Assembly: GCF_000004075.3 (NCBI RefSeq)
Contig: NC_026659.2
Coordinates: 2,852,001 to 2,916,000, forward strand
From: Cucumis sativus
Taxonomy: Eukaryota; Streptophyta; Magnoliopsida; Cucurbitales; Cucurbitaceae
DNA: 64,000 nt
Direction of reading: 5' to 3'
A program made the translations under genes and the position numbers. Every line of letters starts with the position of its first letter. The first letter of the stretch is position 1. Positions 1 through 64,000 of this stretch are shown here, in pieces. A model generated the notes under the pieces. The model saw only the letters and a program-made list of their open reading frames with translations. It was not told the origin of the DNA and made no database searches.

Positions 1-2537
1 AATATGTATAAAAGTAAAGTGGTGTTTTTATCTTCTTTCTTTAATTTGTAAGGCTAAATAGTACAACCACCTCCAACCACCACATTAATCGTATATCTCA
101 TGAATAAGGTAGATAGATAATATATTATGGTAGACAATCGCACAGTTATGAAACTCAGGTACTTAGTAAGATTATTACATATTTTCTAATATTACACCAA
201 ACCCTAAAACCTAAAAACTAATTTCCCAGACTAAACCGAGTGATCCAAACATTTTTATTTGGAAAAGAAAAAAACGTTCTTTGGAGGCTTTTGTTTTTTC
301 TTTCAAAATTATGATTGCCTTTTGTGTTCTTTGAACTATATATGATTTCTAAAAGGTAAACTACATTTCATGTCCGCTTAGACTTTTCCTAAAATTCTTT
401 CTATTTAAAATACAAAAAGTAAAATGTGAACCAATTTGATCTTACTTATAATTAAATATTTTAGAGCTTAATTATTGGAAAGTTGGACTATAATTATTGG
501 GATCTAAAAAGGTGTGATAGGGACAACCAACAACCTAAAAGAAAAATTGAAACTTGAACATTGCTCGACTCCAACATGACGGTCGTCTCAATTTTCATTT
601 GAGATTTTATTAGATTTTTACTACGTCAAAGATAATATTGTAACTTTTTAAAACAAGATAGTCTTTAAACAAATGATCAAAAAGTTTGTCCTAACTTAAT
701 CAATTCTAAAACAATTTGGAGAAAAACACCATAAAATTTCTTAATTAAGTTATTTTCTTTCACAAAATTATTGAGTTTTCAATACAAACTTATAGAAGAG
801 ATGAAGAATAATTTGAATATCTAACACTTTATATAAGTATATACTGAATATGTATAATCCTCTCCTTATTTACATGATAATGTTTTCACAACATCAAATA
901 TCTTATACGTTTCTCATGAAATATCTAAAGGGATAAAAATGGGGAAAATATGAATCCAAACATAATAAACAATTTAGTTATGTTGTTTAATGAGAATAAA
1001 CCACAAGGAAAATATGCGAAAGGAAGAAACCAAATTAGAAGAGGAAATGGAAGGTAACCGTCCAAACCCCATTGATGTTGTTCATTACTTTATAATTGCA
1101 TGCCCTTTTGTTTGGCATTTCCTACTTATTTCTCTCATTTTACCGACACCTTCATTTTCTAGCGTTTTTCCGACAGCTACAAATGTTCGAATCAGTTTAC
1201 ATGTACTTAGAAAAAACTTATAAAATATTAATTTTTAGTAGATGATCACCAATGACTTAATGATCTAAAAAAACTTATAAATGTATTTCTAAAAGTTAAG
1301 AAAAATTGTCAAATATAGAAAATTTAGCAAAAATATTTACACTTCATACAAAAATCTGTAATAAATTTTGTATTTTGGAGGTTTTGTTCGTGTAAATAGT
1401 TTGTCAATTTTTTCTACTTTTCACACACCCTAAATCAATCTATTTTTTTAAAAAAGAAATTAACAAAATAGAGGACTACTAAAAATATAAAATTTATCCT
1501 ATTTAAATATTTTGTAAGAGGTTCTATTTTTTTTATATAATTTTCAATATATATATATATATATTATTTTCATAATTATTTCCATTTTCTATGTTGAAAA
1601 ATGTGACTAATTTTTCAATTATTAAACCTTTTCTTCCAAATAAGAAAAGAAAAAAAGAAGTAGAAGGTTTTGTTGAAATTTAGGTGTGAATTCACAACTT
1701 TTTCTTTATTATTATTTAGGTTTATTATCAAATGAAATTATAAATTCGTAGACTTGTCTGTATAACCTTTTTGAGGGTATGTTTAATATAATTCCGTACA
1801 TTAAAAAGTTTTTCAATTATTTCACATCTAATTCTTAAAATCTCATCTAAAAACTTATCTGAAATTAAATAGTCGTACAATCCTTAAATAATAAGATTAT
1901 AGTGTATTATATAAAACATTAAAGCGTGAAGTTAGGTCAGAATTTTATCAGTTGAAAATTCAACTTCTTCTTAGTAAAATTTTAAAATATAAAAATTTAT
2001 AGATACGTTAAATCTTTTCAGCCTAAAATTTTAATTATAATTGAATCGTACTTAAAAAAACAAAAAATCTCTCGAGAAAAAAAAATTCACCACATTCTTC
2101 TTGCAATTTATATAATATATTTTTAACAATTTAGATTTACATTACACGGATACATTTAATTAAACTATACTACATCAAATATTATAAATGTTTCTATTAT
2201 TTATTGTTGTTGTTATTATTTTTTCTTGTGTAAAACCCTTTCTCAAAATTAATTTGATGTATTCCATATCCCAACTTCAAAAGTTATGATAAAGAGAAAA
2301 ACAAACAAACATATAAGTATACTATAGAGAAGACCAAAAAGAAAAACTAATGAAGTTAGGTATCTACTTTTTTTTATGTATTAAATATCTAGACTCATTT
2401 TACCCCTATATATATATATAAATTAAATGGATTATTCTAGCTTTCTAAAATATTTATGGGTCTACTTTAATAATAAGTGTATATGCTTCATATATTTTAT
2501 GTAATATATATTTAATTTCTGTTAGTTATGAATAGAA

Positions 2538-2572
<35 letters not shown>

Positions 2573-3600
2573 AATTATTTATAAAATATAGCAAAATATA
2601 TAAATAAATGATAGAGATAGTTAGATGAATTTTGTTATATTTTATAAATAGTTTTAATACTTTGTTATTTTTAAAAATCATTTTTTTAATAATGAAAATA
2701 TTGATACGATTAAAAACTCAAAATCCATGCAAAAGAAAGATTATGATAATAACACTCATGTCACTACATTTTCTACGTTACAAAAATAACAAATTTAAAA
2801 GTCGATAAATCATTTAATAACTATATGATATCACTAATTATTTATTATATTTGTAATGCAATTTTTTTAAATACAATATTAAAACATTTTCAAACAAAAT
2901 ATTTAACCTAAATCAATTGTGAGAAGAGAAATAAAGAATATTAACTATGAAGATGCATATTTTTCAAGAATAAAGATAAAAACAAGAAATAGAAATTATA
3001 AACATGCAAGTGGACCAATGAAGTTTTGAAACTCTTCAATTATTAAGTCTACATGGCTATCATATAATACAAAATTTATTTCCTAAATAAAATAACTAAG
3101 TGTCATATAAAGTGAAAAATGTTATATATATAATATAGTTTTGGACTATAATCTTGATCCTACCACTATTAAAAGTTTCATTTTATTACAAATCTTTTCA
3201 AATTTGATTTATTTTAGTCCACTAACATTTATAAGGTTGATTTTGATCTTTATATATTTTTAAAATCTATTCATTTTTATTCTTATCTACTTTTAACGTA
3301 TCAAAATAACTTTTTCCTTAGAATATAGGATCAGAAAATCTATTGGAAAGATCGAAACAAACCTTTTGTAAATATAGAAGAAAAAAATGCAAAATTTAGA
3401 TAATAAAGTGTATTTAAAATAATTTGTATGAAAAAAAAGTTTAACGAGAAGTGTTTTTGTTAAGTCAATCAAAATAATATTTTGAACAAATTAAAAAATG
3501 TTGAATGAAATGAATGGTCAAAAGAGCAATCAATGAAGGCGCCTAAACAGTAAGCTTTATTCTTCAATACAATAATACTTATAAATCAATTGCATTGGCC
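1..3600. other. AT-rich intergenic region, no gene found
   Basis: No reading frame here resembles a known protein and none shows coding-like composition. The stretch is rich in A/T runs and holds simple repeats: a short TA run near 1547-1563, another near 2407-2420, and an (AAT)n microsatellite at about 2538-2570. The last few hundred bases may include the promoter of the gene that follows. Confidence 0.6.
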
Positions 3601-3652
3601 AGGCCAAGTGCTTCATTGATAAATCTCATCTGGGTCTGTTCCCATTTTTCAA

Positions 3653-3838
3653 ATGGAACGATCACTTGCTTGCCCCAGTGATAAGAAACAGCTTCCGTCG
3701 ATTCAGGGGGACGCTAATGCATGGTGTTCTTTTATTAATATTTTCTCCTTTTCGAGCTTCGTGAATTTCTATTTCTTGCTTTGTTTCTTTGTGTTTCTGA
3801 CTGCTTTTTGGTTGAAACCCAATCTGATTTTGTGGTAG
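3653..3838 (+). promoter_or_regulatory. possible upstream ORF in the leader of the VAN3-binding-like gene
   Basis: A 61-codon ATG-initiated frame lies about 190 bases before the main start at 4030, with an A at -3 and G at +4. Its product has a hydrophobic, Phe-rich second half and no family resemblance that I recognise. Whether it lies in the mature leader depends on the transcription start and on any leader intron, neither of which can be read here. It could be a translated uORF that damps the main frame, or chance. Confidence 0.25.
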
Positions 3839-4029
3839 TTCAGAGCACGAGGCCTTTGGAATGTCAACTTGAATCTGTTCTTGTCTGGATGTTTCTGGGT
3901 ATTTAAACTTTAAAGTGTTAGTGAAAATGCCGCCGAGAGAATTGTTATTGGAAGAGACTATTTTTAGTTAGAAACACAGGGCTGTTTGATTGTACTTCTG
4001 TTGAAAGGATTTTGGGGGTGGGAAAGAAA

Positions 4030-6217
4030 ATGGAAAAGGGTTACTGTTCAAGTCGGAAACTTGGCTCAATTCATGGGTTAAAGAGTATGGTGGAAGATGA
4101 GGAAATGAAAATGGTGTCTTCTTTTCCTTCAATTCCTCAGCCTCAAACTCCACAAGAGCCCATGGAGTTTTTGGCAAGGTCATGGAGTCTATCAGCTTCT
4201 GAGATTACAAAAGCTCTTGCTCAAAAGCAAAAGCAACTTTACATTGAAAGGAGCCCCGTCACAATTCCTGAGACCATTGTTGCCCCACAACTTGTAAGCT
4301 TTTCTTTTCATATATATAAGAAGTTAGTTATGAAAAGCATTTGCTTTTTCAGCTCTGGCTTGTTTTTTGTATTTTGCTAAATGCTTTGCTGAGTGATTGT
4401 TTGTACTATTGCTTTTCTACAGCCAGAAAAGATGGTGAATTCTGTCCATGCTTGGAGAGTAGGATCATTTGGAAAGTGGTTTAACTTTCCCCACAAGGAG
4501 GCTGGTAATAGTATTGTCAAAAAGAAGGATAGAGCAAGAATTGAAAATGCTAGAGTTCATTCTGCTATATCCGTGGCCGCACTTGCTGCAGCCTTGGCTG
4601 CTGTCGCAGCAGCAGAGAACTCTGATGGCTCTGATTCGAAAATGGGTGCGGCTCTGGCCTCAGCTACTGAGATTTTGGCGTCTCATTGCATAGAAATGGC
4701 CGAATTTGCGGGTGCGGACCATGAGCGCGTCGGTTCGGTTATTCGATCCGCAGTTGATGTTCGGAGTCCGGGTGACCTCATGACTCTAACAGCTGCAGCT
4801 GCCACAGGTACTTGCTCTAACAATTCTATGGCAGTTTAAGATCACTAGTTTCATTTGAAGAAAGCATATTTGTGTAAACTGTTCATATGGAATTCCAACA
4901 AGTTGAGAGAAATGATTTGAAAATGACAAAAATCTCTTCCATTTCTTAACTATCTACCAACTGTCTTGATCTTATTTAATGATTAATTATTTCTTATTGC
5001 TAATCCAGCTTTGCGAGGAGAAGCTGCTTTCCGATCAAGATTGCCAAAGGAAGGCCGAAAAATTGCTTCTGTGAGTCCTTATGATAGGATAACGGCCCAG
5101 AATCATTGGGCTACAGCTTTTAATAGTCATATGGAGGAGCAGGAACTTCCTTGTGTGGGTGAATTACTGCAGTTTTCACGGAAAGGTACAGCTTTTTTTA
5201 CTTTACAGAGATCAATTTCTTTTACGTTCTACATCAGTGTATTTAATAACAGAACCATACATTAAATTACCCATAAACCTAAAGTTAATTATATCAATGA
5301 TATCAATGCTTAAAAGTTCTCATTGTGCGATCGAAAATGTATAAAAAACCCAAGAAGTAAAAATCATTATTAATTGGCGAGAACATTAGGGACGTATAAA
5401 CATTGGACTTTCTGTTTTGATACAGTGGTAAAATCACTCATGAAATCCAAAAGCTTAAGTCATAGGCTACAATAAATTTTATTGTAACATTGTGCCGAGT
5501 TCAAAACATAACAAGTTTTGTTGAACTTGACCTATATATTTGAACATCTATTGCTCTTAGACAACTAAAGTTTAACATTAGATCATTGGTTGAGCTGCTC
5601 AATCTAAACCACTACTCGTTGTACGAACAGGACACCTGAGATGGAAGGAGGTCTCCGTCTACATCAACAAGAAATCTCAGGTAAATAATTCAAAACTCAA
5701 GCAAAGATGATTCGTGAAGAACAAAACTCAAGCAACGATGACTCGTCGAGAAAGCGTGTAATAAACCATAGAAACTATGATCCAAACTGGTAATGAATAT
5801 CTCTCCCATGTGATTTCAGGTTATAGCATCGATTAAAAGCAAGCATGTTGGAGGGACCTTTTCCAAGAAAAACAAATGTATGTATCTAATATAATTATTT
5901 TCTTCATCATCCTGTTTATCTCCTAGAAAACGACTTGTCCTAACCGTTCTGTGAAACCGTGGTTCTGTTGTGTTCTAGGTGTGGTTTACGGGCTCTGCGA
6001 CGAAACTTCTTCATGGCCATACGAAAGAAAGAGAGATATCTCGAACGAGATCTATTTCGGCATGAAAACCGCACAAGGCCTTCTAGAGTTCAAGTGCAAG
6101 AACAAGAACCATAAGCAGAGCTGGGTTCAAGGGATTCAAAGTCTTCTTCATCGAGTTAACTGCATTGAAACAACGAGAAGGTCTTTACAGATTTTGAGTT
6201 TCAGTGAGAGTATATAA
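4030..6217 (+). CDS. VAN3-binding protein / FORKED-like (DUF828 plus PH-like domain)
   Basis: Six exons join in phase: 4030-4293, 4423-4807, 5009-5185, 5631-5680, 5820-5877, 5979-6217, giving 390 residues. All introns are GT..AG. Residues 45-53 read MEFLARSWS, the family signature, followed by SASEITKALA. An Ala-rich helix (VAALAAALAAVAAAE) and the TLTAAAATALRGEAA segment complete the DUF828 region. Exons 4-6 (from about residue 276) form the PH-like domain, including WKEVSVYINKKSQV and, near the end, QSWVQGIQSLL. Known members bind the ARF-GAP VAN3/SFC and act in vesicle traffic that places PIN auxin carriers for leaf-vein continuity. The length fits the shorter members of the family. The start was chosen because it is the first ATG in frame; codons upstream at 4012 are not ATG. 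Family assignment is firm; which paralogue it is was not decided. Confidence 0.9.
5400..5625. repeat. possible decayed repeat in intron 3 of the VAN3-binding-like gene
   Basis: The intron holds a stretch around 5420-5475 (a GATACAGTGGTAAAATCACTC-like core, then AAAAGCTTAAG) that recalls a repeat common in plant introns. I saw no terminal repeats or target duplication, so this is a weak call. Confidence 0.25.
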
Positions 6218-7842
6218 ATTACATATGGATTTGGTATAAGCATATAAATATATATAAATGTGATGTATAAATCAAGAGAAATGAGCTGTTAGTACCAAAG
6301 TTCTGTAAACTCTATTATTGTTAGTGTGCATAAAATCTTGGTATATCAAGTTTTTCTTATTTGATAATAATAAGTAACGTCCTAAAGTTGAGTGGCTCAG
6401 CCTTTGGTAAATCTAAATTCAAATCTGCAGATTTAATTTGCCCTCTTCTTCTTAGTTTCTCCCACAAAAGTTATTTAACCTTCCCTACATAGTACCATAA
6501 ATAAGATCATAAGTAAAGAAGTATATATCAATTATTGTTCAATTCAAGTTTGATGAATTAACATTTCATTTGTTTGTTTGTCTCAAAATCGAGAATGATA
6601 AAAAATCACTTAAAAAAGTTTCCCACCAACCAAGTTCATACTCCCACAAAAAACAACAAAATAAAGCTGTATTTAGTTGATAGTGTTAGCCTGTGTTTAA
6701 GATTGGTTTTGGAACTAAGTAGAATTGATTATAAAACAACCCTAATCGTTTTTTGTATTTGGTAAAATAAAGTATAATTAAGTCAACTAAAATCACTTCT
6801 AAGTCACTTCTTTATTTCATGCCAAGATTATCCTAAAAGCATATGTAGTTTTTTATTTATAAAATTTAAGATTTAATTTATATATCTGTTTTAACCAAAA
6901 CACTTCCATACTATAGCTAATCTTACCAAAAATATAGTTGCCAACGATTATTTTAAAACCGGCCACAATTAACAAACCATATGCAGTGAGAGACTTCCTA
7001 TTTTAATAGATTTTGATATATTTACAATTTTTTAAAAAATGTTGTTACAATATTTAAGAGTGTGTTTGAGAGTGATAGTTGGAGTATTGATTTTAGAAGA
7101 AAAAAAATAGATACTATAGAGTCGATTTGTAAATAATCAAATTTATGTTTGGTATGAAACTCTTAAAATTGCTTTTCAATAATTATATTTAGTTCTAAAT
7201 TAATTTCTATTTATTTATTGTTAAATATTTATTTGCATTATATATATATATATAGATATTGAAAGAAATTCAAAACATATACAACGTTTTTTTCTATTAA
7301 CATTTTAGACAATCAACTATCATCTTTTATTCCAATATTTAGAACTTAAAAAAAGTTACAAATGCTTAACGACCAATATTTTACACTAAAATTAAATTAG
7401 ATAACAATTTTAGAGCAATTCTCGATCATGCACCTACCTTCTTAAAATCAATTTAAAATGATTTTATACTTTTATAAAACAGAAAAGTGATTTAGACCAT
7501 CTCAAAATCACTATCAAATAAGATTTAAAAGATGAATGTTTATGAAAATTTTGACAGAAATATTGATAAATTTTCTAATTTTGACAAATATTAAAAAAAA
7601 CAAAAAATTTAAATCAATATTTTTAAATAAGTAAACATATTTATCTTTCATGGGTTGAATATCGATAAAAATATAGCTTATATGTAAGAAAATTTTATAG
7701 TATGCTTCCAAACACACCTTCGGAGGACAAAGTAGAAATCAGAAATGAAGAAGTGAATTAAAACGGTTGCGGTTCTTCTTCCTCCCTTCACCATAATCCT
7801 CGGCTTCAACCTTATTCGATCCTCTCCATCTCTAAACAACAA
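6218..7842. other. intergenic region between the VAN3-binding-like gene and the 53-aa protein gene
   Basis: Apart from the MITE-like element at 7065-7518 and a TA-rich run near 7236-7255, I see no gene. The first 100-200 bases are probably the 3' UTR of the upstream gene. The last 100 or so, which are pyrimidine-rich (CTTCTTCCTCCCTTCACC near 7770), are probably the leader of the downstream gene. Confidence 0.5.
7065..7518. mobile_element. MITE-like element with short terminal inverted repeats
   Basis: The left end reads TTTGAGAGTGAT (7065-7076). The right end reads ATCACTATCAAA (7507-7518), whose reverse complement TTTGATAGTGAT matches the left end at 11 of 12 positions. The 454-bp interior is AT-rich and has no coding capacity. 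The end sequences recall a common plant non-autonomous family whose ends read like GTTTGGGAGTGATTTT; that link is from memory. A target duplication was not established. Confidence 0.5.
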
Positions 7843-8157
7843 ATGCCTGTAAGTTTCTCCATCTTTAAGATCCAGATCTCGTTTAACACTAAATCAATTC
7901 AAAATCTCATATTCTAGGGTTCTTTTTGTATAAATTTCGTTTTCTTATGCTGTGGAAATCCTGAATTTCTGATCCGGTAAACTTGATTTCGTTCCTCGCA
8001 GTTCAGCACGTTCATTGAAGTGGAACCGCCCAGTCCACTCCGATACATATTTGGGGCTGTTATAATGATGATCGGAGTCGTATTGCCTCTTGGATACATG
8101 CTGTTCCGGAATAAGCGTGGACCTTCTTCTTCTTCTTCTTACTCCAAACAGACGTAG
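7843..8157 (+). CDS. small single-pass membrane protein, 53 aa, function unknown
   Basis: Two exons: 7843-7848 (only ATG CCT) and 8002-8157, joined in phase 0 by a GT..AG intron. The product opens with MPFSTFIEVEPPSPLRYIFG. One hydrophobic helix follows at residues 18-37 (FGAVIMMIGVVLPLGYMLF region), then basic NKR and a short Ser-rich tail (PSSSSSYSKQT). I believe a tiny protein of this shape (IEVEPPSPLRY before one membrane helix) is conserved in land plants without a named function; that is recollection, not a search. The charge pattern (basic residues after the helix) suggests the C terminus faces the cytosol. A two-codon first exon makes this gene easy for gene finders to miss. Confidence 0.7.
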
Positions 8158-10551
8158 GTGTGCCTATGAAATTTACTTGTCTTATTAGATTATTAGCTCT
8201 GTCTAATTTAATCATGATCTGTTTATGATTGCAACTCATGGTCAATATGAAATTCTATTTGTCCTTTAATTATTCGTTAACTTGATTTGTGGACTTCCGG
8301 AGCTCGGTTTTATTTCTTCTAGCGTTCGTTATTAGTATTCAGCTGTCTGAATTCACATTGTAAATTCCTACATGATTTTTTTTTTGTGTTGAATTATTTC
8401 TCGGGGATGTTAAAGGTGAAGGGAATGTCTCGTTTTGCGCTGAATTATCGATGTTGAGATTGAGAAAAGAACGATTATGCAGAGTATGCTGAAGCAAAAT
8501 TTTTTGGGTCATAGGAGCTCCTTGTCTTCTTAGCTCATTGGTTACATTTGTTTAGGCTCTCTGCTTGAACAAGTTGTGGAACTATCATAAATTTAACAAA
8601 TGATGTCAAAATGAGAATAGCTAAGCAGTAACGGGTATGATCCCTCCTCTAAAGGTGGGAGGTTTGAATCCTCCAACCACAATAGTTGTTCTAAAAAAAG
8701 AAATCTGACAAATTATCATGATCCTAAACTAGTTTTGTGCATGGAGGTAGAGGGAGAGTGGGATATTTTGAGTAGCTAATTGGTATGCCTATTCTAGGTA
8801 TAATTTGAGTTGGTACATGTTGAAAGTTTGAAAACTTTAGTGGACAGATTTACTCATTCAACTTACAAATTATTAGACTTCGTTTTCAAGATCTCCTTTC
8901 AGATTTATGGATGGAAGGAATCCGAGATTCTTTTAGAGCAAATACCTTCCTTGGTTTGATCGGTTTGAGTTGCTAAACTGAAACCATCCTCCTGGTGCTC
9001 TCTCCAAGTCGTTTGCTAATTTTTTTTATTAGATTTGTATTGATTTGATTTTGGATACCTTCACTTTGTAACTATCCTTGCAATTGTTTTGCATTACGTT
9101 TGCTTTTAGTCCCTCCCTAATGAAATTTGAATAATCTACCTTTTGAGCATTACTCTCTTCTCATTTCTTTGTTGAAAAAGTTCCGTTTATTGTTTGAAAA
9201 CACTGAAATAGTTCATTTCTTCTTTCCTTCGACCTCTCAATATCCTCTTCTCCCCATTGCTGCCGAAGTTTGTCATCTGCTTGTGCCTCTATTATTAGTA
9301 TTTCACTGATGACGGAAAGGCAATGTTAATAACTAGGTGGTAATGGATAGAGAGGCATATTGTCGATGGAATTTTCATCTTCCTCACAATAAGTGGTTGT
9401 CCAGAGTAAATTAAGACATTCAATTTGCAGAATGAACAATCTATATGATGATAGTGCCATCCCCCTCGTACTTTATACTTGATCTATTGCCCTTTTACCT
9501 CCCTATTCTCTTTTTTCTTATGAAATCTTAGTCCTTGTAGCCCATTTTTAGTTTCAGAGTTGATCATCGTTGGGAATTGTACGTACATGATGCATTTATA
9601 ATTAATGTAGGCATTTTCTAACCCCCATAAATGTAAAAGTTCTCTCTTATCTTCATGGAGGAACATCATTTTGGATTTTTGATGGAAGAAGATTCGACGA
9701 AGGAAAATTATTCCATAATTCTTTTGACCTTCAGGTCTAAGATAATCCTTCTCCTATCTGTGTCAATTGAGAGCTATCAACATGTAAAACATGTAAAAGT
9801 TACATGATTCATATTCGTAACGTTCTATAAGTTTTACGAAAGGACTATAGTGTAGTTTAAAGAAGGGCAGTGGAAGAGCTTGTAAGCAAAAAACTATAGA
9901 TCTTTTGTAGTACATTGATACTTTTTTTGTGCAACACTAATGGGAAATCTGAAATTTGAAATTTTCAGGACCAAAGTTTTGATTTAGTTCCATAGAGGAA
10001 GAGACGCTTCTATTTCAGTTTTGGGGTCTCAGCTAATGGAGGGTGATGCTATTCTTCACAGGGTAATGTAAAAAATGCATTGAGATTTCAAATTTCTGTG
10101 GAAACTTACACGATTATAGTCCTAATCCAATTAAGGCATCGTCGTTTTGTATCGTTGAAAGAATTGTGTGTGGTTGCCTGTTGATGACATTCATTCATAG
10201 AGCCATGAAAGTAGTCTTTCTCGGTCCTAAAGATTCTCTTTCCCATCAGTGACTTTTCAATTTAAAGATTTTAGGTTTAGCCGAATTGGACGTTAATCAA
10301 ACATTGCACTGCTACTAATCTTTTCTTTTCGTTCTATGCTTAGAAGAATCCTTCCAATGATCAATATCCAAACCATTATCACAGGTAGGAGAAATGAAAG
10401 CAATGTTGTGTGTAGAAATATTGGAGTAGGAGAATGAAAGCAACAACTCGTAATATTATTAGTATATTTGTTGTGAAAATTGTGCTGAGAGTACTGTATA
10501 TGAATAGAGTGAATAGGCAAAGAAGGTTATGAAGTCAAATCTCGTTAAGAA
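8158..10551. other. region without a convincing gene
   Basis: Beyond the 3' UTR of the 53-aa protein gene and the SINE-like copy at 8605-8702, I find only short frames without family resemblance. The right end, just below 10552, is the 3' flank of PSD1, which is transcribed towards this region. Confidence 0.5.
8605..8702 (+). mobile_element. tRNA-derived SINE-like element
   Basis: An A-box-like TAGCTAAGCAG at 8618-8628 precedes a B-box-like GGTTTGAATCC at 8661-8671. The B box sits inside a perfect T-arm-like hairpin (GGAGG, loop TTTGAAT, CCTCC). The copy ends in TTGTTCTAAAAAAAG, as SINE tails often do. No functional tRNA can be folded from it (no acceptor stem), so this is a retroposed element rather than a tRNA gene. 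Confidence 0.5.
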
Positions 10552-13500
10552 TTATTTCCACCTTCCCAGTGCTTCTCCGGCTCGGACTCGGTCTCCACGT
10601 TTAATCGAAAACTTGAATTCTGATCTGGAGTCGTGTAAATTAGAAACAGGAGCCTGGAAGATGAGTACCACAGTTGATCCCATGTTGAAAGCTGCCATCT
10701 GCAAGCATTTGCCACACATCGAAGTTAACATGTAGTCAATAAGCAAAAGAAAATCTTGATTTGTTCAGACAGATCAATAACAAACAGCTTTCATCATTAG
10801 ATTAAAGTCTGATGTTTGATATTATACTTTTATATGTGATTTTCATAAAGTCGAAACTTATTCTCAAGTTTAAATAAAGTTGTTAAAGAGAAATATCTCA
10901 AAAGACACCTCATCCCCCTTTTTCAGCATTATCCCCACGCCTTCGGGTTCATATACCCTTTCCTCAGGAGGATCTGAATGGAGTGATTTTCTCCTCTTCG
11001 GTTTGTTTGTCCGAAGCTCTGGCTCAATGAAAACCTGAAACGTTCAGTGGTTAAGACCAAAGAATTTGCAATCACAAGAAGCTTAGTAATGATTAAAATC
11101 ATTTTTATTATTTTTAAAATTATCTTGTTAAATGTTCATTTTAAACTAATTTTGATGATATAAAAGTTTCGATTAAAAGTATTAAATTAAATTTTGAGTA
11201 TCTAAATATAATTTTAAACGTGACAAAAGTGGTTTGTAACAAGTTATTTTGTTCATATAAGCTTTGGTGCACGAACTTGAAGAGATATTGATCACCCAGG
11301 TTGCATATCCACTGCACACATATCTTCTATTCACTAAACTAAGCCAAAACCAATAGAAAGGAAAACTCACTTGACAATTATAAATGTATTTTCAGATTTT
11401 CAAACCGTCTTTTTCCACTTTCTTGGTCAGGTTTCCAAATAATAGAGTTCAGAGTTTATAGCTTTATCAGCTCCAAGGAGAAGCATGATTACCTCGACAG
11501 ATCCAATATTTGTTGCCCCAATAGCAGCAATGGCCATATATCCTTCCTGCCATAGACCTTCTAGCACAACCTGCAACATCGCCAACGATAACTTAAAGGC
11601 CTAGTACCTGTGAAAAATAAATTTCGGATAGCAACTTTTAAAAAAATCCTAGATAATTCACAAAATTTTCTTGAGGAAATGAGGTTCTTAGGAATTTGGG
11701 TCACAAATTTGAAGCAAATAAAGCAGTTTGAATTACCATACAGACTAGTAGATAAACCAAGGAGTTTTAGATATGTTCACCCCTACTTGAAAGGAGAGTA
11801 ATAAAGAAGAGACGGGGAAAGTACCCTTTCATTCTCAACATATAAGTTCCTTATTGTTCTAACAGCTCGCTCATTCACAGGAAATAGGTGACCTGAAAAT
11901 TATAGTTGGAAAGTGAAACAAGATGGTTGATGAATAAAAAACTTTTCTTTTCTGATAAAGAAACCAAGTTTCAAAATGTAAACAACTTTTTAATAAGACA
12001 ACTACCCGAAAAATGGCGCCGAACAAGAACCTGCCAATCAACTGGTGAGTGTATTCGATGGTAATCTCCGGGCTTCAAGTATATTACACAGTAGAAAAGA
12101 CCTTTCACTGGGCTGTAACGAAAATTTACAATGTAAATCAGTAAATTGTCACGTGGAGAAACTTCATCTCTTGAAGAACATGACTTTCCAGAGAAGATTA
12201 AAACTTCAACTAGAGCTAAGAGGAACAAAATGATAGTGAAGAGAGACTCATTAATTCTTTATAACAGCATGCACATCATCAGAGTTGGCAAATTACGTCT
12301 TATACTTCTAGATATAAAATGCATACCAAAATGAAATCACAGAAAAGATATCGGGGGAGGGAGACTACTTAAGAAAATTGAGAAAAGAGTAATGTTTCTT
12401 TTCTCAAATCATGTTTTGTTTTGCAGCAATAATTTTTTTTCTTCCCATGCCAACACATCAATATAGACTGGCCTACAAGTGTCAAAGTATTTCAGTACTT
12501 CCGTACCATGTAGAGACGGGGTCCAAAACTTTAGGGTAAGCCAGAGAAATTTTCCACCATGACCTTTTCCCACTATCAGTAGAACTATTTTCTTGTCCAC
12601 TGCCCTCTTCATTGCCATCCCCGGCTGCCATCATGGGAAGTAAAGAGCCAGTACCAAGAAGAGCAGCAACAGAATATGAAAATCCTTTAACTTGCTCAAT
12701 CATTGCCCCTGCTCCTTTCAGTTCACCAAATCTTAAAACTGTACCATCCACCGGACTAACCTAATGACAATTAGCAGGTCATACACTTCAAATGTAGTTT
12801 TTGAGAATGAAAATTTTCTAGGATGATTAAATGTTCAAGATCCTGGTTACCAGTTACCAGACATTGTAAATCAGGGTCAATGGGCCGGCAACCCTCCTTT
12901 AAGGAGCGCACAAAGAACTCACGTAATGAAGCATATTCATCCAGAGGAAGAGCTACTTCTTCTAAATCTATAATGTAAAACAGATAATAACTTTAATTAA
13001 TCCTCTTTATTTTCAGTAAAAGTATATAGACCCAGTTCGCAAATCCAAAATACTGAACAAGACATAGAAACAAAAATCCAGTTCAATGAAAAGAATCGAG
13101 TAAAAATACTAAGGTGAATCATCATACTTGAATGAAATGCCCGAGCCCATGCCCTATGCACATATGGTCGCAGCCAGATAGGAAGTTCCTAAACCAAATC
13201 AACATAACATCACATACAATGTCAACACTACAACAGTAGAGAGAAAAAAAGAAAAGAATTATGGAGACTATTTATACGTCTTTATAGGAAAACATAGCAT
13301 TAATATCAAAGAAATATGATTTCTTAGAGACGTTACTCAAATATGGGTAAAATGGTAAAAGTATGTAGTCTCAGTTTTTTTTTCTCTTCTTTTTCCCCCT
13401 CCTTTCACATGGAGAAAACTTTTCCATGGTAATTTTAGTAATGAGATAATCAAGAGGACCAAATGTAAGGCTTAGACAAATGAAATGAATTAGTCTAACG

Positions 13501-14498
13501 CTAATGTGACAAATGCGAATTATGGTTTAGGAAGGAACATGGTGGGTAAAGAAAGAATTATGAAAAATAAATTTACTTTGATCATATCATAGGAATATTT
13601 TCGAACTCAAAAAAGAACTGGAAGGTTACTCACCACATTAGTTATGTGACCCCAGCATCTTGAAACTAAACGTAAAGGTATCAATCTCAAAAACGTTGCC
13701 TGCAATTGAAAGGAGACATTCAGACTAAATGAGGCCAGCTACCAACATATTTTCACAAAAAAGAAGTTGAAATCTTCAACGTCGTATTATCACTGTGTAA
13801 ATCTTGTACTTTAATATCCGACTTGAACTCGGGCTCTATGCCTCTCTCCCGTGCCTCTTCAACCTGAACAAAGATAGAGAGATTCACTTCTGAAACAGCT
13901 AAATCATCAATCTCCATATCTTACAAAACACAAATCGATTCTTCCTATTTTTCTTTCTCTAAAACCAATAAACTAAGTTACGCTGCAGAAAATCAATATC
14001 AGGATACAAGTGATTGTTTTAAAAAACACATGAAAAGAAACAAACTAACATCATAAACTAAAAAGGAGAACCACCTAAGAAGTCCATCAATTTCTATCCT
14101 GAAGGAATAAATCGTTCAAAAGACTAACACTACAACATTATACCTTCTTATCATCATATAGCCGACGAGCATGAAGTGCGCCAAGCATTAATAAGGTAGC
14201 CACCGTCGCACCAGGCACCAAATAAGAATCGCCTACACACACTCATCAAATGCTTAATAATCTAAACTAAAGTTACAGAAAAATACAATCAACCATATAT
14301 TCTGAAACTACATTAGTCAGAAAAATTACCTTGAGAGGAACTGCCATTTCCACCACCGACAGAAGCTCGAGCTTGTAGGGAAGTTTGAAACCTTCTGAAA
14401 ACGGAAGCGAAGCTTCGATTGTGATTACGAAGAGAAGAATTGAAGTAGCTGGATGTTGAAGGCAATATGAAAATCCTGTTTGGAGCCCTAAATTTCAT
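10552..14498 (-). CDS. PSD1: phosphatidylserine decarboxylase 1, mitochondrial
   Basis: Twelve exons join in phase into 442 residues. From the start: 14330-14498, 14144-14232, 13810-13863, 13634-13699, 13128-13188, 12858-12967, 12507-12760, 12006-12112, 11825-11892, 11493-11570, 10909-11034, 10552-10698. The enzyme converts phosphatidylserine to phosphatidylethanolamine at the inner mitochondrial membrane. The first 55 or so residues are rich in Arg, Ser, Phe and Asn and lack acidic residues, as in a mitochondrial presequence. Core motifs are SPVDG (185-189, likely catalytic Asp188), YHRIHSP (285-291, likely His289) and NMGST (399-403), where Ser402 should become the pyruvoyl group after self-cleavage. 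Plant enzymes carry GS in this site. Length fits the family (about 450). Exon 7 holds a variable Gly/Ser/Glu-rich insert. The promoter side carries a telomere-like motif. Confidence 0.95.
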
Positions 14499-14773
14499 TC
14501 TTCGTTTAGGTTGAATTTATGAGAGCAATGGGTTTTGTGTTGCACTGTTGTTCTTTGCAGAGAGCTCTCAACTCTTATGAGTATTAGGAAATTCGTACCG
14601 GACACGATACGGTTGTTGTTGAGAAGGGGAGGAATATGAGGAGAAGAATAGAAATACGAAGCTTTGCTATGCTTCTCGGCCACCAAGTTCACTATTTGAT
14701 GCTTTTACAACTATTTTCATCGAGTTAAAGGAAGTTTTTAGATAGTTGGGTTCGTTCCTATCTTTTGATTTAC

Positions 14774-14789
14774 TAGGGTTTAGGGTTTA
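14774..14789. promoter_or_regulatory. double telo-box upstream of PSD1
   Basis: The plus strand reads TAGGGTTTAGGGTTTA; read along PSD1 this is TAAACCCTAAACCCTA. It lies about 280 bases before the PSD1 start codon. Telo-boxes (AAACCCTAA) are common in plant promoters of growth-linked genes. Its use here is inferred from position only. Confidence 0.45.
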
Positions 14790-14799
14790 TCGGCCTTTC

Positions 14800-16431
14800 C
14801 TATTCATACTCGGTAGGCGTCAAACAATAATCATAACACTAAATTTGATAAAACTCTTAATTGTAGAAAAATACAATCAAAAGCAATTCAATTACATTTA
14901 CAATTGAGTTCATTACTAATAATGTCATTAATAGATATAGTCTATTGATATCTATTAATAATTAAAAAATTAGCAACAACAAACAACTCGAGTTGAATTA
15001 CTAAAAGAAAGATCCGAAAAACTCATCTCATCATAATTGAATTGTAGTGGAGGTAAATTTGTACTAAAGAATGAGTGTATATATATATATAATCTTTACA
15101 AACAAAGACCAATCTTTATTAAGTATGGAAGAAAACTTTAAAAGTGAATAAATACTGACGTGAGTAGGCATTTATTCATAAATATATTTTATGGTATATT
15201 AAATTTTTGTCGACATGAAGATATTTTCATCAATACTTCCAAAACATAACATAACATAAAAAAAAAATTGCACGACCAATGTAGAAAAATATAGGCTTTT
15301 AATTATAGTTGTTTGGGTTGATTCATTTCCTCTCTCAAGTTGAAATATCAATAAAATGAAGTACACATGCTTTGTTCCAAAATAAGTTATTATTTATCGT
15401 CTTATTACATAATACAATTTGACTCTAATCAATTTTCAATAATATTAATGGTTATAGAATTGCTATTTGATACCAATTACTAGAATCTTATACTTATTTG
15501 CTATTTGAATGTTGTTTTTATTGGTATTTGATTGACAACGATATTAATTGTTATCTTATTACTTTGATATAATTTTGTCAATAATACTAGTTGTTGTCTG
15601 CAAATATTGAATTTTAGGATGATGTCTCGCCATAATTTCTCGAATAGGTATCATGTCGAACAAGGACTAGGACTCTTGCGACCATGTCTAATTAGAGATC
15701 CGTGGTCTATGAATGTCCAATTGAAAACACCCTTTTTGTTGAAAAGCAAAAATCTCATCCCAAAAACAAGATTCAACAACACTAACTTTAGAACATGGAT
15801 TATGGCCTATGGGACACCGTGAATGATTCGGAATAAATCCCTCACCTTCGCCACTTCTCTGTTTTCAAAGAAGTTGAATCACTCAATTTTAGTTTTAAAT
15901 TTCTTCAAAAAAAGAAAAAGAGCTTCCCAAAACTTAGCAATAAAAAACCAATAAGATTATTCAAATCTCAAGAACAAAGCAAGCCAATCTAGATGTTGAA
16001 AAGCACTTGCCATTTTTTACTTTCTGTCAAAATGTTGATAAGAAAGAATCCCTTTTAATAGCAGCAATTGCTTCATCTTCCTCTTCACCTCTCACCTTCT
16101 CCATCCCTCCTGTTTCCAACGTAAATTTTTAAGATTCAAGGTTTTGCAATATTTGCAATATCTCAAATATAGAAGACATACCCAATCATCAGTGGACTTT
16201 TTGTTTTTGTCTTTTGCCTTCACCTTTTGAAATTTCAACCATTACAATCCTGAAAAAATATCATCTTTTTTGAAAAGCAATAATCATTAATGGACTTATT
16301 GTTTTTGTCTTTTTTGCTTTATTGGCACATGGCAGACGTAATTCACAGCGGGGAAGAGAGAAGCCATTGCAATAATAAACGAGAAAGCAACTGCAAATTA
16401 ACACTTCCTTTCCTTCTCAATATTCTCATCC
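14800..16431. other. intergenic region between divergent PSD1 and the oxidoreductase gene
   Basis: AT-rich, with a short TA run near 15078-15092. A 71-codon frame at 15607-15822 has no family resemblance that I recognise. The last 150 bases before 16432 are probably the leader of the oxidoreductase gene. Confidence 0.5.
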
Positions 16432-19400
16432 ATGGCTTCTTTGGCTTCTACTCACTCAACAATCAAATATGGAATCATTGGAGTCGGAATGATGGGCCGA
16501 GAACATCTCCTTAATCTCTTCCATCTTCAAGATAAAGGTGTCGCCGTTGTTGCCATAGCTGACCCACATGCTTCTTCACAGCGCCAAGCCCTTGATTTAG
16601 CTCAATCATTTGGATGGAAAATGGAGGTATGCTATTTAGTGTGATTGTTGCCACTGTTCAATTTAATGGCTCTTTTTCCGTCTTATATGCTCAATTTCAA
16701 TTTTGTATATAGGATTGAGTTTGGTAACCAAAAATTAAAAACAGCAACAAAAAATGAAAGGGTTATTAGACAGACTCTAATTAGTTTCATGGAAGTAGTT
16801 TATCAAGTGGAATCAAGTTCTAAGAAAGGGTTAAAATACTGATTTTCGTCAAAATATTTCTAAAAGGAAAAAAATTATATTTATTTAGATTAACCGTTGT
16901 TTTTAATAGAAAGTTTATGAATATAGTTATTGGTATATTTCTATTCATATTAGACTAAATAGATAACATATTGTCTTATTAGTATTTGTAAAAGATGTTA
17001 GAGATATTCATGGTTATTTAATATCAATATTGAATTCTTTGAACGGTACGGTATCATATATTCATGGATGGCATTTTGTGAGGTAAACATGTTAGTTTTT
17101 ATTGTTTTCATAATCTAGATGATTTGAAATTAGCAAAATCAAATTTAGATCATCTGTCAAAATAAAACCAAAACTCTCTTGCTTTATAGACGATTTCTCA
17201 ATTGAAAGCTTTGATGAACATATTTACAGTTCTTTAAATTTATATACAGAACAGAACATTATGGGCAGGTGATATTTCTGCTCTTCCATAAACTAACTCT
17301 TCATTCTATGAGCAGGTTTCAATTAAGCAATGTTTCTGATAATAGTGAGTTTGAAAAGGTTTTCTCAGGGCACCAAGAGCTTTTGGATAGTGGACTTTGT
17401 GATGTATTGGTTGTTTCAACTCCAAATATGACTCACTATCAAATTCTCATGGATATCATCAATCATCCTAGACCTCATCATGTACTTGTGGAGAAGCCAT
17501 TGTGCACAACAGTTGCTCACTGCAAAGAGGTCATCCATTTTTTTCGCAATCATATACAGTTTTATTGTAAAAACATGAGCTATATCAACGTTATTTTCTT
17601 TTTATGCTATCTGAGCCAGCTTATACTCGCAGGACAACCCATCTAACCCTAGAATATTTGGGTGTCGAAGATACTCTTAAGAAAGAGTTAATATTAGCAT
17701 TAAAATATTGAATTCGTGAGATGAATTTTCCTTTACATGCACTGATAACTGATAAGCATGTCAAGTTTTTTGTACTTCACACTTTATTTCTTACGCCTGT
17801 TAGCATCATGAGCATCTACTTCAGTTTTGTAAAATAAAATCGGTTAAAAACACTATTTTTGGTCTATAATTTAGAGTTATTCCTTTCTAGTCCTTGTACT
17901 TTCAGTAAGTCTTTAAAATGATATACGTTAGTTCTTTAAGGTTGGTTTAGTGTCTTTTTTTTATGATAGTGTAAGAATTTAGTTTCAGTGAATTTTCATT
18001 GAAAATGATTCAATTTACAATTTTCGATAAAAATTCACATTGAAGAACCACATTTAAAAATTATTGGAAGTACACATATAATGTTTGAACTTTGGGTAAC
18101 TGTTCTAAATGACAATATTACTGTCATCTATAATGGATATTGGATAGAGAGTGACATGTTGCTATATTTGTAAATATTTTGATTCACTTTGCTATATATG
18201 AAAACAACTTTTAAATTTTATTGAAAGTACAGAGGCTGAAATGATATTTTGATAGAATAGGTCGTAATGGCCGCAAAAAAGAGGGAGGACATACTAGTTC
18301 AAGTTGGACTGGAATACAGATACATGCCACCAGTTGCTAAACTGATTGACATAGTGAAGGGTGGGAGTCTTGGACAAGTTAAAATGGTGGCAATTCGTGA
18401 GCATCGGTTTCCTTTCTTGGTTAAGGTAAGTTTTAAAACTCTTATGCTTAAAACTGTATAAACTAAAAGTTTGATGTTTCAACTCGCTCCTCCAGTAGGT
18501 CAACAACTGGAACCGGTTCAATACTAATACTGGGGGAACTCTGGTAGAGAAATGCTGCCATTTCTTTGATCTTATGAGACTGATTGCAGGTGCAAATCCT
18601 ATTCGTTTAATGGCATCTGGAGCAATTGATGTTAATCACAAAGATGAAATGTATGATGGGAAGGTAAAATCTTTAGCACTTTGACTATTTATTCAGCCTT
18701 GAAAGGTTTTGTTCTGAAGGTCATTCTCAAGGAAAGTTCTATTAGTACAGGGATGAAACAACAAAGCTTATGATTAGAATACATGATTTGGTAAGATATC
18801 GAGACTATTTGTAAGGAATTTATTGAACCAGATGAATCATCTATAAGGTTTTATCTAACCTTAAGAACTAACTTTTAAAACCATAGGAACTAAAATCAAT
18901 TATTTCCGAACTATAGTTTCTGAACTTTTTGTCAGGTACCAGATATACTTGACAATGCATATGTAATAGTTGAATTTGACAATGGTTCAAGAGGGATCCT
19001 GGATCTTTGTATGTTTGCTGAGGGAAGTAAAAACGAACAGGAGATATCAGTTGTTGGTGATATTGGAAAGGTAAAAGAAACCTCTCCACATCCATCTACT
19101 CTTTTGCAAACTTGAGAAATTTTCCTCTGTAAGAAAAACATCAACTTTGTAAATTTTCACTTCTTATCGCCTTAAAACTCGGTAACAGGGTGAGGCTTTT
19201 GTTCCTGAAAACATTGTTCGTTTCGGCACTCGAGTTTCTGGGAGAAATGGAGTCGAAACATTAAAAGCAGAGGATCACAGAATCAAGTATGTTGTTTTTA
19301 TCTTGAACTACTTTTACACATTTTCAATCCACAAATATTACTTCATCTCTACTCAATTCAGTTAAAAGGCACCCTCTTCTGGTCCTGAAGTAACAATTTA

Positions 19401-19826
19401 GTTTCTCACTAACCATTTAGTCCATTTAGTTTAACATTCATAGAAGATACTTAACAGTTTAGTTCTTACACCTCAAAACTTGTGAAAGATTTCTTACACT
19501 CATCCACTAAATCAATAAAGTGATTAAGGATTTCATGTGATCTAAAAGATTATTTTTTTGTGATTAGGGATTAGAGAGAAAATGGTTATAAACTTTAAAG
19601 TATATAAACTAAATTGTTACGTTAATTTATATGCAGGTACGAAGGTCTGCATCATGGGTCTAGCTATTTGGAACACCTAAATTTTTTGTGTGCAATGAGA
19701 AGTAAAGAGAGAGAAGTTCCAGTAGTGGACTTAGAAGATGGATTGATTTCAGTAGCCATGGGAGTTGCTGCACAACTCTCTATAGAGACTTCTCGATTTG
19801 TCACCATTACTGAAGTCATGGATTAG
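16432..19826 (+). CDS. Gfo/Idh/MocA-family NAD(P)-dependent oxidoreductase
   Basis: Seven exons join in phase to 372 residues: 16432-16626, 17359-17529, 18261-18425, 18499-18663, 18936-19070, 19189-19286, 19637-19826. The Rossmann fold opens with [10 protein letters not shown] (13-22), where GVGMMG fits GxGxxG. The family's EKP motif is at 110-112 (LVEKPLCTT), and the substrate-side HxxxD pattern follows (ECCHFFD-like, His198 and Asp201, in [12 protein letters not shown]). These features match sugar/inositol dehydrogenase-like proteins; the substrate in plants is not known to me. No transit peptide is evident, so a cytosolic protein is likely. Exon 2 uses an acceptor at 17357-17358 with a weak pyrimidine tract. 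It was chosen because it alone keeps the frame and gives the expected [12 protein letters not shown] join; the alternative AG at 17314-17315 leads to a stop. Confidence 0.88.
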
Positions 19827-21345
19827 TGCCAAAGTTTTGAACTCTGATCTAGACTTGTGCTGATTTTTCTCTTTTAAAGTCAAGTTTTGGTTGTTTTGTA
19901 GTATATGAATTATACTTTTGTACTCTAAATAATTCATATTTTCATCAATAAAGTTGTCATTAAAGAATTGTTAACAAAATTAAATTATGTAATTTTTTAG
20001 TCTAATAAAACTAAGGTGCTTTAGAAAATAAAGACATAAACGTGAGTCAAATTTGAGTATATAACTCAAACGATTTATAGTATATGAATAATATTAAGCG
20101 TCTTATTATTTTGGGATATTATAGATGTGTTCCGTTTTGTAGTTAATAACAACGATTTAATCTTGATAATTACCTTTATATCTCTCAATGGATTATGTGA
20201 AAGCTTACTGATGAGTTCAAGTTCTGTAAAAGTACATTTTCTCTATTAAGAGGGAATTCTTTTTTCGAAAAATTAGTTTTTTCTTTAAAAATAAAAATAG
20301 AACTCATATTATATACTCTTCTCAAACCTAATCCAACTTCTATCCATCTCTCTATGAGCCTTTTATCTGTTCGAGATTGAAACGAAAGCTTTCATCGGTG
20401 AGTTTCGTTAATCCTAATTTCTTTTTAATTAGGATAGCAGATACAATTAGCAACCAACAATTATCTAAAACCATTAAAATGAACTCAACTAAAATCATTA
20501 AATACAACCCTATTTTCTATCAATCTTAATTTTCAAGTCTTTTACCATAGAATCAAAATTTCAAAATGGCACAGTTTAGCCATTTTAATCGAAATATTAA
20601 ACAATCAATGTCAGATTTTCAAAATTACTTCTTTTCAACCCTTTCTGTTTTTCTTTTTCTAATAGAAAATTAAGTTTTTTAAAACCTTCTTTGTTTTTTT
20701 CTTTTAAATTAAGTCTACAACATACCAACCTCCAGGCTCCAACCTTCTTCATTTCTTAACAACAATTTTAAAAAAACAAAATGGATAAAAAGAGATTTTC
20801 CAAAAACTTGTTTCTGTTTTCAAAATTTTGCTGAAAATTCAACAACGGTATTCAATAAAGATTAATTTTTAAAAACAAGAAACCTAATAAAAGAGCCAGC
20901 TCATGAACTATATTTAATTAATTTGAAAATTGTAATTTAAATTTATCACCAGGTCTAAGAGTTGTGAAATGTAATAATTGGAAATTTTGATTAAACCAAC
21001 CAATCTGTTCTTCATTACTTCAGTACATCATACATGTCAGATAACAAATATTTCAAGGCGCATAGACTTTTTATAAAACTACCTCTAATCAGAGACATGC
21101 TTTCATCAAAACTAAAGAAATAGAATGGCTATGAGATTTTTTTGAAAAGGAAAAGGAGAAGGAGAAAAAGGGGAGCTGCAATAATAAGAACAAAAATGAT
21201 CACTTAGTTTAGAAAGATCCTCACAATCCTCAACACAAATTATATAGTTCAAAAATTTCTAGATCGAAGTAACTTTAAGCCACAACATTCCCCAAACAGA
21301 ATGCTCGAAATAAAAATAACAAAACAGAGAAAAAAAATACCAAAA
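19827..21345. other. intergenic region between two convergent genes
   Basis: AT-rich, holding the 3' UTRs of the oxidoreductase gene (+) and the eL15 gene (-). I see no gene, RNA gene or clear mobile element. Confidence 0.55.
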
Positions 21346-23417
<2,072 letters not shown>

Positions 23418-23445
23418 TGGAAAGAGAAGTTCAAGGTTTGTTATG

Positions 23446-23520
23446 AAACCCTAGCTTGTATATATTTCCCCATTCTCTCATCTGGACCGTCAGATTTGGG
23501 CTATTACTCAATTGTGGGCC
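23446..23520 (-). promoter_or_regulatory. telo-box and site II motifs of the RPL15 promoter
   Basis: AAACCCTAG is at 23446-23454. TGGGCT is at 23497-23502 and TGGGCC at 23515-23520, so all lie within about 100 bases upstream of the RPL15 ATG. Telo-box plus site II (TGGGCY) is the known pairing in plant ribosomal-protein promoters, bound by Myb-like/PURA and TCP factors respectively. Confidence 0.65.
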
Positions 23521-24679
23521 GAAATCACTAACGTGTCCATCTATAACAGTTATTAAATTATAAATAATTAAGTTAAATCTCATAAGATGTTAATTTCAAT
23601 TCTTCAAAAATTATATAAACAAACAAATTCTTCAAAAATTATATAAACAAAAAAGAAAAACCAAATGAATAACAAATTTTTTTATGATTTTTAATAAGTA
23701 AATATGTATAATTGTTATTTTATTATATTTATATTATATTTCTTGTAAATATCGATCAATCTCCCATGTCATATCGAAATCATTGAAATACCAACGTGTC
23801 AATTTTATATCTATATAGTCTAAATACCAGGTCAATTTTATTGGTTAATTAGTTATTATACAAACCTGTATATATTGGAATTATTATATGCATGTACGTA
23901 CGTTTCTAAGCAAAAATGCAAAAATAAACTCACAAGAGACTGATAGGGAGAAAGAGAAATGTTTTGAAGAAAATGCAAAGTGAAGAAAGCACAAAAGAAT
24001 ATATAATCTAACTAATAGCTTTTAATTTGTTTGTTGTAATTAAGACTTTGTTTATGCTAATTTTCAACTTTAAATTGCTCAAGGGAAATTGCAAATAATA
24101 ATAAAAAAAATTACAAAATATAGGAGAGCAAAAATTTTGCTATTTACTTTAATTAGATTCCTTCTCCACTTTAAAAATTAATTTATTAAACTTATGCATA
24201 CAGTATGATTCGATAATAGCAATAATATATTTTTTTTCCCTTAACGAAGAGAGAATAATTCAATGGTGTTACTATTTTACAAGTTTTTTTATATTTTATT
24301 ATAAATAAATTAAAATTATATATCATTTTTTCAAATTATAATGATCGTACTTTTACTCCTCTTTCTGGTATCAAAATATTTTTTAGTTAATTTAATGATA
24401 AATTTCAAATATATATGAAAATAGATCAAAAATATTTATATAAGATAACAAGATGTTAGTATAGTAAAATGTTATCGTTTGTCTACATTAATGATAGAAA
24501 GTGACGATATACTATTATTATGTACTATTGAAAGATATAAGAACATATATCTTTTAGTATTTATCACCGATGATTGTCACATTTTCATAACGTTGAAGGT
24601 TAAACCTTGTAGTAACTTTTATGCTTTTATGGAAACTAGAGACATCCACAATATGCAACCATACTCATTCTTAATTTTA
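23521..24679. other. intergenic region left of the tandem array
   Basis: AT-rich. A 27-bp sequence (AATTCTTCAAAAATTATATA plus AACAAAC) occurs twice in tandem near 23599-23652. Otherwise I see nothing coding. The boundary to the duplicated array is set at about 24680, where similarity to units B-D (an ACATTTGAAAG stretch, then AAATAAATTTTAGTCC) begins. Confidence 0.5.
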
Positions 24680-25751
24680 AACACATTTGAAAGTATTTAA
24701 TGAGAATCCTCCCTAAAATAAATTTTAGTCCATGTATTTAGAATTTATTTAATTTTAATTTTTGTTCATTCAAATGTTTCATTTCAATGTGACTTTTAAT
24801 AAATCTTAAATTTAATCACTAGTTTATTATAAATTTTTTATTACATTTTATTATTTATTAGCATTTTCACAATGACTTTTATTAACATGTTGTATTTCCT
24901 TGGGTGAAAGTTATTATAATCATTTAATCAATTTTAATAGTAAAAAAATATTGAAAGACTAAACTTAATATTTACTAAATTATACCTTAACTAAAATTGA
25001 ACAATGGAAAGTATAATAACTAAAACTAAACAAATTTCAAACTAAAACGACCAAAATAGTTATTATATATATATAATCAAATTAATTATGATATTATAGA
25101 GCATCAATAAAAATAAAACAACTCAATTTTATTGAATATGAATAAGTAGTTTAATTACAAACTATGAACTAAGAGCATAAAAGCTAACCCATGATACAAA
25201 ATATGTCCAACATCATTCACAAAGTAAAATTAATATACTAACAGCTTTGTCACGAACAAGTCTTCAAATTTAAACATGTACAGCTACTCCTTCCAACTCT
25301 CGAGACTTGGTGTATCTTGACGATTTTTTTCTTTGATTCTATTAGCAAATTAAAATCAAAATATTATCTACCAAAGTATAAGATACACATACTACTATCT
25401 AAAAATAATAATTATATGACCATGAAGTTCACAAGTGAACAGTTACATCAAATTTGATAGTGTAATTAATTGAGGAGGGAAAAATTGATTACACAATGGC
25501 TCAACACATATTTCTTATGTAAATACTTGCATGCATAAACATTCTTTTTCTTTTCTTTTCTTTGGTCTCCCTCTCTACAAGTTATGTTCATATATTATGC
25601 ATAGAAGAAAACTTATATGCTCTCAGATGTGCCAGAGCTACGCAAATCAATGTTCATGCATATCTAATTGTTTCCAACCTTTCATGCATGTGATTGAAAA
25701 AATTAATTATATAGAACAAAAAAAATTCCACGTACCTAATTATTAGTTCAA

Positions 25752-26225
25752 TCAAGCCGACTCCAATAATTTTGCAAATTCTCTCATGGAATCGAGATTT
25801 TCATTGAAATCAAAGGCGGGATTGATCTTGTCAAGAGCTTCCCTTAGAGCTTGTCTTTGTTCTTGTATTGAGCATATATTTGGAGTCGCACCAACGATGT
25901 ATTCATGTTTATTAGAATCATTATTGGAATTATGAAGTTTTTGTTGAGCCTTCAAAATAGTGCTTCCAAATTTGGCTTTTAGCACTTCAACTCGAGCAGC
26001 CCGTCTTGGTGACAACACTACAATAGTGTTTGGCTTTATGGGCAATACCGCAATGTTATTCTTTGGTGATGGGCATTTGAAGTTTGCCAAATCATGATCA
26101 CTATTGGATTCCTTTATTTGGTGAATGTTATATGGTGTCATACCCGTTGTAACTTTGGTTGAAAGAACTTTGGATTTTAACGCATGATAATCTATATATC
26201 TTCGTTTTGTTTGCATCATCTTCAT
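25752..26225 (-). CDS. bromodomain-less GTE-like protein, copy A (157 aa)
   Basis: An intact 157-codon frame starting MKMMQTKRRYIDYH. An SPRRAARVEVLKAKFGST segment is followed by ILKAQQKL, then after a polar linker REALDKINPAFDFNENLD and SMREFAKLLESA. I recognise the two conserved blocks as close in pattern to the C-terminal part of plant GTE (BET-type bromodomain) factors, where SPEK..RAALLKSRFADTILKAQ and REAARLALQKME..ENxxxL..LE occur. No bromodomain precedes it. Upstream an acceptor (TTAG before 26240) and a donor (GTGAGT after 26997) suggest an untranslated first exon at about 26997-27180 and a 5' intron. Homology is by pattern memory. Function is unknown; it might act as a decoy partner of GTE factors. 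Of the four copies this one is the most diverged in sequence. Confidence 0.6.
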   Translation of the reverse strand: MKMMQTKRRYIDYHALKSKVLSTKVTTGMTPYNIHQIKESNSDHDLANFKCPSPKNNIAVLPIKPNTIVVLSPRRAARVEVLKAKFGSTILKAQQKLHNSNNDSNKHEYIVGATPNICSIQEQRQALREALDKINPAFDFNENLDSMREFAKLLESA

Positions 26226-26531
26226 CTTTTTGAATGCTTCCTAAGAGAAAATGTGACGAACAAAATTGCAAGATAATTAGATGAAGAAAAAAAAAAACCA
26301 CACAAAGAAATGATTGGGAGGACGTATGAAACTGTGATGAAATAATATGAAACTTCATTTTATTCATATATATTTGTAATATACTTTAGTTTTAATTTAT
26401 ACGGATTTTTTGTTTTGATATTTAGTAATTAAACTAGCATGTGTATATAGTTTTTATACATTTGAACCAGAAATTTTCAAGGAAGATTTGGATATATGTC
26501 CGCTTAAATTTGGGTGCAAATTTTCAAATTT

Positions 26532-26672
26532 TGGTATAAGCAATGTTTTGAATTTTCACGTTCAAAGCATATCAATAAAAGACTTAATTTCACAAAAATT
26601 ATAATATAAGCAATGTTTTAAATTTTCATGTTGAAAGCATATCAATAAAAGACTTAATTTCACAAAAATTAT
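26532..26672. repeat. 70-bp tandem duplication in the 5' intron of GTE-like copy A
   Basis: A block of about 70 bases (TATAAGCAATGTTTTGAATT onwards to CACAAAAATTATAA) occurs twice in a row, at about 26532 and 26602. Units B and C carry it once; unit D has a different small duplication at the same place. Confidence 0.7.
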
Positions 26673-26786
26673 AATGAAAATATGCTTAAAATATCCTCGA
26701 GAAATGCAACAAACAGCTTAGATGGAGTTTTATGTATATGGAAACAAAATGCAACCTAATTAAACTTAAAGAAAAAGAAACCAACG

Positions 26787-26950
26787 TTAGATTGATCTAG
26801 TGGTATAAATGCCATAACTAACTAAGAGATCATAGGTTGAATAGGGTTGGCTTAGTGGTAAAAATGTCATAACTAACTAAGAGGTCATGGGTTGAATCTA
26901 TGGTGCCTACCTACCCAAGAATTAATTTTCCATGGGTTTCCTTGAGTACA
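26787..26950 (+). repeat. SINE-like sequence with two tRNA-like heads, unit A
   Basis: Two related segments each carry an A-box-like string (GATCTAGTGG, then TGGCTTAGTGG), a CATAACTAACTAAGAG core and a B-box-like GGTTGAAT. They are followed by a shared tail (GTGCCTACCTACC ... CCATGGGTTTCCTTGAGTA). The plus-strand orientation is opposite to the host GTE-like gene. The tRNA-derived origin is inferred from the box motifs. Confidence 0.55.
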
Positions 26951-27200
26951 CTAACATATATAAAAAAGCCTTAAAGAAAAGGAAAGAAAAACTCACCGAA
27001 ATTAATATGGAGAAATGTTCGAGAGAAGGTGCGAATTATGAAGAAAAGAATCCGCTTCTTGACACTCTTTAGAGAGAAGAGAGAAAAATAAAAAATTCAC
27101 CTCGTAGAGAGAAAAATCAAGAATCCAGCACGTCGAGAAAAATATGAAAAATCGAGTCTTATTTATATGTATATATATATTTTTTTGAACCAATATTAAG

Positions 27201-27349
27201 TTTCCCGCCAAATCCTAAATTATAATTATTGTCTTTTTATGCTAAATTTTTTGAATATAAACAAACAAACAAACTTTATGACTAAAGATTGGATTTAATA
27301 ATTTTTCAATATATGTTTATTTTCGGACATCGGATCGTTTCGCGCCAAA
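27201..27349. promoter_or_regulatory. two E2F-type sites in the shared GTE-like/MSH4 promoter, unit A
   Basis: TTTCCCGCCAAA at 27201-27212 and TTTCGCGCCAAA at 27338-27349. Both contain the plant E2F consensus TTTSSCGC, and the second reads as a site on either strand. They stand between the GTE-like first exon (-) and the MSH4 leader remnant (+). Confidence 0.6.
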
Positions 27350-27359
27350 CTCATGAGCC

Positions 27360-28143
27360 CATAACATTTCCACACTCAACGCTGGTAGTGCTCAATCGCC
27401 CATAACAGTGTTTAATTATACTAAAAAATTTAAAATTTAAAGTTTAAAATAGTAAATTTTATTTTTTAAGATATTCAAATATTATAAGTTGGTAAAGTAA
27501 AATATTTGTAATTATGTAATAGGAATAATTTATACATAACAAAAGAAAATTTAATTACAAACCAAAATATCTATTTAAAAATTTTAAATTATACCTAGCT
27601 TAGAAATTAAAGATTTTCGTCATATTTTGATTCTTTTAAATGGAATTATGGATTAAAACATCTTTTTATTCTTTTGTTTAGAAAAAAATTGTATTATTCT
27701 AATTGTAACCACTATTGTTCGATAAAATCTAACAAAATATAACGATTACAAGTCTTCTCAAAGAAAGTGTATCTGCCCTTACCCACTATTTCCTTTTACA
27801 GTGTCAGAGCGTCATTTTGCTAAAAACTGCCTTTGAGGCATTGTCTTTACTCTCAAAGGTAATATTCTTTCTAAATATATAGAAGACTCTTCAGAACTCC
27901 AGCACGTACTTGTGATGGGTTCGTTCAAAATTTTAGGTACTTAAGGAAGCAAAGAGTTTTCTGCTTGCAAACATTTACAAATATGTTTGTGAAAACGAAA
28001 AATATGCAAACATTAGAAAAAGGTAACTTGGCTCCTGCCAATGATTATTACACAATCCTAATAATATGATCTTTTTGACTAGCAAACCAATCTTTCTTAA
28101 ATATTTAAATTAACTTATTTTGAATAACACTCATATAACACAT
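27360..28143 (+). pseudogene. MSH4: MSH4 fragment, unit A (leader scrap, exons 10-11)
   Basis: 27351-27400 matches the MSH4 leader of unit D (44391-44437). An unrelated AT-rich stretch of about 340 bases follows (27401-27744). From about 27745 it resumes in MSH4 intron 8, jumps into exon 10 (KTAFEALSLLSK-like, 27815-27858) and covers exon 11 (27938-28025) and the start of intron 11. Then it runs without a gap into isomerase sequence near 28143. Exons 1-9 and 12-24 are gone, so it cannot make an MSH4 protein. Confidence 0.85.
27401..27744. other. unassigned AT-rich insertion inside the unit A MSH4 remnant
   Basis: This segment has no counterpart in units B-D at the same place. It has no coding frame and no clear terminal repeats. 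It may be a transposon insertion or filler DNA from the deletion that removed MSH4 exons 1-9. Confidence 0.4.
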
Positions 28144-28528
28144 TGAATTTCGTTATTTCCATTCCAATTATTTGGGTTGTGTACCTGACTTTGGTCCTCT
28201 CTAATCTCAGCGAATACGAGAAGCTCGGATCCCACACCCTAATTGGCCTACCTTCCTCTTATTCCACACGCTTCGTGGAATCTGAATAAATGAAAACCAA
28301 ATATTCCATCATAATTGTCGGCGACAACTTCGGTTGTGGTTCTTCACGGGAGCACGTGCCGGTTGTGTTGGGAGTGTCCGGCGCCGTGGCGGTTGTGGCT
28401 GAATCTTATGCGCATATTTTCCTCACAGCAAACTCCGTGGCAACCAGAGAGATTTATCCATTGGAATCAGAGACTAGGATTTCACGTATTCAGAGAGATT
28501 TATCCATTGGAATCAGAGACTAGGATTT
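28144..28528 (+). pseudogene. isopropylmalate isomerase small-subunit fragment, unit A
   Basis: It matches the intact gene at 56156-56632 with an internal deletion of 56179-56324 that removes the GDNIDTD region. The stretch from YLTLVPSN-like to LESETRI-like remains. Relative to the intact gene, VESEE is broken by a stop (GAATAAATG near 28285). The FFRNS site reads FLTANS through a short insertion shared by all three fragments. A 46-bp tandem duplication (period from 28445 to 28491) repeats the end including the junction. No transit peptide and no C terminus remain. Confidence 0.9.
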
Positions 28529-28536
28529 CACGTATT
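28445..28536. repeat. 46-bp tandem duplication across the duplication junction, unit A
   Basis: CAGAGAGATTTATCCATTGG and the following 26 bases occur twice, at 28445 and 28491. The repeat includes the foreign CACGTATT that follows the isomerase break point, so it arose after the block was truncated. Confidence 0.8.
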
Positions 28537-30131
28537 TTAAAATTAAACAATAATAATAATAACTAGAAAGTAATGCGCTTTGGTAAGCAAAATAATAATA
28601 ATAAAAAAAAAACTATTTTAAACACATAAATAGACTAAAACATGAAATGATATGATCGACATGTTTTTCATTCTTGAAGACCGACAATATATATATCTTC
28701 TTAAATTATATTTAAAAATAAATTAACAATTATTTATTCTTAACTAAATGTTAGTGGATAAGTAAAACTTAACTTTATGATTTATGAATATATAGTATGA
28801 AATACATTCAAACTAGAATTTAAATATTTAATATGCTATCAATATTATAGAACTTCGTTTTTCAAAAGAGCCAAAAAAGAACTTACAATAATATATTCCT
28901 AAATATGAGGAATATCATCTTCTTTAAAAAGAAGATATTTAAGGAAAATCTTTGACTCCTTATTAAAAGATATTGATAAATGATCATAAACATAAAGAAG
29001 ATATTTTACATTTCTTTAAATAAAATAAAACTAATTTCATATTTATCAAAAAAAAAAATCTAACAAAACACGTTTGAAAGTAACTAACAAGAATTGACAA
29101 AATAAATTTTAATCCATGTCCTATTTAGAGTTGATTTAATTTTAGTTCTTCTCTATTCAAATTTTATCGATTTTCAATAAATCTTAAATTTAATCTTTCC
29201 AATACTAGTTTATCAATAAAATTTCTGATTGCCTTTTGTTTTCTATTATAATGCATTTTCACTCTGAGTTTTAAAAATATATTAATATATTGTGTTCTCT
29301 TGCATGAAAAATATTAACTTCGGGAGACTACATTTAAGTACATACATTCATCACTAAAATTAAACATTTGAAACTAAAGTAAAATGGCTAAAATTGAACC
29401 ATAGTTTTTATTTTGTTTTACTTTATTTCATTTATTGGGAGCTCTTTTTCTAATGAATGGAACAAGTAAGCAAAAGGTAATATAACTTACACTTCAAAAT
29501 GTGAAGTTTTAAGCATATATACATACATATATATATATAATCAAATTATTTAAGAGGTATGAATAAAAAGAATTAATTAAGGAGTTTACTTAATATATAT
29601 TTGATTAAGGTTATGAAAATTAAATATAAAATAAAATAACAACTCAATTTTATTGAATATGAATAAGTAGTTTAATTACAAACTATACGGGGTAAAGAGC
29701 CTATAAAAAAAGGTAACCGATAATACAAAAGATGTTCTAATTAACATCATCACGAACTAATCTGAAAACTACTTCACTGGGGAACATAAGTCTTCAAATC
29801 TTCAAGTTTAAACACGTACACCCGCTCCTTCCAACTCTTGACCATTATTTTCTTTGATTCTATTACCAAATTAGAATTACATATTATTTTCTATTTGAAA
29901 GAAAAATCACATATAAATTTATAATTGCAATTTAAATGAAAGATCACGAAACATTCTTTTAAGTAAATACATATACTTAGGACTTTGAAGAAAAAAACTT
30001 GTATATATATTCCCAACTGTCCTAGAGCTACGTAAATCATTCATGCAAACCTAATTGCTTCTAACATTTCATGCACGTGCCATTCAAAAAATTAATTACA
30101 TAGAGATAAAATAATTAAATTGCACATTACC

Positions 30132-30620
30132 TCAAGCGCCCGACTCCAATATCTTTTCAAATTCTCTCATGGAATCGAGATTCTCGTTGAAATTAAACAC
30201 TGGGTTGATCTTGTCAAGAGCTTCCCTTGAAGCTCGTTTTTGTTCTTGTAATATTGAGCTTGTCTTTGGAGTGGCACCAACAACAGCATATTCATACTTG
30301 TTAGAATCATTATTAGAATTTTGAAGTTTTTGTTGAGCCTTCAAAATGGTGCTTCCAAATTTGGCTTTTAACACTTCAACTCGTGCAGCCCGTCTTGGTG
30401 ACAACACTACAATAGTAGTGTTTGGCTTTATGGGCAATAGCTCAATGTTATTCTTCTTTGGTGATGGGCATTTGAAGTTTGCCAATTCACGATCACTCTT
30501 GGATTCCTTTCTTTGGTAAATGTTATATGGTTTCATGGCCGTTGTAACTTTGGTTGAAAGAACTTTGGGTTTTAACACATGATAATCTACATATCTCCGT
30601 TTTGTTTGCATCATCTTCAT
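30132..30620 (-). CDS. bromodomain-less GTE-like protein, copy B (162 aa)
   Basis: An intact 162-residue frame from MKMMQTKRRYVDYH. Residues 73-99 hold the LSPRRAARVEVLKAKF ... ILKAQQKL block and residues 125-158 the REALDKINP ... NENLDSMREFEKIL block. Both resemble the C-terminal part of plant GTE factors (pattern memory, not a search). No bromodomain is present here or upstream. The ATG was preferred over one at 30707, because an acceptor (CTCTCAG ending at 30636) puts the upstream codons in the 5' intron. The untranslated first exon probably begins near 31640 and ends at the GTGAGC donor by 31483. By eye it differs from copy C at five residues. An open frame in all four units argues for recent origin or selection; expression is unknown. 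Confidence 0.6.
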   Translation of the reverse strand: MKMMQTKRRYVDYHVLKPKVLSTKVTTAMKPYNIYQRKESKSDRELANFKCPSPKKNNIELLPIKPNTTIVVLSPRRAARVEVLKAKFGSTILKAQQKLQNSNNDSNKYEYAVVGATPKTSSILQEQKRASREALDKINPVFNFNENLDSMREFEKILESGA

Positions 30621-31196
30621 CTTTTTGAATGCTTGCTGAGAGAAAACGTGACAAAAAGATGTCAAGCAAAATATATATATATATTCCATAATTACTATTG
30701 GATGCATTGTTATTATATATTAGAAACAAAATTACAAGATAATTAAACTTAGAAGAAGAAAAAAAAATCCACACGTGAAACTGTGGTGAAATTAGAGACA
30801 ATGTTGAAATTATGATGTAACATGAGACTTCGTTTTATTCATATATATTTGAAATATACTTTAGTTTTAGATTTTACTGATTTTTTGTTTTGATATTTAG
30901 TAATTGAACTTGGATATGTATATTAGTTTTTATACATTTCAACCAGAAATTTACAAGGAAAAATTGGAAATATGTCCGCTTAAATATGGGTGCAAATTTT
31001 CAAATTTTGGTATTAAGCAACGTTTTAAATTTTCACGTTTGAAAGCAACATCAATTAAAGATCTTAATTTCACAAAAATTATGATGGAAATATACTTAAA
31101 ATATCTTCAAGAAATGCAACAAACAGCTTAAGGGAGTTTTATGTATATGGAAACACAATACAACCTAGTTAAACTTAAAGAAAAAGAAATCATCAT

Positions 31197-31436
31197 TAGA
31201 TTAATCTAATGGTATAAATGCCATAACTAACTAAGAGGTCATAACTAACTAAGAGGTCATGAGTTGAATCTAAGGTTGGCTTAGTGGTAAAAAGGTCATA
31301 ACTAACTAAGAGGTCATGAGTTGAATCTAAGGTTGGCTTAATGGTAAAAATGTCATAACTAACTAAGAGGTCATGGGTTGAATCTACGGTGCCTACCTAC
31401 CCAACAATTAATTTTCCATGGGTTTCCTTGAGTACA
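31197..31436 (+). repeat. SINE-like minisatellite, 57-bp period, unit B
   Basis: The block GGTTGGCTTAGTGGTAAAAA through GAGGTCATGAGTTGAATCTA recurs with a 57-base period (for example from 31270 to 31327). It is preceded by a shorter duplicated CATAACTAACTAAGAGGT piece. Each unit carries an A-box match (TGGCTTAGTGG at 31277-31287) and a weak B box. Units A and D hold only two segments, so the tRNA-like head has expanded here. Confidence 0.65.
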
Positions 31437-31560
31437 CTAACATATATAAAAAAGCCTTAAAGAAAAGGAAAGAAAAGCTCACCGAAATTAATATGGAGAA
31501 ATGTTCGAGAGAAGGTGCGAATTATGAAGAAAAGAATCCGCCTCTTGACACTCTTTAGCT

Positions 31561-31645
31561 AAGAGAGAAAAATCAAGAATCCACCTCGTAGAGAGAAAAA
31601 TCAAGAATCCACCTCGTAGGGAGAAAAATCAAGAATCCAACACGT
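31561..31645. repeat. 28-bp tandem repeats in the leader of GTE-like copy B
   Basis: GAGAGAAAAATCAAGAATCC followed by ACCTCGTA is repeated three times with small changes (last copy AACACGTT). It falls in the predicted untranslated first exon. Unit C has the same array (37981-38065). Units A and D have fewer or less regular copies. Confidence 0.7.
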
Positions 31646-31713
31646 TAAGAGAAATATGAAGAACGGGGCCTTATTTGTGTAGATATATATTTTCTTTTTG
31701 AACCAATATTAAG

Positions 31714-31865
31714 TTTCCCGCCAAATCCTAAATTGCAATTATTGTCTTTTTATGCTAAAAATTTCGAATATAAACAAACAAACAAACTTTATGACTAAAG
31801 ATTGGATTTAGTAATTTTTCAATATATATATTTATTTTCGGAGGTTGGGATCCTTTGGCGCCAAA
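31714..31865. promoter_or_regulatory. two E2F-type sites, unit B promoter
   Basis: TTTCCCGCCAAA at 31714-31725 and TTTGGCGCCAAA at 31854-31865. The second is a perfect palindrome with an E2F core on each strand. Confidence 0.6.
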
Positions 31866-31889
31866 CTCATGAGCACATAATATTTACTA

Positions 31890-33824
31890 CATTTTCTTAT
31901 TTTGCCTAAAACTAGAAAATACAGGCCGTGCATGATGAATTTATATGTACCGATGCTTTTTGTGCATTTCCTGTAGCTTTATCTATTAACCATATATATG
32001 TACACAAATAATAGTCATCCTTTTCCTTCCTTACATATAAATTTTCATGCGACTTGACAGCTCATCAATTCAAAAGGTATATGATTTATAATCGCTTTAT
32101 GTCTTTGAAGCACATAAGAAACAACGATGAATGGCCTAACTGAATTTGCAAACTTATCGTATCGGTTACTCTATCTGTACTGATTCTAGAGAGTAGTCAT
32201 TCTTACAATCATGGAACGTCTTAGAAATGATAAAAGTATATATAACCGAAAAGGTTCAGTTATTTAATTATAACGCTAAAAATTTCATGTCATAAGATAA
32301 TGAATGGCTTATAGTCTCCACACCTCCACCTTTTTTGGTTCAGAATTTTGTGATCCTCGTTTGATTTTGCCATGAAAGTTATGTTGTAGGATGCAGCAAA
32401 ACTCTTAAGTACGTGTGTTTGTCCCATTTTCAGCTGAATGTTGGAAACAAGTCTGCTGCAGGAGAATGCTATATACGAACAGAAATTTGCCTGCAAGGTC
32501 ATCTAACATGCTTAGTTATATAGTAAATCTTAAATCATGAGCTACCAATGATTTAGTTCACCTATATCTCTGAATTTAAAGTTTCACAAGGACCAGTAAA
32601 CTACATGGTAAAAAATGTATTTGACACCCACTCAAATGCAGGACTGGTGGATGCCATAAGAGAAGACGTCTCTATGCTAACACTGCTGGCAGAAGTCTTG
32701 TGTCTCTTAGATATGATTGTCAATTCATTTGCACATACAATATCAACAAAGCCTATCGATCGATATACTAGGCCAAACTTTACAGGTAAGCAAACATGTT
32801 TCCCTGCCTTGCATTCGGTCCTGATGCTTCTGAATGCAACAACAAAACTGACAATGATTGATTTTTCTTGATACATATAGAGAATGGCCCGATGGCAATT
32901 GAAGCTGCGAGACACCCAATCTTAGAAAGTATACACAATGATTTCGTTGTACGTATAACTTCCTTGCCAATTGCTAATACTATAGCAATATAGGATTGTT
33001 TTGTATGCAGACTCTTTTTCTTGTTTTTTTTATGGAAATTTGTGTTTTTTCTTTGCAGGCTAATAGCATATTTCTATCTGAAGCATCCAACATGATAATC
33101 GTCATGGGTCCAAATATGTAAGAACTCGCCCCATGACGTGATTTAGATTGCACGAAAAATTGTTGATTTATTTTTCCCGTTTCACCTTGGCTAACTTCTT
33201 TGAAATAAAATAATTCAGAAAAGAGAATAAGCTAATGATCTATACCTAATAACTCAAAAGGGAGAGCACTTACGAACTAAAACTGCATCGTTTGAGATGC
33301 TAAAAGCACCCCATCATCTTCGTGGCACCTTTGTCAAAAACTAGTCACGGAACTAATACATGAGGGAAAGTTATAAGCTTAGCCATCACCGGAAACACAA
33401 GATCGATGTTGTTCCATTAGTATCAAATAGGCATAATAAAAACAGTGTTATAATGTAAGAGACGCTCTGAATATCCCTTCTTAATAATAATAATAATAAT
33501 ATCATATCATATTATAAATAATCTTGGAAACATTGAAAAATATTTAATTGTGGCACATATATATATTCACCGAAACGCCATCTTTTCGGTTTTTTGTAAA
33601 ACAGTATAATTTCCACAAATGTCCAATCCAAGGGGAAAAACATTATACAATGATTTCATTGATACTCAGGAGAATGATCTGAATTTAGATAAAGGTATAT
33701 GTAATTTGAATATCGTTTAAACATCTCATACACAGTTAAGCTAAGATTCAGGTTGCCATTGTACAACTTGGAAGTCTTTGGATGTCATGCTGTAACGAAC
33801 TACATCTTCTTGCAGGAGTGGAAA
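31890..33824 (+). pseudogene. MSH4: MSH4 fragment, unit B (exons 15-18 and start of 19)
   Basis: The leader joins directly into intron 1 sequence through a TAATATTT junction, so exon 1 is lost. After 31980 the sequence jumps to intron 14 of MSH4. Exons 15 (near 32433-32496), 16 (32641-32784), 17 (32880-32947) and 18 (33060-33118) keep their splice sites and frames with few changes. Intron 18 follows, then 15-20 bases of exon 19, which meet isomerase sequence at GAGTACCT (33825-33832). In the MSH4 frame the P-loop reads up to SGKST and then a TGA. Without exons 1-14 and 20-24 it is not functional. Confidence 0.88.
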
Positions 33825-34126
33825 GAGTACCTGACTTTGATCCCCTCTAATCTCGGTGAATACGAGAAGCTCCGATCCTACGCCCTAATTGGCCTCCCTT
33901 CTTCTTATTCACACGCTTCGTGGAATCTGAAGAAATGAAAACCAAATATTCCATCATAATTGTCGGCGACAACTTCAGCTGTGGTTCTTCATGGGAGCAC
34001 GCGCCGATTGCGTTGGGAGCGTCCGGCGTCATGGCGGTAGTGGCTGAATCTTATGGGCATATTTCTTCACAGCAAACTCCGTGGCAACCAGAGATATTTA
34101 TCCATTGGAATCGGAGACTAGGATTT
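33825..34126 (+). pseudogene. isopropylmalate isomerase small-subunit fragment, unit B
   Basis: It begins at the EYLTLVPSN region, fused to MSH4 exon 19 through eight shared bases, and ends at the same base as the other fragments (GGATTT, matching 56632). A lost C in TATTCCACACG shifts the frame. FGCGSSREH reads FSCGSSWEH, and the FFRNS site carries the shared short insertion. Confidence 0.9.
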
Positions 34127-34299
34127 TTGCGTATTTTAAAATTAAAAAAAAATAGAAAATAATGCTTTGGTAAGCAAAATGATAATAATAAAAGTATAAC
34201 TATTTTAAACACTTAAATAGACTAAATGATGAAGTAATATGATCGACATATTTTTCCTTCTTGAAGACCTACAATATATACCTATCTTCTTAAAGATAA

Positions 34300-35170
34300 A
34301 AAAGTATTTAAAAAGATCCCTAAACACAGTATGAGAATCTTTTCTAACAACAACAATCTTCAAGAGCATAAAATTCCAATAGGAAATTTAAGTTAATCAA
34401 CAACATCATCAACATTTTATCAACCAACATATTGAGTCAATTTCTCCCCCAATTTTGCATTCTCCACGGACTGAGTCATAGTTTATTTGCAACGGTGGTA
34501 TCCTCATAATAGCATCTTCTTTCAAATTAAGAGAGAAAAAACTCTACTTTCAGTCATATAACTTGAACATCCATTGTCGATTGAAATGAGAAAGGATTTA
34601 ATTTATACGAGCCTTTCAATATGAAAAATTTTATCCACATCTAGAACTGGAGGATGAGTTGGTGATCCACCTTCCTTGATCGACACTACTGAAAACTCAA
34701 TGAACCTGCGCCAACCCGCTCTAATATCAATTGAAAAACAGGTAATAGATGAGGTTAAATGCCCTTTAGCTATATCACAAATATTTAACTCTAGGAATAA
34801 CTAGTGTACATGGAAGAAAAATAACACAGTGCACTTGAGTAACCCAATTCGATAAATAAGACCTACGTCTGAGAAGCTTCTTTGCTCAGATAAGAAATAT
34901 TATTGAGATTCAAAAGTTTGTAACTTAACCCAAAGTTAAGTTAACAAGTTATCACCATAACTTAATCGTATAAACACATACTAAACTCAGGCTCTCCTGG
35001 ACGGTGAACTTGTATCTCCTCGAAGACGAATTCAGGAGGCTCCCCTAAATTCATTGATCGCACTACAATTATTTGTGCCTTCATTCATATTTCTTATCAA
35101 TTGATACGCTGTCAAATCCCTTGACGGTTTTCAATAACTTATCATAATGCAAAAGGTAACCGGTATACTT
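34300..35170 (-). mobile_element. decayed copia-like LTR retroelement remnant
   Basis: This segment interrupts sequence that is continuous in units B and D. Read on the minus strand, an LTR-like part (above 34735) contains the CAGACGTAGGTC ... GTGTTATTTTTCTTCC string typical of copia LTR ends. It is followed by TGATATTAGAGC (34718-34729 complement), two mismatches from the initiator-Met primer-binding site TGGTATCAGAGC. The remaining part would be leader or gag. There is no intact frame. The LTR identity rests on remembered motifs. Confidence 0.55.
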
Positions 35171-36554
35171 TTGTGGATAAGTAAGACTAACTTTATGGTT
35201 TATGAATATATAGTATGAAATAAATTTAAATTATAATTTAAATATTTAATATGCTACCAATATTAAAGAACTTCTTTTTTCAAATTGTCAAAAAAGAACT
35301 TACAATAAAATATTCCTAAATATGAGGAATATCATCTCCTTTAAAAATGAGATATTTAAGGAAGATCTTTTGAATCTTTATTAAAAGATATTGATAAATG
35401 ATCCTAAACATAAAAGAAGATATTTCACATTTTTTAAATAAAAATAAAACTAATTGCATATTTGTCAAAAAAAAAAAAATCTAACAAAACATTAATTCAC
35501 TAAATTAATGAGAATTGACAAAATAAATTTTAGTCCATGTCCTATCTAGAGTTGATTTAATTTTAGTTATTCTCTGTTCAAATTTTATCAAATTTTATGA
35601 GACTTTCAATAAATGTTAAGTTTAGTCTTTCCTATACTAGTTTATCAATAAAATTTCTCATTGCTATTAACATGCATTTTCACTATGAATTTTAAAAATA
35701 TATTAATATATTGTGTTCTCTTGCATGAAAATTATTAACTTGGGGAGACTACATTTAAGATATACTCAAATTACATACATTATTCATCACTAAAATACAT
35801 TTGAAATTAAAGTAAAATGTCTAAAATTGAACCATAGTTTTTATTTTGTTTTACTTTATTTCATTTATTGGGAGCTCTTTTCCTAACGAATGGAACAAGC
35901 AAAAGGTAATATAACTTACACTTGAAAATGTGAGGTTTTAAGCATATATACATATATATAGAATCAAATTATGTAAGAGGTTATGAATAAAAAGAATTAA
36001 TTAAGGAGTTTACTTAATATATATTTGATTAATGTTCTGAAAATTAAATATAAAATAAAATAACAACTCAATTTTATTGAATACTAATAAGTAGTTTAAT
36101 TACAAACTATATGTCAGAGCATATAAAAAAGGTAACCCATAATACAAAAGATGTTCTAATTAACATCATCACGAACTAATCTGAAAACTACTTCACTCGG
36201 GAACATAAGTCTTCAAATCTTCAAGTTTAAACACGTACACCCGCTCCTTCCAACTCTTGACCATTATTTTCTTTGATTCTATTACCAAATTAGAATTACA
36301 TATTATTTTATATTTGAAAGAAAAATCACATATAAATTTATAATTACAATTTAAATGAAAGATCACGAAACATTCTTTTAAGTAAATACATATACTTAGG
36401 ACTTTGAAGAAAAAAACTTGTATATATATTCCCAACTGTCCTAGAGCTAAGTAAATCATTCATGCAAACCTAATTGCTTCTAACATTTCATGCACGTGCC
36501 ATTCAAAAAATTAATTACATAGAGATAAGATAATTAAATTGCATATTACCTCAA

Positions 36555-37043
36555 TCAAGCGCCCGACTCCAATATCTTTTCAAATTCTCTCATGGAATCG
36601 AGATTCTCGTTGAAATCAAACACTGGGTTGATCTTGTCAAGAGCTTCCCTTGAAGCTCGTTTTTGTTCTTGTAATATTGAGCATGTCTTTGGAGTCGCAC
36701 CAACAACAACATATTCATACTTATTAGAATCATTATTGGAATTTTGAAGTTTTTGTTGAGCCTTCAAAATGGTGCTTCCAAATTTGGCTTTTAACACTTC
36801 AACTCGTGCAGCCCGTCTTGGTGACAACACTACAATAGTAGTGTTTGGCTTTACGGGCAATAGCTCAATGTTATTCTTCTTTGGTGATGGGCATTTGAAG
36901 TTTGCCAATTCACGATCACTCTTGGATTCCTTTCTTTGGTAAATGTTATATGGTTTCATGGCCGTTGTAACTTTGGTTGAAAGAACTTTGGGTTTTAACA
37001 CATGATAATCTACATGTCTCCGTTTTGTTTGCATCATCTTCAT
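36555..37043 (-). CDS. bromodomain-less GTE-like protein, copy C (162 aa)
   Basis: Intact 162-residue frame, almost the same as copy B; by eye the differences are Tyr10His, Ile64Val, Ala112Val, Ser121Cys and Asn143Asp. It has the same GTE-like blocks at residues 73-99 and 125-158 and the same splice signals (acceptor before 37058, donor by 37903). Because B and C also share their flanks, they are recent copies or have been homogenised. Function is not known; family link by pattern memory. Confidence 0.6.
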   Translation of the reverse strand: MKMMQTKRRHVDYHVLKPKVLSTKVTTAMKPYNIYQRKESKSDRELANFKCPSPKKNNIELLPVKPNTTIVVLSPRRAARVEVLKAKFGSTILKAQQKLQNSNNDSNKYEYVVVGATPKTCSILQEQKRASREALDKINPVFDFNENLDSMREFEKILESGA

Positions 37044-37616
37044 CTTTTTGAATGCTTGCTGAGAGAAAACGTGACAAAAAGATGTCAAGCAAAATATATA
37101 TATATTCCATAATTACTATTGGATGCATTGTTATTATATATTAGAAACAAAATTACAAGATAATTAAACTTAGAAGAAGAAAAAAAAATCCACACGTGAA
37201 ACTGTGGTGAAATTAGAGACAATGTTGAAATTATGATGTAATATGAGACTTCCTTTTATTCATATATATTTGAAATATACTTTAGTTTTAGATTTTACTG
37301 ACTTTTTGTTTTGATATTTAGTAATTGAACTTGGATATGTATATTAGTTTTTATACATTTCAACCAGAAATTTACAAGGAAAAATTGGAAATATGTCCGC
37401 TTAAATATGGGTGCAAATTTTCAAATTTTGGTATTAAGCAACGTTTTAAATTTTCACGTTTGAAAGCACATCAATTAAAGATCTTAATTTCACAAAAATT
37501 ATGATGGAAATATACTTAAAATATCTTCAAGAAATGCAACAAACAGCTTAAGGGAGTTTTATGTATATGGAAACACAATGCATCCTAGTTAAACTTAAAG
37601 AAAAAGAAATCATCAT

Positions 37617-37856
37617 TAGATTAATCTAGTGGTATAAATGCCATAACTAACTAAGAGGTCATAACTAACTAAGAGGTCATGAGTTGAATCTAAGGTTGGC
37701 TTAGTGGTAAAAAGGTTATAACTAACTAAGAGGTCATGGGTTGAATCTAAGGTTGGCTTAATGGTAAAAATGTCATAACTAACTAAGAGGTCATGGGTTG
37801 AATCTACGGTGCCTACCTACCCAACAATTAATTTTCCATGGGTTTCCTTGAGTATA
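37617..37856 (+). repeat. SINE-like minisatellite, 57-bp period, unit C
   Basis: Same arrangement as in unit B, with the GGTTGGCTTA segments spaced by 57 bases and the GTGCCTACCTACC tail. It lies in the predicted 5' intron of GTE-like copy C. Confidence 0.65.
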
Positions 37857-37980
37857 CTAACATATATAAAAAAGCCTTAAAGAAAAGGAAAGAAAAGCTC
37901 ACCGAAATTAATATGGAGAAATGTTCGAGAGAAGGTGCGAATTATGAAGAAAAGAATCCGCCTCTTGACACTCTTTAGCT

Positions 37981-38065
37981 AGGAGAGAAAAATCAAGAAT
38001 CCACCTCGTAGAGAGAAAAATCAAGAATCCACCTCGTAGGGAGAAAAATCAAGAATCCAACACGT
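37981..38065. repeat. 28-bp tandem repeats in the leader of GTE-like copy C
   Basis: Three copies of the GAGAGAAAAATCAAGAATCC-type repeat, matching those of unit B. Confidence 0.7.
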
Positions 38066-38133
38066 TAAGAGAAATATGAAGAACGGAGCCTTATTTGTGT
38101 AGATATAGATTTTCTTTTTGAACCAATATTAAG

Positions 38134-38285
38134 TTTCCCGCCAAATCCTAAATTGTAATTATTGTCTTTTTATGCTAAAAATTTCGAATATAAACAAACA
38201 AACAAACTTTATGACTAAAGATTGGATTTAGTAATTTTTCAATATATATATTTATTTTCGGAGGTTGGGATCGTTTGGCGCCAAA
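38134..38285. promoter_or_regulatory. two E2F-type sites, unit C promoter
   Basis: TTTCCCGCCAAA at 38134-38145 and the palindromic TTTGGCGCCAAA at 38274-38285, in the same layout as unit B. Confidence 0.6.
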
Positions 38286-38309
38286 CTCATGAGCACATAA
38301 TATTTACTA

Positions 38310-40837
38310 CATTTTCTTATTTTGCCTAAAACTAGAAAATACAGGCCGCGCATGATGAATTTATATGTACCGATGCTTTTTGTGCATTTCCTGTAGCTTT
38401 AATGCCTTTGTACGAACTTCGAACTTATTGTTGCGGAGATAAGTAATTTGGAGGTTGTTATGCGGTTGAGTATATCATTCTTAAGCTTAAATTGAAACGG
38501 TTTATACTCTCTAAATTTTAATTAAAGGACATGAATCTGAGAGATAGAGGTTAGTTCATTTTACTGTATAACTGCTTGCCGAAGATTTGGCTTCGGCTAC
38601 TAACATAGGTGAATTGCTTACTTGAGATCAGCTTCACTTCATCTTTCTCAATATATCGAGACCAGCAGCTCCAGAATACAAAAACTTTGCTGCATTTTTA
38701 TGAGCCAATGGTCATACTTGTTTCTTCTAACAAGCTCGCACCTGATGGCATGGTTGGAGTTTCTGTTTTGGGTGATAGATTTTTTGCTCCCGTGAAGAAG
38801 GTCAACTTAAATTGCTTGCCCGTGGAGATTGGTTTCCTTTATAGAAAAACAAGAAGACAAGTCTGTATAACATGCTCAAAACAACAAAAACTATAGGAGG
38901 GTATGAAATTAAATGTTGGTTGGTTTTCTCTTTTCCACTTGTTGCTGCAAATTTTGATCGTTTACATCTTCAAGTTGTCATCCAAAGTAGCATTTGATGA
39001 CATGTAATTGAATATCACATAAAATGAGTCATTCATTCCTTATAGAACATTATTTTGATATACAGTTATTGTTAAGTACTCATGTGAATATGTATGTTTT
39101 TAGTCCCTTCCTCGTGTTTATTTTAAAATTTTGTGCTTTACTATCACTGCAGTTTCGGTCATGTTTTTGTTACAGGTCTAGACTTCTTCCTGCCAATCTT
39201 TTACAGCCATTAAAAGATATCGAAACCATTAATGCCCGTCTGGATTGCTTGGTCAGTATCATTCGAGCTTTATGGTTTTCATATCCACATTTGTGGTGTA
39301 CTGGTATCGCATGGTTCGATTGCTGTGATATTTGTAACAGAATTGCTTTAGAACTTGCTACTGAAGAGGTTGGATTTCATATTTCTTTTACTAAGGGTTA
39401 CATGTCTTGTCTATCTGCGCTACCCACTATTTCCTTTGAAAGTGTCAAGTAACAATAATGTCGACTTTGTACTTATAAAACATTCTTAGCCTCGCCATAG
39501 TTCATAGGTACCAATTGTGATTTGGACCATGGTCTTCCGGAGAGTTGTTTTTCCAAATCAGTAAATCACTACGAAAGAAGTAAATTTAAACTGGCTAGAA
39601 TAACAATATTATTATTGTATGTTAGCCAACATTGCCATGAGTTGCCACTTACAAAGAGTATGGTGGAGCGAGATGAACTATGCTGGCGCTGCTATAGAAC
39701 GAATATGTGTGAAAAATATTTTGTTTCTCAACGTTAAACAATGATTGAGCTCCTCTCAATTGCTACATGAAAGATCTTCTTATGTCGAACTCACTATGAC
39801 CCCTACTGCAGCATCTTCTTACATTTAACTCAGTATGGCCAAGTAATGCATCAACGATGCATTTTAATCAACTGTGTAAATGAAATATTTCATACTGTCC
39901 GTTGAAATTATGTACTTTTTTCTTCATAAATTTTATGGATTAATTTCCAATTTCACCCTCCAATTGGCTAGAAAATTAAGTTTTGTTGGATTTTGCCTAA
40001 AGCCCTACATTGGGTAGATAAAGGAAAGATCTTTGAGATATAAGTGAGGTGAGGGCCAACCATCTCTACTGATGCATGAGATCTTTGGGTGAAATCAAAA
40101 GTAAAGTCATTCTTCCCAATAAGTTTCTTATACAATGAGATAATGATTAAATAATTCGATTTGTTCTTGTATAGCTTCTGTAGGTGTCAATTACTTCATC
40201 GACGAAGGCGTGCTGCTTTCGTAACTTTTTTTTTTCTTTTGTAGGATGAATTGATGAGCATGAACAATTATTCTTTGGGCTTTCTCAAGCTCTCCATAAA
40301 TTTCCTTAAGAGACTGGTAAGTTTGCAGCCACAACAGTGGTCAAGTGCAAAAGAAAAGTGAACTAAAAATCCAAGTTAGAATTTTGTACATAATCGTCTT
40401 TCCATGTTTCTTATTCAGACGGAGTATTTTGTCACTTCTGCTTCAAGTAAAAGAAAGTTACAAATGAAGTTTTGCATCCTGTGATGCTAAAAAGAGCCAA
40501 AATTTGATATCTAGCATTATTCTGCCAAAAACTGCCCTTGAGGCATTGCCTTTACTGTCAAAGGTATTATTCTTTCCAAATATATAGAAGGCTCTTCAAA
40601 AGTCCAGCACATACTTGTGATGGGTTCGTTCAAAATTTCAGGTACTTAGGGAAGCAAAGAGTTTTCTACTTGCAAACATTTACAAATCTGTTTGTGAAAA
40701 CGAAAAATATGCAAACATTAGAAAGAGGTAACTTGGCTTCTGTCAATGATTATTACACAGTCCTAATAATATGATCTTTTTCACTAGTAAACCAATCTTT
40801 CTTAAATGTTTAAATTAACTTATTTTGAATAACACCT
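38310..40837 (+). pseudogene. MSH4: MSH4 fragment, unit C (parts of exons 2 and 7-11)
   Basis: Exon 1 is lost through the same two small deletions as in unit B. Exon 2 (from 38633 to 38805) lacks its acceptor and first 30 bases, because 42 bases between two CTTGAGATCA repeats are missing. Near 38855 the sequence jumps from intron 2 into exon 7, deleting exons 3-6. Exon 8 (39178-39251), exon 9 (from 40245, with one base lost in GAGCAATGAAC), exon 10 and exon 11 (40642-40727) follow. Intron 11 then meets isomerase sequence at about 40837. It cannot encode MSH4. Confidence 0.88.
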
Positions 40838-41175
40838 TGAATTCCGTTCTTTCCATTCCAATTATTCCGGCTGAGTTCCTGACTTTGGTCCCCTCTAATC
40901 TCGACGAATACAAGAAGCTCGAATCCTACGCCCTAATTGGCCTCCCTCCCTCTTATTCCACACGCTTCCTGGAATCTGAAGAAATGAAAACCAAATATTC
41001 CATCATAATTATCCACGACAACTTCAGCTGTGGTTCTTCACGAGAGCACGCGCTGTTGCGTTGGGAGCGTCCGACGTTGTGGCGATAGTGGATGAATCTT
41101 ATGCACATATTTTCTTCACAGCAAACTCCATGGCAACTAGAGAGATTTATCGATTGAAATCGGAGACTAGAATTT
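40838..41175 (+). pseudogene. isopropylmalate isomerase small-subunit fragment, unit C
   Basis: It has the same 5' junction and internal deletion (loss of the GDNIDTD region) as unit A, and the same 3' end as A and B. Further damage includes [11 protein letters not shown] reading FSCGSSREHA followed by a frameshift, and IIAGDN reading IIHDN. Confidence 0.9.
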
Positions 41176-42094
41176 CTGCGTATTTTAAAATTAAAAAATA
41201 ATAATAATAATAATAAAACTATTTTAAACACTTAAATAGACTAAATGATGAAGTGATATGATTGACATATTTTTCGGTCTACAATATATATATCTTCTTA
41301 AATTATATTTAAAAATAAATTAATAATTATTTATTCTTAACTAAATTTTAGTGAATAAGTAAGACTAACTTTATAATTTATGAATATACAGTATGAAATA
41401 CATTTAAACTAGAATTTAAATATTTAATATGCTACGAATTTTATAGAACTTTTTTCAAACCACCAAAAAAGAACTTACAATAAGATATTCCTAAATATGA
41501 GGAATATCATCTTCTTTAAAAAGGAGATATTTAAGAAAGATCTCTTGACTCTTTATTAAAAGATATTGATAAATGATCCTAAATATAAAGAAAATATTTC
41601 ACATTTTTTAAATAAAAACAAAACTATTCATATTTGTCAAAAAAAAAATCTGACAAAACATTTGAAAGTAATTAACGAGAATTGACAAAATAAATTTTAG
41701 TCCATGTCCTATTTAGAGTTGATTTAATTTTAGCTATTTAAATTTTATCGACTTCCAATAAATCTTAAATTTAGTCTTTACTATACTAGTTAACAATAAA
41801 ATTTCTCATTGCCTTTTGTTTTCTATTAGCATGCATTTTCACTATGAATTTTAAAAATATATTAATATATTGTGTTCTCTTGCATGAAAAATATTAACTT
41901 CGGGAGACTACATTTAAGTACATACATTCATCACTAAAATTAAACATTTGAAATTAAAGTAAAATGGCTAAAATTGAACCATAGTTTTTATTTTGTTTTA
42001 CTTTATTTCATTTATTGGGAGCTCTTTTCCCAGTGAATGGAACAAGTAAGCAAAAGGTAATATAACTTACACTTGAAAATGTGAAGTTTTAAGC

Positions 42095-42137
<43 letters not shown>

Positions 42138-42678
42138 CAAATTATTTAAGAGGTATGAATAAAAAGAATTAATTAAGGAGTTTACTTAATATGTATTTGA
42201 TTAAGGTTATGAAAATTAAATATAAAATAAAACAACAACTCAATTTTATTGAATATGAATAAGTAGTTTAATTACAAACTATACAGGGTAAAGAGCATAT
42301 AAAAAAAGGGAACCCATAATACAAAAGATGTTCTAATTAACATCATTACGAACTAATCTGAAAACTACTTCACTGGAGAACATAAGTCTGCAAATCTTCA
42401 AGTTTAAACACGTACAACCGCTCCTTCCAACTCTTGACCATTATTTTCTTTGATTCTATTACCAAATTAGAACTACATATTATTTTCTATTTGAAAGAAA
42501 AATCACATATAAATTTATAATTGCAATTTAAATTGAAGATCACCAAACATTCTTTTGAGTAATTACTTGTACTTAATACTTTGAAGAAAAAAACTTGTAT
42601 AGATATATTCTCAACTGTCCTAGAGGTACGTAAATCATTTATGCAAACCCTAATTGTTTCTAACATTTCATGCACGTG

Positions 42679-43221
42679 TCATTGAAAAAATTGATTACAT
42701 AGAGATAAAATAATTAAATTGCACATTACCTCATGCGCCCGACTCCAATATCTTTCAAATTCTTTCATAGAATCGAGATTCTCGTTGAAATCAAACACTG
42801 GGTTGATCATCTTGTCAAGAGCTTCCCTTGAAGCTCTTTTTTGTTCTTGCAATATTGAGCATGTCTTCGGAGTCGCACCAATGACAACATATTCATACTT
42901 ATTTGAATCATTATTGGATTTTTGAAGTTTTTGTTGAGCCTTCCAAATGGTGCTTCCAAATTTGGCTTTTAGCACTTCAACTCGAGCAGCCCGTCTTGGT
43001 GACAACACTACAATAGTAGTGTTTGGCTTTATGGGCAATAGCTCAATGTTATTCTTCTTTGGTGATAGGCATTTGAAGTTTGTCAATTCATGATCACCGT
43101 TCGATTCCTTTCTTTGGTGAATGTTATATGGTTTCATAGTCTTTGTAACTTTGGTTGAAAGAACTTTGGGTTTTAACATATGATAGTCTATATATCTCCG
43201 TTTTGTTTGCATCATCCTCAT
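42679..43221 (-). CDS. GTE-like protein, copy D, with frameshifted C terminus (180 aa)
   Basis: It starts MRMMQTKRRYIDYHMLKP and keeps both GTE-like blocks, with ILKAQ changed to IWKAQ and an extra Met in DKMINPVF. Close to the end, a single T is missing from the CTTTTCAAA seen in the other units (here CTTTCAAA near 42755). EFEKILESGA is therefore replaced by EFERYWSRAHEV and about 15 further residues, and the frame stops at 42679. The promoter and 5' intron (43237-44066) are like those of the other copies. It lies beside the only intact MSH4, so it is probably the oldest position, yet its tail is altered. It may be a functional variant or an early pseudogene. Confidence 0.55.
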   Translation of the reverse strand: MRMMQTKRRYIDYHMLKPKVLSTKVTKTMKPYNIHQRKESNGDHELTNFKCLSPKKNNIELLPIKPNTTIVVLSPRRAARVEVLKAKFGSTIWKAQQKLQKSNNDSNKYEYVVIGATPKTCSILQEQKRASREALDKMINPVFDFNENLDSMKEFERYWSRAHEVMCNLIILSLCNQFFQ

Positions 43222-43855
43222 CTTTTTGAATGCTTGCTGAGAGAAAACGTGACGAAGAGATGTCAAGCAAAAAATATATATATATATTCCATAATTACTA
43301 TTGGATGCATTGTTATTATATATTAGAAACAAAATTGCAGGATAATTAAACTTAGAAGAAGAAGAAAAAACGCACACGAGAAATGATTTGGAGGACGTAT
43401 GAAGCTGTGATGAAATTAGAGACAATCTTGAAATTATGATGTAATATGAAACTTCATTTTATTCATATATATTTGTAATATACTTTAGTTTTAATTTTTA
43501 CTGATTTTTTGTTTTGATATTTTGTAATTGAACTTGGATATGTATATTAGTTTTTTATCCATTTGAACCAGAAATTTACAAGGAAGAATTGGAAATATGT
43601 CCTCTTAAATATGAGTCCAAATTTTCAAATTTTGGAATAAGCAACGTTTTAAATTTTCAAATTTTGGTTTGGTATAAGCAATGTTTTAAATTTTCATGTT
43701 GAAAGCATATCAATAAAAGACTTAATTTCACAAAAATGATAATGAAAATATACTTAAAATATACTCAAGAAATGCAACAAACAGCTTAGATGGACGGAGT
43801 TTGTACATGGAAACAAAATGTAACCTAATTAAACTTGAGAAAAAGAAACCATCAT

Positions 43856-44016
43856 TAAATTGATCTAGTGGTATAAATGTCGTAACTAACTCAGAGATCA
43901 TGGGTTGAATATAAGGTTGTTTTAGTGGTAAAAATGTCATAACTAATTAAGAGGTCATGGGTTGGATCTATAATGACTACCTATCTAGGAATTAATTTGC
44001 CGTGGGTTTCCTTTAG
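43856..44016 (+). repeat. SINE-like sequence with two heads, unit D
   Basis: Two GATCTAGTGG / TTTTAGTGG-type heads with ATAACTAA cores and GGGTTG boxes, then the shared tail (GACTACCTATC, CGTGGGTTTCCTT). It is more decayed than in units B and C and has no 57-bp expansion. Confidence 0.5.
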
Positions 44017-44373
44017 TACACTAACAAATATAAAAAAGCCTTAAAGAAAAGGAAAGAAAAGCTCACCGAAAATAATATGGAAAAATGTTCGAGAGAAGTT
44101 GCGAATTATGAAGAAAAGAATCTGCCTCGTAGAGAGAAAAATCAAGAATCCAGCTCGTATAGAGAAATATGATTGAATTGAGTGTGATTTGTGTATATAT
44201 ATTTTCTTTTTGAACCAAATTAATTTGCCGCCATATCCTAAATTGTAATTATTGTCTTTTTATCCTAATTTTTTGTAATATAAATAAATATATAAAAACA
44301 AACAAACAAAATTTATGACTAAAGATTCAATTTATAATTTTTCAATATATATTTATTTTCGGACGTCCGATCG

Positions 44374-44385
44374 TTTCGCGCCAAA
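44374..44385. promoter_or_regulatory. E2F-type site in the GTE-like/MSH4 promoter, unit D
   Basis: TTTCGCGCCAAA lies 69 bases before the MSH4 ATG. The second site of units A-C is decayed here to TTTGCCGCCATA (44224-44235). The predicted GTE-like first exon and the MSH4 ATG are only about 300 bases apart, so the site can serve both genes. Confidence 0.6.
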
Positions 44386-44453
44386 CTCATGAGCCCATAA
44401 TATTTCCACACTCAACGCTGGTAGTGCTCAATCGGCCACGCACAAGAGAAAGA

Positions 44454-47400
44454 ATGGACGACGAGAGATCGAGCTTCGTGGTCGCTCTGATCGAGAACAG
44501 AGCCAAGGAGGTATGTTTCTGCATTTCCTCGCAAGTTGATAGGAAAATATTTCCTACATTTTCTTATTTTGCCTTTAATCTTTTTGTGATTCTGGAACAA
44601 CAACAATGAGTGATCTCAGAGTTCCTTAATGGAACGTTTTATGAAGAAATGATACGGCAGTTCTATGGCTGAATTATTCTGCTCCATCTCCTAAAACTAG
44701 ACAGTACAGGCCGCGCATGATGAATTTATATGTACCGATTCTTTTTGTGCACTTCCTTTTAGCTTTAATGCCTTTGTACGAACTTATTGAGTAATGAAAT
44801 GATGATTTATGCTGCTTAGTGCGGAGATAAGTAATTTGGAGGTTGTTTTGCGGTTGAGTAAATCATTCTTAAGCTTAAATTGGAACGGTTTATACTCTCT
44901 AAATTTTAATTAAGGACATGAATCTGAGAGATAGAGGTTAGTTCATTTTACCGTATAACTGCTTGCCGAAGATTTGGCTTCGGCTACTAACATAGGTGAA
45001 TTGCTTACTTGAGATCAATCCTCGTCCAGGTTGGAGTTGCTGCGTTTGACTTGAGATCAGCTTCACTTCATCTTTCTCAATATATCGAGACCAGCAGCTC
45101 CTACCAGAATACAAAAACATTGCTGCATTTTTATGAGCCAATGGTCATACTTGTTTCCCCTAACAAGCTCGCACCTGATGGCATGGTTGGAGTTTCTGTT
45201 TTGGCTGATAGATTTTTTGCTACCGTGAAGAAGGTCAACTTAAATTGCTTGCCCGTGGAGATTGGTTGCCTTTATAGAAAAACTTAAATTGAATTTTAAA
45301 CTCTGTAGGTTGTAATGGCACGCTCTTGCTTTGATGACACAAAGGTATTTTCCTTTGTCTTCTTTTCTATTTAAAGTTTTATTTGATGGTTACTGTATTG
45401 GATGTTGTTCTTTTGTCAGTCTTCTTTGAACATATCTTGGTTGAATTTTCCAGGGTGCCGTTCTTATTAAGAATCTGGCAGCCAAGGAACCTTCTGCTCT
45501 TGGTTTAGAAACTTATTACAAACAGTACTATCTCTGCCTGGCTGCTGCTGCTGCTAGCATTAAGTGGTATTATCCGAACTTGAGCCTTCAACTACTTTGA
45601 TACGAGAAGTGTTGTTTAGGTTAGTTTGTTAAAAAACAAGAAGAGAGTAAAAGTGTCAGTCTCATGATGCCAATAGTTTATTGAGAGAATTACTGTTGAG
45701 CATTGCTAATCACTAATACTTTCTCCAGAGTATTCTTGTTGGCTCAAATGCTCAGGTTTCGCTAATGAACCTGCTTCTTGATGTTCAGGATTGAAGCAGA
45801 GAAGGGGGTAATTGTGACCAATCATTCTTTATTGGTAAATTTCTCTCTGAGATGGTCGTAGAAGTGTTGTATAGAATCCAATGGTTACATTTCTCCTGAG
45901 GCATGAATGAGATTCATTGTAAGACAGACAATCTCACGAGTTAAGTTTATGTAGTTCTGTAAGAAAGTTACTCAACTTATCTACCTCATCTTGGTGTGTT
46001 TAAGATTGCGAACCTAAGGTTGAGAAATTAATTATTTAATTTTATCATCCTTTCCTTTCATCTTATAGAATAGATACTTCTGTAATTATAACTACTAGAC
46101 AAGGCTTTTCCTGCATATTGGTCAAGTCACAAATTTGAAACATATCGAATTTAAAGTTGACTCCTTGTTAATACTTTCTTCTTCTCTTCTTCTTCTTCTA
46201 TTTTCTAGAGCCGTGTTTTGAAAGATAAAGTACTATGCAGAGAAAAACCTGTCAACTAAATGTGTAATTAACTTTCGGGACCCGGGTTTAAAATACTCGT
46301 TCTCTCTTTGCCTTTGAATATCAGTGTTTATTTGACTTCTGAATGAATTCATAAATCTTAAATTTGGTTCTGGAGTTCTTACTCCATCCTGATGATTCAG
46401 TTGTAAATTTTAGGTCACCTTCAATGGCTCATCTGATCATGTAAGCATTGATGCAACGAGGTTCCCTTCATTTCTCTTTTCTTTACAACTACGTGTAACT
46501 GCTAATCAAGATGACTGCAGATTTCTGATTAAATGCTGAATTGTTTGGTGGCAGCGTTCAGAATTTAGAAATTATCGAGCCACTTCACTCCAATCTTTGG
46601 GGAACAAGTAACAAGAAGAGAAGTCTGTATAACATGCTCAAAACAACAAAAACTATAGGAGGGTACGAAATTAAATGTTGGTTGGTTTTCTCTTTTCCAC
46701 TTGTTGCTGCAAATTTGATCGTTTACCTTTACATCTTCAAGTTGTCATCTAAAGTAATATTTGATGACGTAATTGAATATCACATAAATGAGTCATTCAT
46801 TCCTTATAGAACATTAGTTTGATATACAGTTATTGTTAAGTACTCATGTGAATATGTATGTTTTTAGTCCCTTCCTCATGTTTATTTTAAAATTTTGTGC
46901 TTTACTATCACTGCAATTTCGGTCAAGTTTTTGTTACAGGTCTAGACTTCTTCGTGCCAATCTTTTGCAGCCATTAAAAGATATCGAAACCATTAATGCC
47001 CGTCTGGATTGCTTGGTCAGTATCGTACGAGCTTTATGGTTTTCATATCTACATTTGTGGTGAACTGGCATCGCATGATTCGATTGCTGTGATATTAGTA
47101 ACAGAATTGCTTTAGAACTTGCTATTGAAGAGGTTGGATATCATAATTCTTTTAGTAAGGGTTACAAGTCTTATGTATCTGCCCTACCCACTATTTCCTT
47201 TGAAAGTGTCAAGTAACAATAATGTCGACTTAGTACTTATAAAACATTCTTAGCCTCGCCATAGTTCATAGGTACCAATTGTGATTTGGACCATGGTCTT
47301 CCTTGAGAGTAGTTTTTCCAAATCAGTAAATCACTACGAAAGAAGTAAATTTAAACGGGCTAGGATAACAAGATTATTGTGTGTTAGCCAACATTGCCAT

Positions 47401-50400
47401 GAGTTGCCACTTACAAAGAGTATGGTGGAGCGAGATGAACTATGCTGGGGCTGCTATAGAACGAACATGTGTGAAAAATCTTTTGTTTCTCCGATTGAGC
47501 TCCTCTCAATTGTTACATGAAGGATCTTCTTATATTGAACTCACTATGACCCCTATTGCAGCATCTTCTTTCATTGAGCTCAGTATGGCCAAGTAATGCA
47601 TCAGCCATGCATTTTAATTAGCTGATGCATTTTAATCAATTCTGTAAAATCAAATATTTCATACCGTCCGTTGAAATTATGTACTTTTTTCTTCATAAAT
47701 TTCCTGGATTAATTTTCGACTTCACCCTCCAGTTGGCTAGAAAATTAAGTTTTGTTGGATTGTGTCTAAAGCCCTACATTGCCTAAATAAAGGGAAGATC
47801 TTTGAGATATAAGTGAGGTGAGGGCCAACCATCTCTATTGATATGAGGTCTTTGGGTGAAATCAAAAGTAAAGTCATTCTTTCCAACAACTTTCTTATAT
47901 AATGAGATAATGATTAAATAATTCAATTTGTTCTTGTATAGTTTCTATAGGTGCCAGATACTTCATCGATAAGGCGCTGCTTCCTAACCTTTTCTTTTTC
48001 TTTTCTAGGATGAATTGATGAGCAATGAACAATTATTCTTTGGGCTTTCTCAAGCTCTCCGTAAATTTCCTAAAGAGACTGGTAAGTTTGCAGCTACAGC
48101 AATGGTCAAGTGCAAAAAGAGTGTAAGAAAAAAATGTGAACTAAAAATCCAAGTTAGAATTTTGTACATAATCGTCTTTCCATGTTTCTTATTCAGACAG
48201 AGTACTTTGTCACTTCTGCTTCAAGCAAAAGAAAGTTACAAATGAAGTTTTGCATCCTAGTGATGCTAAAAAGAGCCAAAATTTGATATCTAGCATTATT
48301 CTGCTAAAAACTGCCCTTGAGGCATTGCCTTTACTCTCGAAGGTAATATTCTTTCCAAATATATAGAAGGCTATTCAAAAGTCCAGCACGTACTTGTGAT
48401 GGGTTTGTTCAACATTTCAGGTACTTAAGGAAGCAAAGAGTTTTCTGCTTGCAAACATTTACAAATCTATTTGCGAAAACGAAAAATATACAAACATTAG
48501 AAAGAGGTAACTTGGATCCTGCCAATGATTACACAGTCCTAATAATATGATCTTTTTGACTAGTAAACCAATCTTTCTTAAATATTTAAATTAACTTATT
48601 TTGAATAACACTGCAGAAGCCCTTAGTAAAGTGAATATCTATTTCTTTCATTTTAAAGAAGTTTTCCTGTTGCAGGATTGGAGAAGTGATCGACGAAGAC
48701 GTTCTTCATGCAAGGGTTCCTTTTATTGCTCGCACTCAACAATGTTTTGCAGTTAAGGCTGGAATCGATGGCCTGTTGGATATTGCAAGAAGGACGTTCT
48801 GTGATACTAGTGAAGGTTTTTGTCCTGTTAATAAATTGAATATTTCGGTTAACATCTTTGTTTTAGATGATAGTCATATTATGAATTAAAAATCACTGTT
48901 CATGCCAGCTATACATAATCTTGCTAACAAATATCGAGAAGAGTACAAGTTGTCCAACTTAAAACTGCCATTTAATAATAGGCAAGGGTTTTACTTGAGC
49001 ATTCCTCATAAAGATGTACAAGGAAAGCTTCCTAACAAGTTTATTCAGGTTAAGCATGACACTTACTTTCTTGTTGATGTCTTTGCAATTTTTTGAGTCT
49101 CACCTTCTTACCAGTTACCACAAAATTCAGGTCTTGAAGCACGGGAACAACATACGATGTTCTACCCTGGAACTTGCTTCTGTGAGTACTTCTGTTACTG
49201 TACGATGTTAACCACATATCAATGATCTAATAGGAGATAGTCATTATCTATTACCATATACATGTATGTACAGATAATAGTCATACTTTTCCTTTCTCAC
49301 ATATAAATTTTCGTGCGAGTTGACAGCTCATCAATTCAAAAGGTATATGGTTTGTAATCTCTTTATGTCTTTGAAGCACACAAGAAACAACAATGAAGGG
49401 CCTAACTGAATTTGCAAAATTATTGTATCGGTTACTCTATCTGTACTCATTGTAGAGGGTTGTCATTCTTACAATCATGGAACGTCTTAGAAATGATAAA
49501 AGTATATAACCGAAAAGGTTCGGTCATTTAACTATAACGCTAAAAATTTCATGTCATAAGATAATGCATGGCTTATAGTTCCACACCTCCACCTTTTTTT
49601 GGTTCAAACTTTTGCGATCCTCGTTTGATTTTGCCATGAAAATTATGTTGTAGGATGCAGCAAAATCTTAGTGTCTTTTTCCCATTTTCAGCTGAATGTT
49701 AGAAACAAGTCTGCTGCAGGAGAATGCTATATACGAACAGAAATTTGCCTGGAAGGTCATCTCACATGCTTAGTTATATAGTAAATCTTCAATCATGAGC
49801 TACCAATGATTTAGTTCACCTATATCTCTGAATTTAAAGTTTAACGAGGACCAGTAAACTACATGGTAAAAAAATGTATTTGGTACCCAATCAAATGCAG
49901 GACTGGTGGATGCCATAAGAGAGGACGTCTCTATGCTAACACTGCTCGCAGAAGTCTTGTGTCTTTTAGATATGATTGTCAATTCATTTGCACATACAAT
50001 ATCAACAAAGCCTGTTGATCGATATACTAGGCCAAACTTTACAGGTAAGCAAACATGTTTTCCTGCCTTTCATTCGGTCCTGATGTTTCTGAATGCAACA
50101 ACAAAACTGACAATGATTGATTTTTCTTGATACATATAGAGAATGGCCCGATGGCAATTGAAGCTGCTAGACACCCAATCCTAGAAAGTATACACAATGA
50201 TTTCGTTGTACGTATAACTTCCTTGCCAATTGCTAATACTATAGCAATATAGGATTGTCTTGTATGTAGACTCTTTTTCTTGTCTTTTTTATGGAAATTT
50301 GAGTTTTTTCTTTGCAGGCTAATAGCATATTTCTATCGGAAGCATCCAACATGATAATCGTCATGGGTCCAAATATGTAAGAACTCGCCCCATGAAGTGA

Positions 50401-53400
50401 TTTAGATTGCACAAAAAATTGTTGATTTATTTTTCTTGTTTCATCTTGGCTAACTTCTTTGAAATAAAATAATTCAGAAAAGAGAATAAGGTAATGATCT
50501 ATAAAGTGATAGTTACCTAATAACTCAAAAGGGAGAGCACTTACGAACTAAAACTGCAGTTTGAGATGCTAAAAGCACCCCATCATCTTCGTGGCACCTT
50601 TGTCAAAAACTACTCGCGAAACTAATACATGAGGGAAAATTATAAGCCTATCCATCATTGGAAACACAAGATCAATGTTGTTCCATTAGTATCAAATAGA
50701 CATAATAAATACAGTGTAATAATTGTAAGAGACGCTCTGAATATCTCTTCTTAATAATAATAATAATATCATATCATATTATAAATAATCTTGGAAACAT
50801 TGAAAAATATTTAATTGTGGCACATATATATATTCACTGAGACGCCATCTTTTCTGTTTTTTGTAAAACAATATAATTTCCACAAATGTCCAATCCAAGG
50901 GGAAAAACATTATACAATGATTTCATTGATACTCAGGAGAATGATCTGAATTTAGGTAAAGGTATATGTAATTTGAATATCGTTTAAACATCTCATAGAC
51001 AGTTAAGCCAGGGGAAAATTAATTAACCCTTCCAGTTAAGATTCAGGTTGCCATTGTACAACTTGGAAGTCTTTAGATGTCATGCTGTAACAAACTACAT
51101 TTTCTTGCAGGAGTGGAAAGAGTACCTATCTTCAACAAATGTGCCTTCTAGTTATTCTTGCTCAAATTGGATGTTATGTTCCAGCACATTTCTCAACCTT
51201 GAGAGTTGTTGATCGCATATTCACACGAATGGGCACAGATGATAGTCTAGAGTCCAACTCCAGCACAGTAATTGTTTTCCTACATGATTCATACTTATTT
51301 TCTTTTACAAAGAAAGCATATTTTCATTATACTTTACGGTTTGCAGTTCATGACAGAGATGAAGGAAACGGCTTTTGTTATGCAGAATGTCTCCCAAAGG
51401 TAATTTAATCTACTGTGAACCTGAACTTGAAGAATCCTCAAAATGCTCGACATTTTATTGAAACATATTGTTCACTGGAATGTAGGAGTCTCGTTGTCGT
51501 GGATGAACTTGGGAGGGCAACTTCTTCCTCTGATGGATTTGCAATTGCATGGAGCTGCTGTGAATATCTTTTGACACTGAAAGCGTGCATATAATATCCT
51601 TACCAACTATTCTACTTGATTGCCAAAGATGCAAATAATATTTTAGATAAAGCGTGCATGCATACTGTTTTCATCATAGTAATCAATAAGGTTTAAAATG
51701 CATCAACCTAGTCATATCTCAACTGGTGAAGCAATATATTATCAACCTAAAGGTCGAGCTTCAAATCTTCAGTGTCTAGTCCTTTTTTGTCCCATGTAAA
51801 ATTCATTGCTCATCATTTCTTATTCTAGTTTAATCACTAGTATGTCCATAGATATGGAAAAACTTTATGCTTGTCAAAATAATAACATGTAGGATCCATA
51901 AACTAAATATATATCATTTAATTATGATAAATTTGAGAGTAGGTATTACAATAGTAGTAAAATTTATTCAGATTTGGGTTCACAAGCGAACTTCAACAAA
52001 ATGTACTTACCGCTTCTTTGTCTGCCTCAGCTATACCATATTTGCCACTCATATGGAGGGCCTATCAGAGCTGGCAACCATCTATCCAAACGTAAAAATT
52101 CTTCACTTCCATGTGGATATAAGGAATCACCGTTTGGATTTCAAGGTACTGTTTTCCAGTTCTGTTAGTCTATAATCCCTTTTATCGCCTTTTTTCTGAC
52201 TGAAAGTTTGCATCGACGATTAGTTTCAACTAAAGGACGGAATAAGACATGTACCACACTATGGCCTTTTATTAGCAGAAGTGGCAGGATTGCCAAGCTC
52301 GGTTATTGAAACTGCAAGAGACATTACTTCCAGGATCAAGGAGAAGGTAATTAAGTCTTTGATAGAATTGTTATGTTTTAGTGAAACCAAAATTTACCAA
52401 TTCATGAACATATTTCTCTTGCCCTCTGTCTCCAAGTAGCGAATTTGACCAAGAAAGAGGATTGAGGGTCTGTTTAGATTGCCCAGGGAATTTTTTCTCT
52501 TTCAAAAAGGTCATTTTTATTTTAACTTTTTTTATAAGAACTATTTAAAATAAAATTTGAAATTATTTTAAAAACTATTTTGATTGGTTGAACACTTTAG
52601 TTTTTTTTTCAAATTAAACCAAACCCACTGTAACTATTTAGGTTTAGATCACTAGCAGAAAACAGTACTTTACCTTTCCAACATCATGCTCTTTTAGGCT
52701 TCATTTAAAGATGAACAAATGAAACCCCTCCATAAGTAAACTTCTTCATTTGATGAATGGGATTCAGAAGATCATTCCCACTTTTGCAATTTGTAAACCG
52801 CGTCTTCTTGAAACTTTAAATTGTTTCCACATAACATTTCAACAAAATTAACTGTTGGTAATGTTGCCTTCACGTTTCTTGTAGTAACGTCTAAATGCTT
52901 AATTAAATTTTGACGACAAAAACAAGTATTTAAAAACTATGTTTTTAAAAGTTATCTTGTTTTTATTTTTCTTAAAAAGAAAACATCGGTGAAAAGTAGA
53001 TTAAAAGAAAAAAAGCCCTTATAGGTGGAAGTAGTGTTTATAAACTTGTTTGGATGAGTATTGAAAAAATGGAGTTAACGAATGCAAATTACATAACCTA
53101 AGAAACAACCGTTTAGGTTCCATGTAGTCTAACTCTATTTCCCACTTATGGGGCAGGATCCATTATTTTTGTGCTCTAATATTCAATTTGTGTTTGCAAA
53201 ATTATGATAATCTTAGATAAAAAAAATGTAATATTATCCAGGAAGAAAGACGAATGGAGATAAACCACTTGCAGTATCATCCGATCAGAATGACTTATAA
53301 TGTGGCTCAACGTCTAATATGCTTGAAATACTCCAGCCACGATGAAGATTCAGTACGAGAAGCATTACGAAATCTTAAAGAGGGCTACATTAGTGGCAGG

Positions 53401-53406
53401 CTCTAA
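44454..53406 (+). CDS. MSH4: DNA mismatch repair protein homologue MSH4 (meiotic)
   Basis: Twenty-four exons join in phase to 789 residues: 44454-44510, 45030-45233, 45309-45344, 45454-45566, 45789-45834, 46414-46460, 46555-46662, 46940-47015, 48009-48081, 48197-48342, 48421-48506, 48676-48815, 48909-49048, 49131-49181, 49692-49755, 49901-50044, 50140-50207, 50318-50376, 51111-51267, 51347-51399, 51486-51584, 52031-52145, 52224-52346, 53242-53406. Known members work with MSH5 as a sliding clamp that stabilises recombination intermediates for class I crossovers. The ATPase domain has the P-loop GPNMSGKST (550-558), Walker B VVVDELGR (626-633) and ATH (661-663). DELGRATSSSDG with Ala in place of the usual Gly is characteristic of MSH4. 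The N-terminal mismatch-binding MutS I domain is absent, as expected. Length matches plant MSH4 (about 790). All splice sites are GT..AG. Confidence 0.95.
51690..51800 (+). mobile_element. tRNA-derived SINE-like copy in MSH4 intron 21
   Basis: CATATCTCAACTGGTGAAGC resembles the A-box region of tRNA-Lys-type SINEs. GAGCTTCAAATCTTC resembles a decayed B box about 40 bases downstream. Short and diverged; no tail or target duplication established. Confidence 0.4.
52462..53060. repeat. possible MITE-like sequence in MSH4 intron 23
   Basis: The intron contains GGGTCTGTTTAGATTGCCC at about 52465 and an AACTTGTTTGGATGAG string near 53043. Both recall the ends of common plant non-autonomous elements. 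The two strings are in the same orientation and I found no clean inverted pair, so the limits are uncertain. Confidence 0.25.
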
Positions 53407-56058
53407 TACTTGGTAAGTTCTATATACACAGGTACAACACGATTAATAGTAATTTCATACTTGTTTATAATATTAAATTTGTCTTTATCAATCAACTAAG
53501 CTTTTGGGTCTATTGATTATTTAAGATCATGCAAAAACAACTTTTCACTTGCAACTACGAACTTCATGTTTGAACAGAAAAAGAGAACGAAAAAGGCGAG
53601 GGAATCCAGAAAAGGAGGAGAAAAAAAAGCGCATAATGAGTCTTTAAGGTAATCAAATAACACCTTTGATACTATCATAAAAAGTTTGCCAGCCTTGGCC
53701 TACTTGAAAACAGAGAATGCTTAGGTTTTTTCTTTCGTCCTAAAATTACCAATTCATGATAAATTCGCCAATGAAAATTTTGAAACACAACTTCACTAAG
53801 ACCTAATAGCAGAGCATGTTAATACTTGTGTGATAGTTATTAACCATAAATAAGCCATCATTTTACTGAAGAAAAAAAAAGCAACATTGGTGATTGGTTA
53901 TATGGATGATTTTAGATTGCTTAACATAATGCATGAACAGAAGTCAAGATTTGGGTCAAAAGTAACAGCTAGGACTAAAATGAGGTTAAGGAGGGTTGGT
54001 TTGGACCTTGGCCTAAGATAATATGGTGATTGGCATCAGCTTGGTCGAGATCGAACTTAAATGTCTAATAAAGTGTCCTGAGGAGGTCATGATTCTAAAC
54101 TTAGAAAAATGAAACTAATAGAAAATTTACAAAAGTCAATATAAATGACCTTGAACTTCTAAATGATAATCTCGGAAAAAATTGGAACAAATAATAATAA
54201 TAACAATTAAGAAGCATGAACCGTTGACAAAAGCAGGAAGAGAATTTGCTTGGTTTGGTGACTAATATTTAGATGAATTTAGCTACTCTTAGGAAGTATC
54301 CAATAGTTATACGCAAATTTCACGTAGCATATGAAGCAAGTGCATCATAATACCTCATAGCCTACGGGGATTTGTCATCTTGATTAAACACAATGTGAAG
54401 ATGATGGTGTGTATCAGTGTATGTGTTTCCAGCTTGTTCTAATGATGATAGGCGATAGTGTGGTATAGTTCATGTACTTAATTTAATTGTTACGATGTAT
54501 ACTACCAAATATTTAATATATATTTAATGTACAAAATCAAATATCAAGAAATGATTGTGACTTAATAGGGTAAGATCACGTCTAAACTTGATAGTCTAAA
54601 CTTGATAATCGCAATAATGAAGAAGGAAGAGAATAACAAATTATTACGCTTTTTTTTTTTTTTGGAAAACTCCTAGATGAATTAGGGTAAAAAGCACGAA
54701 AAAGGAAAAATGAATTATACTATATAAAATAGGAGTTACAAATTTTTGTTTCTTACGAAGAAATACCAAGCTCTCTTACAAGACAAAACTTTAGCTATTA
54801 TATCTTTCAAATTTTGTTTACTTGTGGGAGATTTTGGGATAGTTTGTCAACCATGAGTCTTCTATTTATAGTTGAAAGAAACTTGGTCATCAAGCAAATC
54901 CAATGACACACATTGTCCTTGATCAATGTGAAAGATCCAATGACTTTGAATTATCTTTGCTCAACATGAAAGATCTAATGGTCATAAATTGATCTAATGT
55001 ACAAAGTGTAAGATCCAATGACCTAATATTGTCTTCAAGAAACTTCTTGAATACTCGGATAACTCCTTGAAGAATCACCATAGATAAATCAATCTTGAAT
55101 GTCATGAAATAAAGAATTGTCCTTATGTTCGTACATGAACTCCTTCAATATAACATTTTAAATCACATCGCTTCTCTAGTAACTTGTATAGCTACAACAT
55201 ATTTTGATTGAAGTATTGAAACCCAACATATAGCTCTACTAGCAAGAGTGAAGGCATATATGTGGGGGTGAATTTACTTCTATCAAGATAAAGTCACACC
55301 CTCCATTATACAATGTAACTTTTCCAGACCATTTAATTCAATTAGTAATTAGAGTTATTTTGCAAATTTTGGAGACAAATATCTTTTGAAAATCTCATAC
55401 CCATGTTAAAGAAAAAAACGTGTATTTTACCCAAAATTTAAAAAATCTTAAACTATTTAAATGACTTCAATCATATCTTTGAATTTTGAAAAGTTTTATT
55501 TTAAATCTCCTATTTGTTGTTTGCAAACTTTGTAAGTTTATTTAGAGATAGAAATTTTATATTTACTCAGAGAATAACTCTAAATACATAGATGAAGATA
55601 AATTAAAACACACAATTATAAACTATACCTATTATTACCTTCGTCCTTAACGCCATGGACTCAAATCTTCATTCTTTAATTCACCATATATTTTTTTTCT
55701 ATCTTAGTCTCCAAATTTACTTTCCTCCTAAACTTCGACCCCCCAAATTTGCTTTCTTTCATTTACGACATTCTTTTTTAAAATTCTTTCCTTTACAATG
55801 TTCTTATTTACTTTTTTGAACTCTATACCTGAAATTTACTTTGATAGCGTGTTTAGATTTGTTCATAAACAAGGTATAAATTGAAAACTTTATAAATATT
55901 AGGGCATTAAGGTTTAATTGAAAATGAAACCACAATTATAGTCATTAATCACAGTATTTTTACTTTCAAATTTAGGCATTTTTCACAAAGCTAATTACGC
56001 CATAAAACACCAAAAGGAGACCCCATTCGATCTCACATCTTCTCGGCCAGAAACGACC
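53407..56058. other. spacer between MSH4 and the isomerase gene
   Basis: The first few hundred bases are MSH4 3' flank; a GA-rich stretch at 53577-53635 may be a 3' UTR segment. Apart from the LTR-like element at 54660-55229 I see no gene. The last 80 bases are the isomerase leader. This spacer is missing from units A-C. Confidence 0.5.
54660..55229 (-). mobile_element. possible solo LTR
   Basis: On the minus strand the segment starts TGTTGGGTTTC and ends AGTTTTCCA, so it is bounded by TG..CA. A TATA-like CTATAAATAGA lies in its middle (about 54865), as LTR promoters have. A 15-base T run abuts the other end (54649-54663). I could not find matching 5-bp target duplications, nor a primer-binding site or polypurine tract next to it. 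Confidence 0.3.
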
Positions 56059-56805
56059 ATGGCGGCTTCACTGTTTCTTTCTCAAAGCCCTATCGCCATT
56101 TCCACTCCCCGATCTTCACCTTCCATTTCCCTTCTCTCTTCTCCTCAAACCCTCAAATTCCGTTCTTCCCATTCCAATTTCCTTTTTAATCTATCCATCG
56201 CCGTTTCCCACGCGCCGTCGCGTCTTGCAACTATCATCCCTCGAGCTACCGCTTCACCGTCCTCCACCGCATTTCACGGCCTCTGCTATGTCGTCGGAGA
56301 CAACATCGACACTGACCAGATTATTCCTGCTGAGTACCTGACTTTGGTCCCCTCTAATCCCAGCGAATATGAGAAGCTCGGATCCTACGCCCTAATTGGC
56401 CTCCCTTCCTCTTATTCCACACGCTACGTGGAATCTGAAGAAATGAAAACCAAATATTCCATCATAATTGCCGGCGACAACTTCGGGTGTGGTTCTTCAC
56501 GGGAGCATGCGCCGGTTGCGTTGGGAGCGTCCGGCGCCGTGGCGGTAGTTGCTGAGTCTTATGCGCGTATTTTCTTCAGAAACTCCGTGGCAACTGGAGA
56601 GATTTATCCATTGGAATCGGAGACTAGGATTTGTGAAGAATGTAAGACCGGCGACGTGGTGACAATTGAGCTCGCTGAAAGCCGTTTGATCAACCATACT
56701 ACGGGGAAAGAATACAAGCTTAAGCCTATTGGGGATGCAGGTCCTGTTATCGAAGCAGGTGGAATTTTCGCATATGCAAGGAAAACGGGTATGATTTCAA
56801 GCTAA
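56059..56805 (+). CDS. 3-isopropylmalate dehydratase small subunit, chloroplastic
   Basis: Intronless, 248 residues. It pairs with the large LeuC-type subunit to interconvert 2- and 3-isopropylmalate in leucine synthesis; in some plants a second small subunit serves glucosinolate chain elongation. Residues 1 to about 68 are Ser/Pro/Arg-rich with few acidic residues, as in a plastid transit peptide. The aconitase-swivel core follows: VVGDNIDTDQIIPAEYL (78-94) and [14 protein letters not shown] (139-152), then VVAESYARIFFRNS and, near the end, IEAGGIFAYARKTGM. The Fe-S cluster is held by the large subunit, so its absence here is expected. Lack of introns is normal for this gene in plants. This is the only intact copy; three truncated copies lie 15-28 kb upstream in the same direction. 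Confidence 0.96.
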   Translation: MAASLFLSQSPIAISTPRSSPSISLLSSPQTLKFRSSHSNFLFNLSIAVSHAPSRLATIIPRATASPSSTAFHGLCYVVGDNIDTDQIIPAEYLTLVPSNPSEYEKLGSYALIGLPSSYSTRYVESEEMKTKYSIIIAGDNFGCGSSREHAPVALGASGAVAVVAESYARIFFRNSVATGEIYPLESETRICEECKTGDVVTIELAESRLINHTTGKEYKLKPIGDAGPVIEAGGIFAYARKTGMISS

Positions 56806-57860
56806 ACGCAGTGAAGTTGAATTTAAGTTTTTGGGTTCGTGAGTATTAATTGTTGTTTTGTTTGTTAAGTTACTTCTTTGCTTGCTACCGAGCTTAGAAT
56901 TCTGTAGAAGTGTCTGTCTTGGTAACGTGTATGAATGAATTAATAATACAGACTAAATTAAGGAAGCAAAAATGATTGCTTTTGGAATTGAAGTCTGATA
57001 TGTGTCTTGCATTGTAGCCTTAGCTTCTTTAGGAGCAACATTATATCACAGTTTTATTACAAGTTATGGAAAGTCTGATATTGGGATGACATATTGTTCA
57101 GTACTTGATTTTTATTGTCTTTTAAAGTTCTGACCTCCTTCTACTTTGTTGAAATCTTGGGGTTTTTATTCTTGTTATGTCAACGGATATCTCTTCATTT
57201 TTCACCGTTAGTACGATATCTTCTATTTTTCCCTTAAACTCGTTCAAACCCGCGTAGTTTTGTATTTAGATTCCATCCAAAATCTTTTCTACCAAGGAAG
57301 ATGTAGTGTTTGTGTATATTTGGGAGGACCTTCTCCACTTTTGCTGGTTGTAGATGATGTGATGTTGACTCTTACATTTGATTTTTGTATGATTTCAGTA
57401 TAAATGAAGTATTGTAATGTAACTAAAATTTGACACTAATCAGTCCTGGGTCGGGGCCCTAATAGTCGGTTTATTGAGTGGCAGCCTCAACTCTAGCTAA
57501 TAAATATGAGACTGAAACCAAGTCTGTGGTTGTCTTGTTTGTACTTCATTATGCATTTGTTCACACACCTACAGCATGGAAAGGATAATTGTAATTTTTG
57601 AACCATTTACCATCTTTGTTCTTGGCAAGGCAATGCACTCTGTATCAAGAAATCTTATTCCGATGCGTCAAGTTATGTCGAATCATTTTGCTTTTTGGTT
57701 TCTAGTTCTGAACTTGCTCTTGCTAACATTCCTCTAGCTCATGAATGATACAAGAGATAAACTAGTGCCCTGATCAAATTGTGGCTGATATGGCCGCTTA
57801 CGTTGGCGGAGATCTTTAGGTGTGAGTGGGGCTCGTATTAGAGATGGGCAGTCCTTGTTG
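56806..57860. other. 3' flank of the isomerase gene
   Basis: It probably starts with the 3' UTR (AATGAATTAATAATA near 56934 could serve as a polyadenylation region). No further gene is seen. Confidence 0.45.
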
Positions 57861-57869
57861 GTGGAGGTG

Positions 57870-58130
57870 CTTCTGCATCCTTTCTTTTGGTTTTGGATTA
57901 AGGGATATGTGTTGTGGCATGTGAGGAATAGTAGGATCTTTAGGGATGTTTAGTTATCTAGGGAGAAGATCAGGGAGTTGCTTAGGTTTAATGCTTATAC
58001 TCAGATGTTGGTCACTAGACATCTTTTTAGTTATGACACTAGTCTCGTTATTTCTGATTGTATTCCTTTTTGTAGTTAGCATCGAACTCTGGTCCTTTTT
58101 TCTTTTTTTTTTATCGTTTCATGGTTTATC
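57870..58130 (+). mobile_element. LINE-type reverse transcriptase C-terminal remnant
   Basis: One frame reads LWHVRNSRIFRDV, a stop, then REKIRELLRFNAYTQM and LVTRHLFSYDTSLVISD. The WH.RN.RIF pattern followed by a short helical tail is typical of the end of plant LINE polyproteins, after the zinc-binding (zf-RVT) region. Stops show that it is dead. Confidence 0.5.
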
Positions 58131-59636
58131 TTCTTTTTTTTCCAATGAAAATTCCGCTATGGAATGCTCATTTTGTGTATACCACTAAAACACATTTTAG
58201 CCATCAATGGACTTCTCTCATCTGAGGTTCCTTATCGGTTAAAATATTTGCCTGTGTCATTGCTTTTACCATCGACAAGGGTCTCTACTCTTTTGTGAGT
58301 CAATAACATCCTTTTCCTCACCTGGAATCAGTGTCTAATCACAGAAGAAGGATTTTCTTGACACTCTGAAGAAATCTGTGGGATGAATTAAGATTCATAT
58401 TCTGTGGGATGAACAAACTTGTTTCACTCAGATAAGTGATCTTAAAAGAGCATGTTTGATTGGAACTTCTCTTTAGAAGTTACATGGGACGATATGTAGG
58501 CTCGATTAGATATACCCTATGGTTTTCCTACCTAGGCATCGGCGAGAAATAAAGTTGTAAATCATGTTGCCTAACACTCAGCCTTGGTTTCTTCTCAAGG
58601 TCCTTGCCTTTTCGATAATCTCATATGGTGGCAACGTTACTTAGTTTTCAGATCCACACTTATATTTGGAAATAACTTTAAAATGATTAAAAGTTACCCG
58701 TCACCTATAAATTCATTATGAAATATTATCACTGATAAAAAAAAAAAAAAAAAAAAAAAGAAGTTTTGTTGAAATAAAAATTATCAACAGAATCATAGTC
58801 AAATATGTTAACTCATATCACCAGGACAAGACAACAAAATTTCTCCCATGTATATAGAATACTAGTATGGCAAGCCAATCATAATTTTTCTTAGTGTTGC
58901 TTGCATATTCCATCTTAAACAAGCGAAGTTACATTATGAAAAAAATAATCTAAAATGAGTGCAAGATTACCAAACACTTCTGTAAATGTTTTCAAAAACT
59001 ATCATTGAAACAAAAATCAGTTAGAATATTGAACGAGAATTGGAATTTGAAGCAACGTGAAAGGTGTTAATTGGTACAAAATCAAAAGTTCATAAATTGA
59101 TAGAACCGAACCTAAAATTGAAGTGTAAATCGATATATTTATTTTAATTTATCCATCAGAAAAGTGCATAGCTCAACAAATGTGATAGCACCATGATCAG
59201 CACACGTCATTCGAAATTGCATTTTCTTTTAAGAAAAATTTATTGGCATTTTGAAGGAAAACAAACTACACTATATTGAAAGTGAAACATAATATTTCAT
59301 TTACAAATGAACAACCAACAAAGTCAATAACATCCTTTTCAGTTTTAAATTCTATTCAGAACAAAATCCCCACACTTCTTGGGAATACAACAAAGTGAAG
59401 GCATAGATAATAATACAAATACCAAATTACAAAACTCAAGGTGGGAAGATATCATTTACTCAGCTCAAAATATCTGCACAACTTCGATATATATTATATA
59501 ATAAAATCCAATAATTAACGACCAAAAAGAAAAAGTTATCCAACTCAGAACTAAACCTTTGTATTAGTTAATTCCAATTTCAGCCTAACTAATCACCCTG
59601 GGAGAGATTTAAAAAAGGGAAGATCTAGAAATAGAA
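58131..59636. other. intergenic region with a long A tract
   Basis: An uninterrupted run of 23 A lies at 58737-58759; it could be the tail of a retroposed sequence, but no body is recognised. No gene is seen. The right end is the 3' flank of the AIM24-like gene. Confidence 0.5.
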
Positions 59637-62600
59637 TCATACATCTGTCAAGATTATTGAAGATACAATCACAACATACGCCAGAAAAAAGAAAAGTGCA
59701 AGCTGAACGAAAAACTTTGGATTTTCCCTCATGTTTGGGGATGTAACAGCCCTGCAACCAAAAAATTCATGCTTTCTCGATAAGTTTCTGAGGGAAAAAA
59801 CGGAAACATTACACCTTCCGCGCCTTAAAAAGAATTCTTAAGTAATTACCTTGCGATGCGTTGTGAAAGTCGTTGAAATGGCAAACTCTGTATGAACACT
59901 ATCCCTGGTCCTGTTAATGTGGCTGTCACTAAGTTTTCACCCTGCAATTTCACAATCACGGGAGACCTTCTTAAAGCGTGAAAAAACAAGTATTTACTAT
60001 AAATATAAAGAAGAATGTTCTGTTAAAACTCGAGAACAAGGAGAGTTCGAAACTGTGGGATCTGATACTTAATAATTTCTTTAAGAATGGAGAGATAAGA
60101 GAAGGTTGAATAAGATATTCACTCGACAGAACCCCTGAGTAAGAATTGACTGTAGTTATGAGAAGTGTAGCACGTAAACTATTCAGCCTTTGTGTAGATA
60201 ACAACCTATAAATCGAATTATTGCATAACCAACGAAGAGAAGACATGGAAAGCGAAAAGAAAAGTCCATTAAAATAAAGAACTCTTACTCCAAATACTGC
60301 TCTTCTCACAGGACCATTGTATTTGATTTGGACATCAATGGAAGTGGTCATAGCCACAATGCAGGAGATATCCACTGCTATAACTTCACCAACCTCAAGA
60401 TTTTTCTGTACGACTAGCAGAACCAAAAAAAAAAAAAAAGACTTCCATTATTAGCAAACTTATACTATACATTGCTTATTTTGAAGCGGAAAGCTAATCT
60501 TAAATTGTCTAAAAGCTGAAGCATGAAGTTTGTTCCATCTTGAACGTTAAAATAAATATATCAGTATCAATAATGTGATCTCCATATCCTTCTGGTTCTG
60601 GCCACTATATATATATCATACTTAGTAAATTATGAACCATAAATCTCTAAATGAAAAACAAAACCAGCCTTTAAGTTAGTATTACAGAAATTACTCCATC
60701 TACTTGATGTGTGAATAAAATCTAATTCCAATGGAATATATTAGCATACATGCATCTGACTTGGTACAGTTCAAGGTCAGCAGTTGTGATTCACCACATT
60801 GCAAGCATCGAAATAAATTTCAATAACAAAACAAACATTTGTGTTGCTCAAGCCAGAAGGTTGAGGTCACATGAAAACTCAAAGTAGAAATCTAGGCGTG
60901 TTTTCCGTTTTCATGATCGAATACAGATATAAACAGGCCTTTCAAGAATTTGCAAAAATAAAATGAAAAATGAGAAGCACATACCAGAACCACCCCCAAG
61001 GATAAAGGCAAGCCCTTGGCCTGATAACTTCTGTCTAAGAAACCCCTAAAGTAAGATCCAGAGTAGCAAGAGAGAAGAAAATAAACAACATTAGGAAGGG
61101 CAAAAATGAATACAAGAAAGCACGGACAATAAGGAATAATAAATCAGAGCTCACCTCCACACCTGGGACAACATTGCGTACTCTGTGATCAATTGTGTTG
61201 TTAACCTTCACATCATTAACAGAGCAAAGGAATGCATCTGGCTACGTATAAAAAAATGAGGCAAAAATTATCAGGCAATGGAGCCCGAAAGAAGATAAGT
61301 TGAATAACAGAATCCAAGATATCTAAAATTTCAACTTGTTAAACAAATAAATTTAGTTTCTTTCAAACACTGTGAGGAAAGGGAGAACTAGAAGGGCACA
61401 GCGGTAAATCAGTTATGAAGATAAGTAACAAAGAGAAGCTACTGGGCAAACAACAAAGTAAACAATACTCTCTACCTGGCATAGAAGCTCTCCTCCAAAC
61501 ATTGCCATATCAATCTGTCAACATAATTGGAAAAATTTATATAAATTATGGATAAACTAGAATGGTCTACATTGAAGCTAAAGTCAATTGATTAAACCTT
61601 TTTTTTTAAATAATAATAATAAAGGACGACAAAATGCAACACAAACCGGAAGAATCCTGGCAAGAGAAGGTGCAGCAATTCCAACATATCCATCACTTGT
61701 ACCAGAATTCTGAAGAACGATGCTAGTGACACTCTTGCCAAATAGCCAATGCCAAACACCCACTTCATTTTCGGGGAGAAAAACATTTTCCATCTCAATA
61801 GACCCAGACATGAAGCACATTGAGCCTGCAAATAAGTGTATCAGTTGCACATACAGTTGTACCCTGTAGGTAACAAAGAAACAGGCGAGTCTTTCCCAAT
61901 TAAGAAAAAGTAGATTAACTATAAGGGAACCTCAGTTCTCATAAACAAAACTTTTTGAAATAAGAAATTTGTAAGGCTGTCATTGCTAGTTTCACATGAA
62001 CATTATTAATAATAGTTACAGTTGAAACAAGCAAACAGATGGTACAGAGCATTAACAAATAATCAAGTTAGCAATGATCTGTACATCTAGATTCTAGTGC
62101 CTAATTGACCAACACTATGGGAGAGAACATGAACCACGAACTATTCACAAATTAAAAATACTAATTATTTTCAGAACAATCATTTTATGGGGGGTGGGCA
62201 TCCACTCCAGATAATGTCCATATTGTGAACAAGTTAAAAACATGTTGACCAATTGTAGAAGGCACGTTAAGGTTGATATCCCAAGCACGTTAAACATGAA
62301 CTTGACATAAGGGAAGCATTTTAAGAAATAGAAACAATATTCTAAAAGCTCAAAATGTTATTATACGAAGAGATAGAAAGCAAGAGAAAAAATAAATCTA
62401 ACACTACTTACCAGGCCTTGCAATAACCTTCTCTTGTGGCTTTAGCATAATCTGTCAGCATAATATGAGCAAGAAAATTAACAGAGGTGATACTTGAAGA
62501 GATACAATAAATATGAAAGAAGTTAACAATGCTCTATCTATGTGACATTAAATGACAATCACAATAGCAATATATAATATACCTGTAGTACTTGGGCTTC

Positions 62601-62642
62601 ACCACCCAAAATCTGAAAAGGTATCATTGCATCTTGTGGGCT
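59637..62642 (-). CDS. AIM24-family protein, 5' end outside the window
   Basis: Nine exons join in phase to 265 codons: 62583-62642, 62412-62451, 61647-61825, 61476-61514, 61155-61241, 60985-61045, 60289-60413, 59850-59941, 59637-59751. The visible part begins SPQDAMIPFQILGGEAQVLQ and continues IMLKPQEKVIARPGSMCFMS. It has the Gly-rich beta-structure of the AIM24/TIGR00266 family (GGGSVVQKNLEVGEV, GPGIVFIQSLPFQRL) and ends with a membrane helix (LALFFFLAYVVIVSSIIL). AIM24 was named in yeast for a role in mitochondrial inner-membrane organisation; the plant role is not defined. The phase at 62642 shows an upstream exon exists. I expect a short N-terminal exon beginning like MAAPFFST, and found none up to 64000. 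Little doubt about family; completeness is limited by the window. Confidence 0.88.
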
Positions 62643-64000
62643 CTACAGCATGGCATAGAACAAACTAATATAAGTAAAATAATAGTAATGCACAACATAC
62701 ACTAGATTCCAATTCGACCAAACTTCATTAGAATTATTAAAATACAATCCTTCCAAAGTTTCAAATATTAGAGACGGAAAAAATCAGTTAAAGGTGATCT
62801 CTACACCAAGAGGGTGACAAATTTTATTCTAAGTCGTTCATATTTCTCTGCTTTAAATAGGATGGCATCTAATGAATGTTTCCCTGACAGAAACCCATAT
62901 CACTTCTTTTTAAGTTTGTTGACATATCACAAACATCCATTCTTTAGTCTAAGAACTGTCATGAGCCAATGTCTAATATTTCTTATTCATCTTTTGGTTT
63001 TTCAAATTAACATTCAGTAATCATGATTTTGGATTATGTCAACGTCAATTTTGAAAGAGTTAGATGCTAGGTGATAAGTAAAATTTTGCCTCTAAAACTA
63101 GCTTCTGGAGTTGAAAGACCCATTTGGCCAATGAGTGGTAATATAAACTAGGTTATAACGACTTAGTTGGTCCCCCTTCCTTTAAAAGGGTGGTTTTGTG
63201 GGCTGGTTTCTTTTTTATGCCCTTGTATTCTTTCATTTCTTTTCTTAACGAAAGTTGTGTTTTCATAAAAATAAAAAACAATAAAAAACTAGGTTATAAC
63301 AACTTTCACATGCAGTCTACACTCTACAAACTTGATCGGGTAGATGGTCAGATCCAACCCAAAGGACCAAAAAGTAATGAGAGATTGTTGGGTTATACCA
63401 CATTGGTTTTACAATGAGTTGGATGTTGATTTGTAAATGCTTAAATATCTCGCCTCTTGAACTACTACTGAGATAAAAAGCCTAATTCCACACTGTCATA
63501 GAGTTCATACTCATACCTCAAACCGATCTATTACACACGTCCATTGTTGACTGACGAATGCATTGCCGTGATACCTTACTATTAAATAAACGTACTGGTC
63601 AACTCATGTTCATAATTCGTTTTGTTGTTTATTAATTTTGAAAGACCAGCACACTCGAGACCAGTGTATAATCTAGGAGCGAAAAGGAATCAATAATTTG
63701 CAAATTCAAGAAAAATCCTGGTGCTCCAAACAATGTATATCTGACATTTGGCCTGTTCGAAGAAAGCTGGAAAGAACATAACTAAAAAATGATTCCCGCA
63801 GACCTATTCGAATCACAAAGTGTCCTCCATCATCAATAAACCCCCCTTTGTTAACAATTTACAAAGCGTGGAAGAAGCCTCCATCGAAATTCAAAATCAA
63901 TGATACCCGAAGGATAGTAAAACCCTTAATCACAAAATTAAAATGCCGAAACCAAACAGGATCAAACCCACCAAATAGACGATCAGGAAAACCAACCTAA
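62643..64000. other. intron or 5' region of the AIM24-like gene to the window edge
   Basis: No exon of the AIM24-like gene could be placed here; the region is therefore a long first intron or 5' flank containing the LINE remnant. No other gene is supported. Confidence 0.45.
63120..63300 (+). mobile_element. LINE 3'-end remnant
   Basis: The stretch CTTGTATTCTTTCATTTCTT ... AACGAAAGTTGTGTTTTCAT followed by an AAAATAAAAAAC tract resembles the 3' UTR end of plant LINEs (CTTGTATTCTTTCATT ... CAATGAAAG). A frame here (FFMPLYSFISFLNESCVFIK) fits the usual tail of that UTR when translated. Short and non-functional. Confidence 0.4.

Follow-up and report, generated by a model that had tools for sequence, protein, structure and literature searches.

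According to an excerpt of PMC6541637, MSH4 systematically reverts to a single copy after polyploidy, and a partial, 4-exon MSH4 copy lies in tandem with BnaA.MSH4 in Brassica napus. Duplication via extrachromosomal circular DNA is also known (PMC7188851, in excerpt), and the quoted part of PMC12235870 cites cattle KIT Cs29 (Durkin 2012) as a circle-mediated duplication. The locus described here is an instructive yet mechanistically familiar case of gene duplication and decay. An earlier note on this DNA had called it unusual; this is overstated, given that both the single-copy return of MSH4 and the tandem partial copy in Brassica napus are published (PMC6541637, same excerpt).

Results

Self-BLAST of the window, the whole 64,000-nucleotide (nt) stretch of DNA that was analysed, revealed four head-to-tail units joined by parallel diagonals (Table 1). 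The array of four tandem units claimed in the earlier note is thus confirmed as real, and the diagonals proposed for a self dot-plot of 24-57 kb are present. The four units are not the whole set, however: two more copies of the segment (c2L and c2R) lie on contig C2. The longest self-match, between B and C (3267 columns, 94.9%, E=0), is far beyond chance. Unit D served as the reference for mapping (positions prefixed D), and unit boundaries are good to within tens of bases. The same tail/head fusion recurs at A/B, B/C, C/D and in the C2 copy, with an extra short repeat in A/B.

Table 1. Positions in the window of the array units, their genes and their junctions
Feature	Position	Strand	Basis and content
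Unit A	24679..28490	+	Self-BLAST, mapping on D; head with GTE-like ORF, 51 of 146 bp of MSH4 exon 10, whole exon 11, internal isomerase fragment (313 of 747 bp of the coding sequence, CDS)
Unit B	28491..34163	+	Self-BLAST, mapping on D; head with GTE-like ORF, MSH4 exons 15-18, 22 of 157 bp of exon 19, internal isomerase fragment (304 of 747 bp of CDS)
Unit C	34164..41194	+	Self-BLAST, mapping on D; head split by interspersed repeat, GTE-like ORF, 185 of 204 bp of MSH4 exon 2, 53 of 108 bp of exon 7, exons 8-11, internal isomerase fragment (316 of 747 bp of CDS)
Unit D	41195..56805 (self-BLAST extent to 56632)	+	Complete unit
Interspersed repeat of unit A, separating head from tail	27404..27711	+	
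Interspersed repeat inserted in head of unit C	34311..35163	+	853 bp
A/B tail/head junction	28440..28600		Isomerase coding region fused to unit head
B/C and C/D tail/head junctions	about 34130-34180 and about 41170-41200		Same fusion as A/B
Deletion junction of A, D48611/48612 to D56320 with filler	28131..28178		Common to C (40835-40861) and left C2 copy
Exon-1 deletions of B	31879..31981		29-bp relic D44546-44574, then D44690-44767, then jump to D49244
Private deletion junction of B, D51132 to D56332	33825..33837		Two local alignments overlap by 13 bp
Putative GTE-like ORF, unit A	25755..26240	-	
Putative GTE-like ORF, unit B	30135..30719	-	
Putative GTE-like ORF, unit C	36558..37112	-	
Putative GTE-like ORF, unit D	42682..43458	-	1-bp deletion near C-terminus
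Intact MSH4, unit D	44454..53406	+	Exon model, 24 exons, 789 codons; Pfam MutS III, IV, V
Intact isopropylmalate isomerase small subunit, unit D	56056..56805	+	Single exon

Only the rightmost block had been credited with intact MSH4 and isomerase genes, and both are indeed complete in D and eroded in A, B and C. In the MSH4 gene of D, all 23 introns are GT-AG and the reading frame is intact; the MutS III, IV and V domains of its product score over the Pfam cut-off. The earlier note had named MSH4 and isopropylmalate isomerase correctly. We take the gene to be MSH4 rather than another MutS homologue, going by its 24-exon structure and plant MSH4 sequence. A MutS_III family search, run exon by exon, matched five places, none of them in the window. 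The MSH4 search of the genome gave 42 places: unit D accounts for 17, A-C for 9 and the C2 copies for 7, and the remaining 9 are distant relatives or partial. A complete MSH4 was found nowhere else in this genome than in unit D, and among the eight isomerase places found in the genome only that in D is complete.

By mapping on D, MSH4 exons 1, 3-6, 12-14 and 20-24 are absent from A, B and C, and both ends of the isomerase gene are missing. The set of exons retained differs from unit to unit, in agreement with the claim that the three were reduced to different subsets. The extra copies look dead.

Several lesions are common to eroded copies. A deletion that begins in MSH4 intron 11 and ends within the isomerase gene (D48611 to 56316/56320) is found with related filler in A, C and c2L, the filler in A being about 11 bases longer than in C. 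The first two exon-1 deletions of B also occur in C and both C2 arms, and the relic between them is present in four of the five eroded copies (B, C, c2L and c2R); unit A has lost the stretch that would hold it. The deletion from D45283 to 46610 is common to C, c2L and c2R. At four junctions, local alignments overlap by 3, 3, 3 and 13 bp.

The unit heads are 4-8% apart overall among B, C and D, with A more distant; over one stretch, the distance between B and C falls to 1.1-1.6%. In local alignments, the left part of A, on the side of the GTE-like exon away from MSH4, differed from the other copies by 15.5-18.6%, above the other parts of A (MSH4-side flank 8.4-9.2%, exon 8.3-10.4%). These values uphold neither a strongly conserved exon nor a head of A much older than its tail. 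A flank divergence of 31% between A and the others was a global-alignment error. Despite the common deletion of A and C, the tail of A is at a distance of 0.110 from C versus 0.084 from D, which constraint on the D coding sequence may explain.

The C2 copy at 7.861-7.867 Mb corresponds to about one C-type unit, circularly permuted and with a D-like head, and is contained in an inverted repeat of 9.2 kb (98.3%). The left arm, c2L, runs through D48279-48611, 56316-56632 and the head, then to 48107/48113; the right arm, c2R, is without the tail part. At sites where B and C agree and D differs, c2L agrees with D in 16 of the 25 cases left of about D42475, against 12 of the 113 cases right of it (Fisher P=7.5e-8, with the boundary chosen post hoc). 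Nine of the 25 left-hand sites are not D-like, and the switch from D to C/B in the c2L head lies near D42350-42530. C2 also carries a 490-bp element, X, the first half of which was covered by three C2 places only, among 40 scored of 393 candidates.

The permuted order and the D-like head are as expected, as far as sequence can tell, of a unit excised as a circle and then reinserted, and we lean towards this origin of the C2 copy. A chimeric unit, with its head from D and its body and tail from C, would have left the array, most likely as a circle formed by recombination between the C and D heads, with which the switch in the c2L head would fit. Having been cut close to the point where MSH4 intron 9 meets exon 10, the circle would have gone into contig C2, the copy there now being part of the inverted repeat. 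The circle is not proven: linear copying out of a chimeric unit that no longer exists could leave the same pattern. In that case the segment would span two neighbouring units, the right-hand one chimeric and since lost from the array; this origin is tenable though less probable. It would require ordinary ectopic copying only, and the tail and head of c2L are collinear with the C/D boundary over 1524 columns at 92.8%. Against it, the ends of c2L lie 166 bp apart in permuted coordinates on a unit of ~5950 bp, a spacing with a chance of 2.8% one-sided or 5.6% two-sided, and an extra lost unit is needed because the modern D is without the C-type deletions.

The unit map, the shared junctions and deletions, the intact D genes and the permuted mosaic copy are established by the sequence. 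Together they fit a history that we consider probable: one founding duplication, early breakage and unequal exchange of the broken units. The three tail/head junctions match and therefore point to one founding duplication, and several deletions are common to units, which argues that broken units were copied and exchanged. The common deletions conflict with a single branching order: because B is without the deletion common to A and C, simple descent fails and exchange is invoked. In the founding tandem duplication, DNA to the left of the GTE-like gene would have become fused to an interior position of the isomerase gene (about D56633). Of the two resulting units, the right one, D, would have been intact and the left one would have had an isomerase gene truncated at its 3' end. 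Early deletions, exon 1 included, would have disrupted the spare MSH4 copy on the left. Broken units would then have been shuffled and increased in number by unequal exchange, which would have yielded A, B and C; private deletions and repeat insertions would have followed. Selection would retain one working MSH4 and one isomerase gene, both in D, and the GTE-like gene, lying wholly within the duplicated segment, would have been multiplied whole. Unequal exchange, the order of events, the circle and selection are the parts that we infer.

The different exon subset of each unit and the private deletions (two in B) would also fit left units that were each once full-length and functional and that eroded independently after amplification. 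This is unlikely, and for the shared lesions it is already contradicted: four eroded copies (B, C, c2L and c2R) retain the 29-bp relic, and A, C and c2L have breakpoints in common, with related filler. The separate erosion of A, B and C suggested earlier accordingly fails on the relic common to B and C and the filler-bearing deletion common to A and C.

All six copies of the GTE-like ORF (A-D and two on C2) are open. The small gene had been described as open in all units; this holds from the shared exon start in four of four array ORFs, but the 1-bp deletion of D alters its last residues. The GTE-like identity is weakly supported by sequence: a 26-aa stretch shows 46% identity to the genome's GTE-type segments, in a comparison of very limited size, but the four array ORFs, scanned as a single exon, had no Pfam bromodomain or NET match at E<=1. 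Weak RALF matches in two of the four ORFs (E 0.021 and 0.061), below cut-off, were set aside. A protein search of the genome returned nine places, seven of which are the six copies (D in two pieces); of the other two, that on C6 is a broken remnant and that on C7 matches over 40 residues. In A, the match extends past the open frame, over two stops upstream.

Across all 15 pairs of copies, dN/dS ranged from 0.09 to 1.34, extremes that rest on 4 and 6 changes; it was 0.31-0.49 for A-B, A-C, A-D, B-D and C-D, the five pairs tested by neutral simulation (P 0.019-0.139). Under neutral substitution alone, six of six copies would stay open with P=0.085. In local alignments of A with B, C and D, in-frame indels made up 4/4, 5/5 and 5/6 of those in the exon and 10/55, 9/47 and 11/48 of those in the flanks (P 0.0022, 0.0008 and 0.0067, respectively, in comparisons that share A and are not independent). 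These counts replace an earlier 7/8 in the exon versus 5/24 in the flanks (P=0.0016), which came from misaligned flanks.

Exact matches in A, B, C, c2L or c2R were found for 418 of 2350 21-mer starts of the MSH4 CDS and for 51 of 727 of the isomerase CDS; the reversed MSH4 CDS had none in these copies. Such matches and the highly similar C2 arms would suit an active silencing source, in which array and inverted repeat give small RNAs against MSH4 and the isomerase gene, like truncated FOLT2. The C-to-T rate relative to transversions was about 4.7 in B, 0.7 in C and 3.0 in D for the head (A left out), and 2.0 in C and 2.4 in D for the exon 7-9 region. A consistent C-to-T excess (a methylation footprint) in eroded B and C relative to D was thus not found, although B alone would fit, and silencing of the sole MSH4 would be expected to harm fertility. 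We regard active silencing as improbable. It is just as doubtful that the decayed array and the inverted repeat act as a natural RNA source that adjusts the dosage of MSH4 and of the isomerase small-subunit gene, each a sole copy; if they did, crossover rate would vary between accessions that are unlike at C2, or such accessions would show partial incompatibility.

An assembly artefact, with haplotype or misjoined copies of one block, could be suspected from the sub-read N50 of 10.8 kb given for the presumed assembly in an excerpt of PMC6582320 but is highly improbable, since the units differ in sequence (by the 4-8% between heads, and more in A), in private deletions and in unit-specific interspersed repeats, and the permuted C2 copy bears the same fusion and deletions.

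Discussion

The array would extend the reversion of MSH4 to a single copy beyond polyploidy, to a small tandem duplication, and shared breakpoints make part of the order of damage legible. A candidate plant case of a tandem unit moved as a circle is provided by the C2 copy. The inverted repeat with its exact MSH4 matches offers a cheap test case for a crossover gene silenced by its own relics.

Truncated copies that match a working gene exactly over short lengths are a likeness to Arabidopsis FOLT1/FOLT2 (PMC8042742, in excerpt); here, in contrast, small RNAs, methylation and incompatibility would at most be predicted, and the C-to-T test gave no consistent support. As in the circle-mediated duplications (excerpts of PMC7188851 and, for cattle KIT Cs29, PMC12235870), the order is permuted as if a cut circle had been inserted elsewhere, but the putative circle would be of plant origin and would have formed when two units of an existing tandem array recombined. 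The closest likeness is to BnaA.MSH4 of Brassica napus, where a truncated MSH4 stands in tandem to a working 24-exon gene and functional copies were lost (PMC6541637, in excerpt). In contrast to that single partial copy, the present locus has three truncated units in a multigene array and dispersed copies on a second contig.

Array layout and intact genes

The earlier note had claimed a fourfold block, and self-BLAST of the window bore this out, revealing four head-to-tail units (A to D). Each begins with a head carrying a small "GTE-like" open reading frame (ORF), followed by MSH4 and, as the tail, an isopropylmalate isomerase small-subunit gene. When mapped on D, the complete unit, the eroded units A, B, and C were each found to hold a different MSH4 remnant and an internal isomerase fragment. 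In a hand-built model, MSH4 of D has 24 exons, 23 GT-AG introns, and 789 stop-free codons, with MutS domains III, IV, and V above cut-offs; exon choice was guided by Arabidopsis MSH4. The isomerase gene of D is a single open exon of 249 codons. Between the two genes lies a repetitive stretch of ~400-500 bp that is partly matched at 26 other places in the genome.

The window corresponds to contig C5:2852001-2916000 of the genome searched, which comprised 226.6 Mb in 88 records, and the place counts are lower bounds. MSH4 protein matched at least 42 places (17 in D, 1 in A, 3 in B, 5 in C, 7 in the contig C2 copies, and 9 elsewhere), and this genome-wide search found no second full exon set. Isomerase protein matched at least 8 places, complete in D alone and fragmentary in A, B, C, and C2; as a DNA query, the isomerase fragment matched at least 5.

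Coordinates of the array, its flanking genes, and related features (C2, C6, and C7 are contigs of the same genome)
Feature	Location	Basis or remark
Auxin-canalisation/PH protein	window 4393-6214	Pfam
Phosphatidylserine decarboxylase	window 12485-12760	Pfam, below cut-off
GFO/IDH/MocA oxidoreductase	window 16402-17643	Pfam
Ribosomal protein L15	window 21349-22068	Pfam
Unit A	window 24679-28490	eroded
Unit B	window 28491-34163	eroded
Unit C	window 34164-41194	eroded
Unit D	window 41195-56805	complete
Repetitive stretch in D	window 54556-55087	
AIM24	window 59974-61931	Pfam, below cut-off
Inverted repeat, left arm (c2L)	C2:7857126-7866283	
Inverted repeat, right arm (c2R)	C2:7871599-7880768	
Long ORF, left arm	C2:7858486-7859817 (-)	open, 444 codons
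Long ORF, right arm	C2:7878069-7879401 (+)	split, open stretches 295 + 203
490-bp element	C2:7860809-7861299	
490-bp element	C2:7871086-7871573	
490-bp element	C2:7876588-7877078	
Small-ORF remnant	C6:20101921-20102328	53% identical, two stops
Small-ORF remnant	C7:14804358-14804477	50% identical

Shared damage and inferred sequence exchange

All three junctions (A|B, B|C, and C|D), and the C2 copy as well, have the same fusion of isomerase-coding sequence to a unit head; only A|B differs, by a short local repeat. This identity points to a single founding duplication behind all fusions. In B, C, c2L, and c2R alike, a pair of deletions has removed sequence around MSH4 exon 1 but left an identical 29-bp relic, and exons 3-6 with part of 7 are missing from C, c2L, and c2R. 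A deletion from intron 11 into the isomerase gene, with related filler (~11 bases longer in A), is common to A, C, and c2L. Because B lacks this last deletion yet has others in common with C, the units, judging by their deletions, must have exchanged sequence. Private damage comprises two deletions in B (one with a 13-bp overlap), losses in A together with an interspersed repeat separating its head from its tail, and an 853-bp repeat inside the head of C.

Exchange predicts a misfit to a single clock-like tree, and such a misfit is what the K2P distances display. They were 0.040 (B-C), 0.074 (D-B), and 0.083 (D-C) for the head; 0.068 (D-C), 0.030 (D-c2L), and 0.057 (C-c2L) for the MSH4 exon 7-9 region; 0.052 (D-B) for the exon 15-18 region; and 0.084 (D-A), 0.090 (D-C), 0.110 (A-C), and 0.037 (C-c2L) for the tail, where the A-C value exceeds expectation from the deletion that A and C have in common. 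A plant substitution rate near 7e-9 per site per year would roughly place the events in B, C, D, and C2 in the last several million years. The C2 arms are 0.0014 apart over the exon 7-9 region versus 0.018 in the head, a contrast that may reflect gene conversion.

The small ORF

The small ORF, described as open in all four units by the earlier note, is open from a common exon start in A, B, C, and D, and likewise in c2L and c2R, but in D a 1-bp deletion replaces its last residues. Indels are mostly in frame in the exon and mostly not in the flanks, suggesting that the ORF codes, or once coded, for protein; substitution tests were weak. Support for the "GTE-like" label was weak: a 26-aa stretch is 46% identical to presumed GTE-type segments on contigs C1 and C3, located with a GTE query, but no match scored above cut-off in Pfam (four array ORFs). 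NCBIfam likewise gave none above cut-off (A, B, and D ORFs), and PDB no convincing match (B ORF). Derivation from a GTE gene is possible. No special mechanism is needed for an ORF open beside broken neighbours, because it lies wholly within the duplicated segment, was spared by the founding break, and sits in young units. Diverged remnants of it occur on two further contigs.

The C2 copies

The C2 inverted repeat is 98.3% identical over 9193 aligned columns. With the adjoining stretch to 7867083, c2L runs through D48279-48611 (positions in D), D56316-56632, the head, and the C-type deletions to D48107/48113; by this order, it is one unit opened at a different place. At the cut 166 bp are missing, covering part of MSH4 intron 9 and the beginning of exon 10. 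The head of c2L is D-like (first five windows: 20/687 differences versus D, 60/709 versus B, and 74/679 versus C), and beyond ~D42500 it is mostly B/C-like. Recombination of the C head with the D head would yield a circle containing such a chimera. As its ends would lie so close by chance in 2.8-5.6% of cases, excision as a circle and reinsertion on C2 is favoured, if unproven; we lean slightly towards this origin.

Also present in both arms of the inverted repeat is a long ORF, presumably resembling a sucrose transporter. Array-derived segments are edged by a 490-bp element; the second half of this element is an interspersed repeat of high copy number, and its first half occurs at just these three C2 places among 40 candidates scored.

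Possible silencing and comparison with known systems

Of the 2350 21-mer starts in the MSH4 CDS, 418 have an exact match in the eroded copies, and the C2 inverted repeat could give rise to long double-stranded RNA. In the sequence test of silencing, a C-to-T excess in the eroded units found no consistent support: the B head would fit and C would not. Silencing by eroded copies seems improbable.

Among the papers listed on MSH4, cucumber, Cucumis, and pseudogenes, no title or abstract opening gave an account of this array. Excerpts from published work do offer comparisons. After polyploidy, MSH4 is reported to revert systematically to a single copy; in Brassica napus a partial 4-exon copy, untranscribed in meiosis, lies in tandem to one MSH4 (PMC6541637). 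In some Arabidopsis accessions, FOLT1 is silenced by truncated FOLT2 copies (PMC8042742), and for the human genome, duplications mediated by circles have been described (PMC7188851).
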